DNA of 64,000 nt from Psychroserpens sp. NJDZ02 (GTDB taxonomy: Bacteria; Bacteroidota; Bacteroidia; Flavobacteriales; Flavobacteriaceae). Every line of letters starts with the position of its first letter. Position 1 is the first letter of the stretch. The stretch lies in NCBI RefSeq assembly GCF_004843725.1, contig NZ_CP039451.1:3044001-3108000 (forward strand), written 5' to 3'. The notes under the pieces were generated by a model. That model saw only the letters and a program-made list of their open reading frames with translations. It made no database searches and had not been told where the DNA came from. Below are positions 1 through 64,000 of this stretch, one piece after another. The position numbers and the translations under genes are program-made.

Positions 1-1921
1 AACCATTTAAACATTCTACGACTAAAGCAGGCTCGTCACTTTTTAATAACGTGTTGTAAAAACCAGCAGCTTTAGTCATGTTTCTTGGTACTAAAACATG
101 TATTCCTCGTACTAAATTTAAAACCCCTCCCATTTGAGAACCTGAATGCCAAATACCTTCCAATCTGTGACCACGAGTACGGATTATTAATGGTGCCTTT
201 TGACGGCCTTTTGTTCTGTAACGTAAAGTTGCTAAATCATCACTTATAATTTGAAGGGCATACATGATATAATCTAAATATTGGATTTCAGCAATTGGGC
301 GTAAACCACGCATTGCCATACCAATACCTTGACCTAAAATAGTCGCTTCTCTAATACCAACATCAGAGACACGTAATTCTCCATATTTGTCTTGTAAACC
401 TTCTAAACCTTGATTAACATCACCAATCTTTCCTGCATCTTCTCCAAAAATTAAAGTTTCAGGGTATTTGTTAAATATATGGTCGAAGTTTTCTCTTAAA
501 ACCACACGAGCATCAACTTCTTCAGTAGCTTGGTCATATGTTGGTTTAACTTCTTTGATATGAATAGCTGCTGTTTTGCTTTCATTATATAAGTCTGAAC
601 TATATAAAGGTTGCACTTTAGCAAAAAAGCTATCAATCCAATCTATTAATTGCTGTTTTTCGGTTGTGTTTTCAGCAATAATATAACGTAAAGCGCGTCT
701 TGCAGCTGACGCAGAATCTTTTCTACTTGGCTCAGTCGTTTCAGCTAAATCATTTGCTAGTTTTTCTATAAATACTTTATTGGGACTAGAATTAGCAACT
801 GTTTTTAACAGTGTTGTTAATTCTGCTCTTTCCGATAAAGCCGGTTTTAAGTAACTAGTCCATGCTAATTTTTTAGCATCTCTAACGTCTTTTTTAATGT
901 TTTTTTCAATAGTCAATAACTCTTCGTCAGTTGCGATATTATTTTCTATTAACCACTCACGCATTTTGACGTTACAGTCGTTTTTTGCTTCCCAGTTTAA
1001 ACGGTCTTTATCTTTGTAACGCTCGTGTGACCCTGAAGTAGAGTGACCTTGAGGTTGTGTTAATTCGTTAACATGTATTAAAACAGGAACGTGCTCTTCT
1101 CTTGCTATTTTTGCAGCTTCTTCATAGGTTGCCATTAAGTTCGCATAATCCCAACCTTTAACACGTAAAATTTCGTAACCTTTACTTGTTTTATCACGTT
1201 GAAATCCTTTAAGGATTTCAGATATATTTTCTTTTGTAGTTTGATGTCTTGCGTGTACAGAGATACCATAGTCGTCATCCCAAACACTTATAACCATAGG
1301 GACTTGTAAAACACCTGCAGCATTTATGGTTTCAAAAAATAAACCTTCACTTGTACTTGCATTACCAATAGTACCCCAAGCGACTTCATTTCCTTCAACA
1401 GAAAAGTTAGTCGTATCAATACCTTTTACGTTTCTATAAATTTTAGAAGCTTGTGCTAAGCCTAAAAGTCTAGGCATTTGTCCTGCAGTAGGAGAGATGT
1501 CTGCACTTGAATTTTTTTGTTTGGTAAGGTTTTTCCAATTACCATTAGCATCTAAACTATGTGTTGCAAAGTGACCACCCATTTGGCGACCTGCAGACAT
1601 AGGCTCTTCAGCTAAATCTGTATTAGCGTATAATCCTGAGAAAAACTGCTGAATAGTTAATTCTCCAATAGCCATCATAAACGTTTGGTCACGATAATAA
1701 CCAGATCTAAAGTCTCCGTTTTTAAAAGCTTTAGCCATTGCTAATTGTGGCACTTCTTTACCATCTCCAAAAATCCCAAACTTAGCCTTTCCGGTTAACA
1801 CCTCTCGACGTCCTAATAAACTACACTCACGACTGGTAACAGCAATGTGATAGTCATTTAGTACTTCAGTTTTAAAATCTTCAAAAGACAAGTCTTTTTT
1901 GGTGTTAGCTTTTGTTTGCAT
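1..1921 (-). CDS. Fused alpha/beta 2-oxoacid dehydrogenase E1 component (partial)
   Basis: This gene runs off the left edge, so the C-terminus is missing. The visible 640 residues read as a thiamine-diphosphate-dependent E1 with alpha and beta halves in one chain, as is common in Bacteroidota for branched-chain or pyruvate-type 2-oxoacid dehydrogenases. The N-terminal half has the E1-alpha core, including an AGQMPRLLGLAQASK segment and a GNASTSEG...WDDDYGISV region in the ThDP-binding area. The second half begins near residue 460 with beta-subunit hallmarks (VLRENFD, FGEDAGKIGDVNQG, GIAM-like GIGMAMRGLRPIAEIQ). The complex oxidatively decarboxylates 2-oxoacids in the cytoplasm together with E2 and E3. 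An in-frame ATG also exists at 1954, adding 11 residues; the start at 1921 was preferred because the conserved region begins shortly after it. The exact substrate cannot be told from this sequence. Confidence 0.88.
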   Translation of the reverse strand, partial: MQTKANTKKDLSFEDFKTEVLNDYHIAVTSRECSLLGRREVLTGKAKFGIFGDGKEVPQLAMAKAFKNGDFRSGYYRDQTFMMAIGELTIQQFFSGLYANTDLAEEPMSAGRQMGGHFATHSLDANGNWKNLTKQKNSSADISPTAGQMPRLLGLAQASKIYRNVKGIDTTNFSVEGNEVAWGTIGNASTSEGLFFETINAAGVLQVPMVISVWDDDYGISVHARHQTTKENISEILKGFQRDKTSKGYEILRVKGWDYANLMATYEEAAKIAREEHVPVLIHVNELTQPQGHSTSGSHERYKDKDRLNWEAKNDCNVKMREWLIENNIATDEELLTIEKNIKKDVRDAKKLAWTSYLKPALSERAELTTLLKTVANSSPNKVFIEKLANDLAETTEPSRKDSASAARRALRYIIAENTTEKQQLIDWIDSFFAKVQPLYSSDLYNESKTAAIHIKEVKPTYDQATEEVDARVVLRENFDHIFNKYPETLIFGEDAGKIGDVNQGLEGLQDKYGELRVSDVGIREATILGQGIGMAMRGLRPIAEIQYLDYIMYALQIISDDLATLRYRTKGRQKAPLIIRTRGHRLEGIWHSGSQMGGVLNLVRGIHVLVPRNMTKAAGFYNTLLKSDEPALVVECLNG

Positions 1922-2074
1922 AGGTAAGGAATTATTTGAAACAAATTTAATCATAATTTGTGAGTTTCACAAGAGCTAAAAAGCTTAAAAAAATGTGAAT
2001 AATTCAAAATAAGCTCGAATTCCTCCTTTAATCTGTAATTTATTTATGCAAAATTTAAAAAAGTTAAGAATTTA

Positions 2075-4906
2075 CTAATACCAACGACGGGTAAATAAGC
2101 CTAAAAGTGTTTTAGGCGAGAGGGTTACGATAAACCTGATTTTTTCATCGTAATTAGGTTGTCCAATTTCCCAACCTAAGTTAGAGTATAAGGGGAAATA
2201 GAGTTCAAAATAATCTTCGACTAAGTTTAGTCTAATACCAGAGTCATACACAAATTCTGGACTAAAGGTTTTATTTTTTATAACTCCAGCATCACCATAT
2301 AGCATGATGTACCTCCAAAGTGTTGCACTTGTATTAACGGTGGTCATCCATTGATTAGCAAAAGGGTGCGTTAACTTGGACTTAAAACCACCATCAGCAA
2401 TAATAAGTTGTTGGCTTAAAAGTCCTGTTTGCTCGCTTCGACCTAAGTAATTATAATCAAATAAATAATCTGTTGGACGGTCTAAAGCAAAACTAAAAAA
2501 GTCTGAATCTTGATAGCTATTATTGTAGAGGAATAAACCAGAGAATACTCTGACATTAAATTGCTTATTATTTTTATTTAAGTTCCTGAACTTTAATGTG
2601 GCAGATACTTTACCAAAGTCCTTAGCTAGTTGTAAATCTGTAAAAACAGAAGCATGCTCTTTTAAATTATTATCTATAACTCCAAATTTAGCATTAAAAA
2701 CAGAGTACTTAGGTTCTCCGGTCGTTTCAAATTCGCCTGTAGGATCAATTTCTCTATTAATATTGACATATCTAAAAGATAGGTATTTACGTTTATTGTC
2801 TCTTAGGTTTTTATGGTCTCTAAAATTGAAATCAATGAATGGTTTAAAAGAGGTGTAGGCTAGGTTAGGAGCGTAATTATAATAATTACCAGAGAGCCCA
2901 TATTTAGTTCTGTAATTATCAGAACCCTCCGGTCTCGCATTGTAAATTAAGGAAGCACTTCCAACCACTTGTTTACTTTTAAAACCAAATTTGGGACTTA
3001 TTTGGTATAAAAGACGTTTGCTTAATAGTGTTTTATTATACAATTTTATACCAGGCGATAAGCCATCGTAGAAGTTGTATTCAAATTCGGGCATAAAAAA
3101 TACCTGATTGTAATTGGGGTCTTCAATGTCTTTAAAAAATCTAAATTGAAGTGGTTTGTTAGTGGAGAAAAAACCATCTAATTTTTTATAGTTATTACGT
3201 TGGTTAAATTCGGGTATGGTATAATCGTAATTTAACGCTAACTGATCAACGTTTGTGTTAGCAATTGTAACTTTTTTAGTGCCATTAAAGCCATTAATCC
3301 ATTGTTTAGAGGTAATGCTATCATTCTCTAAAGTAAATAAAGAAATGGGCATAGCGTTGTTTCTTATGTTTTTAAGAGTGATGGTAATGGAGTCTTCTGT
3401 TTTTTTAACACGTTTGATTTTAAAATCTATTTTTTTATTAGTCGCAACATAATCATCAAAAAACCAATTAAGGTCTTTATCTGTTTTAGAGGTTATTAGA
3501 GATTTGAAATCTTTAGGTGTGGTTCTTTTTAACTTCGTTTGTTTAATAAAATCACTTAGTGTTTGATCTACTATATTATCTCCAACAAAATCATTTAAAT
3601 AGTTTAAACCGATAGCTGCCTTATATTTATTAGAAATATTTTTATTGAATTTTAATAAAGAATCCTTAGCCATACCGATTGGTTGATCAATATTTGTACG
3701 TGCCATGTGCATGTATAAAAAAGGATATTGATCGTTAAATTTTAAATCGGAAGCATGAAAAGCTCTAACGCCCCAAACATCAGCAAGCTTTCCTAAAATC
3801 TTTTGGTCAGGATAAAAATCTTCCACGTATTTTCTTAAATAATATATTTGAATACCATCTAATAACCATTGTTCTTCACGCGGATTTATTAAAAGGGTAT
3901 TTTCTAAATATACTTTTAATGTAGTTTTTAATAATTTTAATTCATATTGAAAGGTGTCTTCAAAGGGTCTAATAAAATCAGGTAATAGATTAAGGCCGTA
4001 AATAGGATCTTTTTTATAGTCAATCCAAGTTAGTAAAATCTTTTTATGAGGATAGTCCCCCAGGTTAGTGGTTATAAACTGTGCAATTTTGTCTGATAAT
4101 ATGGCCACTTTGGTTGGATCCAGATCTTCATCATCTATATTAGATTGGATATTAAAAAAGTCTGTTTCAACTGTATTGTAGTCGTTTGTTTTAACTAATG
4201 AGAACTTGGTACTTATTCGATTTTCACCTTTAAATTGAGTTGAAGTGAGACTGTCAATTGTTTTATGTTCAATTAAATCTAAATCGGATATCGGGGTGTA
4301 ATTACTAGGGTAAGTTATTTTTAAGTCAATATTGGCTGGTTCGACAAAGAGATCCTCTAAATCTTTATTGCTGTAATAGTGCCATGTGCCATCAAACACA
4401 GCGGGTGTAATGTACCAAAAGCGTAAATTATACTCATCATTACCGGTGACACCATATCTTGTAAATTTATTATTCGGAATTTTAACAATATAGTTTAAAG
4501 TTAAATCATAAGACTCATTTGGAGCAAGTGGTGTGCTTAAAGCCACTTTTAAGACGTCGGGATGGGCTTTTAAGCGTTGATAAAATACGTCTTGATTAGA
4601 GTCTTGTATACTAGTAACGACTGTAAATCCTCTATCTTCATTAGCAGCAAATAGAAAAGTGGCTTTAAATTCGTCTGCAAAGCGTTCTGCTAGTGGTGTT
4701 GTTTTAGAAGAGTAACTATGGCTCCAGTCATTTAGGTAAATAGTATCTAAAGGGGTGTTGCTTTTATTTTGGTATCGTATATTTTGGGTGATTGCAATAC
4801 TATGTTTGTCAGTGTCAAAAAGCGCGTTAATATCAATACTATTTTGGCTTAAAGCCGAAATACTACCAAATAAGAATAATAAAAAAAAAGAATAGTTTAT
4901 TTTCAA
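2075..4906 (-). CDS. M1 aminopeptidase-like protein with C-terminal outer-membrane barrel, zinc motif absent
   Basis: The protein has 943 residues. It begins with a signal peptide (MKINYSFFLLFLFGSISALS), so it is exported. Residues about 20-500 resemble the beta-sandwich plus gluzincin layout of M1 aminopeptidases, but no HExxH zinc motif is present; only a remnant like the third-ligand region survives (WLLDGIQIYY near residue 345, where active enzymes have W-x-x-E-G). The last 350 residues alternate aromatic and polar residues as in outer-membrane beta-barrels and end in RRWY, an aromatic C-terminus like many outer-membrane proteins. It is therefore probably a surface protein with a non-catalytic peptidase-like domain. 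The start codon is TTG; no better ATG precedes it. It is the last gene before the E1 gene on the same strand, with a 150-bp gap. Function unknown. Confidence 0.6.
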   Translation of the reverse strand: MKINYSFFLLFLFGSISALSQNSIDINALFDTDKHSIAITQNIRYQNKSNTPLDTIYLNDWSHSYSSKTTPLAERFADEFKATFLFAANEDRGFTVVTSIQDSNQDVFYQRLKAHPDVLKVALSTPLAPNESYDLTLNYIVKIPNNKFTRYGVTGNDEYNLRFWYITPAVFDGTWHYYSNKDLEDLFVEPANIDLKITYPSNYTPISDLDLIEHKTIDSLTSTQFKGENRISTKFSLVKTNDYNTVETDFFNIQSNIDDEDLDPTKVAILSDKIAQFITTNLGDYPHKKILLTWIDYKKDPIYGLNLLPDFIRPFEDTFQYELKLLKTTLKVYLENTLLINPREEQWLLDGIQIYYLRKYVEDFYPDQKILGKLADVWGVRAFHASDLKFNDQYPFLYMHMARTNIDQPIGMAKDSLLKFNKNISNKYKAAIGLNYLNDFVGDNIVDQTLSDFIKQTKLKRTTPKDFKSLITSKTDKDLNWFFDDYVATNKKIDFKIKRVKKTEDSITITLKNIRNNAMPISLFTLENDSITSKQWINGFNGTKKVTIANTNVDQLALNYDYTIPEFNQRNNYKKLDGFFSTNKPLQFRFFKDIEDPNYNQVFFMPEFEYNFYDGLSPGIKLYNKTLLSKRLLYQISPKFGFKSKQVVGSASLIYNARPEGSDNYRTKYGLSGNYYNYAPNLAYTSFKPFIDFNFRDHKNLRDNKRKYLSFRYVNINREIDPTGEFETTGEPKYSVFNAKFGVIDNNLKEHASVFTDLQLAKDFGKVSATLKFRNLNKNNKQFNVRVFSGLFLYNNSYQDSDFFSFALDRPTDYLFDYNYLGRSEQTGLLSQQLIIADGGFKSKLTHPFANQWMTTVNTSATLWRYIMLYGDAGVIKNKTFSPEFVYDSGIRLNLVEDYFELYFPLYSNLGWEIGQPNYDEKIRFIVTLSPKTLLGLFTRRWY

Positions 4907-5208
4907 TTGAATTTTATAATCTTTAGTGATTTAACGTTGAAATATGTATTCGAAATTTAAGGTATTCCTTTAATAAATACGAAATATCTATGTTAATAGT
5001 TTTTTCTTTGCAATAATATTTATAGAAGTATTAATTAACGTCTTGAAAACGTGAATATTGTGTGTGTTGAAACTAAAATAACTAACTCCTTGTTTTACTA
5101 GTTTTAGAACTAGAAAGGGCAACTTGTTATAAAATAACTTTTAAGATGTCCTTTAAAAGACATCTTAAAAGTTTGGAATCTATAGTAATGATACTATAAT
5201 TTATAACT
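4907..5208. other. Intergenic region
   Basis: A 302-bp AT-rich gap between two minus-strand genes. It holds a strong hairpin at 5137-5172 (entered separately as a terminator for the LOG gene) and presumably the promoter of the peptidase-like gene. No small gene is evident. Confidence 0.5.
5137..5172 (-). terminator. Hairpin terminator after LOG-family gene
   Basis: A perfect 14-bp stem (5137-5150 with 5159-5172) and an 8-nt loop, AT-rich, 37 bp past the stop of the minus-strand LOG gene. The stem is A/T-flanked, so it would end transcription of that gene; the run of T on the minus strand lies inside the stem. Confidence 0.65.
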
Positions 5209-5898
5209 TTAAAAATTAGGACTTAAGCCATAATCTTTGTAGAAATTATCTAAAATAGTAACAACTTCTTCTGACGTATCTACTAAATGTATTAAGTCTA
5301 GATCTTTTTCGCTAATATTTGAGAATTTCCCTAATAACGTTGATTTTACCCAATCCATTAATCCAGCCCAGAAATCTGTACCAACTAATATAATAGGAAA
5401 CTTTTCAATCTTGTTAGTTTGTATTAAAGTAATCGCTTCAAATAATTCGTCCAATGTTCCAAATCCTCCTGGCATAACCACAAATCCTTGAGAGTATTTT
5501 ACAAACATTACTTTTCTAACAAAAAAGTAATCAAAATTGATGCTTTTATCAGAATCGATATATGGATTGTCATGTTGTTCAAATGGTAATTCTATATTTA
5601 ATCCAACAGATGTACCACCAGCTAAATGCGCTCCTTTATTACCAGCTTCCATAATACCAGGTCCACCTCCAGTAATAACACCGTAACCTGCATTGACTAT
5701 TTTTGCTGCGACATCTTCTGCTAATTTGTAATACTTGTTATCAGGTTTGGTACGTGCCGAGCCAAAAATTGAAACCGATGGTCCAATAGCACTCATTTTT
5801 TCAAATCCATTAACAAACTCTCCCATGATTTTAAAAATCGCCCAAGAATCGTTTGTTTTTTTCTCATTCCAACCTTTTGGATGTTTTTCTTCTGTCAT
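5209..5898 (-). CDS. LOG-family Rossmann-fold protein (TIGR00730-type)
   Basis: The protein has 229 residues. It carries the family signature: VITGGGPGIMEAGNKGA near residues 75-90 and PGGFGTLDELFEAIT near residues 143-157. Characterised members (LOG, YgdH/PpnN relatives) hydrolyse nucleoside 5'-monophosphates to base and ribose 5-phosphate; some act in cytokinin activation, but in bacteria the role is usually purine salvage or nucleotide homeostasis. It is cytoplasmic; no signal peptide. It sits downstream of uvrA on the same strand with a 91-bp gap and is followed by a strong hairpin. The ATG start is well placed for the family. Substrate specificity cannot be decided from sequence. Confidence 0.85.
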   Translation of the reverse strand: MTEEKHPKGWNEKKTNDSWAIFKIMGEFVNGFEKMSAIGPSVSIFGSARTKPDNKYYKLAEDVAAKIVNAGYGVITGGGPGIMEAGNKGAHLAGGTSVGLNIELPFEQHDNPYIDSDKSINFDYFFVRKVMFVKYSQGFVVMPGGFGTLDELFEAITLIQTNKIEKFPIILVGTDFWAGLMDWVKSTLLGKFSNISEKDLDLIHLVDTSEEVVTILDNFYKDYGLSPNF

Positions 5899-5989
5899 AT
5901 TCTGTATTTATTTAGGCGTATTGCCTTTGTATTTTGGTTATTTTATTTTTTAATGTTTGTGTTTAATAGTAATTTTATAATTATGTAGG

Positions 5990-8821
5990 TTACATAAGTT
6001 CTTTTTTCAAAAACTTAGCAGTGTAACTTTTTTTATGTTTTGCAACGTGTTCAGGTGTACCTTCTACAATCACTTTTCCACCACCTTTTCCGCCTTCGTA
6101 GCCAATATCAATAATATGGTCTACGGTTTTAATAACGTCAAGATTATGCTCTATAATTAAAACGGTATTGCCTTTATTGGCTAATTCATTTAAAACAATC
6201 ATTAACACTCTAATATCCTCAAAGTGAAGTCCTGTTGTTGGTTCGTCTAAAATGTAAAACGTATTTCCGGTGTCACGTTTACTTAATTCTGTTGCCAGTT
6301 TTATACGTTGTGCTTCTCCACCAGACAGCGTTGTACTTTGTTGTCCCAAGGTAATATAACCTAAACCAACATCTTTAATCGTTTTTAACTTTCTGTAAAT
6401 TTTAGGAATGTTTTCAAAAAAATCAACCCCATCATTAATGGTCATGTTTAAAACATCACTAATGCTTTTTCCTTTATATCTAATTTCTAATGTTTCACGA
6501 TTAAAACGTTTCCCTTGACAAGTTTCACATTCTACATATACATCAGGTAGAAAATTCATTTCAATAACACGTAAACCGCCACCTTTACAAGTTTCGCAAC
6601 GCCCACCTTTAACATTAAAACTAAATCGTCCAGGTTTATAGCCACGGATCATAGCTTCTGGTATTTTGGCAAATAAACTACGGATTTCGTCAAAGGTTTT
6701 GGTGTAGGTCGCAGGATTACTTCTTGGCGTACGACCAATTGGTGATTGGTTAATATCAATAACTTTATCGATATGTTCTAAACCTTTTATGCTTTTGTAC
6801 GGCATTGGTTTTTTAACACCGTTAAAATAATACGCATTTAAAATCGGGTAGAGGGTTTCGTTAATTAAAGTCGATTTACCACTACCAGAAACACCTGTTA
6901 CCCCAATCATTTTTCCTAATGGAAACTTAACGGATACATTTTTTAAGTTATTTCCTGTACAGCCTTTTAGCTCTAGAAAGAGCCCATTACCTTCACGACG
7001 CTTTTCAGGAATCTCTATTTTTAGTTTTCCATTAAGGTAATTAGCGGTTAGCGTACTTTCTTTAAGTAATTGTTTAGGCGTGCCTTGGCTAATAATTTCT
7101 CCACCATGTTTACCTGCTCTAGGGCCGATATCTATTACATGATCGGCACGTTCTATCATATCTTTATCATGCTCTACGACGATAACGGAGTTTCCTATAT
7201 CACGTAAGGAAACTAGACTATTGATTAGTTTTTCGTTATCACGTTGGTGTAAACCGATACTGGGTTCGTCTAAAATATAAAGCACACCAACAAGTTGTGA
7301 TCCAATTTGTGTGGCTAATCTAATACGTTGTGCTTCACCACCGGATAAGGATTTAGAACTTCGGTTTACCGATAAATAATCTAAACCAACATCTAATAAA
7401 AATTGAAGTCTAGCACTAATTTCTTTTATAATTTCTTCCGCAATTTTAAATTGCTTCTTAGTTAAATGTTTTGGTAAGTCTTTAAACCAAACCGCTAAGT
7501 CACTAATGTCTTTATTTGCTAATTCAGCAATGTTTTGCCCATTAACTTTAAAGTATAAAGATTCTTTTTTTAGTCTGGCACCTTCACAAACGGGACATTC
7601 CACCTTGTCCATGTAATCTTTCGCCCACCGTTTAAGAGTGGTTGATTCTGCATTTTCATATTGATTTTCAATAAAATTGGCAACACCTTCAAAGTCAATT
7701 TTATAATCTCTAGTAATACCTAATGTTTTACTTTCTACAGAAAATTTTTCATTTCCTCCAAACATAATAATTTGTTTGGCTTCCTTCGGGATAGATTTAT
7801 AAGGATCACTTAGTTTAAAATTATAACGTTCTGCAATGGTTTCAAATTGTTTGAAAATCCAACTCTTTTTTTCAGGACCATGAGGGGCTAAAGCACCTGC
7901 TTTTATGGATAAAGAATCATCAGGAATAATCTTGGTCTCATTGACCATATATAAGGTTCCGATACCATTACAATTATCGCAAGCCCCTTTTGGCGAGTTA
8001 AACGAAAAATTGTTAGGTTCTGGATTTGGGTAAGAAATACCCGAACTTGGACACATTAAACTACGACTAAAATAACGCGCTTCTTGGGTGTCTTGATCGA
8101 TAACCATTAGTACATCATCTCCATGATACATGGCCGTATTAATACTTTCGGTTAAACGCTTATCATTATCAACATCATCGTCAATTTTTAAACGATCAAT
8201 AACAATTTCGATATCATGATTTTTATAACGATCCAGTTTCATGCCTTTAACTAAATCTTTAATCTCTCCATCGGTACGTACTTTTACAAAGCCTTGTTTG
8301 GCTATTTGCTCAAATAATTCGCGATAATGCCCTTTTCTAGAACGGACTACCGGCGCTAAAATATTAATACGTTTGCCTTTATAACTTTCAGAAATTAATT
8401 GTTTGATTTGGTCGTCACTATAACTCACCATTTTTTCGCCAGTGTTAAAACTATAGGCATCACTACCTCTAGCATATAATAAACGTAAAAAGTCATAAAT
8501 TTCGGTAATGGTACCAACCGTAGATCGTGGCGATTTACTCGTTGTTTTTTGCTCGATAGCAATGACAGGCGATAAACCATCAATTTTATCAACATCTGGA
8601 CGTTCTAGGCCTCCTAAAAATTGTCTGGCATAAGCAGAAAACGTTTCGATGTAACGACGTTGTCCTTCCGCATAAATCGTATCAAATGCTAAAGACGACT
8701 TACCACTACCTGAGAGACCAGTAATAACGACTAGTTTTTCACGAGGAATGGTGACATCTATATTTTTAAGGTTATGCGCTCTAGCACCTTTAACCTCTAT
8801 GTTTTCTTCAAAATTAGCCAT
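5990..8821 (-). CDS. uvrA: Excinuclease ABC subunit A (UvrA)
   Basis: This 943-residue protein is full length for UvrA. It is the damage-recognition ATPase of nucleotide excision repair, which loads UvrB onto lesions. Two ABC modules are visible: an N-terminal Walker A (GLSGSGKSSLAFDT, about residues 34-47) and a second one (GVSGSGKSTLINET, about 640), each with its SGGEAQRI signature (LSLSGGEAQRI-type) and ILDEPS/ILDEPT Walker B. Zinc-finger cysteine pairs (CPSSG...CDNC, CPVC and the CETCKGG...CETCQG pair) are present. It starts with ATG just upstream of a short divergent region leading to a plus-strand gene. Nothing is missing or unusual. Confidence 0.97.
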   Translation of the reverse strand: MANFEENIEVKGARAHNLKNIDVTIPREKLVVITGLSGSGKSSLAFDTIYAEGQRRYIETFSAYARQFLGGLERPDVDKIDGLSPVIAIEQKTTSKSPRSTVGTITEIYDFLRLLYARGSDAYSFNTGEKMVSYSDDQIKQLISESYKGKRINILAPVVRSRKGHYRELFEQIAKQGFVKVRTDGEIKDLVKGMKLDRYKNHDIEIVIDRLKIDDDVDNDKRLTESINTAMYHGDDVLMVIDQDTQEARYFSRSLMCPSSGISYPNPEPNNFSFNSPKGACDNCNGIGTLYMVNETKIIPDDSLSIKAGALAPHGPEKKSWIFKQFETIAERYNFKLSDPYKSIPKEAKQIIMFGGNEKFSVESKTLGITRDYKIDFEGVANFIENQYENAESTTLKRWAKDYMDKVECPVCEGARLKKESLYFKVNGQNIAELANKDISDLAVWFKDLPKHLTKKQFKIAEEIIKEISARLQFLLDVGLDYLSVNRSSKSLSGGEAQRIRLATQIGSQLVGVLYILDEPSIGLHQRDNEKLINSLVSLRDIGNSVIVVEHDKDMIERADHVIDIGPRAGKHGGEIISQGTPKQLLKESTLTANYLNGKLKIEIPEKRREGNGLFLELKGCTGNNLKNVSVKFPLGKMIGVTGVSGSGKSTLINETLYPILNAYYFNGVKKPMPYKSIKGLEHIDKVIDINQSPIGRTPRSNPATYTKTFDEIRSLFAKIPEAMIRGYKPGRFSFNVKGGRCETCKGGGLRVIEMNFLPDVYVECETCQGKRFNRETLEIRYKGKSISDVLNMTINDGVDFFENIPKIYRKLKTIKDVGLGYITLGQQSTTLSGGEAQRIKLATELSKRDTGNTFYILDEPTTGLHFEDIRVLMIVLNELANKGNTVLIIEHNLDVIKTVDHIIDIGYEGGKGGGKVIVEGTPEHVAKHKKSYTAKFLKKELM

Positions 8822-8921
8822 AGCATTTGTAAATTTTATCTGTAAATAGACAAAGTAGCAAAGATACGCTTTTTGTAATTCTTTTTAAAGTGTGGTTAGT
8901 TAGGATTTTCTTAATAATTAT

Positions 8922-8929
8922 TACTTTTG
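8922..8929 (+). promoter_or_regulatory. Bacteroidota -7 box (TACTTTTG)
   Basis: TACTTTTG fits the TAnnTTTG consensus of the Bacteroidota housekeeping sigma factor and lies 20 bp before the ATG at 8950. It is evidence against the longer GTG start at 8890, which would lie upstream of transcription start. No clear TTTG is seen at -33. Confidence 0.5.
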
Positions 8930-8949
8930 AAATTATAAAATCAGTAATT

Positions 8950-9474
8950 ATGGAAATATTAGGAGTAGGTTCTAGAATTAATCACCCTGAACACGGGAAA
9001 GGAGTCGTTACTAACGTCGATAGTAAACAATATTGGGTTACTTTTATTGAAAATGGTTTAGAAATCATTGCATTAGATGATACCTTTGAAATTATAGAAG
9101 CTTCAGAAAACGAAGTCGATACCGTTAGTTTTTTTGATATTGAAAGTAGTTTAGTCCAGATATTGAAAAAATATAGCGATGTCTCGGAAATTGTGCCGAT
9201 TGGCGACAAATGGAGAGGTGGACTATTAGAATTGAAGCCTGCTGATGGAAACTTGAAAAGTAAAGAGATAAAAATTGAAGACTTTTTTAAGAAAATAACT
9301 ATGGTTAGAGACCGTTTGCGAGTGATGGAACAAAAAGTGAATTCTAGTAATCTTGAGGAACAAGAAAAAATAGAATTACAACAATATATTACTCGTATTT
9401 ACGGAAGTTTGACCACATTTAATGTCTTGTTTAAATCTAAAGAACAACAGTTTGTAGGACAGAAGGGGAAGTAG
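8950..9474 (+). CDS. Conserved hypothetical cytoplasmic protein with KOW/SH3-like N-terminus
   Basis: The protein has 174 residues. The first 50 (GVGSRINHPEHGKGVVTN, then alternating beta strands) look like a small SH3/KOW-type barrel as in many 'hypothetical' proteins of flavobacteria. The rest is mainly helical, with a charged central helix around residues 105-145. No signal peptide, membrane segment or catalytic motif is seen. The start was placed at ATG 8950 because a TAnnTTTG box lies at 8922-8929; an upstream in-frame GTG at 8890 would add a hydrophobic stretch that is probably untranslated. It is divergent from uvrA and convergent with the next gene. I do not recognise a function. Confidence 0.7.
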   Translation: MEILGVGSRINHPEHGKGVVTNVDSKQYWVTFIENGLEIIALDDTFEIIEASENEVDTVSFFDIESSLVQILKKYSDVSEIVPIGDKWRGGLLELKPADGNLKSKEIKIEDFFKKITMVRDRLRVMEQKVNSSNLEEQEKIELQQYITRIYGSLTTFNVLFKSKEQQFVGQKGK

Positions 9475-9486
9475 TTTTTATAATAC

Positions 9487-9542
9487 AAAAGGCAAAAGGC
9501 AAAAGGCAAAAGGCAAAAGGCAAAAGGTGAAAAGTAAAAGGT
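9487..9542. repeat. Heptamer tandem repeat (AAAAGGC)n
   Basis: Five perfect copies of AAAAGGC from 9487 to 9521, followed by three decaying copies (AAAAGGT, GAAAAGT, AAAAGGT). It lies between two convergent genes, so it is in a 3' intergenic spacer and unlikely to be coding. Confidence 0.9.
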
Positions 9543-9592
9543 AAAGGGAGTCAAGCGAAGTGATTTTTATTACTAAAGGCTATTTTATACTA

Positions 9593-10306
9593 TTATAAGC
9601 TTGTTTTAACTTCTCCCATATCTAATCCAAAAAAGAATAATTTATGATGAGTTGGTAATTGGGCACCAGTATCAGTAGTTTTCCAGTCGCTCCAAGTGGC
9701 TTCTAAACCTCCAATTGGTAATATATCAACCCACATTTTAAATGTCGTAGGCTTATAGTTTTCATCTAAAATCCACAAGTAAGAATCTCCAGGCGTGCTT
9801 CCGCCAGAAGTGTAAGTAACCAATAAGGCGTCTTTATTGTTATGTTTGACAATGCTACGTGTAGTTCCTTGGTCAAAAACCTTGTAAGGGGCTACTAGCC
9901 AAAATGAATCGTTGTTAAAATAAGTTATAGCTGTTTGTATTAACGTCGTACTATCTTCGTTGTCAATTTGCGAATTATTTATGTAGGCGATAGTGTTAGA
10001 TGGATTATTTAAGTCTAATTCAACTTTATTATCTTTCCAATAGACTTCTACTAAGTTATCTTTTTTATTCCAGTTATAATGGTGTTTACCTCTAAAGGTC
10101 CATTCGATATGGTTTGTCGCTTTATAGGCGTCGGCATTTAGTGAAATTAACATTTTGTAAGCTAAAATATCGGCTTGTTTAGAGGGTGTTGCAAGTGGTA
10201 AGTCTTCGTTATATTTAAAATAAACGAAGCCAAAAAATAGTAAGCTTGGTAGTGTAAAGAATACGATTACTCCAGCTATTATTTTTAATATTTTTTTTAA
10301 TTTCAT
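9593..10306 (-). CDS. Hypothetical membrane-anchored protein
   Basis: The protein has 237 residues. It has one N-terminal hydrophobic segment (about residues 8-28, IIAGVIVFFTLPSLLFFGFV) after a lysine-rich start, giving a single anchor with the remainder outside the cytoplasm. The soluble part is rich in beta strands and tryptophan (IEWTFRGKHHYNW, YLWILDENYKP, LEATWSDWKTTD), similar in feel to LolA/LolB-like or outer-membrane lipoprotein-sorting folds, though no motif proves this. It is monocistronic, convergent with the gene at 8950. Function unknown. Confidence 0.6.
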   Translation of the reverse strand: MKLKKILKIIAGVIVFFTLPSLLFFGFVYFKYNEDLPLATPSKQADILAYKMLISLNADAYKATNHIEWTFRGKHHYNWNKKDNLVEVYWKDNKVELDLNNPSNTIAYINNSQIDNEDSTTLIQTAITYFNNDSFWLVAPYKVFDQGTTRSIVKHNNKDALLVTYTSGGSTPGDSYLWILDENYKPTTFKMWVDILPIGGLEATWSDWKTTDTGAQLPTHHKLFFFGLDMGEVKTSL

Positions 10307-10428
10307 TCTACAAATTTATAATAATTAAATAATAAAATTGAGCGTAAATGGTATTAATTAAAAGCGAATAAGTGTATCATTTCGTGGTTGTCAGTTTGTT
10401 TTTTGATTACCATTTTTCCAAAAACTAA

Positions 10429-10461
10429 AACAGCAATAACTTATTTAAGGTTATTGCTGTT
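10429..10461 (-). terminator. Hairpin terminator after the T9SS giant gene
   Basis: A perfect 12-bp stem (10429-10440 with 10450-10461) with a 9-nt loop, flanked by A and T runs. It lies 64 bp past the stop of the minus-strand gene starting at 16221. Confidence 0.75.
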
Positions 10462-10524
10462 ACTTAGTTTTTAGTTGTTACTATGAAAAAAGACTAAACA
10501 TTTTTATTAAAACAGTTTACTTGT

Positions 10525-13500
10525 TTAGCGTTTAAGCGTAAAATGCGATTTCATCGTTTTATTGACATTGGTATTTATTTCTCTGTATTGAATTGTAAAC
10601 CAATAATCATTTGTAGGCATTGGATTACCGTTGTAGTTACCATCCCATCCAGCTCCCGTTGGACTTAATTGCTTTAAAAGTTTACCATAGCGATCAAAGA
10701 TGTAAATTATAGCATCTGGTTGATCTTTTATAGAATAAATATTCCAAGTATCATTGGTACCGTCTCCATTTGGTGTAAAAAATAAAGGGTAGTCAATAAT
10801 CATCACAGTAATGGTGTTTTCTCCGCAACCAATAGTATCTCTTACGGTTATAATATGTTCTCCAGGAGTAACATTAAAAAAGGTATACGTGTTATTGTTT
10901 GGGGTGTTTGCAACCCATTGCATTCCGTCAATACTAAACTCGTACATCATTGATAGGGAAGCAGCAGCATTGGTCGCTGTTATTGTTATATCATGTTGGT
11001 TTGCAAAAGCTAAAGTGGTGACAGCAGTTATAACTGGAGGGTTGCTTAATACGACTGTTGTACTCACAGGTTCGCTTTGACAGGCTGTTGTCTTGTTTGT
11101 GGCAATAACAGTATAAGTCCCGTAATCTGTAGGTGTTAATGATGCGTCCGTTTCTCCAGGTAATATTGTGTTATTATAATACCATTCAAAAGAGTAATTA
11201 ATTGGGTTTAAGTGAGTCTCTATAATTTGAACCCCATCAGTATCTCTACATAAAATATATTGGTCTTCTAGTATAATTACAGGAAGAGGAAGTACTGTTA
11301 AAGTAAGTTCAGCTATGGCGTAACAATCACTCCCTGGAGCTGTGTCATCTACTCGTGTGTAAATAATTTGAGGATTATTAATGTTTTCGTATTGATTTGA
11401 TAAAGTATTTTGTTCTAATTGTGCGTCTTCTAAATTTTGATAATAGCTTACTGTATAGTCGGTTGAATTTAGTCCATTTAATACATTCGAATTCTGCGAA
11501 GCTAAATCGAAAGTAGCGCTATCGTTTGTAGCATCTCCATCGGTTTCTGTATTATCATCACAAATACTATAAGTTTCTAAATTTTGATTGGCTAATATGG
11601 TGCTATTTGATACGGTAATAGTTTGTATTTGGTCAATAGCAGAATTACCATTAGTATCCATTAAGCTCCAAGTTCTTGTGATTATAAAAGCACCTGGACA
11701 AGGTCCATCTATAGTTGTATCAAAAAAGGTAGCTTCTATGTCTATCGAACAGTTGTCTGTCTCATCAGTGACATCTCCCGTAATCGCAATACTAGCGTCG
11801 TAATTTTGATTAATATCTGAAAAAATTTGGATATCTGATGGTACTGTGAATGTCGGATTTTCGTTGTCTTCTACAGTCACAATTTGCGTACAGGATGCGG
11901 TATTACCAACGCTATCTGTAGCTGTCCAAGTTACAATCGTGTCTCCTAAAGGATAAACACTAGGAGCGTCGTTAGTAATACTTGCTATAGTACAATTATC
12001 TGACCCCGTTGGAGTAGTACCCAAATTAACGTTACTAGCTGTGCATAGTCCGCTATCGGCGTTTACCGTTATTGCTATTGGGCAGGTAATAGTTGGATTT
12101 TGATTATCCTCTACAGTGACCGTTTGTGAGCATGTTGCAGTATTACCAGTTCCATCTATTACCGTCCAAGTTACTATTGTTTCACCTAAAGGATAAATTG
12201 TCGGTGCATCGTTAGTTATATTAGCGACAGTACAGTTATCCGAGCCTGTTGGGGCAATGCCTAAATTGACATTACTAGCGGTGCACAATCCATTATCAAC
12301 TATTGTAGTTACTGTTATTGGACAGGTAATAGTTGGGTTTTGGTTATCCTGTACAGTGACAACTTGTAAACATGTGGCTGTGTTACCTGTTGCATCTGTT
12401 GCTGTCCATGTTACTATGGTGTCACCTAAAGGGTATATTGCTGGGGCATCATTAGTTATATTTGCTATAACACAGTTATCTAAACCTGTTGGAGTACTAC
12501 CTAAATCTACATTGCTAGCTGTGCATATATCATTATCGACGGGTACAATTACGGTTGTTGGGCATGTGATAGTTGGGTTTTCATTATCTTCAATAGTTAT
12601 AGTATGTGTCGCTGTGGAGCTATTTCCACAAAAATCTTCAATAGTATAAGTTCTTGTTACTACAGTTGGGTAATTACCAGTAGCAGTATCACTGTTAGTT
12701 ACAGTTAGATTAGCATCAGCAACACAGGCATCAGTTATACTTAAACCTATTGCTTCTAGGCCAGCGACTGTTGTGGCCGGCGTCGTTGCATCGCTGGCTG
12801 CACAACCATCTATAGTTGTGTTGGCTATAATACCCATTACAACAGGGGCTATTGTGTCATTTACTAAATATTCATGTGTGCAGATTATGTTATAAAATTC
12901 GGTATCCCCAGTGTCAAATATAGAATTGTTATTTGTATCTAGGTATTCTCTAACGGTATAAGTTCTAGTTACAACCTGATTACAATTACCTGTATTTAGG
13001 CTGTTTTCTGCAAGTATTTGAATAATTCCGCAACTGTTATTGTTTATAACACCATCTGCATTTCCAAGTGCTTCAAATTCAGATTGACTTAATGTTGTGT
13101 TGGATGGTATGTCATCATAACATTGAACAGTTGTTTGGCTAGTCGGAAATGAAGGGCATATAGATTCTGTAATAGTTTTAGTCGTTATAGACACTTCAGC
13201 AATATCAAAGTTATCGCTATTTGTTATTTCTGTAATTCTGTATTGTAACGTATACGTTTGTCCTGCAATACTTGTTTCAGCAATATCTATATTTCCCATA
13301 GAATCTATTGTCATAATATTACTGGGATCACCGACTTCTGTGGTTACGATAAAATCTGTTTGAACTAGTGGCAGTTGACCATAAGTATCATTATCTAATA
13401 CGTTTATGATAGCGTCGTAAACAGTTGATGGACAGATTTCTAAAACAGCATCATCTATAGCTGTTAAGTCGCTTTCTAGTATAGTTATAGTAATTGTTGT

Positions 13501-16221
13501 GCTGTCTATACCATTACAACCAGTATCTACAGTATAATCAAAAGTGTAAGTTCCTGCTTCTAAACCAGTCGCATCCCATAAGCTCTCATCGAGTGTTTCT
13601 GAAGGTATTGTAGTGGTTTCTGTAAAAGTTCCGAAATTATCAAATGGTCCTGTTATAAAATCAAATAAGCTTTCTAAAGTAGTGTCGATAAATGCTATAT
13701 CTACAGTTTGTCCAGTACCAGCATTGGGAGGTCCATTGGTAATGGTATAGCTTAGTGTTTGATTGATACAAGAAGTCGGATTAGTGCTATCGGTTAGTGT
13801 GGCATTGTATGTGCCCGTGTCTGTAACAGAATAGGTGTCAAATGTTAACACATTTCCGGAAGCAGAAAAACTAGGGTCTCCATCTTTAGTCCATGTAACA
13901 TCAATAAAAGATAGGGTGTTAACAGTAAGAGATCCAACTTCTCCAATACATAAGTCATAGGGTTTAATGACAATTGGTTGTGATTTGTTGCTATTAATAA
14001 CAAAAGGAGTTATCGCACCACAATCATCACTTAATTGTACTACATATAAGCCTGGACTTATATCTGTAAAAACAGGGTTGTTTCCATTGTTTATAGTTGG
14101 ATTAAGTGGTATACCATCTTTACTTATAAGTTCATAACTTAAGTTGACACCTAAGGCGTCTATAAATAAGTCATTAGTTCCACTTCCACAGTCGACCACA
14201 GTAAAATCAACAAGTGTAATGTTATTATCACCAATTGTAAATTCTTTTAAAGTATTATAACAGCGCACTTGATTACTATTTGTGGCGTAAGAATAATAAA
14301 TTCTAAATAACCCAGATCCTGTAACGTTATTAATAGAACCACTATTAGTTAAAAACTGACCATAATTATTTTGATTATTACGTAATATAATAGAAGGTTG
14401 ACCATCTTGGAAAAAATCAGTGTTATCGACATAATTGGTTAACTCAGCATTAGCACTATTGATATTTGCCCAAACACCATCTACAGAGTTAAATTTTTGA
14501 AGCACAAATATTGGGCTAGTTATATTAAATGTCGCATTGAGATGAAGATTAAAACTTCCACAAAAAGATGTAATTGTAGTGTCAACATTTTTAACAATAG
14601 CCCCATTAATAGTTTTTGAACCTGTTAAAGAGTAGCCACATGTTGTGTTTGCTAAAAAAGAGTAATCACCAGTAGGTAAATTATAAAGATATACAAAGTC
14701 ACCGTAATAAGAATTAGTAACGATAGCTGTAGATAAGTCTATTACTAAAGGGCCTGTGTAGCTTGCTGGAGCAGCAGTAATTGTTAAACTGTTAAAACTA
14801 GCTGCGGAAAATAATTCATTACTATTTTCTTTTACAATGTTAATTTCTAAATTTCCAGCTGCACCACAACCTTCTCTTGTTTTTATGCTTAATTCTCTTG
14901 GAGAACTATCATTTTCGATACTTGTATATTTATTTAATTCGCGTCCACATCTATCTTTAATTAAAAAATGGTAATCCCCATCGGGGAAGCTTAAGTTATA
15001 GTCTCCTAAATCTAAGTTGTTGCCATTAGTGATTGGATCTGATATATTTGACCCAACAGGAAAAATGGGATTATATAAATTCGGGTCGTTATTAATATCA
15101 AATGCTGGAGGTGCCGATACAACTTCAATTGTTATTGGAAATGCAAAGTTTCTGAAACTGGAAAATCTTAAACGCTGTCCGCCACATTCTTGTGTTGTTT
15201 GTTTGTGAAGAGATAGATTTGGTGGTCCTGAAAAAATTCTAGTGCTTAAATAAACAACGGTGCCACATATATCTGTTATTTGAGTTGTTACAGGGTAGGA
15301 CGTGATTTGCGTTGGAAGATTATAATACGTTCCATTTTGACTTGGGGAGGTCCAAGTATCAGTCATTACTGTGTCATTTCCATCTGCATCGTCATCAAAA
15401 GTTAGCGTGACATCAAAAGGAAAGAAATTTTCGTCAAGATTAACTGTAACACCTCCTGTACTTAATTCTTGTAGGACGTTAATAAGTAGGCTAGTTTCTG
15501 AACAATCATCCTGGTCAATATTAATAGGATATGAATAAGGCGGGGTGTAATTCGGTGCTAAGTCTAATAAATTGAGCCCTTGGGCAACTACATTTCCGCA
15601 AATATCTTCTACTTCTATAGTGTAGTTTCCAAATGCTAAATCTGTAAATATGCTTTCCGCACCAGCATCTATTTCAGCCTGGGTAATTGTTTCAATTAAC
15701 GCACCAGCTTGTTTAACTCTATATTCTAAAGCATTACCAGAGTTTAATAATACAGTTATGGTACCCAAACAAGCACTTTCTTGAATGGCATCAAATGCAA
15801 TAGGGATAATGTTATTAGGTACTGTGATTTCTTGTTCTATAATAGTCTCAATACTTCCAATGATTTCAGTTGCTCTAATAAGATAAGTACCACTATTTAA
15901 GGTTGTTATATTAGTGGTGAAATCAATAGAAGTAATTGGTCCTTCTAAAACGGTTTCGCTATTTAGTGGTGTTGCTAAGTCTGAGGTATCATATACTAAA
16001 AACTCAAAAGTAGCACCAATTTCAGAACCGTTAATGTCTATTTGGATGTTCCCATTTCCTGCGCATTCTTCCCCTGTAGCACTAAGGCTCATGGTGTAAT
16101 CAGAAAAGGGGTTAGTTTTTATGTCACTGTTTAGGTTAGAAGATTCTGTTATGTTAAATCCGCTACTTGAGCTTATTACAATAAAAAATAGAAAAGCTAT
16201 TGTGGAATATTTTTTTATCAT
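10525..16221 (-). CDS. Giant secreted adhesin-like protein, HYR repeats and T9SS type B (CHU_C) sorting domain
   Basis: This 1,898-residue protein begins with a signal peptide (IAFLFFIVISSSSGF). Residues 30-900 are a series of beta-rich Ig/PKD-like segments with regularly placed cysteines (for example DICGNVV, DRCGREL, DDCGAI). Residues about 1210-1460 contain three nearly identical 82-residue HYR units (NPTITCP ... TVTVEDN). The C-terminus, from about residue 1815, is a gliding-motility-associated CHU_C domain (FFTPNGDGTNDTWNI ... YWFTIQYRE), the type B signal that sends proteins through the type IX secretion system to the cell surface or medium. No peptidase or glycosidase domain is visible, so it is probably an adhesin or matrix protein. 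A hairpin terminator follows at 10429-10461. Confidence 0.88.
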   Translation of the reverse strand: MIKKYSTIAFLFFIVISSSSGFNITESSNLNSDIKTNPFSDYTMSLSATGEECAGNGNIQIDINGSEIGATFEFLVYDTSDLATPLNSETVLEGPITSIDFTTNITTLNSGTYLIRATEIIGSIETIIEQEITVPNNIIPIAFDAIQESACLGTITVLLNSGNALEYRVKQAGALIETITQAEIDAGAESIFTDLAFGNYTIEVEDICGNVVAQGLNLLDLAPNYTPPYSYPINIDQDDCSETSLLINVLQELSTGGVTVNLDENFFPFDVTLTFDDDADGNDTVMTDTWTSPSQNGTYYNLPTQITSYPVTTQITDICGTVVYLSTRIFSGPPNLSLHKQTTQECGGQRLRFSSFRNFAFPITIEVVSAPPAFDINNDPNLYNPIFPVGSNISDPITNGNNLDLGDYNLSFPDGDYHFLIKDRCGRELNKYTSIENDSSPRELSIKTREGCGAAGNLEINIVKENSNELFSAASFNSLTITAAPASYTGPLVIDLSTAIVTNSYYGDFVYLYNLPTGDYSFLANTTCGYSLTGSKTINGAIVKNVDTTITSFCGSFNLHLNATFNITSPIFVLQKFNSVDGVWANINSANAELTNYVDNTDFFQDGQPSIILRNNQNNYGQFLTNSGSINNVTGSGLFRIYYSYATNSNQVRCYNTLKEFTIGDNNITLVDFTVVDCGSGTNDLFIDALGVNLSYELISKDGIPLNPTINNGNNPVFTDISPGLYVVQLSDDCGAITPFVINSNKSQPIVIKPYDLCIGEVGSLTVNTLSFIDVTWTKDGDPSFSASGNVLTFDTYSVTDTGTYNATLTDSTNPTSCINQTLSYTITNGPPNAGTGQTVDIAFIDTTLESLFDFITGPFDNFGTFTETTTIPSETLDESLWDATGLEAGTYTFDYTVDTGCNGIDSTTITITILESDLTAIDDAVLEICPSTVYDAIINVLDNDTYGQLPLVQTDFIVTTEVGDPSNIMTIDSMGNIDIAETSIAGQTYTLQYRITEITNSDNFDIAEVSITTKTITESICPSFPTSQTTVQCYDDIPSNTTLSQSEFEALGNADGVINNNSCGIIQILAENSLNTGNCNQVVTRTYTVREYLDTNNNSIFDTGDTEFYNIICTHEYLVNDTIAPVVMGIIANTTIDGCAASDATTPATTVAGLEAIGLSITDACVADANLTVTNSDTATGNYPTVVTRTYTIEDFCGNSSTATHTITIEDNENPTITCPTTVIVPVDNDICTASNVDLGSTPTGLDNCVIANITNDAPAIYPLGDTIVTWTATDATGNTATCLQVVTVQDNQNPTITCPITVTTIVDNGLCTASNVNLGIAPTGSDNCTVANITNDAPTIYPLGETIVTWTVIDGTGNTATCSQTVTVEDNQNPTITCPIAITVNADSGLCTASNVNLGTTPTGSDNCTIASITNDAPSVYPLGDTIVTWTATDSVGNTASCTQIVTVEDNENPTFTVPSDIQIFSDINQNYDASIAITGDVTDETDNCSIDIEATFFDTTIDGPCPGAFIITRTWSLMDTNGNSAIDQIQTITVSNSTILANQNLETYSICDDNTETDGDATNDSATFDLASQNSNVLNGLNSTDYTVSYYQNLEDAQLEQNTLSNQYENINNPQIIYTRVDDTAPGSDCYAIAELTLTVLPLPVIILEDQYILCRDTDGVQIIETHLNPINYSFEWYYNNTILPGETDASLTPTDYGTYTVIATNKTTACQSEPVSTTVVLSNPPVITAVTTLAFANQHDITITATNAAASLSMMYEFSIDGMQWVANTPNNNTYTFFNVTPGEHIITVRDTIGCGENTITVMIIDYPLFFTPNGDGTNDTWNIYSIKDQPDAIIYIFDRYGKLLKQLSPTGAGWDGNYNGNPMPTNDYWFTIQYREINTNVNKTMKSHFTLKR
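11850..12590 (-). repeat. Three tandem 246-bp repeats encoding HYR domains
   Basis: Three consecutive 82-codon units inside the giant gene, similar at the DNA level as well as the protein level. Each carries the same framework (NPTITCP, C-TASNV, DNC, YPLG-TIVTW, GNTA-C). They can recombine and change repeat number. Confidence 0.85.
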
Positions 16222-16355
16222 TTTTGGTTGGAGTTAGATGTCCTTTTTAAAGAAAACATCCTTATAAAAATTATTGATTATTTTAAACAAAGATACGTGT
16301 TCTTTATTTTTTAATCAAAAAATGAAGTAAAAATACTACAACTCGATTTCGAGCT

Positions 16356-18035
16356 TCAAAAACCAATAGCTTTATCGTCTCCACGTCGGTCCGCTCCACC
16401 TTCCAATTGTCCATTATCTAAAACTAAAATACCATCCACTTTACCAATAACATCCGCATTTTCTTGCGTTATATTATAACCTTTAGCTTGCAGTTGATCT
16501 ATTAATTCGGGATCAAATGAGTCAGGCTCCATTCTGATCGTATCGGGTAACCATTGGTGATGGAATCGTGGTGCATTAACAGCCTCTTGCATGGTCATTT
16601 CAAATTCGTGTACATTTAAAATAGTTTGCATGACGGAAGTGATTATTGTTGATCCTCCCGGCGTCCCTAAAGTCATAAATAGTTTATCATCTTTCTCGAC
16701 AATAGTTGGTGTCATAGAGCTTAACATACGTTTTTCAGGTAGAATTGAATTCGCTTCAGCGCCAATTAACCCGTATACATTAGGAATACCTGGCTTGCTA
16801 GAAAAATCATCCATTTCGTTGTTAAAAAAGAAACCTAACTCTGGACTGTATAATTTAGAACCATATCCTGAGTTTAAAGTGGTTGTTACTGCTATTGCAT
16901 TTCCAAATTGATCGACAATAGAGTAGTGTGTTGTTTCATTACTTTCAATAATATCTACTGTTCCATGTGACACTTTGGTTGATGGTGTCGCTTTATCAAA
17001 ACTAAAATCAGCCATTCTACCATTTAAATAATTAGCGCTTATTAAATGGTCTTGTGGTATGGTTACAAAATCAGGATCACCTAAATAAAAGCTTCGATCG
17101 GCGTAGGCACGACGCTCTGCTTCCGTGATCACTTGAATCGTTTTAAGGGTATTATGTCCAAATTCGTCTAGCTTGTAATCTTCAATTTGTAACATGATTT
17201 GCGCTAAACAAATCCCACCACTAGAGGGCGGTGACATAGATATGATATTTAAATTATCGTATTCAAAAGTAACAGGTGTTCTCCATTTAGCTTCGTAACT
17301 GGCTAAATCTTCAGTGCTTATAATTCCACCATTCTCTTGAATAAAAGCCGCTAGTTTTTGAGCCGTTTCCCCTTTATAAAATTCATCTCTACCATTACGC
17401 ATAATGGCTTCTAATGTTTTTGCTAAGTTAGGTTGCTTGATGGTATCGTTAGCCTTCCATGACTTACTAAAAAGGATAGGTTTTTTGTTTACTTCTAAAA
17501 ACACCTGACGTTTTTCGTCTAAAACAGCTTGGTCTTTTTTTGTAATTACAAAACCACGCTTTGCTAAATCTATCACAGGTTGCATGATGGTTTCTATGGG
17601 TAGTGTTCCAAATTTGTCATGTACTTCAAATAGACCTGCAATTGTACCAGGGATACCAACTGCCAATGCGCCTTTGGTACTTAAATCAGGAATAACATGG
17701 CCTAAACTGTCTAAATACATGTTTTTTGTGGCAGCTTTTGAAGCTTTTTCACGATAATCTAAAGCGCCAAAACGGCCATCTTCTAAACGATACACCATAA
17801 AACCACCGCCTCCAATATTACCCGCATAAGGGTAGCAAACGGCTAAAGCTAAGTCTGTTGCAATCATAGCGTCAAAAACGTTTCCGCCTTGTTTTAAAAT
17901 ACTGGTTCCAATTTTTGAAGCTTCTTCTCGAGCAGAAACTACAATTGCTTTTTCTGCAATTAAACCTCGATTTTTATCTGTTTTACAACTGTAAAAAGAA
18001 ACCGCAATAAGCGTAACTAGGATTAATTTTTTCAT
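16356..18035 (-). CDS. ggt: Gamma-glutamyltransferase (lipoprotein)
   Basis: The 559-residue protein is the usual length for bacterial gamma-glutamyltranspeptidase, which cleaves the gamma-glutamyl bond of glutathione and transfers or hydrolyses it in the envelope. The precursor self-cleaves before a threonine; here the motif ETTHYSIVD puts the new N-terminus at Thr368. Other family blocks are visible: NIGGGGFMVY near residue 75, MSPPSSGGICLAQ, SMTPTIV and LGTPGGSTIITSV (oxyanion glycines). The N-terminus (MKKLILVTLIAVSFYSCKTDK) is a lipoprotein signal with the acylated cysteine in SYSC-like context, so it is probably membrane anchored. It is one base from the next gene upstream and likely cotranscribed with it. 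Confidence 0.95.
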   Translation of the reverse strand: MKKLILVTLIAVSFYSCKTDKNRGLIAEKAIVVSAREEASKIGTSILKQGGNVFDAMIATDLALAVCYPYAGNIGGGGFMVYRLEDGRFGALDYREKASKAATKNMYLDSLGHVIPDLSTKGALAVGIPGTIAGLFEVHDKFGTLPIETIMQPVIDLAKRGFVITKKDQAVLDEKRQVFLEVNKKPILFSKSWKANDTIKQPNLAKTLEAIMRNGRDEFYKGETAQKLAAFIQENGGIISTEDLASYEAKWRTPVTFEYDNLNIISMSPPSSGGICLAQIMLQIEDYKLDEFGHNTLKTIQVITEAERRAYADRSFYLGDPDFVTIPQDHLISANYLNGRMADFSFDKATPSTKVSHGTVDIIESNETTHYSIVDQFGNAIAVTTTLNSGYGSKLYSPELGFFFNNEMDDFSSKPGIPNVYGLIGAEANSILPEKRMLSSMTPTIVEKDDKLFMTLGTPGGSTIITSVMQTILNVHEFEMTMQEAVNAPRFHHQWLPDTIRMEPDSFDPELIDQLQAKGYNITQENADVIGKVDGILVLDNGQLEGGADRRGDDKAIGF

Positions 18036-18036
18036 T

Positions 18037-18630
18037 TTATCTAGATTGTAAAGTGGCTAAAGTGTCGTTTGAAAAAGCAATTAAGTCCTCAAAAAAGCTA
18101 GTGAATTCAGCTTCAAATTCATTATAAAATTCTTGTAATTCGTTAACAGCTAAATTCATCTTAGACTTATTTTTAGTGCGTTTATTCATGCCTTCTAATA
18201 CTTTGGCTATCCCTTCGATAGATGCATAACTTAGTAGCCAATTATCAGCCAACATATGTGGCATCATTTTTTGAATCCGTTGTGGTAAAATTTCAAAATT
18301 ATCCTCAAGTGTTTCATAAAAATTATCGATATAATCAGCCAAGGGTTCGTCAGAATATTTAGACCAGTTTTTTGCTAAATAATGATCGTATAAAATGTCT
18401 ACAATAATACCCGAATAATGCCCGTAGTTTTCGTGTAAGCGTTTGGTGCTTTTTCTTACTGTAGGGTGTGCGTCCGTAAAGGTGTCAATTTGTAAATGTA
18501 ATAGAATACCTGTTTGGATTTCGTCCTCAAAATGGTCGTATTTATTACCTCTAATCCCATCAGCAATAAAATTACCAATAGTTATTTTTTTATTATTTCC
18601 GGAAAGATATATGTGTGCTAGAAAATTCAT
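18037..18630 (-). CDS. ACP phosphodiesterase (AcpH-like) family protein
   Basis: The protein has 197 residues, the usual family length. AcpH removes the 4'-phosphopantetheine arm from acyl carrier protein; many homologues are only annotated by similarity. Family marks are visible: MNFLAHIYLSG at the N-terminus, NFIADGIRGN, LHLQIDTFTDAHP and GIIVDILYDHYLAKNW, supplying several conserved histidines and aspartates that probably bind metal. It is cytoplasmic. It is the first gene of a two-gene operon with ggt (1-bp gap) and is divergent from the acyltransferase gene. Confidence 0.85.
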   Translation of the reverse strand: MNFLAHIYLSGNNKKITIGNFIADGIRGNKYDHFEDEIQTGILLHLQIDTFTDAHPTVRKSTKRLHENYGHYSGIIVDILYDHYLAKNWSKYSDEPLADYIDNFYETLEDNFEILPQRIQKMMPHMLADNWLLSYASIEGIAKVLEGMNKRTKNKSKMNLAVNELQEFYNEFEAEFTSFFEDLIAFSNDTLATLQSR

Positions 18631-18670
18631 CTTATAAATATATGTATTTTTAGCCTCTAAATTTTACTAT

Positions 18671-19741
18671 TTGAAACGATTACCCAATTTAGATGTTTTA
18701 CGTTTTGTGCTCACGGTGGTTGTTGTGTTTTTTCATTTACCACAATTAACTCGTAATCAAGGCCTCCCTTATTTTATAGACGCGCCAATTTTTAATCGCG
18801 GTATGGAAGCAGTCTATATGTTTTTTGTGTTAAGTGGTTTTTTAATTATCAAATTAATTTACAACGCTAAGCAAAAGGGCGTTTTTTCAATTCGGAAATT
18901 TTATGTCAGACGAATGTTAAGAATATTTCCTTTGTATTATTTAATTACCGTTTTTGGCTTTTTATTTTACTGGGTAGTTTTACCAAAAATAGGCATCCCT
19001 TTTGAAAATAATTACCAATTAACGGAAGGTGTTTTATTGGTTGTTTTTTTCTTACCCAATGTATTTGCAGAATTACATATGCCAGGCGGTATTTTAGAAA
19101 TATTGTGGTCTATTGGTATTGAAGAGCAGTTTTATATTGTTATCGCGCCAGTATTGTTTTTGATTAATAAAAATAGAATATTACAATTTTTGATTGTTTT
19201 TACCAGTATATATTTTGTGGTGTTTCATCTAGAAGTCTTTAGTGTTTTAGGTAATTATATTATGGTCTTTTTCTTTCTGTTTTTCGGAGGGATTATTGCT
19301 ATTCTTGAAGAAAAAAAGCAATTAGAGTTTTTGAAACAATCAAAAGTAATCCCTATAACGATTGTCTTTTTAACTTTGTTATACTTTACAACGTCTATAT
19401 TTCATTTTGAATCTAGCGTGCTATTTAATTTACTAACAATGGTACTGTTTGGTCTATTTATACACACCATTACACATAATAATTTAGGAATAGACATTAA
19501 AAACAAAACACTTAATTATTTAGGAAAAATATCTTACGGATTATATATGTATCATGTTATCGCATTAAACGCTGTAGTTTTCTTATTTTTGAAACTACAA
19601 AAGGCAGACTTATTTAATGATAGATTAACTATAATCTTGATGTATATACTAACCTTTATATTAACTATTGCAATAGCACATTTGTCTTATAAATATTTCG
19701 AAAGCTATTTTTTAAAACTTAAAAACAAATTTAGAGAATGA
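18671..19741 (+). CDS. Acyltransferase-3 family integral membrane protein (OafA/YrhL-type)
   Basis: The protein has 356 residues and about ten hydrophobic segments. It opens with the family signature (NLDVLRFVLTVVVVFFHLP, with the conserved histidine in the first segment), then RKFYVRRMLRIFPLYY and WSIGIEEQFYI. Members O-acylate envelope sugars, such as O-antigen or peptidoglycan, using a cytoplasmic acyl donor. The start codon is TTG; no in-frame ATG lies upstream in the 40-bp gap, and the next ATG would remove the conserved first segment. Its stop overlaps the glmM start by 4 bp (ATGA), so the two are translationally coupled. The acceptor is unknown. Confidence 0.85.
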   Translation: MKRLPNLDVLRFVLTVVVVFFHLPQLTRNQGLPYFIDAPIFNRGMEAVYMFFVLSGFLIIKLIYNAKQKGVFSIRKFYVRRMLRIFPLYYLITVFGFLFYWVVLPKIGIPFENNYQLTEGVLLVVFFLPNVFAELHMPGGILEILWSIGIEEQFYIVIAPVLFLINKNRILQFLIVFTSIYFVVFHLEVFSVLGNYIMVFFFLFFGGIIAILEEKKQLEFLKQSKVIPITIVFLTLLYFTTSIFHFESSVLFNLLTMVLFGLFIHTITHNNLGIDIKNKTLNYLGKISYGLYMYHVIALNAVVFLFLKLQKADLFNDRLTIILMYILTFILTIAIAHLSYKYFESYFLKLKNKFRE

Positions 19742-21126
19742 CACTTATAAAATCTATATCAGGAATTAGAGGAACTATTGGAGGAACCGTTGGAGAAAAC
19801 TTAACACCAATTGATGCTGTAAAATTTGCATCAGCTTATGGGACGTGGTTAAAACAACAGCGTAACAAAACAGACTATAAGGTTGTTGTTGGTCGTGATG
19901 CCCGATTGTCTGGGGATATGATTCAAAATTTAGTAATGAATACGTTAGTAGGATTAGGGATTCACGTTGTGGATTTAGGATTGTCTACAACACCTACAGT
20001 GGAGATTGCTGTCCCTATGGAGCATGCGGATGGTGGCATTATATTAACTGCTAGCCATAATCCAAAACAATGGAATGCTTTAAAATTGTTGAATGCGAAA
20101 GGTGAGTTTTTAGATGGCGCAGAAGGACAAAAGATTTTGGAAATTGCAGAATCTGATGCCATGACCTTTGCAGAGGTTGATGACTTAGGGCAGATCACTA
20201 AAAACGATGCTTATATTGATATACATATTGATGAGGTTTTAGATTTGGACTATGTAAATCAAAAAGCCATTGAAGACGCTAATTTTAAAGTCGTTGTTGA
20301 TGGTGTAAATAGTACAGGAGGAATTGCGATTCCATTGTTGCTAGAACGTTTAGGCGTGGAAGCGGTTAAGTTGTATTGCGATCCAACAGGTCATTTTCCG
20401 CACAATCCAGAACCATTAAAAGAGCATTTAGGTGATTTGTCTAACGAAGTAAAGAAGCACAAAGCTGATTTTGGTATTGTTGTAGACCCGGATGTCGATA
20501 GATTAGCTTTTATGGATGAAAACGGAGAGATGTTTGGAGAAGAGTATACGCTTGTTGCTTGTGCAGATTGGATATTGAGCCAAAACCCAGGGAATACAGT
20601 AAGTAATATGAGCTCGACTAGAGCCTTACGTGATATTACAGAAAAGCATGGAGGTACTTATGAAGCCTCTGCGGTAGGAGAGGTTAATGTTGTGGCTTTA
20701 ATGAAAAAAAACAATGCTGTTATTGGAGGTGAAGGTAACGGAGGCATTATATATCCAGAGTCACACTACGGTCGTGATGCATTAGTAGGTGTCGCTTTAT
20801 TTTTAAGCTTATTAGCGGAAAGAAAATTAAGTGTTAGCGAATTGCGTAAAACGTATACGAGTTACTTTATGAGTAAAAAGAAAATACAATTAACACCAAC
20901 GTTAGACGTCGATGCTATTTTAAAGGCAATGGAAGAAAAATATAGCAACGAAAATTTAACGACAATTGATGGGGTTAAAATAGATTTTGCTGAAAGCTGG
21001 GCACATCTACGTAAGAGTAATACGGAGCCAATTATCAGAATTTACACGGAAGCAAAGCGTCAATCTGAAGCCGATAGCTTAGCAGATAAAATTATTGCAG
21101 AAATCAAGCAAATCGCTAATATTTAG
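19738..21126 (+). CDS. glmM: Phosphoglucosamine mutase
   Basis: The 462-residue protein has the hexose-phosphate mutase order of domains. The phosphoserine loop is TASHNPKQWNALKLL near residue 100, the metal-binding loop is VDPDVDRLAF near residue 250, the sugar-recognition loop is GGEGNGGIIYP near residue 330, and the phosphate-binding tail is LRKSNTEPIIRIYTEA near residue 430. It interconverts glucosamine 6-phosphate and glucosamine 1-phosphate on the way to UDP-GlcNAc for peptidoglycan and lipopolysaccharide. The glutamine-preferring loop and length fit GlmM better than phosphomannomutase, but a broader specificity is possible. It overlaps the preceding acyltransferase by 4 bp. Confidence 0.88.
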   Translation: MTLIKSISGIRGTIGGTVGENLTPIDAVKFASAYGTWLKQQRNKTDYKVVVGRDARLSGDMIQNLVMNTLVGLGIHVVDLGLSTTPTVEIAVPMEHADGGIILTASHNPKQWNALKLLNAKGEFLDGAEGQKILEIAESDAMTFAEVDDLGQITKNDAYIDIHIDEVLDLDYVNQKAIEDANFKVVVDGVNSTGGIAIPLLLERLGVEAVKLYCDPTGHFPHNPEPLKEHLGDLSNEVKKHKADFGIVVDPDVDRLAFMDENGEMFGEEYTLVACADWILSQNPGNTVSNMSSTRALRDITEKHGGTYEASAVGEVNVVALMKKNNAVIGGEGNGGIIYPESHYGRDALVGVALFLSLLAERKLSVSELRKTYTSYFMSKKKIQLTPTLDVDAILKAMEEKYSNENLTTIDGVKIDFAESWAHLRKSNTEPIIRIYTEAKRQSEADSLADKIIAEIKQIANI

Positions 21127-21153
21127 TATTTTTAAATTGTAAATCAGTTAGTT

Positions 21154-22653
21154 ATGTACGTTACAAAAGCAGAAAGAACCGAAAAATCTAAATTAGAAGC
21201 TTATTTTGCTCAATTTAGACAACATATTGTAGGTATAGATCAAGAGTTTGAATCGCCTTACGGTACAAAAAAAATGGTGTACACAGATTGGACTGCTTCT
21301 GGACGTTTATATAGGCCAATAGAGGATAAATTACTCAATCAATTTGGGCCATTTGTAGCCAATACACATACCGAAACAACAGTGTCTGGTACGGCAATGA
21401 CTAATGCATATCATAAAGCTAGGCAAATTATAAAAGGCCATGTTAATACCAATGCAGACGATGTTTTAATTGTCGCGGGGAATGGTATGACTAGTGTTGT
21501 CAATAAATTTCAACGGATTTTAGGATTAAAAGTACCTGAGAATATTAAAAAATTCACCACAATTCCTGAAGAGGTAAAACCAGTTGTTTTTGTAACGCAT
21601 ATGGAGCACCATTCTAATCATACCTCTTGGTTAGAAACCATCGCAAAAGTGGAAGTGATTCCTGCTGGAGAAGACGGCTTGTTTAGTTTAGAAAATTTAG
21701 AGGTGCTTTTGGAGCAATATAAAGACTGCACGTTAAAAATAGCTTCAGTCATTGGAGGAAGTAATGTGACGGGTATTGAAACGCCATACCATCAAATTGC
21801 TAAGTTAATGCATCAAAATGGAGGGGTTTGTTTTGTGGATTTTGCCTGCTCAGCACCTTATGTTACTATTAACATGCATCCGGAGGATGAAGAAGAAGCC
21901 TTAGACGCGATTTTCTTTTCGCCACATAAATTTTTAGGAGGCCCAGGGACTTCTGGAGTGTTAGTATTTAATAAAAAGTTATACAAAAATATGATTCCTG
22001 ATTGTCCAGGAGGAGGTACCGTCAGTTGGACCAATCCTTGGGGAGAGCATAAATATATTGATAATATTGAGGACCGAGAAGATGGTGGGACACCAGGATT
22101 TTTACAAACCATAAAAACAGCTTTAGCTATTAAGCTTAAAGAGCAAATGGGCGTCAAAAACATCTTGGATAGGGAGCATGAATTATTGCATCAGATATTT
22201 TCTAATTTAGACGGTGTTGAGAATATCAAAATATTAGCAGGCGATCAAAAAGACCGTTTAGGTGTGATTTCATTTTATATAGACAATTTACATTTTAATT
22301 TAGGGGTCAAATTACTGAATGATAAATTCGGAATTCAAACCCGTGGTGGTTGTAGTTGTGCAGGAACTTACGGGCATTATCTATTACATGTCGATCAAGC
22401 GCAATCTACTAGTTTGGTTAATCAGATTTCATTAGGAGATTTAATACGCAAACCGGGTTGGATGCGTATGTCTATTCACCCAACGACAACTTGTGACGAG
22501 ATGGATTATGTGTGTGAAAGCTTAATAGCTTTAGCCGAAAATCATGAAGAATGGGCTAAAGATTATGAATATAATAAGGCTAATAACGAGTTTATACATA
22601 AAAGCTTTGTGCCTAAAAACGATGTTAGAGTTAGCGATTGGTTTGAGTTGTAA
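21154..22653 (+). CDS. Class V aminotransferase / cysteine-desulfurase-like PLP enzyme
   Basis: The protein has 499 residues and is longer than typical SufS or IscS. The PLP lysine is Lys259 in SPHKFLGGPGTSGVLVF. Upstream are FVTHMEHHSNHTSW (substrate/PLP ring contact) and FVDFACSAPY (the Asp contacting the pyridine nitrogen). A later RGGCSCAGTYGHYLL loop contains cysteines at the place where desulfurases keep the catalytic cysteine. The long insertion and conserved WTNPWGEHKYIDNIEDREDGGTPG place it in a flavobacterial aminotransferase-V subfamily of unknown substrate. It is 27 bp after glmM, so probably cotranscribed, and ends at a strong bidirectional terminator. Confidence 0.8.
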   Translation: MYVTKAERTEKSKLEAYFAQFRQHIVGIDQEFESPYGTKKMVYTDWTASGRLYRPIEDKLLNQFGPFVANTHTETTVSGTAMTNAYHKARQIIKGHVNTNADDVLIVAGNGMTSVVNKFQRILGLKVPENIKKFTTIPEEVKPVVFVTHMEHHSNHTSWLETIAKVEVIPAGEDGLFSLENLEVLLEQYKDCTLKIASVIGGSNVTGIETPYHQIAKLMHQNGGVCFVDFACSAPYVTINMHPEDEEEALDAIFFSPHKFLGGPGTSGVLVFNKKLYKNMIPDCPGGGTVSWTNPWGEHKYIDNIEDREDGGTPGFLQTIKTALAIKLKEQMGVKNILDREHELLHQIFSNLDGVENIKILAGDQKDRLGVISFYIDNLHFNLGVKLLNDKFGIQTRGGCSCAGTYGHYLLHVDQAQSTSLVNQISLGDLIRKPGWMRMSIHPTTTCDEMDYVCESLIALAENHEEWAKDYEYNKANNEFIHKSFVPKNDVRVSDWFEL

Positions 22654-22694
22654 TCCAGAGCTTCTAAAAAAAAGAGTTAAAGGCTCTTAAAACT

Positions 22695-22732
22695 AAAAAG
22701 ACCTCACAATTTTAAAGTTGTGAGGTCTTTTT
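22695..22732. terminator. Bidirectional rho-independent terminator
   Basis: A 15-bp perfect stem (22695-22709 with 22718-22732) with an 8-nt loop, a GC-rich core (GACCTCACAA) and A/T tracts on either side. It lies between two convergent genes and can end both. Confidence 0.95.
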
Positions 22733-22747
22733 TGTGTCGTGTCATAT

Positions 22748-23638
22748 CTATTTAAAATCTTCAGCAGTTTTACCACGATGTTTCCAACGCTTATGCGTCC
22801 ATAGGTAATATTGTGGCGCTTCTTCAATTTGTTGTTCGACTAACTTAAAAAAGGCATCCGTAATTTCGTAATCTTTAAACTCATTTGGATTTTCCGCTAA
22901 CGTTGTAAAGGTCGTTTCGTAAAAGCCTCTTTTAGCTCTTTTTACAGCAAAAAAGACTACGGTCATATCTAACTTTTTAGCTAATAATTCAGCACCAGTA
23001 TGCACAGGGACATGTATTCCCATAAAATCTAACCAATGGTGTGCTTTCCAAGGTTTAGGGCTTTGATCAGAGACAAATCCATTAATAGTTAATTGTCCAT
23101 CACTTTTAGCTTTCTGTAAGATATCAGAAGTTTCTTTAGTAGTAATAAGGTAAGAGTTGTATTTGGCTCTAATACGTTTGACTAATCTGTCAAAGTATTT
23201 ATTTCCTAATTGTTTGTAAACGGCGTATCCTTTACTTTTAACATGATTTTGAAGAATAAAAATCCATTCCCAACTGCCGTAATGTGCGCACATTAAAATG
23301 ATACTTCTATTATTGTTTTCGTGTTTATGTATTTCTTCAATATTTGGAAACGTCATACGCTTCAGCATTTGTTTTTCAGTTATGGTTAAAGATTTAATAG
23401 CTTCAACAACCATATCACATAAATGATGGTAGAATTTTTTTCTAATGGCCACTATTTCAGCTTCAGATTTATTAGGATAAACAAGATGTAAATTTTCTTT
23501 AACGGTTTTTTTTCTATAACCAATAATATAATAGATCAAAAAATATAATCCATCAGAAAAGGCGTACAAAAGTCTAAAGGGAAGTATGGAAATCAACCAT
23601 AAAAAAGGATAAATTAAAATGTAGGCTAATAATTGCAT
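22748..23638 (-). CDS. LpxL/HtrB-like lipid A or lysophospholipid acyltransferase
   Basis: The protein has 296 residues. A hydrophobic N-terminal helix (IYPFLWLISILPFRLLYAF) anchors it to the inner membrane. The catalytic HX4E motif of the LpxL/LpxM family is present in MCAHYGSWEWIF near residue 120. Other family blocks are GFVSDQSPKPW near residue 190 and HTGAELLAKKLDMTVVFFAVKR. It is expected to add a secondary acyl chain to lipid A on the cytoplasmic face of the inner membrane. It is monocistronic, divergent from the rhomboid gene; the shared 63-bp gap contains a -7 box for each direction. Confidence 0.88.
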   Translation of the reverse strand: MQLLAYILIYPFLWLISILPFRLLYAFSDGLYFLIYYIIGYRKKTVKENLHLVYPNKSEAEIVAIRKKFYHHLCDMVVEAIKSLTITEKQMLKRMTFPNIEEIHKHENNNRSIILMCAHYGSWEWIFILQNHVKSKGYAVYKQLGNKYFDRLVKRIRAKYNSYLITTKETSDILQKAKSDGQLTINGFVSDQSPKPWKAHHWLDFMGIHVPVHTGAELLAKKLDMTVVFFAVKRAKRGFYETTFTTLAENPNEFKDYEITDAFFKLVEQQIEEAPQYYLWTHKRWKHRGKTAEDFK

Positions 23639-23652
23639 GAATACTTGTTAGT

Positions 23653-23681
23653 TTTGCGAGCACAAATATATGTTATATTTG
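23653..23681 (+). promoter_or_regulatory. Canonical Bacteroidota promoter of the rhomboid gene
   Basis: TTTG at 23653-23656 and TATATTTG at 23674-23681, separated by 17 bp, match the -33/-7 consensus. The ATG of the rhomboid gene is 20 bp downstream. A second TATATTTG on the minus strand (23663-23670) probably serves the divergent acyltransferase. This is a useful contrast with the island promoters, which lack the -33 element. Confidence 0.7.
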
Positions 23682-23701
23682 ATTTAAACTTAAACTAGAT
23701 A

Positions 23702-24340
23702 ATGGGTAATTTAAATTTAATAACTATAATAATTATTGCAGCCAACGTCATCATTTCTTATAAAGGGTTTGAGGATCATGCTTTTTTTGAGAAGTATAAA
23801 TTTAATGTAGGTGCTGTTAAAAGGGGAGAGCAATTCAGAATTTTTAGTTCTGGTTTTTTACATGTCAATACACAACATTTATTATTTAATATGTTGACGC
23901 TTTACTTTTTTGCATGGGTAGTTATTGATAAGGTTGGGCAAACCAAGTTTCTAATTATTTACTTAGTCAGTCTAGTCGCAGGGAGTTTATTATCCTTAAT
24001 ATTTAATAAAAACAACTACCATTATAGTGCAGTTGGAGCCAGTGGAGCGGTAATGGGTATTATTTATTCAGCAATAATGTTCGAGCCTTTTCTTCTTAAA
24101 ATCTATGGTATTGTACCCGGTTGGATATTTGGTATTGGATACTTATTGTATTCTATTTATGGCATGAAAAAACAAATAGGTAACATTGGTCACGATGCAC
24201 ACTTTGGAGGTGCTGTTGGTGGATATGTTACTACATTAATTATAGCCCCTTGGTTATTGCAAAAAGATCTAACTATGGTTTTAGTATTAGCTATACCAAT
24301 TGTGGTCTTATTTGTAATGCAAAAATTGGGTAAAATCTAG
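23702..24340 (+). CDS. Rhomboid-family intramembrane serine protease
   Basis: The protein has 212 residues and about six membrane segments. The catalytic serine lies in GASGAVMGI near residue 117 and the catalytic histidine in HDAHFGGAVGGY near residue 168; the HVNTQHLLFNMLTLYFF segment carries the conserved HxxxN of the oxyanion region. Rhomboids cleave single-pass membrane proteins within the bilayer; substrates here are unknown. A clean promoter lies upstream (23653-23681). Its stop codon overlaps, in the opposite direction, the stop of the TlpA-like gene. Confidence 0.92.
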   Translation: MGNLNLITIIIIAANVIISYKGFEDHAFFEKYKFNVGAVKRGEQFRIFSSGFLHVNTQHLLFNMLTLYFFAWVVIDKVGQTKFLIIYLVSLVAGSLLSLIFNKNNYHYSAVGASGAVMGIIYSAIMFEPFLLKIYGIVPGWIFGIGYLLYSIYGMKKQIGNIGHDAHFGGAVGGYVTTLIIAPWLLQKDLTMVLVLAIPIVVLFVMQKLGKI

Positions 24341-24849
24341 TTGTCTAAAATTTCAGCAACCTTATCTTCCAGTGCTTTTTCACGTAGGTTTTTAGCAATT
24401 ACTTTACCATCACCATCCAATATGTAGGTTGCAGGGATAGCATGTACACCATAAGCTACAGCAATAGGTTCTTGCCAACCTTGTAGGTTAGATACGTGTT
24501 TCCATGTTAATTTATCTTGTGCTATGGCGTTTATCCAACGGGATGCTTGCCCTTGTTTATCTAAAGATACACCTATAATTTCTAGACCTTTACTATGGTA
24601 TTTGTTATACATTTTTACCACGGTTGGATTTTCACGTCTACAAGGGCTACACCAACTAGCCCAAAAATCTAAAATAATCACCTTCGCTTTGATATCTCCT
24701 AAAGACAAATCTTTACCTTCGGGTGTTTTAGCGGTAAATGTAGGCGCATAATCACCAATATTAGTTCCAAAAACAAGTGGTGTTTGTGGTTCTTGTTTAC
24801 AAGATAAGCTTAAAGTAGCCACTAAAAAAAGTAAAATATATGGTTTCAT
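24337..24849 (-). CDS. TlpA/ResA-like thioredoxin-fold lipoprotein
   Basis: The protein has 170 residues. The N-terminus (MKPYILLFLVATLSLSCKQE) is a lipoprotein signal with the acylated Cys in LSLSC. The thioredoxin active site is FWASWCSPCRREN, followed by the cis-proline loop HAIPATYILDGDG. It is an envelope thiol:disulfide oxidoreductase of the AhpC/TSA-redoxin type, often used in cytochrome maturation or periplasmic redox repair. An upstream in-frame GTG at 24867 exists, but the ATG at 24849 gives the normal signal-peptide length. It is convergent with the rhomboid gene, sharing stop-codon bases. Confidence 0.88.
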   Translation of the reverse strand: MKPYILLFLVATLSLSCKQEPQTPLVFGTNIGDYAPTFTAKTPEGKDLSLGDIKAKVIILDFWASWCSPCRRENPTVVKMYNKYHSKGLEIIGVSLDKQGQASRWINAIAQDKLTWKHVSNLQGWQEPIAVAYGVHAIPATYILDGDGKVIAKNLREKALEDKVAEILDN

Positions 24850-24913
24850 GATGCTATTATTTCTCACAAATATAAAATATAAAAATTGAATATTTTATGT
24901 CTATTTTTGCAAT

Positions 24914-26305
24914 ATGATTTATAACGACACAATTGTAGCATTAGCAACCGCTTCAGGAGCAGGGGCAGTGGCCATTATTAGGTTATCCGGTAAAGAGGCT
25001 ATTGCTATCGCAGACCAGTGTTTTGAGTCTGTTAAAAAGACAAAAAAACTGTTACAGCAAAAAACGCATACCATACATTTAGGTCATATTGTGGATGATA
25101 AACGGACAATTGATCAAGTGTTAGTGTCGGTTTTTAAAAACCCTAATTCTTATACTGGTGAAGATGTCGTGGAAGTGTCTTGTCATGGCTCGATATATAT
25201 TCAACAAGAAATTATTCAGTTATTTTTAAGAAATGGTTGCCGTATGGCGAATGCAGGCGAATTTACGCTACGTTCTTTCTTAAACGGTAAATTAGATTTA
25301 AGTCAAGCGGAAGCGGTCGCAGATTTAATTGCCAGTGATAATGAAGCCTCGCACCAAATAGCGATGCAGCAAATGCGCGGTGGTTTTTCTAGCGAAATCG
25401 CAAAATTACGTGAAGAATTAATGAATTTTGCGTCGTTAATCGAATTAGAATTAGATTTTGCAGAGGAAGATGTCGAGTTTGCAGACCGGTCTCAGTTTCA
25501 GGCTTTGGTCGAAAAAATCACTTTTGTATTAAAACGATTAATCGATAGTTTTGCAGTTGGTAATGTGATTAAAAACGGAATTCCTGTAGCTATTGTAGGC
25601 GAACCAAATGTGGGGAAATCAACATTGTTAAATGCGCTTTTAAATGAAGATAGAGCAATTGTTAGTGCTATTGCCGGAACAACAAGAGATACTATTGAAG
25701 ACGAATTAGTGATTGAAGGTATCGGTTTTAGGTTTATTGATACCGCAGGGATTAGAGAGACTGAAGATGTTGTAGAAAGTATTGGAATAAAGAAAACCTT
25801 CGAAAAAATGGAGCAGGCGCAAGTTATTGTGCTTCTATTTTCTGCAGAAGAATTTAAAACAGAAAGTAAACGGGTCACCTTTGAAATTGAAAAAATAAAA
25901 AACAAATTCCCGCTTAAACCTTTAGTAATCATAGCTAATAAAATTGATACGTTAACGCCAGAAGAATTGGACGTCTTAACCGCTCAGTTTGAAAATGTCC
26001 ACTTATTATCTGCTAAATCTGGACTTGGCGTAGAGGAATTAAAAGAAAAAATGATTGGTTTTGTCAATACAGGCGCACTCCGTAATAACGAGACGATTGT
26101 GACTAACACCAGACATTATGATTCGTTATTAAAAGCGTTTGAAGAAATCCAAAAAGTAAAATATGGCCTAGAATCTGGGTTGTCAGGAGATTTATTAGCG
26201 ATAGATATTAAACAAGCCCTATACCATTTTGGCGAGATTACAGGCGAAATTACTAGTGATGATTTACTAGGTAATATTTTTGCTAACTTTTGTATTGGAA
26301 AATGA
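24914..26305 (+). CDS. mnmE: tRNA-modifying GTPase MnmE (TrmE/ThdF)
   Basis: The 463-residue protein is complete. With MnmG it makes the 5-carboxymethylaminomethyl modification on wobble uridines. The N-terminal tetrahydrofolate-binding domain has TGEDVVEVSCHGS, the G domain has GEPNVGKSTLLNALL, DTAGIRET and NKID, and the C-terminus ends in the invariant FCIGK with the catalytic cysteine. A TAnnTTTG box lies only 5 bp before the ATG (24902-24909), so the mRNA may be nearly leaderless. The last 321 bp recur at 28418-28738, so the present 3' end is probably a replacement brought in by an integrative element; the reading frame and FCIGK end remain intact. Confidence 0.97.
   Translation: MIYNDTIVALATASGAGAVAIIRLSGKEAIAIADQCFESVKKTKKLLQQKTHTIHLGHIVDDKRTIDQVLVSVFKNPNSYTGEDVVEVSCHGSIYIQQEIIQLFLRNGCRMANAGEFTLRSFLNGKLDLSQAEAVADLIASDNEASHQIAMQQMRGGFSSEIAKLREELMNFASLIELELDFAEEDVEFADRSQFQALVEKITFVLKRLIDSFAVGNVIKNGIPVAIVGEPNVGKSTLLNALLNEDRAIVSAIAGTTRDTIEDELVIEGIGFRFIDTAGIRETEDVVESIGIKKTFEKMEQAQVIVLLFSAEEFKTESKRVTFEIEKIKNKFPLKPLVIIANKIDTLTPEELDVLTAQFENVHLLSAKSGLGVEELKEKMIGFVNTGALRNNETIVTNTRHYDSLLKAFEEIQKVKYGLESGLSGDLLAIDIKQALYHFGEITGEITSDDLLGNIFANFCIGK
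25985..26305 (+). repeat. Direct repeat, left copy (3' end of functional mnmE)
   Basis: 321 bp shared with 28418-28738, with 7 differences that I counted base by base, one of them non-synonymous (Lys to Arg) and one in the stop codon (TGA versus TAA). Homology begins abruptly at CAGTTTGAAAATG in both copies, which is where an attachment core would be expected. Confidence 0.95.
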
Positions 26306-26336
26306 CGAGGGTTAACAAAGGAAAGTAAAAGACTAT

Positions 26337-26359
26337 AAAGCGCTAGTAAACAGCGTTTT
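26337..26359 (+). terminator. Probable mnmE terminator
   Basis: An 8-bp stem with one G-T wobble (26337-26344 with 26352-26359), 7-nt loop and T run, 32 bp after the mnmE stop. Confidence 0.55.
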
Positions 26360-26413
26360 TATAAAAAGTAATTTTGTTTTCTATCCTTTCAAAATACTGT
26401 GTTAGTAGTTTTG

Positions 26414-26470
26414 GTACTTCTAAAGTACAGTTGCATTATTTTATTTTTCACAAAGCTGTACAAATGTACA
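26414..26470. promoter_or_regulatory. Inverted repeats upstream of integrase remnant
   Basis: GTACTT-N3-AAGTAC at 26414-26428 and TGTACA-AA-TGTACA at 26457-26470 lie just before the decayed integrase start at 26477. They could be recombinase arm or operator sites left from the mobile element. Confidence 0.4.
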
Positions 26471-26476
26471 CCTATT

Positions 26477-26788
26477 ATGAAAATCACATTAAAGCGGAAA
26501 AAATTAAAAGACAATATCAGTCTATTTATTGAGTACTAAAACGGAAGTACAATCAATTTTGATGGAAAAAGAGTACACAACAGAAGGCAGGAGTATTTAA
26601 AGATATACTTGCATTTCACTCCTTCTACTTCTAAAGAGGAAAATGAAAATAAGGAAAATCTTGAATTAGCAGAAAACATTTATAGTATTAGAAAAGCTGA
26701 ATACCTTCAAGGTAAATTTAAAATTCAAGACAAAAGTAAAAGTAAACAGTGGAGCCTGGCGCTAGGGCTCATTTTAAAAATTAACTGA
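26477..26788 (+). pseudogene. Decayed tyrosine recombinase (integrase), N-terminal arm-binding domain only
   Basis: Translating from ATG 26477 gives MKITLKRKKLKDNISLFIEY, then TAA at 26537-26539, then an open frame to TGA at 26786-26788. After the stop the text (RRQEYLKIYLHFTPSTSKEE, then NLELAENIYSIRKAEYLQGK) matches the arm-DNA-binding domain common to Bacteroidota phage-type integrases, in which an EFLKLYL-like strand is followed by a helix with LAE-I---R. The core-binding and catalytic domains (R-H-R-Y) are absent. It sits 172 bp after mnmE, where the integrase of an element inserted at this gene would lie. I infer a dead integrase that once used the mnmE 3' end. Confidence 0.72.
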
Positions 26789-26808
26789 TTTTTAAAACGG
26801 AAAATTAC

Positions 26809-26903
26809 ACCTCAAAAGGTATAAAAACCACACAAAAACACAATATACACCCATAAAGGTATAATATGAAAATATTTCACTACATTGTACCCATAAAGGT
26901 ATA
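26809..26903 (+). promoter_or_regulatory. Three phased operator repeats for HipB
   Basis: The 15-mer ACCCATAAAGGTATA occurs exactly at 26849-26863 and 26889-26903, and as ACCTCAAAAGGTATA at 26809-26823. Start-to-start spacing is 40 bp in both cases, close to four helical turns, so bound repressors would face the same side. The last copy ends 2 bp before the hipB start codon. HipB proteins are known to autoregulate by binding such repeats. Confidence 0.8.
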
Positions 26904-26905
26904 TT

Positions 26906-27148
26906 ATGAATAACTGGGATAGAGAAAACAGTATCGCCCAATTTGTAAGGGTTAGACGTAAAAAAGCAAAACTAACACAAGTAGAGTTGTCTGACTTTAC
27001 AGGAGTAGGATTGCGTTTTGTACGTGAACTTGAACAAGGGAAACCAAATCTAATGTCAGATAAAGTAAATCAAGTACTCTTATTTTTCGGACACACATTA
27101 ACTCCAACACCTATAAGCGATGAGACAAGGCGAAATATGGGTAAATAA
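26906..27148 (+). CDS. hipB: HipB-like antitoxin / XRE-family repressor
   Basis: The protein has 80 residues and one helix-turn-helix (FVRVRRKKAKLTQVELSDFT then GVGLRFVRELEQGKPN). It is the usual size for the HTH partner of HipA kinases: it binds operators and the kinase. Three 15-bp operators precede it. Its 3' end overlaps the next gene by 29 bp. Assigned by its fold and its place ahead of the two HipA-type halves. Confidence 0.85.
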   Translation: MNNWDRENSIAQFVRVRRKKAKLTQVELSDFTGVGLRFVRELEQGKPNLMSDKVNQVLLFFGHTLTPTPISDETRRNMGK

Positions 27149-27437
27149 CACATTGGCAGGTGTTTTAACTGAAGATGACAATGATTATGATTTTAAGTAT
27201 GAGCAAACATACTTAGAAAAAGAAAATGCAAAACAAGTTAGTGTAACGCTACCATTACAAAAAGATTCTTTTAAATCAGAACAACTATTTCCTTTCTTCG
27301 ATGGTTTAATTCCTGAAGGTTGGTTATTAGATATTGCACACAAAAACTGGAAAATAAACCCAAGAGATCGAATGGGTTTATTATTAACGACATGTAGAGA
27401 TTGTATTGGTAATATTAGCATTATAGAAAAAGTATGA
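27120..27437 (+). CDS. HipS-like / HipA N-terminal subdomain protein
   Basis: The protein has 105 residues and consists only of the N-terminal 'couple_hipA' domain (GEIWVNNTLAGVLTEDDNDY, then FPFFDGLIPEGWLLDIA). In ordinary HipA this domain is fused to the kinase; in the HipBST systems it is a separate small protein, HipS, which acts as antitoxin. Here it is separate, overlaps hipB by 29 bp at its start, and overlaps the kinase gene by 4 bp at its end, so three proteins are made in B-S-T order. It may be a true HipS or simply the split half of a flavobacterial HipA. Confidence 0.8.
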   Translation: MRQGEIWVNNTLAGVLTEDDNDYDFKYEQTYLEKENAKQVSVTLPLQKDSFKSEQLFPFFDGLIPEGWLLDIAHKNWKINPRDRMGLLLTTCRDCIGNISIIEKV

Positions 27438-28396
27438 AGTATTGTTTAGCTTGTCATAAAAAACTAAATAAAGGGGATAAAAATTATCACCAAAAATGTC
27501 TTGCAGATTTTTGGCAAGAAGATACTCCTGTACTAGAGCTAGATTACGAGTTATCTCAAATTGAGGATTTAGCCAAAGAAAACATAGCACAACGTATTAT
27601 TGTAACAGGAGTGCAACCCAAATTGTCATTAGGTTTCACGCAAGAGAATGCTCAAAATAGATTAACTATTGTTGGAGCATTAAACGGAAGATATATTTTA
27701 AAACCACCGTTTCAATTATACCCACAAATGCCAGAGATTGAGGCATTGTCTATGTTGTTAACACAAGCTTGTGGTATTTTAACAGTACCATTTTTATTAA
27801 TTCCTTTAAAAGATGGTTCGTTAGCTTATTTAACAAAACGAATAGATCGCAACGGAAAGGGAGAAAAATTCCCAATGGAAGATGCTTGCCAATTTACAGA
27901 ACGCTTAACAGAACATAAATACCGTGGTTCTTACGAGCAAATAGCAAAAGGAATTTTTAGATATACACAAAGCCCTTTACTGGAAACCGTAAAGTTTTAT
28001 CAGCAAGTGATTTTATCTTTCCTGATTGGGAATAACGATATGCATTTAAAGAACTTTTCTATAATAGCCGATGATAATAAACATTATGAATTATCACCTG
28101 CTTATGATATGGTTGCTGTAAAATTATTAATACCAGAAGATCAAGAAGAGTTAGCGTTAAATCTTAATGGTAAAAAACGAAAACTGAAACGTGAAGATTT
28201 TAACGAAGCAATGTTAAAAGCACACATTCCAGAAAAAGCAATCGAAAACCTTTGGAAACGTATAGAAAAAGGAATGAAAAGCTGGGGAGCTTTAATTGAC
28301 AATAGTTTTTTGAGTGATAACTTAAAAGAAACTCTTGTAGGATTAATAAACGAAAGAACACTTCAGTTAAAACTGAATATCAAAAAAATACAATAA
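27434..28396 (+). CDS. HipT/HipA-type serine-threonine kinase toxin
   Basis: The protein has 320 residues. A small zinc-finger-like N-terminus (CLAC...HQKC, residues 4-23) is followed by the HipA kinase core. The ATP loop region is TGVQPKLSLGF near residues 55-65, the catalytic loop is GNNDMHLKNFSI near residue 200, and the metal-binding segment is SPAYDMVAV. HipA proteins phosphorylate aminoacyl-tRNA synthetases (GltX; TrpS for HipT) and so stop translation. All visible catalytic residues are kept, so it is probably active. It ends 21 bp before the second mnmE fragment, which makes it the last gene of the small element. Confidence 0.88.
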   Translation: MKYCLACHKKLNKGDKNYHQKCLADFWQEDTPVLELDYELSQIEDLAKENIAQRIIVTGVQPKLSLGFTQENAQNRLTIVGALNGRYILKPPFQLYPQMPEIEALSMLLTQACGILTVPFLLIPLKDGSLAYLTKRIDRNGKGEKFPMEDACQFTERLTEHKYRGSYEQIAKGIFRYTQSPLLETVKFYQQVILSFLIGNNDMHLKNFSIIADDNKHYELSPAYDMVAVKLLIPEDQEELALNLNGKKRKLKREDFNEAMLKAHIPEKAIENLWKRIEKGMKSWGALIDNSFLSDNLKETLVGLINERTLQLKLNIKKIQ

Positions 28397-28417
28397 GTAA
28401 AAATATGGTAGACCAAA

Positions 28418-28738
28418 CAGTTTGAAAATGTCCACTTATTATCAGCTAAATCTGGACTTGGCGTAGAGGAATTAAAAGAAAAAATGATTGGTTTTGTTAA
28501 TACAGGCGCACTCCGTAATAACGAGACGATTGTGACTAATACCAGACATTATGATTCGTTATTAAAAGCGTTTGAAGAAATCCAAAAAGTAAAATATGGC
28601 CTAGAATCTGGGTTGTCAGGAGATTTATTAGCGATAGATATTAGACAAGCCTTATACCATTTTGGCGAGATTACAGGCGAAATTACTAGTGATGATTTAC
28701 TAGGTAATATTTTTGCTAACTTTTGTATTGGAAAGTAA
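28418..28738 (+). pseudogene. Displaced 3' end of mnmE (right direct repeat)
   Basis: This is a second copy of the last 321 bp of mnmE, ending in FCIGK and TAA. It has no 5' part; its first ATG (28484) gives an 84-residue fragment that cannot fold as the GTPase. It is read as the original 3' end pushed away when an element with its own 3' segment integrated at the core near 25985/28418. Confidence 0.9.
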
Positions 28739-29369
28739 GTAATTTATACAATTTATAATTTTCGTAAAATTAGGTCTCTCAAACTTAATTGAATATGGCT
28801 TTTAAAGGAAAATAGACCCTTATATTTTTCTTAGAGACCTTGCGTGTGTAGATAGGTAACACTACAATGTGCCTTCGATAACAGCAGGTATATGTTACCA
28901 CATTGGATATGCTAATAAATGAAAGCAAACTTAAATCAATTAGTGTAAAAAGAAATAGGACATATGCTAAATAGTATATGTCTTTTACAGCAGCAGTTAA
29001 AACTATTATTGAATTGACTAGGCGCAAAGGGGGCATTATATTCTCATAAAAAATGTTTCAAAACATAAATTGATTTGTTGCTTAATTATTGTAAAACCAT
29101 GCTAATTGGTACTTATGGTAAAACAAACAATCAACACTTTTAATGTTGTATATAGTTGACACATTGTTACTCTTGCATTTAAACCTAAATAACAAAAAAA
29201 AACAATAGTTTTTTGTAGAATTAACAACAAACAATATTATTCTACGTAAAGTATGAATTAGTATTATTATAAAGGATGGAAAAAAATGAATCTAATTAAT
29301 TCAAATGAAATCTTATCTACAAAAAAAAGCCCTACATTTAACTTCGCTTAACCTCAATAACCAAAACAA
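28739..29369. other. Non-coding junction between the small element and the defence island
   Basis: No convincing gene. It holds several inverted repeats: TAATTTT/AAAATTA (28756-28772), AGGTCTCT/AGAGACCT (28772-28779 and 28833-28840), GGTAACA/TGTTACC (28855-28861 and 28893-28899), CAATGTG/CACATTG (28865-28871 and 28899-28905; these last two pairs interlock) and a hairpin GACATAT/ATATGTC (28959-28982). A 21-codon open frame at 29286-29351 with an AAGGATGG-like stretch before it ends 18 bp before the WYL gene; it might be a leader peptide but is weak. The WYL promoter should lie here, but no exact TAnnTTTG was found. Confidence 0.5.
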
Positions 29370-30383
29370 ATGGCCACTAACAGGCACGCACAAATTCGTT
29401 ATACCATTCTAGATAAGTGTTTTAGTAATTTTAATAGGAATTTTACCTACGATGATTTACTAGAAGAAATAAATCAAGTTTTACAAGAAATTGGATCAGA
29501 GGGCATACAATTAAGACAGTTACAATATGATATAGCCCACATGAAATCTGATGTGGGCTACGCTATTGAGTTAAATGAAGATCTTAAGGAAGGAAAAAAA
29601 AGAGTTTTTAGATATAACGACAAAAACTTTTCTTTAGCTAATAATCCGCTTAACGTTGAAGATACAGAGCAATTGGAATCTACACTAGCTATATTATCAC
29701 GTTACAAAAATAGAGAAGAATTTAATTGGTTAGAAGAACTTATTCCAAGAATGGAGCAAGCTTTTGATTTAGTTTCAAATGGAGACGATAGCGCTATAAG
29801 TTATCAAGGAAATCAAGATTTAAAAGGATTACATCATTTAGGTGTACTATTCAATCTAATTATTAAAAGAAAAGTTACAGAAATAGAATATGAGACTTTT
29901 GCTAATAAAATAGAATTAGCAATTGTATATCCATACCATTTGAAACAATATAACAATAGGTGGTTTTTGTTTTGTTTTAACCCAACCTACAATTCAATTT
30001 CTAATTATCCTTTGGATAGAATTACCCAATTACGGGAAACCGTAAAAACATTTGCTGGATCTTCTATAAATTGGCTAGATTATTTTGAGGATATTATAGG
30101 AGTTACCAAACCGATGGATGTAGTATTAGAAAAAATAAAATTGAAGTTTTCTGAAAATAGAATTAATTATGTTTTAACTAAGCCATTACATGGAACGCAA
30201 AAAATAGATAAGGAAGATAAATCAAATTGCTTAGTTCTAATTGAAGTAATTCCAAATCGAGAGTTGTATCAGCAGTTATTAGCGTTTGGTGAGGATGTTG
30301 AAGTAATATCGCCCAAAAGAATAAGGCAGGAAATGATAAATAAAATAAAATTGATGAGCAATCAATATAACCATGCAGAATAG
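29370..30383 (+). CDS. WYL-domain transcriptional regulator (BrxR/CapW-like)
   Basis: The protein has 337 residues. An N-terminal winged-helix region (ILDKCFSNFNRNFTYDDLLE ... LRQLQYDIAHM) precedes a WYL domain around residues 160-240 (VYPYHLKQYNNRWFLFCFN ... YPLDRITQL) and a C-terminal WCX-like part. WYL regulators often stand at the edge of phage-defence loci and control them, probably by binding nucleic-acid or nucleotide ligands. It is the first gene of the island. Its stop codon lies inside the first of five identical operator-promoter sites (30373-30407), so it is the best candidate for the factor that reads these sites. Whether it activates or represses is not known. Confidence 0.85.
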   Translation: MATNRHAQIRYTILDKCFSNFNRNFTYDDLLEEINQVLQEIGSEGIQLRQLQYDIAHMKSDVGYAIELNEDLKEGKKRVFRYNDKNFSLANNPLNVEDTEQLESTLAILSRYKNREEFNWLEELIPRMEQAFDLVSNGDDSAISYQGNQDLKGLHHLGVLFNLIIKRKVTEIEYETFANKIELAIVYPYHLKQYNNRWFLFCFNPTYNSISNYPLDRITQLRETVKTFAGSSINWLDYFEDIIGVTKPMDVVLEKIKLKFSENRINYVLTKPLHGTQKIDKEDKSNCLVLIEVIPNRELYQQLLAFGEDVEVISPKRIRQEMINKIKLMSNQYNHAE

Positions 30384-30407
30384 GTGCATGTTTCGTTAAT
30401 ACGTTTG
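30373..30407 (+). promoter_or_regulatory. Island box 1: ATGCA-N7-TGCAT-N10-TACGTTTG
   Basis: Inverted repeat at 30373-30389 (spacer GAATAGG), 10 bp, then TACGTTTG at 30400-30407, 36 bp before the methylase-kinase start codon. It overlaps the end of the WYL gene. It matches the four other island boxes in spacing exactly. Confidence 0.85.
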
Positions 30408-30442
30408 TAAAATAATTGAAATGCTTAATTAAATTTTAGTCA

Positions 30443-32998
30443 ATGAAAAAATTAGAGAGTACACTTTGGAAGGTTTTAAATGAAGTTAGAGGGCATAAAA
30501 CCATCGGCGAATTAAAAGGAATTGTAATTAGTTTAATTTTCTTAAAATATGCTAGCGATCAATCTTTAGCTAACCCATTTACTAATGTTTCTGTTCCTAA
30601 AAAATCTCAATATTCCTTTTTGATAGTGAATCTAAATAATTCAGGTTTATTAAATCATGTATGGGATGCTTTTTGTGAAATTGAAAACGAAAATATTCAG
30701 TTAAGGAATACCCTAACTTCGTTAGATTTTCAGTTTTTTTTTAAAAATAGAGAAGATTTAGAGTTACTTAGAATTTTAATTATTAAAATTTTAGAGTTTG
30801 ATTTCTTAGAAATAAATATAAGTTTCTCTAATTTTATAGGGCAATTACTTTCAAAGTTTGCTTTTTATGAAGGAAAAAAAGGTGGGGATATAAATACCCC
30901 AGATTCTGTTTCGCAATTAATGATTGAATTATTAAATCCTGAAAAAGGGAAAGTTCTAGATTCAACTTGTGGTGTAGGTGGTTTCTTTCAAAATATTAAA
31001 GATCAATATCCAAATAATAAGTTTCAATTTTACGGACAAGAATATAATGGATCAACATTGGTATTCGCTAAATTAAGGTTTGCTTTTAATCAAAAAAACA
31101 TTATTGAATTTGGAGAAAGAAAAAGTACGCTAAGTGATGATCAATTTCCAGAATTGAAAGCAGATTATGTAATCATGCATCCACCATTTAGTGTAAGAGC
31201 ATTAACAAATGAAATTTTTGAAGGTGATCCTAGGTTTGAGTTTGGTTTACCACCAAAAAGTAATGCAAATATGGCATGGATTCAGCATGCGATTTATCAC
31301 TTAGCTAAAAATGGCAAAGCTGCCATACTTTTAAATAATAGTACATTATCTGTAGGTGGTAAAGAAGCTGAAATACGTAAAAATATAATCGAGGCTGATT
31401 TAATTGAGTCAATTATTGCTTTGCCATCTGGAATGCTATCAAACACTAGTATTCCATGTGTTATTTGGATTTTAAATAAAAATAAAACTCGAAAAGGTAA
31501 AACTCTCTTTATGGATTTATCCAATTTTGGACATAAAGAAAAACTCAATTTTCAAAAAGTTTTTGACGATAAAAGTATTAAACAAATCACTTCTATCTTT
31601 AAAAAGATTCAAAATGACTTTTTATTATATACCGGTCATACAGGATTTTTTAGATTAGTAGATTCTGAGGAAATTATTAAAAATAATTACTTGCTTACAC
31701 CAATTAGATATCTTGGTTTTGAGGGTAGAATTAAAGAGGATCTAAATGATGCTGTCAGTTTGGGATCTGTACTAGAGCATGTTAAGCCTAAAAATATAGA
31801 TAAAACTCTAGAATATAAAAAAATTAGTATAAAGGATTTATCATCTATTTCTACTAACTATTTAATAAACGTTGATACCTTAACCAAAGGAGAACTAAAG
31901 TCAAATTATAGAGAACTGCCTAACAATGTGTTGATGATACCAAGATTAGGTGATAAACTTAAGTTTTCTTATTATGGTGAAGGTGTATCTGATATCGCTT
32001 TTTCTGCTAATTCAATTTTCACGTTTAGGGTTGATGCGGATAAAGTGAGTTTAGATTATTTAATAGGAGAATTGTTTAAGCCCTATTTTCATATTCAATT
32101 TTCCGTTTTTAAATTTGGAGCTGGCATACAGTTAATAAGATTAAAAGATTTATTAAATATTAAAATTTTAATACCCTCTTTAGAAGAACAAAAAAGAGTT
32201 GTTGAGGAGTCACGAGAAAGGCAGTTTCAATCTGCTGCAAAAGATTTAGGTTTCGAAAAAGAGATAGCAAAACTTAAGATGGCTCAAATGAAAGATTTGG
32301 GTTCTAAAAAGCATAATATTATGCAGCATCTTAATAATGTAAAAGCATCAGCAGATGTGTTAACCAAAATGATTGAGCTTAACAATGGCGTTTTAAAGTC
32401 TGATGAAATTATAGACCCTAGAAGAGGCATAACTGTAGAAAAACGTTTTCTACGGTTACAAGAAAGTTTAGGCAAAGTAATCTACTATGTAGATAATATC
32501 ACCAATGAATTAAAATATGACAAAGCTGAAATAATAAATTCAGTGAAGTTTATCAGGGAATGTAAGGAAAGAGGATTACAAAACGAATTGTTTTCTATTG
32601 AAGTTGTATACGAAAAAGCCACTTTAGAAGGAAGAGAGCCACTCATTAACATTTCTAAAAATGATTTTGAAGAAATGTATAATAATATTCTAGAGAATTC
32701 TATTAATCATGGGTTTGTAGATGAAAATAAAAAATACATTTTTAGAATATCCATCGCTTTTATCGATGACTTTTTGGAAATAAATTTCGAGAATAATGGA
32801 AAACCTTTTCCTAAAGGAATTGCCCAAAAATTCGATGTAAAAGGTGAAAAAGCCGGGGCAACAGCTGGCACGGGTATAGGACTTTGGAAAGTGTCAGAAA
32901 TTGTAAAACACTTTGGAGTTAAAATGTCTGTATTTGATGAACCAACAACAGATTTTCCTGTGGGCTTTAATTTTAAATTTAACCTTGAAACACTTTAA
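30443..32998 (+). CDS. Fusion: HsdM-like methylase / specificity-like domain / histidine kinase
   Basis: The protein has 851 residues and three parts. Residues 1-400 resemble type I N6-adenine methylase: KLESTLWKVLNEVRG, then motif I as LDSTCGVGGFF (Asp172) and motif IV as MHPPF (His246), where active enzymes have NPPF; the change suggests loss of catalysis. Residues about 435-590 resemble a target-recognition domain of HsdS (LGSVLEHVK ... LLNIKILIPSLEEQKRVVEE). Residues about 600-851 form a histidine kinase: phosphoacceptor-like KKHNIMQHL (His624), N-box NNILENSINHGF, G1-like NFENNGKPF and G2 GTGIGLWKVSEIVKHFG. It is followed 3 bp later by a receiver gene. I infer a DNA-binding sensor kinase that uses a dead methylase as its detector. 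Confidence 0.8.
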   Translation: MKKLESTLWKVLNEVRGHKTIGELKGIVISLIFLKYASDQSLANPFTNVSVPKKSQYSFLIVNLNNSGLLNHVWDAFCEIENENIQLRNTLTSLDFQFFFKNREDLELLRILIIKILEFDFLEINISFSNFIGQLLSKFAFYEGKKGGDINTPDSVSQLMIELLNPEKGKVLDSTCGVGGFFQNIKDQYPNNKFQFYGQEYNGSTLVFAKLRFAFNQKNIIEFGERKSTLSDDQFPELKADYVIMHPPFSVRALTNEIFEGDPRFEFGLPPKSNANMAWIQHAIYHLAKNGKAAILLNNSTLSVGGKEAEIRKNIIEADLIESIIALPSGMLSNTSIPCVIWILNKNKTRKGKTLFMDLSNFGHKEKLNFQKVFDDKSIKQITSIFKKIQNDFLLYTGHTGFFRLVDSEEIIKNNYLLTPIRYLGFEGRIKEDLNDAVSLGSVLEHVKPKNIDKTLEYKKISIKDLSSISTNYLINVDTLTKGELKSNYRELPNNVLMIPRLGDKLKFSYYGEGVSDIAFSANSIFTFRVDADKVSLDYLIGELFKPYFHIQFSVFKFGAGIQLIRLKDLLNIKILIPSLEEQKRVVEESRERQFQSAAKDLGFEKEIAKLKMAQMKDLGSKKHNIMQHLNNVKASADVLTKMIELNNGVLKSDEIIDPRRGITVEKRFLRLQESLGKVIYYVDNITNELKYDKAEIINSVKFIRECKERGLQNELFSIEVVYEKATLEGREPLINISKNDFEEMYNNILENSINHGFVDENKKYIFRISIAFIDDFLEINFENNGKPFPKGIAQKFDVKGEKAGATAGTGIGLWKVSEIVKHFGVKMSVFDEPTTDFPVGFNFKFNLETL

Positions 32999-33001
32999 AA
33001 T

Positions 33002-34168
33002 ATGAATAGATATCAAGTATTATGGATTGATGATGATGCTGAAAAGCAGGACGGTTTTTTAGAGTCTGCTTTTTTAGAGGGTTTAGATATCAACTACTAC
33101 AAAACGTCTAAACAGGGTATGGAAGAATTAGTATCTAAAATAGAACAGTATGACGCTGTTATTTTAGACGCTATGGTGTATAACGAGTCTGAAGATGAAA
33201 AAGCAGCATTAACTGGGCTATTTAATTCAATCAAAAAAATTAACAGCTTATCTAACAAAAAGAAAATACCTTATTTTATTTACTCTGGTTATATTGATCA
33301 GGATGAGCATGCTAGCGCACGAGAAATGTTAGCTGATGAAACTATCTTTATTAAAGGCAAAGATAATGACGTATTATTTCAGGCAATTAAAAAAGAAGCT
33401 GATGAACAGGTAGACACTCAAATTAGACATAAATACCAACGTGCTTTTGAAGTATGTACAGAAAAATATATTGGTGAAAATGCAGGGAAGGATTTATTGA
33501 ATTTGTTGTTAAACCTTGAAAATTCAAATACTGAAAATCAATTTAATACATTAAGAAAAATCGTTGAAGATATTTTTATTGCTTGTAATAAGTTTCAGTT
33601 ATTACCAAATGAGTTTATTACACCTTCAGTCGCAATTAATGAAACCAGTAAATTCTTATCAGGTAAAAACCATAAAGGAGAGTTATTCACAGAAAAAGGG
33701 TATAAACACCTAGAAGAAACACATATTCCTAGTCAAGTTTCAATAATGCTTTGGAATATTTTAACAATTACCCAAGATGGATCTCACAGATCTACTATAG
33801 ACCAACATGTAAAAACGTTGAACTCATCCTATTTAATACAAAGTGTTTTGTATCAGTTATTAGATGTTGTAGTTTGGTTTAAAATTCATGTGGATAGTAA
33901 TCCAAAAACAGAGAATTGGACTAAAATTGAAAAACCTAAACAAGAATCAGAAAGCAATATAAAAAAGGGAATAGTCATAAATTTTAATGTTTATAAAGGT
34001 TTCGCATTTTTACAACCAGTAGATAGAACAGATAATATTTTTATCCCGCCACATCTTATAACAAATCATAGCTTAAAAGAACAAGATGTTATTATTGGTG
34101 AAATTGAAGAATACACAGACAACAGAACAAACGAACTAAAAAAACGAGTTAAAAAACTCATCAAATAA
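33002..34168 (+). CDS. Response-regulator-like receiver with C-terminal cold-shock-like domain
   Basis: The protein has 388 residues. The receiver (1-130) has all key residues: the acidic cluster LWIDDD (residues 8-10), phospho-acceptor Asp56 in AVILDAMV, Ser/Thr in FIYSGY and Lys in IFIKGKD. The middle (about 135-305) is all-helical and may be a HEPN/DUF4145-like unit, without a clear RxxxxH. The last 65 residues resemble a cold-shock OB fold (GIVINFNVYKGFAFLQPVDR ... NIFIPPHLI), expected to bind single-stranded nucleic acid. It follows the methylase-kinase by 3 bp, so it is its natural partner. A similar OB tail occurs in the TPR protein at 53091. Confidence 0.8.
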   Translation: MNRYQVLWIDDDAEKQDGFLESAFLEGLDINYYKTSKQGMEELVSKIEQYDAVILDAMVYNESEDEKAALTGLFNSIKKINSLSNKKKIPYFIYSGYIDQDEHASAREMLADETIFIKGKDNDVLFQAIKKEADEQVDTQIRHKYQRAFEVCTEKYIGENAGKDLLNLLLNLENSNTENQFNTLRKIVEDIFIACNKFQLLPNEFITPSVAINETSKFLSGKNHKGELFTEKGYKHLEETHIPSQVSIMLWNILTITQDGSHRSTIDQHVKTLNSSYLIQSVLYQLLDVVVWFKIHVDSNPKTENWTKIEKPKQESESNIKKGIVINFNVYKGFAFLQPVDRTDNIFIPPHLITNHSLKEQDVIIGEIEEYTDNRTNELKKRVKKLIK

Positions 34169-34171
34169 TAT

Positions 34172-36292
34172 ATGAATCACGATCAACTAAAAAACTTAGA
34201 AGACAAACTCTGGGACTCTGCCAACGCAATGCGTGCACATGGAGGTTTAAAAGCATCAGATTATGCAGTACCCGTTTTAGGTTTAATCTTTTTAAAGTTT
34301 GCCGAAAATAAATACAGCCAACACGAAGCTAAAATCTTGGAGGAATACCAGAGAGATAAAGGCACACGTATGGAGCGCACCATACAAGAAGTGGCGCTGG
34401 CTACCTGTGGTTTTTATTTACCAGAAAATGCCAGATACGATTATTTACTAAACTTACCAGGAAACAAAAGAGCTGAAGCTTTGCGGGATGCCATGAAAGG
34501 TATTGAAAAATACCAAGATGCGAAGTTTCAAGATGTGTTGCCAACCGAAGCTTATTTTGATATTGAAAAAAAGAAAGACGATATTTTACCAGAACTTTTA
34601 AAATCATTTTCAGACATACCAAAAGAAGCATCTGGAGATATATTTGGTAAAATTTATGAGTACTTCTTAGGTAAATTCGCAATGAGCGAAGGACAAAAAG
34701 GAGGCGAGTTCTTTACACCAACTTCTGTAGTTCGTTTTATTGTTGAGGTGATTGAACCTTACAAAGGTAAAATTTACGATCCTGCCTGTGGTTCTGGTGG
34801 TATGTTTGTACAATCTGCCGATTTTATTGCACACGAAGGTCACGACTTAAACGATATTTATGTGTACGGACAAGAATACATGGGCGAAACCGTGCGCTTG
34901 GCAAAAATGAACTTACTCGTACACAATTTACGTGGCGAAATTACCGAAACCAATTCGTATGATAGCGATCCTTATGATGGACTTGGAAAGTTCGATTTTG
35001 TTATGGCGAATCCGCCATTTAATGTAAAATCTGTAAAAGAAAGTACCGTAAAATTAGACGAACGTTTTTACAAATACGGATTACCAAAAAACAAGGGTAA
35101 AAAAGATGATAAAATATCTGATGCCAATTATTTATGGATTTCACTCTTTGCAACCTCTTTAAATAAAAACGGACGTGCAGGTTTTGTAATGCCTAATTCT
35201 GCTTCTGATGCTCGAAACTCAGAATACGACATTCGTAAAAACATTGTAGATTCTGGTATTGTAGATTGCATGGTAAGTATGCCAACCAATATGTTTTTAA
35301 CGGTGACTTTACCTGCAACCTTATGGTTTTTCGATAAGCAAAAAGTAAACACAGACCGTAAAGACAACATCTTATTTTTAGATGCGCGTAATGTGTATAA
35401 CCAAATAGACAGAGCGCATAGAGAATGGACTACAGAAAACCAACAAAATTTAGCAGCTATTGTACGTTTGTATCGTGGTGAAACCAAGCGTTATTTAGAA
35501 TTAATTGATAGCTACATAAAACAAGCGAATGAAGCTGAAAGTAGAGTTGCACCTACAAAAGAGGTTTTAGAGCTACAAATTGAAACGACTTTAAAAAGTT
35601 TAAAAGCATACATTAAAGAAACTAAAGGAGCTAAACGTACACCAACCAAAACAAAAGCATTAAAAGAATCTGATTTCTTTAATTTGGTTGAAAAGTTTAC
35701 CAAGACTACACCAGAAATAAACGCTGTTGTTTTAGATAATTTAGTACATCCTATAGAAAATACACCTTTAGAAAACGAAGCACAATTAGAAGTAGCTAAG
35801 AATTTAGATTTTAATGTAGCGCAAAACAAGTTTGATGCTACAGCTTTAAAACAAGACGCCAACCAACTTTTAGAATTGTATAAAATAGCAGATAAAAACT
35901 TAAAGTTAAGTTCTGATAAATTTTGGAGTGCCCAAAACTTGGTTAAAGTTGATAAAAACCTAGAAGAAGCATTGCAGAATTATATTGAAGCTATAGAACA
36001 AGCTGCTTATTGGAGTTCTAATATAAACTGGATGCAAACTCGTTTCCCAGAAGCCAAATATGAAGATGTCGTTGGTTTATGTAAAATGGCAGATAAAACC
36101 GAATATATTGAAGAACAGGATTATTCCTTAAATGCTGGACGCTATGTGGGAGTAGTAGTTGATGGAGACAATATTACAAAAGAAGAATTTGAGGAAACAA
36201 TGGGTGATAATATTGAAAAGCTAAAAGTGTTAGTTAAACAATCTAATTCTATTAATGATTCTATTTTTTCTAATTTATCAAACCTTATTTAA
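34172..36292 (+). CDS. hsdM: Type I restriction-modification methyltransferase HsdM
   Basis: The 706-residue protein is longer than the usual 500-530 because of a roughly 170-residue helical insertion (about 430-620). The N-terminal helical domain (LEDKLWDSANAMRA) and N6-adenine methylase core are standard: motif I DPACGSGGM (Asp203) and motif IV NPPF (Asn280). The C-terminus YSLNAGRYVGVV is typical. It methylates adenine in the target with HsdS. Spacing to neighbours is 3 and 2 bp, so it belongs to one operon. In contrast to the preceding fusion, it keeps its catalytic residues. Confidence 0.95.
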   Translation: MNHDQLKNLEDKLWDSANAMRAHGGLKASDYAVPVLGLIFLKFAENKYSQHEAKILEEYQRDKGTRMERTIQEVALATCGFYLPENARYDYLLNLPGNKRAEALRDAMKGIEKYQDAKFQDVLPTEAYFDIEKKKDDILPELLKSFSDIPKEASGDIFGKIYEYFLGKFAMSEGQKGGEFFTPTSVVRFIVEVIEPYKGKIYDPACGSGGMFVQSADFIAHEGHDLNDIYVYGQEYMGETVRLAKMNLLVHNLRGEITETNSYDSDPYDGLGKFDFVMANPPFNVKSVKESTVKLDERFYKYGLPKNKGKKDDKISDANYLWISLFATSLNKNGRAGFVMPNSASDARNSEYDIRKNIVDSGIVDCMVSMPTNMFLTVTLPATLWFFDKQKVNTDRKDNILFLDARNVYNQIDRAHREWTTENQQNLAAIVRLYRGETKRYLELIDSYIKQANEAESRVAPTKEVLELQIETTLKSLKAYIKETKGAKRTPTKTKALKESDFFNLVEKFTKTTPEINAVVLDNLVHPIENTPLENEAQLEVAKNLDFNVAQNKFDATALKQDANQLLELYKIADKNLKLSSDKFWSAQNLVKVDKNLEEALQNYIEAIEQAAYWSSNINWMQTRFPEAKYEDVVGLCKMADKTEYIEEQDYSLNAGRYVGVVVDGDNITKEEFEETMGDNIEKLKVLVKQSNSINDSIFSNLSNLI

Positions 36293-36294
36293 TC

Positions 36295-37551
36295 ATGGAA
36301 TATGAATTAGGTGATTTAATTCACAATACAATTGATTATAGGGGGAAAACTCCGAAAAGATTTGATAGTGGGATACCTGTGTTATCTGCTGCTAATGTTA
36401 AAAAAGGAAAGATAAAAATTGATTCGAAGTTTATTTCAAAAGAATATTATGATAAATGGGCAACAAGAGGTTTTATTAAACCAGGAGATATTTTAATTAC
36501 TACAGAAGCACCAGTTGGAGAAATAGCTAAAGTTCCAGGAGATCAAATTTATATGATTTCGCGTAGAGTTTTTGCTCTTCAAATAAATGAAAAGCTCGCT
36601 GACGAAACCTATGTTTATTATTTATTACTAACGGAAGGTGTTTTAAAGTATTTTGAGTCTATTTCTCATGGAGCAACTGCACCTAGAATTTATAAAGATG
36701 AAGTTTTAAAACTTAAAATTAATTTACCAGAATTACCAACCCAAAAAAAAATAGCATCAACCCTTTCCTCTTATGATGATTTAATAGAAAACAACAACCA
36801 ACGCATTACGCTTTTAGAAGACATGGCAGCCGAAATATACAAAGAGTGGTTTGTACGTTTTCGTTTTCCTAATTACCAAAACACCAAATTTTTAGACAAA
36901 GATGGTAAGGAAGTAGCGCATGGAACTAAAGGCGCTATTCCCGAGGGTTGGAATGATGGAGAAATTCTTGATTTGGTTGAACTAAAAAAAGGAAAAATTA
37001 TTACAAAATCTACTATTACAGAAGGAGATATACCTGTTGTTGCTGGTGGTTTAACTCCTGCATATTATCACAATAAAGCAAATACAAATTCTCCGACAAT
37101 AACAATAAGTTCATCTGGAGCTAATGCGGGATTTGTGAATATGTACTACGAAGATATTTGGGTTTCTGATTGCTCGTACTTAGATTCTAAAATGACTAAT
37201 TGGCTATTCTTTTTCTATTGCACTTTTAAAACAAGACAGAAAGAGGTTTTTCATTTACAAAGAGGTGCAGCGCAACCTCATGTATATTCGAAAGACATCC
37301 ATAAATTAAAAATGAAATGTCCGCCAGAAGAAATACTTAATGATTTTGAAAAGTTGATTAAGCCATTTTTTCAAGAGATAGATACTCTTATTGCTAAAAA
37401 CCAAATACTTCAAGAAACAAGAGATTTATTATTACCACGTTTAATAAGTGGTAAGTTGTCTGTGGAGAATTTGGAGGTAGAGGAAATGAATAGTTCTGCT
37501 GAGCTTAGTCGAAGTATGGCTGCGGAGCCTCAAGAAAAATATAGTAAGTAA
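36295..37551 (+). CDS. hsdS: Type I restriction-modification specificity subunit HsdS
   Basis: The 418-residue protein has two target-recognition domains (about 1-150 and 215-380), each followed by a conserved helix (LPTQKKIASTLSSYDDLIENNNQ; IDTLIAKNQILQETRDLLLPRLISGKL, abbreviated here by its ends). It sets the DNA sequence recognised by the HsdM/HsdR complex; the two halves probably read the two parts of a bipartite target. The tail after SGKLSVENLE is an odd short stretch (SSAELSRSMAAEP). It overlaps nothing but is one base from the next gene. Confidence 0.93.
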   Translation: MEYELGDLIHNTIDYRGKTPKRFDSGIPVLSAANVKKGKIKIDSKFISKEYYDKWATRGFIKPGDILITTEAPVGEIAKVPGDQIYMISRRVFALQINEKLADETYVYYLLLTEGVLKYFESISHGATAPRIYKDEVLKLKINLPELPTQKKIASTLSSYDDLIENNNQRITLLEDMAAEIYKEWFVRFRFPNYQNTKFLDKDGKEVAHGTKGAIPEGWNDGEILDLVELKKGKIITKSTITEGDIPVVAGGLTPAYYHNKANTNSPTITISSSGANAGFVNMYYEDIWVSDCSYLDSKMTNWLFFFYCTFKTRQKEVFHLQRGAAQPHVYSKDIHKLKMKCPPEEILNDFEKLIKPFFQEIDTLIAKNQILQETRDLLLPRLISGKLSVENLEVEEMNSSAELSRSMAAEPQEKYSK

Positions 37552-40500
37552 ATGCAAGACCAACTCGTTACACATATAGATAATACAGCTATAAAAGACC
37601 TAATAGAGTTAAGGCGTAAAGAATATTTGCAAGCGCCTTTGCGCATTGTAGAAGATTACAATAACGAGAATAAAAACATAGATGAATACAATGGAAGGCA
37701 ACTACTAGAAATGATACAAAATGCCAATGACGAGAGTGATACGTTAAAGGCTAAAAAAGTATTTATTAAAGTAGATGAAAACAGCTTAATTATTGCCAAT
37801 AATGGTAATCCGTTTTCTTTAGGTGGTGTAGAATCGTTAATGTATAGCGATTTAAGCCCTAAAACTATGGAAGAAAATAAAGTCGGTAAAAAAGGCTTAG
37901 GTTTTAGATCTATACTTAACTGGTCTAAAGAAATCTATATTGCTAGTTACGATTTGCATTTAAAATTTTCTGAACAACACGCTTCCAACTTTTTGAAAAG
38001 TGTTTTAGAAGAAAAACCAGAAATTAGAGAAACTTTAAAGCGTAAAACTAAAAAGAACATACCCATTTCCGTTTTAAGATGTCCGTTCTTAGAAACCGAC
38101 AACTCTAAAAAGAAGTTTACAGACTATGATACAGTTATAGAGCTAACTTTAAAAGATGATGAAAGTATTTATGAGAGTATCATAACTCAGATAGAAAAAG
38201 ATATAGTTCCAGAAGCATTAATTTTTCTTAATAAATTAGAAGAAATTGAAGTTCAAACACCAGAGTCTCATTTTCAATTTACTAAGAATATAGGACCAGA
38301 AGAAGGACAAATAACCATATCTAAAATGGATTTTTTAGATGACGATTATAACCAAGAATGGATATGGAATATTCTTGAAGATAAAGGGCATATTCAAGGT
38401 AAAGAAGATTCTAAAAACTACGAGCTAAAAATTGCATATAACCCAAATGAAGAAGTTAGTTTTCATAAGTTGTTTTCATATTTTAGAACCGAAGTAGATT
38501 TTCCTTATCCAGTAATAGCACACGGTTCATTTGAATTAAAATCTGACCGAAACCAATTATCTAGAGATAAAAATGATTTCAACATTCAGCTTGTTAAAAA
38601 GTTAGCAAAGCTATTAGTTGATTGCGCATTAAAACTAACAGAAAGTGACGTTAGTAATTATGATGCGCTTAAGTTATTAATACCTACTGGTAATCAACAT
38701 TCATCTTTGTATGAAGACCCTTGGGATTTTGATGATTTAATTAAAGATCACATCAATGAAACTGCAATATTTCCAACAATTACCAATGAGTATATAACTT
38801 TAGAAGAAAATTTCAAGTTTTATGATGTTGTAATAGATCATTTAATACCAAACACATATTTATCGGATTTTAATACGCTTTTAAAATCATCACCTGACGA
38901 TGTGATTATAAAATATCTAACTAAACAATATCCAGATTTAAGGTATTCTGAATCAGATTTTACTGAAAAGTTAAATAAGATTATAGAAGAAGGAAATTTT
39001 ACCATTGATGAAAAAGTAGAATGGATAGATGTACTTAGTAGGAATACGAAGAGTTTTTATGACTCAGAAAAACCAACACTTCCAAATCTTCTAATTAATG
39101 AAGATGGTGATATTATTAAAACAGGTAAAGAGGAAATTATTTTACCACCAAAGGAAACAACGTATAAGTTACCAACCGAACTAGAGTTACAATTTATAGA
39201 CAAAAGTTTTACTGAAAAACTAAAAGAACAAATAGATGGTGACATTCGTAATTTATCGACACGTTTAAGAATTTTTCAGGTAGACGAATATTCTATGACT
39301 GTTGTAGCTAGAAAAGTAATTTCTGCTTCACACAAAATATTAGATAATGCTAACGAGAAAAGTCTTGCTATTGTTAGCGGAATGCACACAGTATTATTTC
39401 ATATTTATAATGGTTTGGACGAGGAAGATAAAAGATCCTTTTTTCCAAACTTACCATCACCTTTACTATATAGCTTAAATGGAGATTTAAAAGCTGCGAA
39501 TAAACTTTATTTTGGTAAAGGTTATGATGCAGGCTATTTATGTAAGCATCTATTAAAATCTATTGAGGAAGATGTCTTTATTGGTTCTTTAGAAAAAAAC
39601 GGACTAAATGATTTAATAGAGGAACATCAAATATCTAAATTAGAAAAATATTTAAAATGGATTGGCGTAGCAGATATGCCAAGACGTAAAATTATTGAAA
39701 ACAATAGCATACCAGACAAACAAGAGTATGTTAATTACATTTTTGATAATTTAAGCTATCCTTACTCACTTCCAGATGATCCTAAGACATTTGAAACAAG
39801 AGAGGAGATAGGTAGAACGTCTGCTCACGAGATTAATGTTTTATGGTATGACTATTTTGATGAAATTATCGAGAACACTGCCATAGAATTCTTATTAGCT
39901 TGGTTTGTCAAAGACAGAGAAATTAATAACAGCATAGTAATTGATAATGACCATGACAAGGCCGAATTATGGTTTTTGTTTGATAGTGTTCGTAATCAGA
40001 GGTATTTAGAAGATAATGATGTTAGATCATATCTTTTATTTTTTTTAAAAAACACCAAGTTTATTCCTGTTGATGGAGGAAAAAGAGCAAAGCCAACAGA
40101 GTGTGTAGCTAATAGTGGTAATTTATCACCTCTAGTACATACACCTCAAATTAATTACGATGCAGATGTCTTTAACTATTACAATATTAAAGAGGATCAG
40201 ATAGAACTGTTATTAAATAGATTAGGAGTTAAAGAAAGTTTTAAAGAACTATCTGTTCAAGTTATGTATCGCCTTTTAAGTGAGCATCATAAACACTTTA
40301 GTAAAAACAAAAGCTCTGCTTCGGTACTTTACAATGCTATAATAGATGCTACAATGAATTTACCCAAAGATTTTAGTTGGGATTTTGATGAGCGTAATGA
40401 ATACATAGAAAATGGAGTTGTGTTAAGTATCGTTAGTGGTAAAAATGAATATGTTCCCATAAACGAAGCAACTTATGTTTTAAATCCAAATCACAGTCAA

Positions 40501-42405
40501 GATTTATTAGCAAAATTAAAGGTTTCTAAAATTAGACAAAGAGTTGGTAATACCAGGATTAAAGAGTTGTTTGGTGTACAGCCAATGGATCACATTGAAT
40601 TTAAGGTTAAAAAACCATCGTTAAATGAAAGATTAAACGATGAGTTTCAGCAAGAATTCACTCAATTAAAACCGTTGTTGTTTGTTTATAGACAGCAAAA
40701 GAACCTAACGGAAACTCAGAAAAAAAGAGAGTTAGGTAGTCTTAAAGAATTAAAAATAAAAATTTGTTTTAATGCAGAAGTAAAGTTTGATATTAATGCT
40801 AAAACCCAGCAGTTAAAATTAAAAAACAACGAATATGTTTACGAAAAAGAAACACAAACATATTACGTTCAGGTAAATGATAATATTACATCTTATAAAG
40901 ATTTAAAACAGGAATATCGTTTTACTGAAACATTATCAGATATTATTTGTGGTGCTTTAACAGTAACAGAAAATCGTAAAGATTTTATGTTGATTATTGG
41001 GCAAGACCAATCAAGGTGGAAAGAAATTATGACAAGAGAGTTTCCTGATTTTTCAGAGATTGAAATGGAGGTTATGAAAAACTTTGAAGGCGCATTAACT
41101 TCAAAACAATTATTTTGGAGAACAATACTCAAATGTTTTAAATCTGAATTCTCTAATGCAGATTTAATAGATGAAAAACAAATTTACAAATACTTCAATA
41201 ACAAGATTTCTTGGGATGATTTCTTTGATGTTTACAGAGGTTTAAACTATTATGAGCTATCAACGAATGCTAATTATAAGTTTACTCAGAGGTTATTTAA
41301 TAAATTAAATATTGATATTAAGAGCTTTAATAAATACTCAAAAAATAATTTGAATTTTCAAGATTATTACTTGAATTTATTTCAAGGTATTCATAGTTCA
41401 TTTTCTAAAAAATATAAATCTATATTATTTTTAAAAGGTTACTCGGATAGTTTTATAGACGAAATAGAAGCTTTTGATACTTTTGATTTTGAGGTAGTTG
41501 AAATTCCTAACGAATTAAATCTAGATTTAAATAAACTGTATCAAAAAGAGTTAATCGAATATAATGCATTGTCCCTTTTTGATGTCAAAGAAGCAGATGT
41601 AATTGATGTTGAAAAAGAATATAAGAGTTGTCTTAAAACTTTCAAAAAACAACTTCAAGACGAGAATATTTTTGACCGTGAATTGTTATTGTCGTTACAA
41701 TATGATAATGAATTTAAAAACAATATTTATTTTTCAAAATATCAAAAGCTACTAGAAATCTATAAGGCACGCTATTTAAACGAAGATACAAAAAGAAGAA
41801 CAGTATCATTATCTTCTACTAGTGAAGAAATTGACATTGAAGATGATGAAAATCTAATGGTGCAAATATTAGCTAATATTGAAAAGATTGACTTAGAAAT
41901 AGAGTTCCATACACCAGAACGAGTCGAAGTAAATCAAAGTAAAGGAAAAGGGAGAAGTTCAGGGCAATCAACAAATAATTTACCGTCTACAGGAATACCA
42001 AAATCAGACATTGGTTTTATTGGTGAAAAGTATGCTTTTGAATTGTTGAAAAAAACATACGATGAAGTTATTTGGAAATCAGAATATGCAATACGTGCTG
42101 GTTTTTCAGGAGGTAAAGATGGTTTTGGTTACGATTTCGAATGTATAAAGGACAATGAAACAAGGTATATTGAAGTAAAAGCTTCGACAACCTCAAATAA
42201 CATGTTTCATATAAGTAAAAACGAAGTTAAAATTGGACACGCTAATACTGGTACATACGATGTTTTATTAATTTCTAATTTGTTATCAGATAATATCAAA
42301 GCACAGTATTTAAAAAATATTTTTGAATATCAAGAGAATGATACCTTTTTTGAAAATAATAGTTTTTTAGTAGAAACAGATGGTTACAAAATAAAGTTTA
42401 AATAA
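37552..42405 (+). CDS. Giant GHKL-ATPase (sacsin/Hsp90-like N-terminus) with C-terminal DUF3883 nuclease-like domain
   Basis: The protein has 1,617 residues. The N-terminus carries a GHKL ATP-binding fold: N-box LLEMIQNANDES, G1 LIIANNGNPF and G2 KKGLGFRS. The middle is long, mostly helical, without known motifs. The C-terminus (about 1487-1617) is DUF3883: GFIGEKYAFELL, GYDFEC with Asp1528 and IEVKAS with Glu1541 and Lys1543, an arrangement like the PD-(D/E)xK nuclease core. It stands between hsdS and hsdR in the same operon (1-bp gaps) and is commonly seen with type I RM loci. The likely role is an ATP-driven effector or accessory nuclease; this is inference. Confidence 0.82.
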   Translation: MQDQLVTHIDNTAIKDLIELRRKEYLQAPLRIVEDYNNENKNIDEYNGRQLLEMIQNANDESDTLKAKKVFIKVDENSLIIANNGNPFSLGGVESLMYSDLSPKTMEENKVGKKGLGFRSILNWSKEIYIASYDLHLKFSEQHASNFLKSVLEEKPEIRETLKRKTKKNIPISVLRCPFLETDNSKKKFTDYDTVIELTLKDDESIYESIITQIEKDIVPEALIFLNKLEEIEVQTPESHFQFTKNIGPEEGQITISKMDFLDDDYNQEWIWNILEDKGHIQGKEDSKNYELKIAYNPNEEVSFHKLFSYFRTEVDFPYPVIAHGSFELKSDRNQLSRDKNDFNIQLVKKLAKLLVDCALKLTESDVSNYDALKLLIPTGNQHSSLYEDPWDFDDLIKDHINETAIFPTITNEYITLEENFKFYDVVIDHLIPNTYLSDFNTLLKSSPDDVIIKYLTKQYPDLRYSESDFTEKLNKIIEEGNFTIDEKVEWIDVLSRNTKSFYDSEKPTLPNLLINEDGDIIKTGKEEIILPPKETTYKLPTELELQFIDKSFTEKLKEQIDGDIRNLSTRLRIFQVDEYSMTVVARKVISASHKILDNANEKSLAIVSGMHTVLFHIYNGLDEEDKRSFFPNLPSPLLYSLNGDLKAANKLYFGKGYDAGYLCKHLLKSIEEDVFIGSLEKNGLNDLIEEHQISKLEKYLKWIGVADMPRRKIIENNSIPDKQEYVNYIFDNLSYPYSLPDDPKTFETREEIGRTSAHEINVLWYDYFDEIIENTAIEFLLAWFVKDREINNSIVIDNDHDKAELWFLFDSVRNQRYLEDNDVRSYLLFFLKNTKFIPVDGGKRAKPTECVANSGNLSPLVHTPQINYDADVFNYYNIKEDQIELLLNRLGVKESFKELSVQVMYRLLSEHHKHFSKNKSSASVLYNAIIDATMNLPKDFSWDFDERNEYIENGVVLSIVSGKNEYVPINEATYVLNPNHSQDLLAKLKVSKIRQRVGNTRIKELFGVQPMDHIEFKVKKPSLNERLNDEFQQEFTQLKPLLFVYRQQKNLTETQKKRELGSLKELKIKICFNAEVKFDINAKTQQLKLKNNEYVYEKETQTYYVQVNDNITSYKDLKQEYRFTETLSDIICGALTVTENRKDFMLIIGQDQSRWKEIMTREFPDFSEIEMEVMKNFEGALTSKQLFWRTILKCFKSEFSNADLIDEKQIYKYFNNKISWDDFFDVYRGLNYYELSTNANYKFTQRLFNKLNIDIKSFNKYSKNNLNFQDYYLNLFQGIHSSFSKKYKSILFLKGYSDSFIDEIEAFDTFDFEVVEIPNELNLDLNKLYQKELIEYNALSLFDVKEADVIDVEKEYKSCLKTFKKQLQDENIFDRELLLSLQYDNEFKNNIYFSKYQKLLEIYKARYLNEDTKRRTVSLSSTSEEIDIEDDENLMVQILANIEKIDLEIEFHTPERVEVNQSKGKGRSSGQSTNNLPSTGIPKSDIGFIGEKYAFELLKKTYDEVIWKSEYAIRAGFSGGKDGFGYDFECIKDNETRYIEVKASTTSNNMFHISKNEVKIGHANTGTYDVLLISNLLSDNIKAQYLKNIFEYQENDTFFENNSFLVETDGYKIKFK

Positions 42406-45400
42406 ATGGCATTTATAAACGAATCACATATAGAAGAAGCGGATATTCAATTTTTTGAATTGATATTAGGTTACAAGCATAAAGATGCTTGGGAGAAGCA
42501 ACTTATTGGTAGAGACAGCTTAAAAGATGTTGTTTTAAAAGACGATTTAAGAATAGCTTTAATAAGATTGAATCCAAACTTACCAAAACAATGTATTGAA
42601 TTTGCAATTGATGAATTATCAAAAAGTCGAGCAAGTTTAACACCTGTTTTAGCAAATAAAGAAGTTTATAACATAATTAAAAATGGTGTTCCAGTTTCCT
42701 ATCAAAATAAAGAAGGAAGAGAAGAAAATGGTTATGTAAAGGTTTTGGATTTTGAAGATGAAGAAAATAACGATTTCTTAGTTGTTTCGCAATTAAGTAT
42801 AGAATACCTACAGACAAGCAACATTACAAGGAGACCAGATTTACTTTTATACGTTAATGGTTTGCCTTTAGTAATGATTGAGCTTAAAAATGCAACCGAA
42901 AAAGTTAAAGGAGGTTACGATAATAACTTAAGACGTTACAAACGAGATATTCCACAGTTGTTTTGGTATAATATGTTTGTGTGTATATCTAATGGTATTC
43001 AAACACGAGTTGGTTCGTTTAATGCACCTTGGGAGCATTTCTTTTCTTGGGTAAAATTAGAAGATACAGCAATTTCTAACAGTCAATTAACTAGATTAGA
43101 GGTTGAAGCAGAAAGTAAAGCAGCAAACAAACGATTGAGTTTAAAATTGTTTGGAGAAGGATTATGTACTAAAAGTAATCTTTTAGATTATTTTGAAAAT
43201 TTTGTTTTGTATCATAAAAATAAAGTCAAAATTATTGCAAAAAACCACCAATATTTAGGCGTCAATAATGCAATAGAATCATTACTTCATAAAGAGGATA
43301 ATAAAGGGAAATTAGGTGTCTTTTGGCATACACAAGGCTCAGGGAAATCGTATTCCATGATTTTCTTTTCTCAAAAGATAGAGCGTAAAGTACCAGGTAA
43401 TTGGTCGTTTTTAATAGTTACGGATAGAACAGATTTAGATAGTCAGATTTATCGAAATTTTCAGGAGACAGAAGTTGTTTTGGAAACCAAAGAACAAAAA
43501 GAAAACTATTACAGACCTAGTAGTAGAAATAAGCTAAGAGAATATTTAGAATCTAACAGATCTTATGTCTTTAGTTTAATACATAAGTTTGGTATAGAAA
43601 AAGGGAAAACCTATCCAAAGCTTACAGATCGTGACAATTGGATTGTAATTGTAGATGAAGCACATAGATCTCAATATAAAGGCTATGGGGAAAATATGCG
43701 TATTGCATTACCAAATGCACAATATATAGCCTTTACTGGAACACCATTATTAAGAAGTGAGTTAACAAAAGATTGGTTTGGTCCTTACGTATCAGAATAC
43801 AACTTTGCGCAAAGTATAGAAGATGGTGCTACAGTACCTTTATACTATAAAAAATCGGTTCCAAGAGTAGAACAGATTAATGAAGATTTGGTTGGACAAG
43901 CTGCCGAAATTTTAGAAAACGAGAACTTAACAGAGGAGCAGAAGAAGAAACTAGATAGAGAGTATTCTACCTTATTGCAAGTAGTACGTCGCGAAGATCG
44001 TTTACAGGAAATAGCAAAACATATTGTACAACATTACCCGTACCGTTTAGATGTGCTTAATGATGACAAACAACGCAAACCCATGAAAGCAATGGTGGTT
44101 TGTATAGATAAATTTACTGCTGTAAGAATGTTCGAATTTGTGCAATTGGCACAAAAAGAAGAGATAAAAGATTTACGAAAGAAAATTGCTAGAGAAAAAG
44201 ATTCTGAAATAAAAGAACGCTATAAACAAGCGATAACCTTTATGGAAGAAACCAAGATGTCTGCGGTAGTTAGTCAGGAAGGATCAGATAAAGAGGAAAA
44301 AGAAGTATTCGAGAAAGAAGGACTTAATATTACACCACACAGAAAGTTAATGGATCATCCGGATGAAGATGGTCGTAATATTGAAGATTATTTTAAAGAC
44401 CCTAATAGTCAATATCGTATTGTATTTGTAACCGCAATGTGGTTAACAGGTTTTGATGCACCTGCAGTATCTACGTTGTACTTAGATAAGCCATTACAAA
44501 ATCATACATTAATGCAGACCATTGCCCGAGCTAATCGTGTTTTTGAAGGAAAAAAGAATGGTTTGGTTGTGGATTATTTTGGTGTTTTTAGAAACCTAAA
44601 AAAAGCCTTAGCAGATTATGCTGAAGGAACTAAAGGGAAGAGTGTAGCTGATGATGGTGATGAGTTTCCTGTAAAAGAATTTGAAGATTTATTGGCACTT
44701 TTAGATCAAGCAGTTGTTGAGACTAAAATGTATTGCAAAGGTTTAGGAGCAGATATAGATGCTATTTTAAACTTAGGGGAAAGAGGTTTTAAAGAAGTGG
44801 AACTGTTTCAAGAATATGCAAACATAATACTTGAAAAGGATGAGTATAAAAAGCAATTAAGCTTATTTGTAAACACAATAGTTAGTTTGTACGATTCCGC
44901 AAAACCAGAAATTTATGGTTTTCCTAAAATTAAAAAAGCTAGGGATGTATTTGAGTATTTACGTAAAGTTGTTGACAGACATGTAGATCAAGATGAAGCC
45001 ATTGAAAGAGCTAAAAAGAACTTAAATACTTTGTTAGATACTAGCGTAGTAGGGAAAGGGGATTTACAAGATCAAACGCATGATTATATCATTGATAACT
45101 CCAAACAAATAGATTTAAGTAAACTTGATTTTAACAAGCTAAGAGCAGAGTTTCCTGAAAAGAAACACAAGAATATTGAGTTTGCTGATTTGCGAGAATT
45201 GATGGAAGTTAAGCTAAAACAAATGTTGGCTCAAAATAAAACTAGAGGTTCGTTTTTAGAACGTTTTGAAAAAATTATAGAAGACTATAATTCGGGAAGC
45301 TTATCTATAGAAGAAGCCTATGAGGATTTAATGAAGCAAGCCGAAAATATGTCAGAAGAACAAGAGCGTGCTGCAAAAAGCGGAATGACAGAAGAGCAAC

Positions 45401-45696
45401 AAGAACTTTTTGATTTGTTAAAGAAAGAGAAGTTATCAAAAGAGGAGGAAAAAAAGGTTAAACTAGCTGCTACTGAATTGTTGACAATTATGTTTGATGC
45501 AAATAATAAAATTTTAATTCAAGAATGGCACAAAGAAAAAGCTACTCAAGAAATGGTAAAAAATGAAATTCGTAAAATATTAGGAGGAAGTTTGCCTGAG
45601 AAGCCATACGGAAGAGAAGAGTTTGGTGAAAAAGTGGACCTTACTTTTCAGCATTTTTATGAATTAGCAGAGCTAGGAAGGGGGTTTGCTGCTTAA
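42406..45696 (+). CDS. hsdR: Type I restriction endonuclease/translocase HsdR
   Basis: The 1,096-residue protein is full length. The N-terminal nuclease has RRPDLLLYVNG (Asp145) and VMIELKNA (Glu159, Lys161), the PD-(D/E)xK site. The SF2 motor follows: Walker A HTQGSGKS (about 308-315), VDEAHRSQYKG (DEAH) and AFTGTPL, later AMWLTGFDAP and QTIARANRV. It cuts unmethylated DNA after translocation, together with HsdM and HsdS. The C-terminal helical part is coiled-coil rich. It is the last gene of the RM operon; a 375-bp non-coding gap with a promoter and the retron RNA follows. Confidence 0.96.
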   Translation: MAFINESHIEEADIQFFELILGYKHKDAWEKQLIGRDSLKDVVLKDDLRIALIRLNPNLPKQCIEFAIDELSKSRASLTPVLANKEVYNIIKNGVPVSYQNKEGREENGYVKVLDFEDEENNDFLVVSQLSIEYLQTSNITRRPDLLLYVNGLPLVMIELKNATEKVKGGYDNNLRRYKRDIPQLFWYNMFVCISNGIQTRVGSFNAPWEHFFSWVKLEDTAISNSQLTRLEVEAESKAANKRLSLKLFGEGLCTKSNLLDYFENFVLYHKNKVKIIAKNHQYLGVNNAIESLLHKEDNKGKLGVFWHTQGSGKSYSMIFFSQKIERKVPGNWSFLIVTDRTDLDSQIYRNFQETEVVLETKEQKENYYRPSSRNKLREYLESNRSYVFSLIHKFGIEKGKTYPKLTDRDNWIVIVDEAHRSQYKGYGENMRIALPNAQYIAFTGTPLLRSELTKDWFGPYVSEYNFAQSIEDGATVPLYYKKSVPRVEQINEDLVGQAAEILENENLTEEQKKKLDREYSTLLQVVRREDRLQEIAKHIVQHYPYRLDVLNDDKQRKPMKAMVVCIDKFTAVRMFEFVQLAQKEEIKDLRKKIAREKDSEIKERYKQAITFMEETKMSAVVSQEGSDKEEKEVFEKEGLNITPHRKLMDHPDEDGRNIEDYFKDPNSQYRIVFVTAMWLTGFDAPAVSTLYLDKPLQNHTLMQTIARANRVFEGKKNGLVVDYFGVFRNLKKALADYAEGTKGKSVADDGDEFPVKEFEDLLALLDQAVVETKMYCKGLGADIDAILNLGERGFKEVELFQEYANIILEKDEYKKQLSLFVNTIVSLYDSAKPEIYGFPKIKKARDVFEYLRKVVDRHVDQDEAIERAKKNLNTLLDTSVVGKGDLQDQTHDYIIDNSKQIDLSKLDFNKLRAEFPEKKHKNIEFADLRELMEVKLKQMLAQNKTRGSFLERFEKIIEDYNSGSLSIEEAYEDLMKQAENMSEEQERAAKSGMTEEQQELFDLLKKEKLSKEEEKKVKLAATELLTIMFDANNKILIQEWHKEKATQEMVKNEIRKILGGSLPEKPYGREEFGEKVDLTFQHFYELAELGRGFAA

Positions 45697-45727
45697 AATC
45701 GTATAATTAATTAATAAAATATTACCC

Positions 45728-45762
45728 ATGCAGTTACACTGCATATAAGCAAAATATATTTG
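45728..45762 (+). promoter_or_regulatory. Island box 2: ATGCA-N7-TGCAT-N10-TATATTTG, retron promoter
   Basis: Inverted repeat at 45728-45744 (spacer GTTACAC), then 10 bp and TATATTTG at 45755-45762. The a1 arm of the retron RNA begins 12 bp downstream, so transcription should start just before it. Confidence 0.88.
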
Positions 45763-45773
45763 CAGAGTTCTTT

Positions 45774-46056
45774 GAAAAACCTAAACAAAAGTATTGATCG
45801 CGTATGCTGGTTTAATTAGTAATAATTAAACAACGATCGGCATATATTCTAATCGTGTATTCGATTAGAATAAGAATGTTAATTATTAATTAGTCCACAA
45901 TGTTTAAAACACAAAAAATGGTTTAATTTTTAAATAGATAGCATTATATTATTTATATATTATTTAGTTCTATTATTATTATTATTATTATTATTATTTA
46001 GATCTATTTATATTAAGTTTAAAATCATACAAAAAGAATAGACGTTTAGGTTTTTC
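45774..46056 (+). ncRNA. Retron msr-msd RNA
   Basis: A retron RNA is bounded by complementary arms. GAAAAACCTAAAC (45774-45786) is the exact reverse complement of GTTTAGGTTTTTC (46044-46056): a 13-bp a1/a2 stem. Inside are two perfect hairpins in the msr half: an 8-bp stem with GTAA loop (45811-45830) and a 10-bp stem with a 6-nt loop (45846-45871). The msd half may form the outer pairing AAATAGAT/ATCTATTT (45932-45939 with 46002-46009), enclosing an (ATT)9 run. The arm ends 15 bp before the RT start codon. The exact priming guanosine and the msd ends cannot be set by eye. Confidence 0.82.
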
Positions 46057-46071
46057 TAGAATTTTATAACT

Positions 46072-47241
46072 ATGAAACTAGAAAAACAACATACAGAGCA
46101 GATAATAAAGCAATTTAAAGCCTTAAGGACTAAGGATGATTTGGTGGTATTAATCAATAAAGTTAATTTAATCTTATATGGAGATAAGTTTATATCCTTA
46201 ACTGTTAAGGGACTTAATTATTATGCTAATCCAGAATATAGTGATAAAAGATATTCGAGTTTTTCTATCAAAAAGAAAAGTGGAGGAGAGCGCATTATAA
46301 ATGCACCTGTAAATGGATTAAAGCATATTTTAAGGCCTTTAAATATTATTTTAAACAGTATTGCCATGCCTCATGCTAAAGCTACAGGTTTTGTGCTAGG
46401 TAAGTCTATAGTAGACAATGCTCAAGCGCATGTTGGATACAACTATGTTTATAATATTGATTTAAAGGATTTTTTCCATTCTTTTGATAGAAATAGAGTA
46501 AAGTTAGGGTTTATCTGTGCCCCTTTTAATTTAAACGGTCTTCTAGAACCTATAGCTTTTTTATTAGCATCATTATGTACACATCCTTTTGAAATTGATG
46601 GGGTTATTAATACGGTTTTACCTCAAGGAGCGCCAACGTCTCCAACAATTACTAATATACTTTGTGTAAAGCTAGATAGACGATTAAATGGTTTAGCAAA
46701 ACGTTTTAAAGCTAATTATACCCGGTATGCTGATGATATCACATTTTCATGTAATGTAAATATTTTTAAAAATGATGAGTTTTTAAAAGAGCTGAATAGG
46801 ATTATCGCAGAAGATCAAAACTTAATTTTAAACGATAAAAAAACGCGTTTACAGCAAACAGGAAATCGTCAAGCGGTAACTGGTTTAACAGTAAATACTA
46901 AAGTTAATGTTAACTCTAAATACATTAAGCAATTACGTATGTGGTTGTATTATTGGGAAAAATACGGTTTTAATAAAGCAGAATCCATTTTTCTAAGAGA
47001 CTACGCTGTTGAGAAAGGACAATTGAAAAAAGGCAAACCTAATTTTAAAAGTGTTTTAGGAGGGAAGTTGGAATATTTAAAAATGGTAAAAGGTTTTAAT
47101 GATAGCACCTATTTAAAGTTGAATACTCGTTTTACTAAACTATCTAAAACGGAAAGCAAATTGGAGCAAACTCTGAAAGCATGGGAGAATAATGGCATAG
47201 AAAAGGCTATGGAGATTTATAAATTAGCAAAAATCAATTAG
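46072..47241 (+). CDS. Retron reverse transcriptase
   Basis: The protein has 389 residues. RT motifs run in order: R1-like KKKSGGERIINAP, catalytic NIDLKDFF (Asp130), PQGAPTSP, and YADD (residues 219-222, both catalytic aspartates). Two motifs specific to retron RTs are also present: NAxxH in DNAQAH (residue about 117) and VTG at residues 269-271, which is part of msr recognition. It makes the branched RNA-DNA (msDNA) from the RNA upstream. It starts 15 bp after the a2 arm and is followed by three genes at 10, -4 and 2 bp, which are candidate effectors. I cannot assign it to a numbered retron type. Confidence 0.93.
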   Translation: MKLEKQHTEQIIKQFKALRTKDDLVVLINKVNLILYGDKFISLTVKGLNYYANPEYSDKRYSSFSIKKKSGGERIINAPVNGLKHILRPLNIILNSIAMPHAKATGFVLGKSIVDNAQAHVGYNYVYNIDLKDFFHSFDRNRVKLGFICAPFNLNGLLEPIAFLLASLCTHPFEIDGVINTVLPQGAPTSPTITNILCVKLDRRLNGLAKRFKANYTRYADDITFSCNVNIFKNDEFLKELNRIIAEDQNLILNDKKTRLQQTGNRQAVTGLTVNTKVNVNSKYIKQLRMWLYYWEKYGFNKAESIFLRDYAVEKGQLKKGKPNFKSVLGGKLEYLKMVKGFNDSTYLKLNTRFTKLSKTESKLEQTLKAWENNGIEKAMEIYKLAKIN

Positions 47242-47251
47242 TTTTTTAATT

Positions 47252-48592
47252 ATGAATAAATTTAAATTTATAAAGCAATTACTAGATAATGAAAAGTTTA
47301 ATACTTCTCAAAAGGATAGGGTTTTAAGGTTGGTTTCTAGGGAATTGGGGAGTTCTTCAAAACGTGATGATCAGGTTTTAAGTGATATAATAAATATTAA
47401 AAAGAAAATAGGGTTTGATGATGTAAGGAGTGAGGGTGAAAAACCTATAAATGTTTTTGAGCTTTTAGATGAAGAGAAAAAAGAAAAAATAGACAATAAA
47501 AAATCGATTTCACCTGATCTTACATGGCCAGAAGCATTTAAACAAAATACTTTGGGTGAGTATATGGTTGATATGAGGGAGACTCAAAAACGTAAGAGCT
47601 TTGCAGAACAATATAAGAAAGCTAAGATCAATATAACAAAGGATAATATATCCTTAGAGTTCCCAAAATTGAATAATGCGCCTTCTTTAGTAAAATTGAT
47701 GAATCAATTTTCAGATAATTCTAAAGCATTGAAATATACTACCCATAGTTGGGAGTATGGGAAATTTCAAAGTTTTGAAGAATTTACAATTAAGATTAAA
47801 GAAGAATGGAATGAAATTAGTAAGGAATTAACAATGCTTAATCCAAGGTTATCTGCAAAAATTTCTAATTTTTTATTTAACAATAAGCTAGGAGAAAAAA
47901 AAGACGAAAAATATTATCATGTTTGGGGGGAAAAAAGATTAAAATTTGGCTGGGCTTCTAAATCTTTAGAATTATATATGAAGAATTCTGAAAACGATCC
48001 ATTCAGTTTTACCATTCCTGAAAATATAAAATCTTTAGACACTAAGCATAATTTATTGTTGTTTGATCAATATGTGTCCGAGTTTAAAAATGAGATTGAA
48101 ATAAGAGAAGATAATTCTGCTTTAGTAAATCTGATTAATTTTTTATGGACAAGTGAGTTAGGTTATGATTTTAACCTTATTCAACAAGATACTGAGGGTG
48201 TTTCTTTCTTTACGGATGTTCCATATTTAAAATCTGTTATTAAAATTGTTTTTGGTAGTTTTAAGAAACGTCCTCAGTTTCCTAATATTATTTGTCGTAT
48301 TGAAGAAAATTTTGAAGAGAATTATGTCGAATTGAGTATTACACAGTTAGAATCTAAATGTACAAGAAGTATAAATGATCCAAAGATATTAAAACCAAAA
48401 GGAGGGGATCTATCAACTATTATCGAAAACTTGAAAAATCTAGCAGATTTCTCTGTTATAGGAGAGTTTAAAGATGAACAAGTTTATAGAGTTAATTATC
48501 TTACCAGTAATCGTGAATTTAAACACTTAGATAAAAAGGGCGAGAATTATTTATGTCATGGTTTTACGTACTTATTAAAATTTTATTTATGA
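47252..48592 (+). CDS. Retron-linked protein, possibly a degenerate GHKL/histidine-kinase
   Basis: The protein has 446 residues. The first 120 are charged and helical (FIKQLLDNEKFNTSQKDRV ... RKSFAEQYKKAKINI). The C-terminal half has the strand-helix layout of a histidine-kinase ATPase domain, for example RIEENFEENYVELSITQLES followed by KGGDLSTIIENLKNLADF, but the G-box and N-box residues needed for ATP are mostly missing. No family is recognised. It follows the RT by 10 bp and its stop overlaps the next start (ATGA). I infer a kinase-like partner for the two receiver-type proteins that follow, with low certainty. Confidence 0.4.
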   Translation: MNKFKFIKQLLDNEKFNTSQKDRVLRLVSRELGSSSKRDDQVLSDIINIKKKIGFDDVRSEGEKPINVFELLDEEKKEKIDNKKSISPDLTWPEAFKQNTLGEYMVDMRETQKRKSFAEQYKKAKINITKDNISLEFPKLNNAPSLVKLMNQFSDNSKALKYTTHSWEYGKFQSFEEFTIKIKEEWNEISKELTMLNPRLSAKISNFLFNNKLGEKKDEKYYHVWGEKRLKFGWASKSLELYMKNSENDPFSFTIPENIKSLDTKHNLLLFDQYVSEFKNEIEIREDNSALVNLINFLWTSELGYDFNLIQQDTEGVSFFTDVPYLKSVIKIVFGSFKKRPQFPNIICRIEENFEENYVELSITQLESKCTRSINDPKILKPKGGDLSTIIENLKNLADFSVIGEFKDEQVYRVNYLTSNREFKHLDKKGENYLCHGFTYLLKFYL

Positions 48593-49218
48593 AAAAAGTA
48601 ATATTAATAGAAGACAGACCAAATAGACAAATAGATTTCACAAAAAAGTTGAATAAAGATCTAAACAAAATTTCGATTTTAGAGAATGTTTGTGGATTCG
48701 AAAAATTTAATACGTACAAAAAAATATTGAGTTCAAGTAACTTGAATCAACTGGACGACTTTCAAGTTATAATTGTTCATAGATCTGCATTATCGGCAAA
48801 TGAACGTTTAAGGCTAGTTGATTTTGCTAAAAAAAATTCTAAAACATTGGTTTTGTTTTCAGGAGGTATTTCTTCTGTTACTTTGCAAAATATTGGAAAT
48901 GGGGTTTTATTAACAATCAACTCAAAAGACTTGTATAGCAACTCATTCATTAATTATCTAGAAAATGATGATTTAAATATTTTACTGTTAGCTTTTGGCG
49001 AAAACTGGAAAATTAATTTGGAAGTAAGTTTATTGGATAAATTAATTTTTTATATTATCGATTATACTCCTAGACCTTTATCAATAATACTTGCTGAATT
49101 AAAAGTTCCTGAATGGATTAAAGAAAATTATTTTAAAAATTTTGATGGAATAATTCAGTTAAATGAATTACAACAATTAAAAGAAGATATTCAAAATAAC
49201 TTATTAAAGTCAATATAA
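48589..49218 (+). CDS. Pseudo-receiver protein linked to the retron
   Basis: The protein has 209 residues. The start is placed at the ATG overlapping the previous stop (ATGA); a longer in-frame start at 48553 lies inside the preceding gene and adds nothing conserved. The fold resembles a CheY receiver (KKVILIEDRPNRQIDF ... FQVIIVHRSAL ... KTLVLFSGG). The phospho-acceptor aspartate is replaced by His (VIIVHR), and no clear switch lysine is seen, so it is unlikely to be phosphorylated. The C-terminal part (about 110-209) is helical. Possibly an adaptor in the retron operon. Confidence 0.5.
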   Translation: MKKVILIEDRPNRQIDFTKKLNKDLNKISILENVCGFEKFNTYKKILSSSNLNQLDDFQVIIVHRSALSANERLRLVDFAKKNSKTLVLFSGGISSVTLQNIGNGVLLTINSKDLYSNSFINYLENDDLNILLLAFGENWKINLEVSLLDKLIFYIIDYTPRPLSIILAELKVPEWIKENYFKNFDGIIQLNELQQLKEDIQNNLLKSI

Positions 49219-49220
49219 AA

Positions 49221-50903
49221 ATGGATAATATTTTATTTAGAAATAGTCTGATTAAAGAAATAAAAAACTTTAACACTTCAAGTTTTTTTAAATTACATGA
49301 AGTGCCTAATAATGGTTATGTAAAAGATATTGATACTCGAATTCATGAAACTCTTGAAGGATTAAACAATGTTGAAGTAAATTCGATTACAATTCCAATT
49401 AGTATTACTGAAAATTTTTTAGAATTTTCAGGTTTAAGGTTAGCCCATCATATAAGGTTATCCCCAAATCTGTCTTTTCGTAAAACACCTATTATAATTA
49501 TGGGTTCTCTAAATGAGAAACAACTACTAAAACTTTCTTCTCTTGCTAATATATTATTAACACCTAATGTTTTTTATGTAAACCTTTCAAAATATGCTTT
49601 TGATACTATAGAAAAATCTGTAAAAAAATTAGAACTTTCTGATGGTTTATCTTTTGATTTTAATAAGTATTTAGATAAAGTAACTATAAATCCTCCAGAA
49701 AATTATCAATCACATCATAGTATTGATAACGAACTATGCTTATTACGTTGGTCAGAATTTTTGGGGATTTCAGAGCAAATATCAGAGGTGAAGAATAATT
49801 TACAGTCTAATCTTTATTTTAAATATGTAAATATAATCAATCCAATAAAGGTTGTTCAAAAAGGTAATCCCTACTTTTTTTCGGACAATGCTAAAATATT
49901 ACTTATTGATGATCAATTTGACAAAGGGTGGGAGCCTTTTTACAAAGCTTTTTTTGAACTGAGTAAACATCAAATAAAACTCGAAACATTGGATATTGAT
50001 TTCCAAATGATGAATAGTTATGATATTATTGAAAATGCCAAAAGAAAAATTAGAAATTTTGACCCAGATATAGTTTTACTTGATTTGAGATTATCGGATT
50101 CAGATTTATATAATGATCCAGAAAATTTAACAGGAAATAAAATTTTAAAGGATATAAAATTATTTAATAAAGGGGTTCAAGTAATAATTATTACAGCTTC
50201 TAACAAAGTTTGGAATTATGAAGTAAGTTTAGATTTCGGTTGTAACGGTTTCATTGTCAAAAACTCAAAGAATAATGTTTCAGAGGATATAAAGAATTTA
50301 AAGTTAAAAATTAATTTATGTATAAATAGAGCTAGTTATCTCAAACAGGCTTTTAAATCCTTAAATAATTCATTTGCTTTTATTGACGAAGCTATTAAAA
50401 ATGAAGTTATAGAAAAGCCTTTTGGAAATGAGTTGATTAAATATATGGAAATCGCGCTTGTAATGTTTGAGCGAGCTAAAACTAAAGACAGTTTTGCCTA
50501 TTCTTATTTATCTCTTTTCAAGTGCTTAGAATTAATAGTAGGTAATCTTGTTTATGAGGAGAGAAATAATTGGTTTATTAAAGAGGGTGAAGAATTGAAA
50601 CAATTATTTTGGGATAAGAATTTAAAAAAGTATTTATTTAATAACGTTACTGAATTTAGAAATAATACACCTTCTACTTTTGAGAAATCTGCTGGTTTGT
50701 GTAAACAGTTATGGTCTTATGACAATGAAGATATTAGGCAAATTTATTTTTCTATAGATAGGAGGAATAAGTTTATTCATCCTCCTAATGAGAAACTCAA
50801 TAGTTTTGTACAATCAAATTTGAATAAAATTTTTATTAAAGAAGGTTTTATGCTCTTATTAAATCAAATAGAGGAAATGATAAGTAATTTTAATCTAGAT
50901 TAA
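49221..50903 (+). CDS. Receiver protein with C-terminal HEPN-like domain
   Basis: The protein has 560 residues. The first 180 look like a pseudo-receiver (TPIIIMGSL, ANILLTPNVFYV). A complete receiver follows: LLIDDQ (Asp230, Asp231), IVLLDLRL with phospho-acceptor Asp288, VIIITAS and FIVKNS (Lys347). From about residue 370 it is helical and contains RRNKFIH: Arg515 to His520 gives R-x4-H with Asn after Arg, the motif of HEPN ribonucleases. It could therefore be an RNase effector that is switched on by phosphorylation or by msDNA disturbance. It is the last gene of the retron operon; a promoter box follows. Confidence 0.62.
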   Translation: MDNILFRNSLIKEIKNFNTSSFFKLHEVPNNGYVKDIDTRIHETLEGLNNVEVNSITIPISITENFLEFSGLRLAHHIRLSPNLSFRKTPIIIMGSLNEKQLLKLSSLANILLTPNVFYVNLSKYAFDTIEKSVKKLELSDGLSFDFNKYLDKVTINPPENYQSHHSIDNELCLLRWSEFLGISEQISEVKNNLQSNLYFKYVNIINPIKVVQKGNPYFFSDNAKILLIDDQFDKGWEPFYKAFFELSKHQIKLETLDIDFQMMNSYDIIENAKRKIRNFDPDIVLLDLRLSDSDLYNDPENLTGNKILKDIKLFNKGVQVIIITASNKVWNYEVSLDFGCNGFIVKNSKNNVSEDIKNLKLKINLCINRASYLKQAFKSLNNSFAFIDEAIKNEVIEKPFGNELIKYMEIALVMFERAKTKDSFAYSYLSLFKCLELIVGNLVYEERNNWFIKEGEELKQLFWDKNLKKYLFNNVTEFRNNTPSTFEKSAGLCKQLWSYDNEDIRQIYFSIDRRNKFIHPPNEKLNSFVQSNLNKIFIKEGFMLLLNQIEEMISNFNLD

Positions 50904-50919
50904 AAATTTCAAAACACCC

Positions 50920-50954
50920 ATGCAAACACTATGCACACCTCCACATTACATTTG
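50920..50954 (+). promoter_or_regulatory. Island box 3: ATGCA-N7-TGCAC-N10-TACATTTG
   Basis: Inverted repeat at 50920-50936 (spacer AACACTA; right half TGCAC), 10 bp, TACATTTG at 50947-50954, 24 bp before the RecD-like gene. Confidence 0.86.
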
Positions 50955-50977
50955 TATCAAATAAGAAACCAAAAAAT

Positions 50978-53101
50978 ATGAACAATCATTTTCAACATAT
51001 AAATATTAACCAAGATCAGCAGCAAGCTATTGATAAAATAAATGGTTTTTTAAAAAGTGATGATAATATTTTTATTCTTCAAGGGTATGCTGGTACAGGA
51101 AAAACTACTTTAATAAAAGGGATTCTTAATTTTTTAGAGAAAACTAATAAGCAGTTTAATGTAATGGCTCCAACAGGTAGAGCTGCTAAAGTATTAAGAG
51201 ATAAAACTGGTTATGGTAAAACTGTTCATAGTAGTGTTTATAAATTAGAAGAATTAAAATCAATTAATTCTGATTCAAAAGAATTAGCAGAGCATGATAT
51301 AAAATATCTATTTCCTATCGATTTAGATAATAATGTAGAAAGGGTTTTAATTGTAGATGAAGCTTCTATGATATCTAGTAGAGAATCTAAAAACGAACTT
51401 TTTGATTTTGGAACAAATATTCTTTTAAATGACTTGTTGTCGCATACATTTCAAACAAATAAAAACAACAAAATTATTTTTGTTGGTGATCCTGCTCAAT
51501 TACCTCCAGTGGGTGATAATCAATCCAAGGCATTAGAATTATCCTTTTTTAAAGGATTAGGCTATTCTTGTGCAGATGCTCAATTAACGCAAGTTATGAG
51601 ACAAGATGATAATTTAATTTTAGAAAACGCAAATACAATTAGAGGGTTATTAAAAGAATCATCTAGAAATGCAATTGAATTAAATTATGATGATAGCAGC
51701 TTTGTTAAATTAGATACATATGATATTGTAAATAAGTATACACAATTATATCCAAATCCTCAAATTGGTGATGGTGTTATAATATCTTTTTCAAACGCAC
51801 AATGCTACCAGTATAATTTAGCAATTAGAGAACAATTATATCCTCAAAACAAAGATATTGTTGCAGGAGATATAATAATGATTAATAACAATAATCAATA
51901 TACTTACAAAACACAATTGTTTAACGGTGATTTGGCAAAGGTGGTATACGTTTCAAACCAGGTTGTAGAACAATCTGCTCCTGTATATGTTGAAAAAAAC
52001 GGAAAACGAACTCAAGAAATAATTAAACTTAAATTTAGAAAAATTGAGTTTAGAGTGCCGCATTTTGATGAAGAAATATGCTGTTTTATTATTGATGATT
52101 TATTAAATAGTATCGACCGAGACTTAACATTGGATACGACTAGAATGTTGTATATAAATTTTGTAATGCGTTTTAATAACGAACAAGAGAAAAGAAAACA
52201 ATTAGGTCTAGAAAAATTCAAAGTAGGCTCTAAAGAGTTTAAAGACAAATTAGTAAAAGATCCTTTCTATAATGCTTTAAAAGTTAAATATGGTTATGCT
52301 ATAACTTGCCACAAGTCACAAGGTGGCGAATGGGATAAAGTATTTGTTGATTATACTGGAAGAACAGGTTTGTCTGATGATGTTTTAAAATGGAGCTATA
52401 CTGCTACCACAAGGGGTGTAAATACTGTGTTTGCCGTCAATCCGCCACATTTAACAACCTTCAGTAGGTTAAAGGTTTTAAATATTATTAATGTTGGTCA
52501 AATACCCAATAATGCTCTTTATTTAAACAATGTTAATTGCTCGCCTTATCATAAAAATTATCAGCATAAAGCCAAAAGCTTAAAATTTTGGGAAGTAAAA
52601 GACGCATTAGAATCAACTGATTTTAATATAATAAATATTGAAACCAATAATTGGTTAGAAAAATATACTGTTACAAATTTTTCAAATAAAGAATATATTT
52701 TAGAAGCGAGTCATCGAGGTTCAGGTCATTTTATAGATCAATTTGACGTTAGAAATAAAACAGGGATTGAAGAGGAACAAATACTAGAAACTATTTTTAA
52801 TCAAAATTACTCAACAGATTTAAGTTTAGATTATACACCAAGTGCTAAGTTTTTAGAATCATTATACTTTGTAATGAGAAGCTATTGTCAGGCATTAAAT
52901 ATATCAATTACAAATATTGATGAACAAGTTGAAAAGTATTTTGTACAATATTTTTTAGTTACAGATAGTATAAGTGCTAGCATTCAGTTTTATTTTAAGA
53001 ATAACGAAAGTTTTTCTAAAGTTATGCCTAGAACTTACAGATGTGACGATGATGTAAAATTGAAATTATTAATCCATAAATTAGAACAGTATGCCAGCTA
53101 A
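50978..53101 (+). CDS. RecD-like SF1 DNA helicase
   Basis: The protein has 707 residues. Walker A is GYAGTGKTT (residues 36-44), followed by APTGRAAKVLRDKTG, HSSVYKL, Walker B IVDEASMI and FVGDPAQLPPVGD; motifs near the C-terminus are TCHKSQGGEWDKVF and YTATTRG. This is the RecD2/Dda-type 5'-3' helicase core. The region after about 510 has no recognised domain. It overlaps the next gene by 11 bp. It lacks the RecBC partners, so it is not a RecBCD subunit; it probably works with the TPR/OB protein. Confidence 0.9.
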   Translation: MNNHFQHININQDQQQAIDKINGFLKSDDNIFILQGYAGTGKTTLIKGILNFLEKTNKQFNVMAPTGRAAKVLRDKTGYGKTVHSSVYKLEELKSINSDSKELAEHDIKYLFPIDLDNNVERVLIVDEASMISSRESKNELFDFGTNILLNDLLSHTFQTNKNNKIIFVGDPAQLPPVGDNQSKALELSFFKGLGYSCADAQLTQVMRQDDNLILENANTIRGLLKESSRNAIELNYDDSSFVKLDTYDIVNKYTQLYPNPQIGDGVIISFSNAQCYQYNLAIREQLYPQNKDIVAGDIIMINNNNQYTYKTQLFNGDLAKVVYVSNQVVEQSAPVYVEKNGKRTQEIIKLKFRKIEFRVPHFDEEICCFIIDDLLNSIDRDLTLDTTRMLYINFVMRFNNEQEKRKQLGLEKFKVGSKEFKDKLVKDPFYNALKVKYGYAITCHKSQGGEWDKVFVDYTGRTGLSDDVLKWSYTATTRGVNTVFAVNPPHLTTFSRLKVLNIINVGQIPNNALYLNNVNCSPYHKNYQHKAKSLKFWEVKDALESTDFNIINIETNNWLEKYTVTNFSNKEYILEASHRGSGHFIDQFDVRNKTGIEEEQILETIFNQNYSTDLSLDYTPSAKFLESLYFVMRSYCQALNISITNIDEQVEKYFVQYFLVTDSISASIQFYFKNNESFSKVMPRTYRCDDDVKLKLLIHKLEQYAS

Positions 53102-54674
53102 AGATATTAAAGAACTGAGAGAATCAGGGAAATTGGAAGAAGCTTTAATTATGGCTAAAAACGAATTTGATGTAGCGCCTGATAATATTTGGACAAAGAG
53201 AAATTTAGCTTGGGTATATTATTCTCTTTTAAAAAAACATCAAGGGAATCAAGATGATTTTTTGAGTGTCCTAATTAAGATAATAGAACTAAAATTACCA
53301 GAAAATGAAAACATGTTTTATGAGCAGTTATGTTGGGCAGTTGGTATGCATAATTTTAAAATATCAAAAGATGAAGAAGTAGCTATGAATAAATTCTCAG
53401 CTATTAAATCTGTTTTTTATCAGGTTAGAAGTTTAAGTTTTGTGTCCTCTAAAGGTTACAGTTTTCTTTTAAAATCGTTTCATAATGAATTTAAAGGTAT
53501 TAAGAATTCCTCAGGATTTAATACTGATAATTTTATAAATTTTTCTGAAAGTTATAGAGAATTAATATTATGGAGTGGATTTAATAGTTTCGGTGAAGAA
53601 GATTTTTTGCCAAATGAAGTTAACGGTCGAAAAATAATTTCATTTGTGGAACAAATCATAATTGCTTATTCCAAAGTTTTGTTGGAAGGAGAGCCTCTGA
53701 AAACTGATGAGCCTAATGAAAACTTGTTATATTTGAGTAAAAGAAGTATAAATGCAAGTCAGGTTGATTCTTTTTTATTCTTTTTGAATAAGATAATCAA
53801 TTTACATCCAGAGTATCAATATACACTATACTATAAATCTAAATTATTATTGGCTCTTAATAGATTAGAGGAGGCTAAAAACTCTTTAATTCCTTTTGTA
53901 AAACAGAAGAAAAATGATTTTTGGGTTTGGGAATTATTATCAGAAGCTTTTCCGGAAGATGTGGACTTACAAATAGGCTGTTTGTGTAAAGGGTTGACTT
54001 TAAATGCAAAAGAGTCTTTTTTAGTTAAAGTGCATGAGAAATTAGCTAATCTTTTAATACAGAAAGAGTTGTTTTTAGAGGCTTCTATTGAAATACTGAA
54101 TACTTGTTTAATTAGAAAGAAGAATAATTGGAAAATCACTAATGATTTGACTAATTTAATGAATCAAGGATGGTACAATAAAGAGGTAGTAAAAAATGGT
54201 AATACCGATTTTTATTTAAAACACTCCAAATTAGCAGAAGAGCTACTATATAATAATCATGAAGAGATTGTAATCGTAGTTGAGCATATAAATGATAGTA
54301 AAAAAGTAGTCAATTTTATTAAAAACAAACAGGTTTTTGGCTTTTTTAGTTACAAACATTTAAATATAAACCCTGAAGTTGGTTCTGTTTTTAAAGTAAG
54401 ATTAAACCAAATAGGTGAAGAAGGGTTTTTTAAAGTTTTGACTATTAAGTTATGTTCTCAATCCGTTTCTGAATCTGTCAGTTCTGTTTCTGGAAATTTA
54501 AGAATATTAGAAAACAAAAATTTTGGGTTTATTCAGGATGTTTTTATAACTCCTGATTTGATTGATAATAACCATTTAAAAAATGGTGATATTGTTAATG
54601 CTAAAACAATATTGTCTTTCAATAAAAAGCGAAATGAATGGGGTTGGAAAGCATTTAAGGTAGCTAAAGATTAA
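53091..54674 (+). CDS. TPR-rich protein with C-terminal OB/cold-shock-like domain
   Basis: The protein has 527 residues. TPR-like helical pairs cover about residues 8-350 (RESGKLEEALIMAKNEFDVAPDN; LNRLEEAKNSLIPFVKQK). The C-terminus has one or two OB-like folds, ending in a cold-shock-like strand set (NLRILENKNFGFIQDVFITP ... NGDIVNAKTI). Such proteins are expected to act as nucleic-acid-binding scaffolds. It overlaps the helicase gene by 11 bp. Its OB tail recalls that of the receiver protein at 33002. I know no established name for it. Confidence 0.6.
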   Translation: MPAKDIKELRESGKLEEALIMAKNEFDVAPDNIWTKRNLAWVYYSLLKKHQGNQDDFLSVLIKIIELKLPENENMFYEQLCWAVGMHNFKISKDEEVAMNKFSAIKSVFYQVRSLSFVSSKGYSFLLKSFHNEFKGIKNSSGFNTDNFINFSESYRELILWSGFNSFGEEDFLPNEVNGRKIISFVEQIIIAYSKVLLEGEPLKTDEPNENLLYLSKRSINASQVDSFLFFLNKIINLHPEYQYTLYYKSKLLLALNRLEEAKNSLIPFVKQKKNDFWVWELLSEAFPEDVDLQIGCLCKGLTLNAKESFLVKVHEKLANLLIQKELFLEASIEILNTCLIRKKNNWKITNDLTNLMNQGWYNKEVVKNGNTDFYLKHSKLAEELLYNNHEEIVIVVEHINDSKKVVNFIKNKQVFGFFSYKHLNINPEVGSVFKVRLNQIGEEGFFKVLTIKLCSQSVSESVSSVSGNLRILENKNFGFIQDVFITPDLIDNNHLKNGDIVNAKTILSFNKKRNEWGWKAFKVAKD

Positions 54675-54748
54675 ATGGAGTTTGAATCTATTAAAAAAAT
54701 GAAGTAAATATTATATAAAATAACTCCTGTTTGTAATTAAACCTATCT

Positions 54749-54783
54749 ATGCATTACCACTGCATAGTTAGATGTTAAGTTTG
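54749..54783 (+). promoter_or_regulatory. Island box 4: ATGCA-N7-TGCAT-N10-TAAGTTTG
   Basis: Inverted repeat at 54749-54765 (spacer TTACCAC), 10 bp, TAAGTTTG at 54776-54783, 28 bp before the vWA gene. Confidence 0.87.
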
Positions 54784-54810
54784 CTTTAATTAAATAATAA
54801 ACTAAACAAT

Positions 54811-55485
54811 ATGAAAAATTTAAATGATTTAATTATTCAAAAAGCGAGACCATTACCTGTTATAATATTGGCAGATACTAGTGGTAGTATGGCAAGTGAT
54901 AATAGAATAGGTGTTTTAAATAATGCTATTAGAGAAATGATAGACTCATTAAAAGATGAAAATACGCTAAGGGCTGAAATATATTTTTCTGTTATCACTT
55001 TTGGTGGATCTGTAAAATCTCATTTAGGCTTTACAAAAGCAAATGAAATAAATTGGACAAATCTAACAGCTGGAGGTGGCACCCCAATGGGAGGAGCATT
55101 TACTGAAACAAAAATATTTTTAGAGGACAAAAACTTAATACCAAGCAGGTCTTATGCTCCTACGTTAGTATTGCTTTCAGACGGCCAGCCTACAGATAAT
55201 TGGTCTGAAGCACTGAAACAACTGATTTCATCTCCAAGAGCTTCTAAAGCTTTAAGAATAGCAATGTCAATTGGCGCAGGACAAGATGGTACGAATGTCT
55301 TAAAACAATTCCTAGGGGATTCTGAACTAGATGTTTTTCAAGCGGTCCAAGCAAGAGATATTAAAAAATTCTTCCGTTTTGTAACCATGAGTGTTTCTCA
55401 AAGAGCGAAAAGCGTAAACCCTGATCAACCCATTAGTTTAACTTTTGATGATTCTGACGATAACCTTGATGATTTTGAATTTTAA
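54811..55485 (+). CDS. TerY-like von Willebrand factor A (vWA) domain protein
   Basis: The protein has 224 residues, nearly all vWA domain. The metal-ion-dependent adhesion site is visible: ADTSGSM (Asp22), GGTPMG (Thr) and LLSDGQPTD (Asp). TerY-type proteins are cytoplasmic adaptors in tellurium-resistance and defence loci. It is the first of a triad with PP2C and kinase, the set called TerY-P in comparative genomics. The acidic tail (DDSDDNLDDFEF) may bind a partner. It is 3 bp from the phosphatase gene. Confidence 0.9.
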   Translation: MKNLNDLIIQKARPLPVIILADTSGSMASDNRIGVLNNAIREMIDSLKDENTLRAEIYFSVITFGGSVKSHLGFTKANEINWTNLTAGGGTPMGGAFTETKIFLEDKNLIPSRSYAPTLVLLSDGQPTDNWSEALKQLISSPRASKALRIAMSIGAGQDGTNVLKQFLGDSELDVFQAVQARDIKKFFRFVTMSVSQRAKSVNPDQPISLTFDDSDDNLDDFEF

Positions 55486-55488
55486 TCG

Positions 55489-56184
55489 ATGAATTTTAAT
55501 TCCGCAATTATTAAAGGTCCTGAAAAGAAAGTACTCCAAGATGCATTTGGTATTATAAATCAAAAGCAATTTAGTCTTTTAGTGGTTGCTGATGGACTTG
55601 GTTCTGCAGAACATAGTGGTTTTGGAGCTAAAAAAGCAATAGATGCTGTTCAGAAAGCGGTATCAGAATGGCAAAAATTAGAAAAGAAAGACATTAAGGT
55701 TTTAATACAATTAGTCCAATTTTATTGGAATCTTTTAATTGGTGACTCGGATTTTGAAAAAAAAGAATGTGCTACTACTTGCCTATTTGCTTATATAGAT
55801 AAGTTAAGTAATACAATTATATTAAGCCAACTTGGAGATGGCTTAGTAATGTGTAAAACAAAAAAAGAAACTATTTTATTAAAATCTGCAGAAGAATATA
55901 ATTTCACAAAGTCTTTAGGAAGTTCAAAATCTTATAAGGATTGGAATATCAAACATACCGATTTTGATAGCGATGGTTTTAATTTATTACTGACAACGGA
56001 TGGTATTTCGGAAGATTTGGTAGAAAGTAAAGAAGATCAGTTTATGGAGGGATTGATCGAGAAAATGAAAAGTACTAAAAGAAACAAAAGAAATGGTTAT
56101 TTACATCAGTTACTAAAGAATTGGCCTACAAAGTATCATACAGACGATAAAACAATTTGCATTGCATGGGAAAAGAAAAAGTAA
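55489..56184 (+). CDS. PP2C-family protein phosphatase (TerY-P triad)
   Basis: The protein has 231 residues. PP2C motifs are visible: VVADGLGSAEHSGFGAKKA (metal aspartate, glycine), ATTCLFAYID, SQLGDGLVM, LLTTDGISEDL and DDKTI near the end. It should remove phosphate from Ser/Thr placed by the adjacent kinase. It lies between vWA and kinase genes and overlaps the kinase start by 19 bp. Confidence 0.9.
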   Translation: MNFNSAIIKGPEKKVLQDAFGIINQKQFSLLVVADGLGSAEHSGFGAKKAIDAVQKAVSEWQKLEKKDIKVLIQLVQFYWNLLIGDSDFEKKECATTCLFAYIDKLSNTIILSQLGDGLVMCKTKKETILLKSAEEYNFTKSLGSSKSYKDWNIKHTDFDSDGFNLLLTTDGISEDLVESKEDQFMEGLIEKMKSTKRNKRNGYLHQLLKNWPTKYHTDDKTICIAWEKKK

Positions 56185-57560
56185 TAATAGGTTTCAGTTC
56201 TGGAGCTAATTACATAATAGAAAAAGAAATTGGGTCAGGTGGTCAAGGAAAAGTGTTTTCGGTTAAAGGAGGGAAATATGCTTTTAAGTTAATTGGAAAA
56301 AAAACTAGCTCTAAATCCCAACGACTTAAAAGGAAAATATCCTATTTAAAAACGAGACCATTAGAAGATTTACCTATTTCATTACCCATAGAGCAAATTG
56401 AAGGGAATGGATTAGGGTATATTATGGAATTGGCAACAGATATGATTTCTTTAGAGGAGTTTATTAAACCAAACCCGGAAATAGATTTTACATTATGGTG
56501 GCAAGAAACAGGAGGCTTAAAAAAGCGAATTAGTGTTTTAGAAAAGATAGCAAAAACATTGTCAGATTTACATTCAAGAGGGTTTGTTTATGGCGATTTT
56601 TCGTTGAGTAATATTTTTGTGTCTGAAGATAAAGACTACTCTGAAATATTTTTTATTGATGCAGATAATATTACGCATGAATCTAGAGTAGGTACCGCTG
56701 TTTATACTCCTGGTTATGCAGCTCCAGAAATCATTAAAACAGATGATCATCAGCCAAAAAGTGGATATGATACCTATACGGATAATTATTCTTTTGCCAT
56801 AATAGCCTATCAATTACTGACTTTAAACCATCCGTTTATTGGGGATTATGTAAATGAAGGAGAACCGGAACTAGAGGAAAAAGCTTATTTAGGAATGATT
56901 CCTTGGGTAAATCACACTAAAGATGATATTAATGTTGCTAGCAGTGGTATTCCTACTTCTCTTACCATATCAAAGAAAATGATGGATGCATTTCAGCAAA
57001 CTTTTGAGAAAGGAATCAATCAGAAGTTTAAAAGAACAAGTGCTTTTAAATGGCAAGAAATTCTATTTGGAGCTCTGGATGCTATTATTGAGTGTAATAA
57101 ATCGTGTAAACAGAATTTCTTTTTTTCTAAAGAAATCACCTGTCCATTTTGTGAAGAGCAATTAAATTTTGTGGGGATTGCACGTATTCATCATTTAATA
57201 CGAGGTTTGAAGGATGAAATTAAAAAGAGTTTTTCAGTAGAGCTTAAAGATATTGAAAACATTGGAAGGGTATTAACTACAAAAATAATGACTCCTAACA
57301 AGTATTTAGTTTTTTATGAAAGTGACTTCCTATTAAATTCATCAAATAATGAGTTGTTTAAAATTAAGATTCAGGAAGATTCTATTTTTATAAAAGGAAT
57401 GGATTTAAAGCGTGTGTCAATAGTTTCAAATAAGAAATATAAAAAGGATGTTGATATCTCTAACGAAATAAAAGTAACACAAACAGAAGATTTTACATTG
57501 TTTTATAATGATGTGAATAAATATCAAAGAATCTTAAAACTAAAAAAATACGCTTTATGA
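56166..57560 (+). CDS. Protein kinase with C-terminal zinc ribbon (TerY-P triad)
   Basis: The protein has 464 residues from the ATG at 56166; a TTG three codons upstream was not used. The glycine loop is GSGGQG (from residue 23), Lys41 in YAFKL is the ATP lysine, the catalytic loop is VYGDFSLSNIF (Asp144, Asn149), and the metal-binding DFG is replaced by DAD (165-167), a variant known in this kinase family. A CxxxC...CPFC zinc ribbon lies near residues 315-345. The phosphatase overlaps its start and it overlaps the helicase by 4 bp, so the three enzymes are made together. Confidence 0.88.
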   Translation: MGKEKVIIGFSSGANYIIEKEIGSGGQGKVFSVKGGKYAFKLIGKKTSSKSQRLKRKISYLKTRPLEDLPISLPIEQIEGNGLGYIMELATDMISLEEFIKPNPEIDFTLWWQETGGLKKRISVLEKIAKTLSDLHSRGFVYGDFSLSNIFVSEDKDYSEIFFIDADNITHESRVGTAVYTPGYAAPEIIKTDDHQPKSGYDTYTDNYSFAIIAYQLLTLNHPFIGDYVNEGEPELEEKAYLGMIPWVNHTKDDINVASSGIPTSLTISKKMMDAFQQTFEKGINQKFKRTSAFKWQEILFGALDAIIECNKSCKQNFFFSKEITCPFCEEQLNFVGIARIHHLIRGLKDEIKKSFSVELKDIENIGRVLTTKIMTPNKYLVFYESDFLLNSSNNELFKIKIQEDSIFIKGMDLKRVSIVSNKKYKKDVDISNEIKVTQTEDFTLFYNDVNKYQRILKLKKYAL

Positions 57561-60500
57561 GAATACAGGATATATTCAAAGGCAAAAAGGAGGAGATTAA
57601 TTTAAGATTGAAACCATCTATTAAAAGTGAATCATTTACAAAAAACAATAATCTGTCTGTAAAAATTAAGTATTCGCAGAATACATATTGGCTTTTTTTA
57701 AATGAAGATCGCTTTGAAGTGGAAGGATTAACTTCAAAAGATAATAAGGAATTAGAAAGAATAGCTAGTAGCAATAGTCTTAATTTATTGATTACTTCAC
57801 AAGGAACGAAAGCGGAAATAAAATCTAAATTACTTACAGATACTATAAACTTGCCAGATGGTATCGAAATAGGGCTTACAGATATAATTATTGATGATAT
57901 CAATAAAAGACACTCAAAAAAAAGGAAAGGAAAAAAACATACAGATTGGTTAACTAATGAATTAATTATTGAAGATGGTGATGAGAAGCAAGTTCTTTTA
58001 GATAATGCTCCTAATTCTGGTGGATTTCGAATATTTGGTAAATCTATAGTTATCGACGTTAAGATTAATGAAGATAATATTTATGAGATTGTAAGAATAG
58101 TAAATTGGAAAAATAGTTTCAATCCCACTTTTTTATTGAAAGGAGAAATTGAAATAAAAGATATTTCAGAAGCTGGAAAATTGAGAGCAGATACGGAGTT
58201 AAAACTAAATAGAATTAATTCTAATCAGAGATATATCAATACTTGGGAGAAATACCAAGAAAAAGAAAAGGAAAGTAATATAAAAGAAGTTGAAAGTAGA
58301 GGCTTTTTAACAATTACTGAAATTAAAAGAGTTTCTGAAGGTAAATATAAATTGGTGTTTGATAAAAATGAAAACACCAATAATTGGTTAGAAATAGAAA
58401 CAGGTACTTATGTAGACTTAAATAGCAACCAAGAGCTTCCTAATTTTAATTCATATGAAGATAAAAATAGTGCGAAAACTATTTGTAAGTTAATATCTAA
58501 AGAGAGTAACGACCTAATGGTTACATCTGAAAATGAAATACCGCAGACTACTACTGAAATTTATTATGCTAGCTTGTCATTATTAGGAAATGTAATAATG
58601 AATTCAAGAAGAACAAGGTCTTTAGATGCAATTAGAAATAACACAACCCCAATGCCCGTACTCTCAGCGGTTTTAGAAGGTGTAGATTATAATTCGGTAA
58701 CTAGAAGAAAAATAAAACCTTTAACTTCTAAAGTTAAAAGAGAATTTGGAGAGTTTGGTCCCAATGAAATGCAAGAATTAGCTTTAGATGTTGCTTTAAA
58801 CTCACCAGACATAACAATTATACAAGGGCCTCCAGGAACAGGAAAAACAAAAGTTATAAGTGCTTTAGCTACACGTTTAACAGAGGTTTATAAAGACAAT
58901 GGTGAAGCACCAGAAATGAATATTTTACTAACGGCATTTCAGCATGACGCTGTTGAAAATATGGCTTCTCGTACAGAAGTTCTTGGTTTACCTGCTATAA
59001 AGTTTAGTAAAGCACAAAACCAGTCTGTTGATGTTATTGAAAAATGGATTAATAAACAATCAGAAAAAATTGAAGCCGTTCAAATTGAGATTGAACCTAA
59101 TGAAGCGGAATTAATTTATAATGATACAATCTCCTATTATTTAACTTATATAAAAACATTAGATACAGAAAAGGCGAAAAGTGATCTTTTAAAACTACGT
59201 AAAGAAAATATTTCCATTTTACCAGACGAATTACTTAATGATATCAGTAGCTTAACAAAAAAAGAAGTCAATACGGATGATGATCTTAAAAATAGAATAA
59301 TAGATAATATTTCTAATATTAGAACAAATAAAATAAGCTATGAAGATGATGGTGTAATAAATTTAAGAAGATATTTAAAAAACTATTCAAGATATAAAGA
59401 GGAACTGCCAGTTGTAGATATTAGTTTAATTGAGGAATTAAAAGTTGTTTTAAAAACGGAAGACATAGATGATATTGACTTTTTAATGTTAGAAGACATT
59501 AAACTAAAACTATTAGAACCTATAAAATCCATTGATATTAATAAAAAGATTAAACAGTCTAATGCTAAAATAGAAAGTGTTTTTAAAAAAATGATAGCAT
59601 TTTTATCAGATCAAATTAAATCGGATGGTTCTGTGTATTCTGTGCTTTCTGAATTTCAAAATGATTTAAATAGTAATAAAGATAGAGTTAAAGAAACGGT
59701 ACAAAATTATGTAGCATTGGCTGCAGCAACTGTTCAGGGTAGTAAAGCAAAACAACTTACAGAAGTAAAACCAGATCCATTTGATACCGTTATAGTGGAT
59801 GAAGCTGCAAGAGCAAATCCGTTAGATTTATTAATTCCTTTAACATCCGCTAAAAGACGCATAGTATTAGTTGGAGATCATAGACAATTACCTCATATAA
59901 TTGATAGTGCTATTCAAAAAGAATTAGAGGCAGATGAAAATGCGGCAGAAAAACTAAAGGAGTATTTAAAAGATAGTTTGTTTGAGCGTTTCTATAATAT
60001 TTTAAAAGAATTAAATAAAAAAGATCATATTCTAAGAGTAGTAACCTTAAATACCCAATATAGAATGCATCCTGTTATTGGTGATTTTATAAGTAGAACG
60101 TTCTATGAAAAATATGGAGATCCTAAAATTGATTCAGGAACGCCTGCAGAAAAATTGACACACACGATTGAAGAATACAACAATAAGGTAGCTGTAAGTA
60201 TTAATATACCACTTATAAAAGGGGAAGAAAAAAAGAAAAACGGTAGTACTTATAGAGATGTTGAAGCTAAAGAAACTATTCGTCGTGCAAAGGAGATTTT
60301 AGACAGTGACCCATCCATATCTGTCGGTGTTATTACTTTTTACAGTAGACAGGTTACAGAGTTGTTTATGGAAGCAGAAAAATTAGGACTAGCGGAGAAA
60401 AATGAAAGTGGAGATTATATGATAACAAAGGGATATCAAAAAACAATGAATGGTGACGAACGCTTTAGAATAGGTTCTGTAGATGCTTTTCAAGGTAAAG

Positions 60501-60754
60501 AGTTTGATGTTGTGATATTATCACTTGTTCGTTCTAATAAACTTCCTGCTAAAACAGGTAATGATATTCGAAGTAAATATGGCTTTTTAACTTCTTATAA
60601 CAGATTGAATGTTGCTATGAGTAGAGCTAAAAAACTAATTATTGCGGTTGGAGACGAAGACATGTTTAAAACAAAAGAAGCAGAGGAACATATTTTTGGA
60701 CTTAGTGCATTTTATAACGAATTAATAAACTCAGATTATGGCGTTAGTATTTGA
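57557..60754 (+). CDS. SF1B (UPF1/Dna2-like) helicase
   Basis: The protein has 1,065 residues. The N-terminal 400 have no clear domain but a basic patch (KRKGKKH). The motor core begins at Walker A GPPGTGKT (Gly424 on), with DEAARANPLDLL (Asp748), GDHRQLPH, LNTQYRMHP, DAFQGKEFDVVILSLVR and NRLNVAMSRAKK: the UPF1/Dna2 type of 5'-3' helicase. A 300-residue helical insertion lies between the first and second Walker motifs. It overlaps the kinase by 4 bp and the Abi_C-like gene by 17 bp. It is likely the DNA- or RNA-processing engine of the TerY-P set. Confidence 0.92.
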   Translation: MRIQDIFKGKKEEINLRLKPSIKSESFTKNNNLSVKIKYSQNTYWLFLNEDRFEVEGLTSKDNKELERIASSNSLNLLITSQGTKAEIKSKLLTDTINLPDGIEIGLTDIIIDDINKRHSKKRKGKKHTDWLTNELIIEDGDEKQVLLDNAPNSGGFRIFGKSIVIDVKINEDNIYEIVRIVNWKNSFNPTFLLKGEIEIKDISEAGKLRADTELKLNRINSNQRYINTWEKYQEKEKESNIKEVESRGFLTITEIKRVSEGKYKLVFDKNENTNNWLEIETGTYVDLNSNQELPNFNSYEDKNSAKTICKLISKESNDLMVTSENEIPQTTTEIYYASLSLLGNVIMNSRRTRSLDAIRNNTTPMPVLSAVLEGVDYNSVTRRKIKPLTSKVKREFGEFGPNEMQELALDVALNSPDITIIQGPPGTGKTKVISALATRLTEVYKDNGEAPEMNILLTAFQHDAVENMASRTEVLGLPAIKFSKAQNQSVDVIEKWINKQSEKIEAVQIEIEPNEAELIYNDTISYYLTYIKTLDTEKAKSDLLKLRKENISILPDELLNDISSLTKKEVNTDDDLKNRIIDNISNIRTNKISYEDDGVINLRRYLKNYSRYKEELPVVDISLIEELKVVLKTEDIDDIDFLMLEDIKLKLLEPIKSIDINKKIKQSNAKIESVFKKMIAFLSDQIKSDGSVYSVLSEFQNDLNSNKDRVKETVQNYVALAAATVQGSKAKQLTEVKPDPFDTVIVDEAARANPLDLLIPLTSAKRRIVLVGDHRQLPHIIDSAIQKELEADENAAEKLKEYLKDSLFERFYNILKELNKKDHILRVVTLNTQYRMHPVIGDFISRTFYEKYGDPKIDSGTPAEKLTHTIEEYNNKVAVSINIPLIKGEEKKKNGSTYRDVEAKETIRRAKEILDSDPSISVGVITFYSRQVTELFMEAEKLGLAEKNESGDYMITKGYQKTMNGDERFRIGSVDAFQGKEFDVVILSLVRSNKLPAKTGNDIRSKYGFLTSYNRLNVAMSRAKKLIIAVGDEDMFKTKEAEEHIFGLSAFYNELINSDYGVSI

Positions 60755-62267
60755 TAAAAAAAACATAGAAGTAAAATTTTTATCAGAAAAACCAATTGAT
60801 GAAAATGTAAAAAAAGAATTAATAGTGTATCCCGTACTAGCACATAAAATTTATGCTCCAGTAATAGATGATTTAAACTTAAATATATTTCAAAAACATA
60901 TTTTATCCATTTTAAATAAAGGGAATTTTTCTGTAGACGAGATTGCTAAATGGTTAAGCCTAGATCTTGACTTAGTGAAAACAATACTTGCCGAATTAGC
61001 TAATAAAAGTCTTTTAGATATCAATTCAATGTCTATTACTAATAAAGGTAAAGAATTAATAGAAGGATCTTTTTCTTGGTTTAATAATATAGATAGTTTA
61101 AAGAAAGATATTCGGTATATTTTTCAAGATGTTTTTACACAAGAATTATTTCCTATTATTTTACCTTTTGATAATTTCCAGGTTAACATTAAGCTCAGTA
61201 GAGAGCAATTAACATATAAAACAAAAGGAAAAAAAGATAGTTTTTTCTATGAATTAATTGCTCCTAAAGACCTGAATTTAAATAATATTAGAAAGCCAGA
61301 AACTCAAGAGATTTTAGATACTATAAAAAAACAAGCAGATAAATACATTCCTAATTCTAAAAATGATTTAAAAGAAGTTGCTAATGCCGTAAACTATCTA
61401 GATGAAGAACCAGATTTGTTTTATTGTGCCATGTGGATTTCTTCTGAACAGAATAATAAGCAAGAAGAAAATATAGAAATCTCTGACCCTTTTAATATAT
61501 ATGATGATGCATATTGGTTACGAAACACTATTTTAAAAGCTCAGAGCCAAAATGAAACATTAAAAGAGGTTATTCATAGTTTAGTATACAATATCGAGGA
61601 GGAAGAAAAAATACAGGCCTCAGAATTTATGATTGGTTTTGATAAAGAGATAGAAAACGAACTTAACCAGATATTTGACTTCACTTTAAAATTGGAATAC
61701 CCATTGCTTTACTCAGCAATTAAAGAGTATTATTTTGATGTAAAATTTTATAAAGTACACAAAGACACTTCTCATTTAAAAAATGCTTTCAGAAAAAGTC
61801 AGATTGTTGTGGAAACTCTTTTTAAGCTAATCTTTGAAAATTATAAGGAGGACTATGGAGATGTGATTAGCAGTCAAACATATAATGGAGGACGTTTTCA
61901 TGCTTTCAAGGAAGAAATTAAAACAAAGATTAATACAATCAATCCAAATAGCTTAATCCCTAACTGGTATCATAGGGAATTTAAAGGTGTTGAAAGTGCT
62001 TTGAAAAATCCAGATCGCGCTTCGTTAAGAGCTTTGTTTATTGCAGGTGTTATGGCATCTGTTTATAATAGCAATAATCCAATTTATAAGATACTTAAAG
62101 AAAAAAATAATTTTTCTGTTTGTGTAGAAAATATAGCAGAAAGTAGAAATAAAGTAGGACATAAGTATACCGAAGTAGCAGATAATGAAATAGACAAGTA
62201 TTATAAAGATGCAATAGCAATGCAAAAAGATATAGAAGAAATTATAGAAATATTCTTAAAAAACTAA
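60738..62267 (+). CDS. Abortive-infection C-terminal (Abi_C-like/HEPN) protein
   Basis: The protein has 509 residues. A winged-helix-like segment occurs near residues 70-100 (DEIAKWLSLDLDLVKTILAE). The C-terminus (about 380-509) resembles Abi_C, ending with SRNKVGHKY: Arg470 to His475 gives the R-x4-H HEPN motif. This class includes RNase effectors that arrest growth in infected cells. Its start overlaps the helicase stop by 17 bp. The HEPN type is the same as that of the receiver protein at 49221, though the sequences differ. Confidence 0.7.
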   Translation: MALVFDKKNIEVKFLSEKPIDENVKKELIVYPVLAHKIYAPVIDDLNLNIFQKHILSILNKGNFSVDEIAKWLSLDLDLVKTILAELANKSLLDINSMSITNKGKELIEGSFSWFNNIDSLKKDIRYIFQDVFTQELFPIILPFDNFQVNIKLSREQLTYKTKGKKDSFFYELIAPKDLNLNNIRKPETQEILDTIKKQADKYIPNSKNDLKEVANAVNYLDEEPDLFYCAMWISSEQNNKQEENIEISDPFNIYDDAYWLRNTILKAQSQNETLKEVIHSLVYNIEEEEKIQASEFMIGFDKEIENELNQIFDFTLKLEYPLLYSAIKEYYFDVKFYKVHKDTSHLKNAFRKSQIVVETLFKLIFENYKEDYGDVISSQTYNGGRFHAFKEEIKTKINTINPNSLIPNWYHREFKGVESALKNPDRASLRALFIAGVMASVYNSNNPIYKILKEKNNFSVCVENIAESRNKVGHKYTEVADNEIDKYYKDAIAMQKDIEEIIEIFLKN

Positions 62268-62269
62268 GT

Positions 62270-62304
62270 ATGCAAACTTATTGCATAGTGAAGTTTTACA
62301 TTTG
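62270..62304 (+). promoter_or_regulatory. Island box 5: ATGCA-N7-TGCAT-N10-TACATTTG
   Basis: Inverted repeat at 62270-62286 (spacer AACTTAT), 10 bp, TACATTTG at 62297-62304, 21 bp before the ATPase start. It begins 3 bp after the preceding stop codon. Confidence 0.88.
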
Positions 62305-62324
62305 AATTATTAAAAGACATAAAA

Positions 62325-64000
62325 ATGGCAAAAAGAAATAAAAACAAAAAGAAATCTACAAATAACAGTTCACAAAATAATGCCGAAAGTGATAAACAAA
62401 CAGCTGATAATTTAGAGAGTAAATTAGAGGAGATTATCATTAACAATGAGGTTACTCCTGATGAAATTGCACAAATAGATATAATGGAAGAGGATAATTC
62501 TAATCCTACTTATAAATCCGCAAAAGATTTATATCATAATGCTTTACAAATTGAAAAAGTATTAGAAAAAAGAAAAACCGAATACGAGAAGTTAAAAGAA
62601 AAATTAAAAGAAGAACAAAGCCAACTAAACAAAGAAAAAGAAGGAGCAGTAAAATTAAAAACTGATTTAAAAGAGCAACTGGATAAATATAACGAAGAAT
62701 TAATAGAAATTAATCAGTTAAGAATAGATGGTGGTTGGGCGAGTGTTATCGATAAAAAACTGTTAGACAATTATGACGAGCAATTAAAAAAGCAAGAAGA
62801 AGTTCTATCAAATAAAATCACAGAACTAAATACGAAGCATACTGAATACATTACACTTTTATCAGATTTAGAAACCAAAAAACTAGATCAAGAAACGGAA
62901 ATTAAAAAACTAATAAGCAATAAAAAATCGGAGTTAGAAGAAGTTTTTAAAGATAGATTCAATGAAAAAGAGAATAAACTTGTTAAACTTTCAAATGAAT
63001 TAGAATCAAGTAAAAGACTTTTAGATAAAAAACAAAAGGAATTAAATTACCAAATTGAAGATTTTGAAGATGATAAAATCTATTTAACAGATAAAGCAAA
63101 AAAACAAGTAAAAGAAGAAATTGAAGATTTAAATCAACAAATCATTAATTTAACAGATAAGAATAATGCTTTACAGAATAGTCTTCACTCTTTAAAAGAG
63201 GAGTTACAGTATTTGGGAGACAAAAGTGCTGAAGATGTAGTTTCTAAATTAAGAGACCAAGAAAAAACAATATTTGAATTAAGAGAGAAACTTGAAACAA
63301 GTCCAGGTAGTATTAATATGGACGACTTAAAAAGGTTACAAAAAGAAAAGAACGATTGGCAAAACAAAATAGGTGAAATTAATGCACAATTAAGCGAATA
63401 TAAATCCAGGTATGAAAACCAAAAGCTTCAAATTGGTGAAAAGGAAAGACTAGAGTTTCAAAAAGAAGAGTTAGAGTTAAGAATTAAATTACAGCAAGCT
63501 GCATTGGAAGAGCTTAAGTATGAAGTTAATGATTTAACCAAAGAATCAGAAGATAAAGTGACTTTTGTGTCTTGCTCCGATATGGATAAGAAATTTAGTG
63601 AAGAACCTTTCAAAGCACTTCAAAATACAATTAGCAAAGGATGGATAAATAATATACAGCAAGCTATAGCTCAGGTTACTGTTAATGAGTTGTATTATGA
63701 TAGAAATACGTTACGCTCTTTTATTGCAGGTTTGTCAATGAGTCGTTTTTCAATTTTACAAGGAATTAGTGGTACTGGGAAAACAAGTTTACCCAAAGCG
63801 TTTGCTGAATCTATTGGAGGAAATTATGGCATTGTAGAAGTGCAATCTGGATGGAAAGATCGCCAAGATTTAATAGGGTATTATAACACATTCGAAAAGA
63901 AATATTACGAAGGTAAATTCTTGAAATTATTGTATAAAGCTGGAACTCCAAAATATAGTAATAAACCGTTTTTTATTATTCTTGATGAAATGAATCTATC
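62325..64000 (+). CDS. McrB-like AAA ATPase with long coiled coil (partial)
   Basis: The gene starts at ATG 62325 and is open to the right edge, so the C-terminus is missing. The first 35 residues are very basic (MAKRNKNKKKSTNNSSQNN). A coiled coil of about 350 residues follows (KRKTEYEKLKEKLKEEQSQL and many similar heptads). From about residue 480 there is an AAA module of the McrB/MoxR kind: GISGTGKTSL, then GWKDRQDLIGYYN and the Walker B IILDEMNL at the edge. McrB proteins are GTPases that drive cutting with McrC; other members are defence ATPases. Whether a McrC-like partner follows is not visible. Confidence 0.82.
   Translation, partial: MAKRNKNKKKSTNNSSQNNAESDKQTADNLESKLEEIIINNEVTPDEIAQIDIMEEDNSNPTYKSAKDLYHNALQIEKVLEKRKTEYEKLKEKLKEEQSQLNKEKEGAVKLKTDLKEQLDKYNEELIEINQLRIDGGWASVIDKKLLDNYDEQLKKQEEVLSNKITELNTKHTEYITLLSDLETKKLDQETEIKKLISNKKSELEEVFKDRFNEKENKLVKLSNELESSKRLLDKKQKELNYQIEDFEDDKIYLTDKAKKQVKEEIEDLNQQIINLTDKNNALQNSLHSLKEELQYLGDKSAEDVVSKLRDQEKTIFELREKLETSPGSINMDDLKRLQKEKNDWQNKIGEINAQLSEYKSRYENQKLQIGEKERLEFQKEELELRIKLQQAALEELKYEVNDLTKESEDKVTFVSCSDMDKKFSEEPFKALQNTISKGWINNIQQAIAQVTVNELYYDRNTLRSFIAGLSMSRFSILQGISGTGKTSLPKAFAESIGGNYGIVEVQSGWKDRQDLIGYYNTFEKKYYEGKFLKLLYKAGTPKYSNKPFFIILDEMNL

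Follow-up and report, generated by a model that had tools for sequence, protein, structure and literature searches.

How five unlike defence units in a single genomic island might be controlled together, and by which protein, was the question raised by this locus. In the window (the whole stretch of 64,000 nucleotides that was analysed), each of the five units, predicted to act against viruses, was preceded by the same promoter-like signal. We concluded that the adjacent DriD-like WYL protein probably switches on the island as one regulon through these five signals. The signal, called the box below, followed the pattern ATGCA-N7-TGCAY-N10-TAnnTTTG, and the five boxes that an earlier note on this DNA had placed here were all recovered as exact matches on the forward strand (Table 1). 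The half-sites, the spacer length and the 10-bp gap that the same note had called invariant were indeed constant across the five, and the bases of the spacer and the gap varied freely. The right half-site of box 3 was TGCAC, as permitted by the Y. The genes between 30443 and 66612 were all in one direction and were 0-10 bp apart or overlapping, save for five larger gaps (30383-66612, including the gap behind the WYL gene), each of which contained one box. From the TTTG to the ATG, the distances for boxes 1 to 5 were 35, 309, 23, 27 and 20 bp. Box 1 overlapped the stop codon of the WYL gene, and several relatives had the site in the same position relative to the WYL stop. No box was found in the next intergenic gap (101 bp, after 66612) or upstream of the WYL gene of the window, where it was also sought. 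A second TGCA-N7-TGCA repeat was located at 62210-62224, 60 bp upstream of box 5 and within the preceding gene, with no -7 element at 10 bp.

Table 1. Features of the island, in coordinates of the window unless a locus is named
Feature	Position	Strand	Description
WYL regulator gene	29370..30383	+	337 aa; wHTH, helical linker, WYL, WCX; predicted binder of the five boxes
Box 1	30373..30407	+	operator 30373-30389, -7 element 30400-30407; precedes type I RM operon
Unit 1	30443..45696	+	type I restriction-modification operon (Pfam and PADLOC): two N6-methylases, specificity subunit, 1617-aa NOV_C protein, HsdR, one 388-aa protein
Box 2	45728..45762	+	operator and -7 element ahead of retron RNA
Predicted retron non-coding RNA	45765..46071	+	5' arm 45771-45786, 3' arm 46044-46059; from folding and relatives
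Unit 2	46072..50903	+	retron reverse transcriptase, HisKin-conflict protein, 221-aa protein, iREC/receiver protein
Box 3	50920..50954	+	
Unit 3	50978..54674	+	PDC-M16A helicase (TBP-TOTE) and PDC-M16B (DUF7017, S1/CSD-TOTE)
Box 4	54749..54783	+	
Unit 4	54811..62267	+	VWA protein (weak TerY match), PP2C phosphatase, protein kinase, MkoA-like helicase, protein with weak MkoB match
Box 5	62270..62304	+	
Unit 5	62325..64000	+	AAA_5 ATPase (PDC-M26A-like), crosses the window end
Unit 5, continued beyond the window	L039:2325-4664 and 4666-6612		the ATPase and the 648-aa gene that follows it, to the equivalent of position 66612

Several genes of the island had unusual compositions. The first gene of unit 1 (30443-32998) encoded an 851-aa protein in which an N6-methylase was joined to a HATPase_c domain and a weak match to a specificity subunit. 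In the 1617-aa protein inside the same operon (37552-42405), NOV_C at the C terminus was the sole domain found. The retron (45765-50903) was accompanied by a HisKin-conflict protein, a 221-aa protein and an inactive-receiver/receiver protein; PADLOC gave no match for these partners, so the effector type of this retron may be undescribed. Beyond the island, L039:12499-16770 encoded a histidine kinase of 1423 aa in which as many as eight PAS stretches were recognised.

At the left edge, a 317-bp segment (28418-28734) repeated in direct orientation the 3' end of mnmE (25985-26301) with 98.4% identity. This repeat was behind the intact mnmE, and a HipB/HipA-like ORF set was located between the two copies. 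No third copy of the mnmE end was found up to 16 kb beyond the window, and the window contained no tRNA. Such an arrangement resembles the duplicated attachment site that an inserted element leaves behind, here at the island's left edge.

A scan of the 4.32-Mb source genome agreed with the earlier impression that the housekeeping part lacks the box, since the exact pattern occurred five times and all five matches were inside the island. With up to two mismatches, there were 7 further matches outside the island versus 4 for a reversed control pattern, which had no exact match in this genome. The operator without the promoter part was present at 13 places, five of them in the island. Thus, it was the combination of the operator, the 10-bp gap and the -7 element that distinguished the island.

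The survey of other genomes started from relatives of the WYL protein, and boxes were sought beside them afterwards. Fifty of 149 related genomes encoded a match to this protein. The site was at the WYL stop codon, as in the window, in seven loci (L010, L011, L013, L014, L016, L017 and L025), and in two others (L012 and L015) it was ahead of the WYL gene and faced away from it. In GTDB genome contigs, 520 stretches were confirmed, the best 80 of which were used (40-69% identity to the WYL protein). These 80 loci were mostly labelled as Bacteroidota; five came from MAGs named otherwise (L073, Chlorobiota; L078, an archaeon; L094, Ignavibacterium; L097, Bacillota; L103, Atribacteria), and these contigs may be misbinned. 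At least 74 of the 80 loci had a site that matched seven or all of the eight core bases (a lower bound, with identical 35-mers counted once), and 70 had an exact operator. In 37 loci a site directly followed the WYL gene, in 48 it was upstream of the gene and divergent from it, and in 17 it preceded the WYL gene itself; one locus may count in more than one position. At least two distinct operators were found in 46 of the 74 loci, and at least three in 12. The proposal of the earlier note that the five units form a regulon with the WYL gene as its likely regulator was thus strengthened, since the box travelled with these WYL relatives and had no exact match off the island in its own genome.

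The spacing between the operator and the -7 element was highly constrained. The gap was exactly 10 bp in 99 of 112 distinct exact operators from the 80 WYL loci when at least five of the six TAnnTTTG bases were required, and every other gap from 0 to 19 bp was represented by 0-9 of the same operators. The exact full pattern had 49 distinct matches in 39 loci. Other half-sites or spacer lengths were ruled out, since neither the 15 other 4-bp palindromes nor spacers of 3-6 or 8-12 bp gave a single match to the full pattern in the WYL loci. In 101 of 108 boxes, the -7 element was not wholly within an ORF of at least 150 aa, and such ORFs made up 77% of the bases. We also observed nine loci in which a single operator was flanked on either side by a -7 element at a 10-bp gap (L087, L101, L102, L105, L112, L120, L131, L137 and L138); one such two-sided repeat could serve two divergent promoters.

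Mapped transcription starts of Flavobacterium psychrophilum were reported to place the -7 box at -12 to -5 (PMC9723704). With the -7 element at these positions, the inverted repeat of the box spanned approximately -39 to -23, with its centre at -31. The dyad was 19 bp upstream of base -12, and the same distance was measured in three DriD promoters. The site ended 10 bp upstream of the -7 element, that is, it was not on or just downstream of the -10 box. The absence of TTTG at -33 noted earlier was borne out, as neither TTG nor TTTG occurred 17-23 bp before the -7 element in the five boxes. Among 130 sites, TTG was found at n=19 in none, at n=17 in 11 and at n=18 in 4, and ordinary promoters in the same loci were mostly without TTG as well. 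The missing -33 element was therefore rejected as a proof of activation, being too weak an argument given that its absence is common in ordinary promoters and that TTG is present at n=17 or n=18 in some boxes.

The WYL protein itself resembled a known activator. Pfam recognised the WYL (8.2e-10) and WCX (6.7e-13) domains, and in the AF2 model (pLDDT 88.6) the N terminus had the helices and strands of a wHTH and the full length matched DriD. Among PDB structures, the predicted WYL fold was closest to this activator, ahead of the repressors BrxR and CapW, and the sequence profile of the protein was likewise nearest to DriD. Two residues of the WYL domain, R197 and R217, were invariant in an alignment of 84 sequences. 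The earlier guess, an activator whose operator replaces the -33 element, fits the fixed 10-bp gap as well as the dyad position and the predicted fold, both of which are DriD-like.

A putative mechanism can be outlined by analogy. Each box is a conserved promoter-like signal in which the 17-bp inverted repeat RTGCA-N7-TGCAY keeps a fixed distance of 10 bp to a Bacteroidota-type -7 element downstream, and the repeat centre covers the place of the -33 element. A WYL homodimer would bind the two TGCA half-sites, and domain 4 of the sigma factor would occupy the opposite face between these half-sites, the arrangement known from the complexes of DriD with RNA polymerase. Single-stranded DNA from phage replication or from damaged DNA, held in the WYL domain, would trigger binding or activation. 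As a result, the five defence units would be induced together upon infection and would be low otherwise. In this scheme, we infer activation from the geometry and the predicted fold, and the ligand is probably ssDNA, judging by DriD, PafBC, SiwR and the structure of CapW with ssDNA.

It was possible, although unlikely, that the same protein controls the same regulon as a repressor similar to BrxR or CapW, blocking the -33 region until a nucleic-acid ligand releases it. The named WYL regulators of defence are described as repressors, CapW acting on the -10 site and BrxR having two boxes in one island; a site at -39 to -23 would block the polymerase too; and BrxR tied with the activator PafBC in the VIA structure comparison. 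However, a repressor would not need a fixed distance to the -7 element, yet the gap was exactly 10 bp in 99 of the 112 operators counted above. Moreover, the reported CapW sites overlap the -10 element and the reported BrxR repeats are downstream of the -10 box, neither being on the -35 region, and both the fold and the sequence profile of our protein pointed to the activator DriD.

Activation by the WYL protein also had to be weighed against the boxes being a promoter class of some other regulator (a global factor or an unlinked gene) with the WYL gene as a passenger. The 74 of 80 loci alone were no test of the link because WYL loci were the starting set. Among genomes not chosen for WYL, the 149 relatives contained 12 exact boxes, 10 of them WYL-linked: five in the source genome, two in G022, one in G050, one at 3.8 kb in G007 and one at 1.3 kb in G121, where the link was to a partial WYL match. 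The unlinked two were in G066, with WYL matches on other contigs, and in G075, an 80% complete genome with no WYL match. Among 296 genomes of the phylum, 9 of 13 exact boxes were WYL-linked, namely the same five, three within 20 bp (G200, G308 and G236) and one at 15 kb (G346); thus, four of the 8 boxes outside the source genome were linked. The other four were in G235 (WYL 154 kb away), G404 (a weak distant match), and G309 and G269 (none). With the source genome counted once, 14 of the 20 exact boxes in both sets were WYL-linked, and the 6 without a nearby WYL relative were what favoured a passenger. The reversed control pattern had 0 matches in the 149 relatives and 2 in the 296 phylum genomes. 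Against a passenger were the linked boxes of the phylum set, the absence of the exact box before housekeeping genes of the source genome, and the finding that the 1.5-kb flanks of more distant WYL paralogues contained no full box, and we regarded this explanation as very improbable. That five boxes arose by chance or by recent copying of one promoter segment would explain their confinement to one island, but it was vanishingly improbable and was ruled out, since the reversed control had no exact match in the source genome, the spacer and gap bases differed freely around fixed half-sites and distances, and the box, in contrast to the control patterns, recurred in WYL loci elsewhere.

The retron of unit 2 provided an independent anchor for the promoter. 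Its ATG was 309 bp behind box 2, and this leader folded far better than shuffled sequences (z -4.39, with 0 of 100 shuffles as good). It had two arms similar to those of retron RNAs. Rfam had no family at the gathering score in the window; the retron RNA call thus rests on folding and comparison. The comparison covered 90 loci, that is, the 80 above and 10 island stretches of relatives, some from the same genomes. A homologous reverse transcriptase was present in 21 of them, and in 19 of these the leader was preceded by a box, scored as such when 7 or more of the 8 operator bases and 4 or more of the 6 bases of the -7 element matched; L098 and L123 had no box within 800 bp of the retron. L049 and L080 are probably a single contig, as they agree in length and in their rows; counted once, they leave 20 distinct retron loci, 18 of which had a box just before the RNA. 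A conserved 5' motif, GTTCTTTGA, started 4-7 nt behind the TTTG in 18 of 19 cases by eye, L097 being the exception, and the arms covaried (CCTAAAC/GTTTAGG in the window, CCTGCC/GGCAGG in L068). The position of this motif together with the paired changes in the arms suggested that the box ends where the RNA begins, and the -7 geometry of F. psychrophilum would put the start there too. Accordingly, the unit 2 leader resembles a retron RNA whose start is directly behind box 2.

Other modules carried the box elsewhere as well. One case was L068, a Bacteroidia MAG with four sites. The first was behind the WYL gene, with one operator mismatch. The second preceded a retron reverse transcriptase (60% identity) that had a 279-nt leader and came after two small genes, the third a helicase pair of the same Pfam kinds with its second half split into two ORFs, and the fourth a DUF3127 gene. 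In L070 and L130, sites were ahead of an AAA_15 ATPase and HsdM. First genes behind boxes were also tallied. Of 123 non-WYL first ORFs, we used the 64 that followed an exact operator, were 80 aa or longer and started no more than 200 nt away; these filters omit retrons with their long leaders. The first of the 64 scanned was BrxA; N6-methylases accounted for 20, DUF2130 for 8, HIRAN for 5 and TOTE helicases for 4, and a HATPase_c match was found in 15. At 21 of 160 sites, no ORF of at least 60 aa started within 400 nt. In these neighbourhoods, the box thus accompanied the defence module.

If our reading is correct, it would represent a new way of controlling bacterial immunity, in which a WYL protein is an activator of phage defence rather than a repressor. 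Joint switching of several defence systems in one island is little known, and the defence-island regulators named in the literature found were described as repressors of one or two promoters. As one 35-bp signal was present on five unlike systems and beside the WYL clade elsewhere, members of the regulon may be readable directly from DNA, and the box can be used as a search pattern for new defence genes of Bacteroidota, namely whatever follows it. The model predicts activation rather than repression, with a gap that has to be 10 bp. A bolder and distinctly unlikely extension would be a self-amplifying alarm, where the island retron supplies the ssDNA sensed by the WYL activator and new modules enter the regulon once they gain a 35-bp box, as L068 might illustrate, where a retron and a helicase pair of matching kinds are each behind a box of their own in a different setting. 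Among the open-access papers, we found none that dealt with a retron, a WYL protein and msDNA together, and the literature matches listed included no WYL activator of a defence island.

The WYL regulators of phage defence described so far were reported as repressors. BrxR, also the subject of PMC9122589, is a WYL regulator encoded in a defence island and has two operators, R-BOX1 and R-BOX2 (PMC9122601), and CapW adjoins a defence operon whose promoter contains a palindromic site (PMC9122588); the WYL gene of our island was likewise next to a defence operon, and a palindrome was part of that operon's promoter. However, BrxR was described as a repressor with 11-bp repeats and a 5-bp spacer downstream of the -10 box (PMC9122601), and its two boxes belong to a BREX and BrxU island, in contrast to the promoters of five unlike systems at one spacing here. 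CapW represses a single CBASS operon from a site that overlaps the -10 site (PMC9122588). RptR is also one regulator for a defence island with a type I RM system, but it was presented as a small single-domain repressor, not described as WYL in that source, and it works through TAGCTA repeats that are on the -10 box of a single promoter (PMC12255303).

Among known WYL activators, SiwR and PafBC bind ssDNA and act at the -26 region, but they are mycobacterial regulators of genotoxic-stress genes, and PafBC is a heterodimer (PMC10693628, PMC11804915). DriD of Caulobacter crescentus is a homodimeric WYL activator triggered by ssDNA (PMC12340889). As reported there, it controls DNA-damage genes rather than defence systems, acts at a proteobacterial promoter and has GAC/GTC half-sites in place of TGCA, and its identity to our protein was 14-17%. 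The ssDNA trigger and activation are reported features of DriD and predicted ones for the island WYL protein. On the other hand, DriD shared with it the wHTH-WYL-WCX architecture, the best fold match and a linked inverted repeat with a 7-bp spacer (PMC12340889). DriD promoters have poor -35 elements, and DriD controls several promoters, as the island WYL protein is predicted to do. In both systems, the site was over the -35 region at one fixed distance from the -10 element, with 19 bp from the dyad to base -12.
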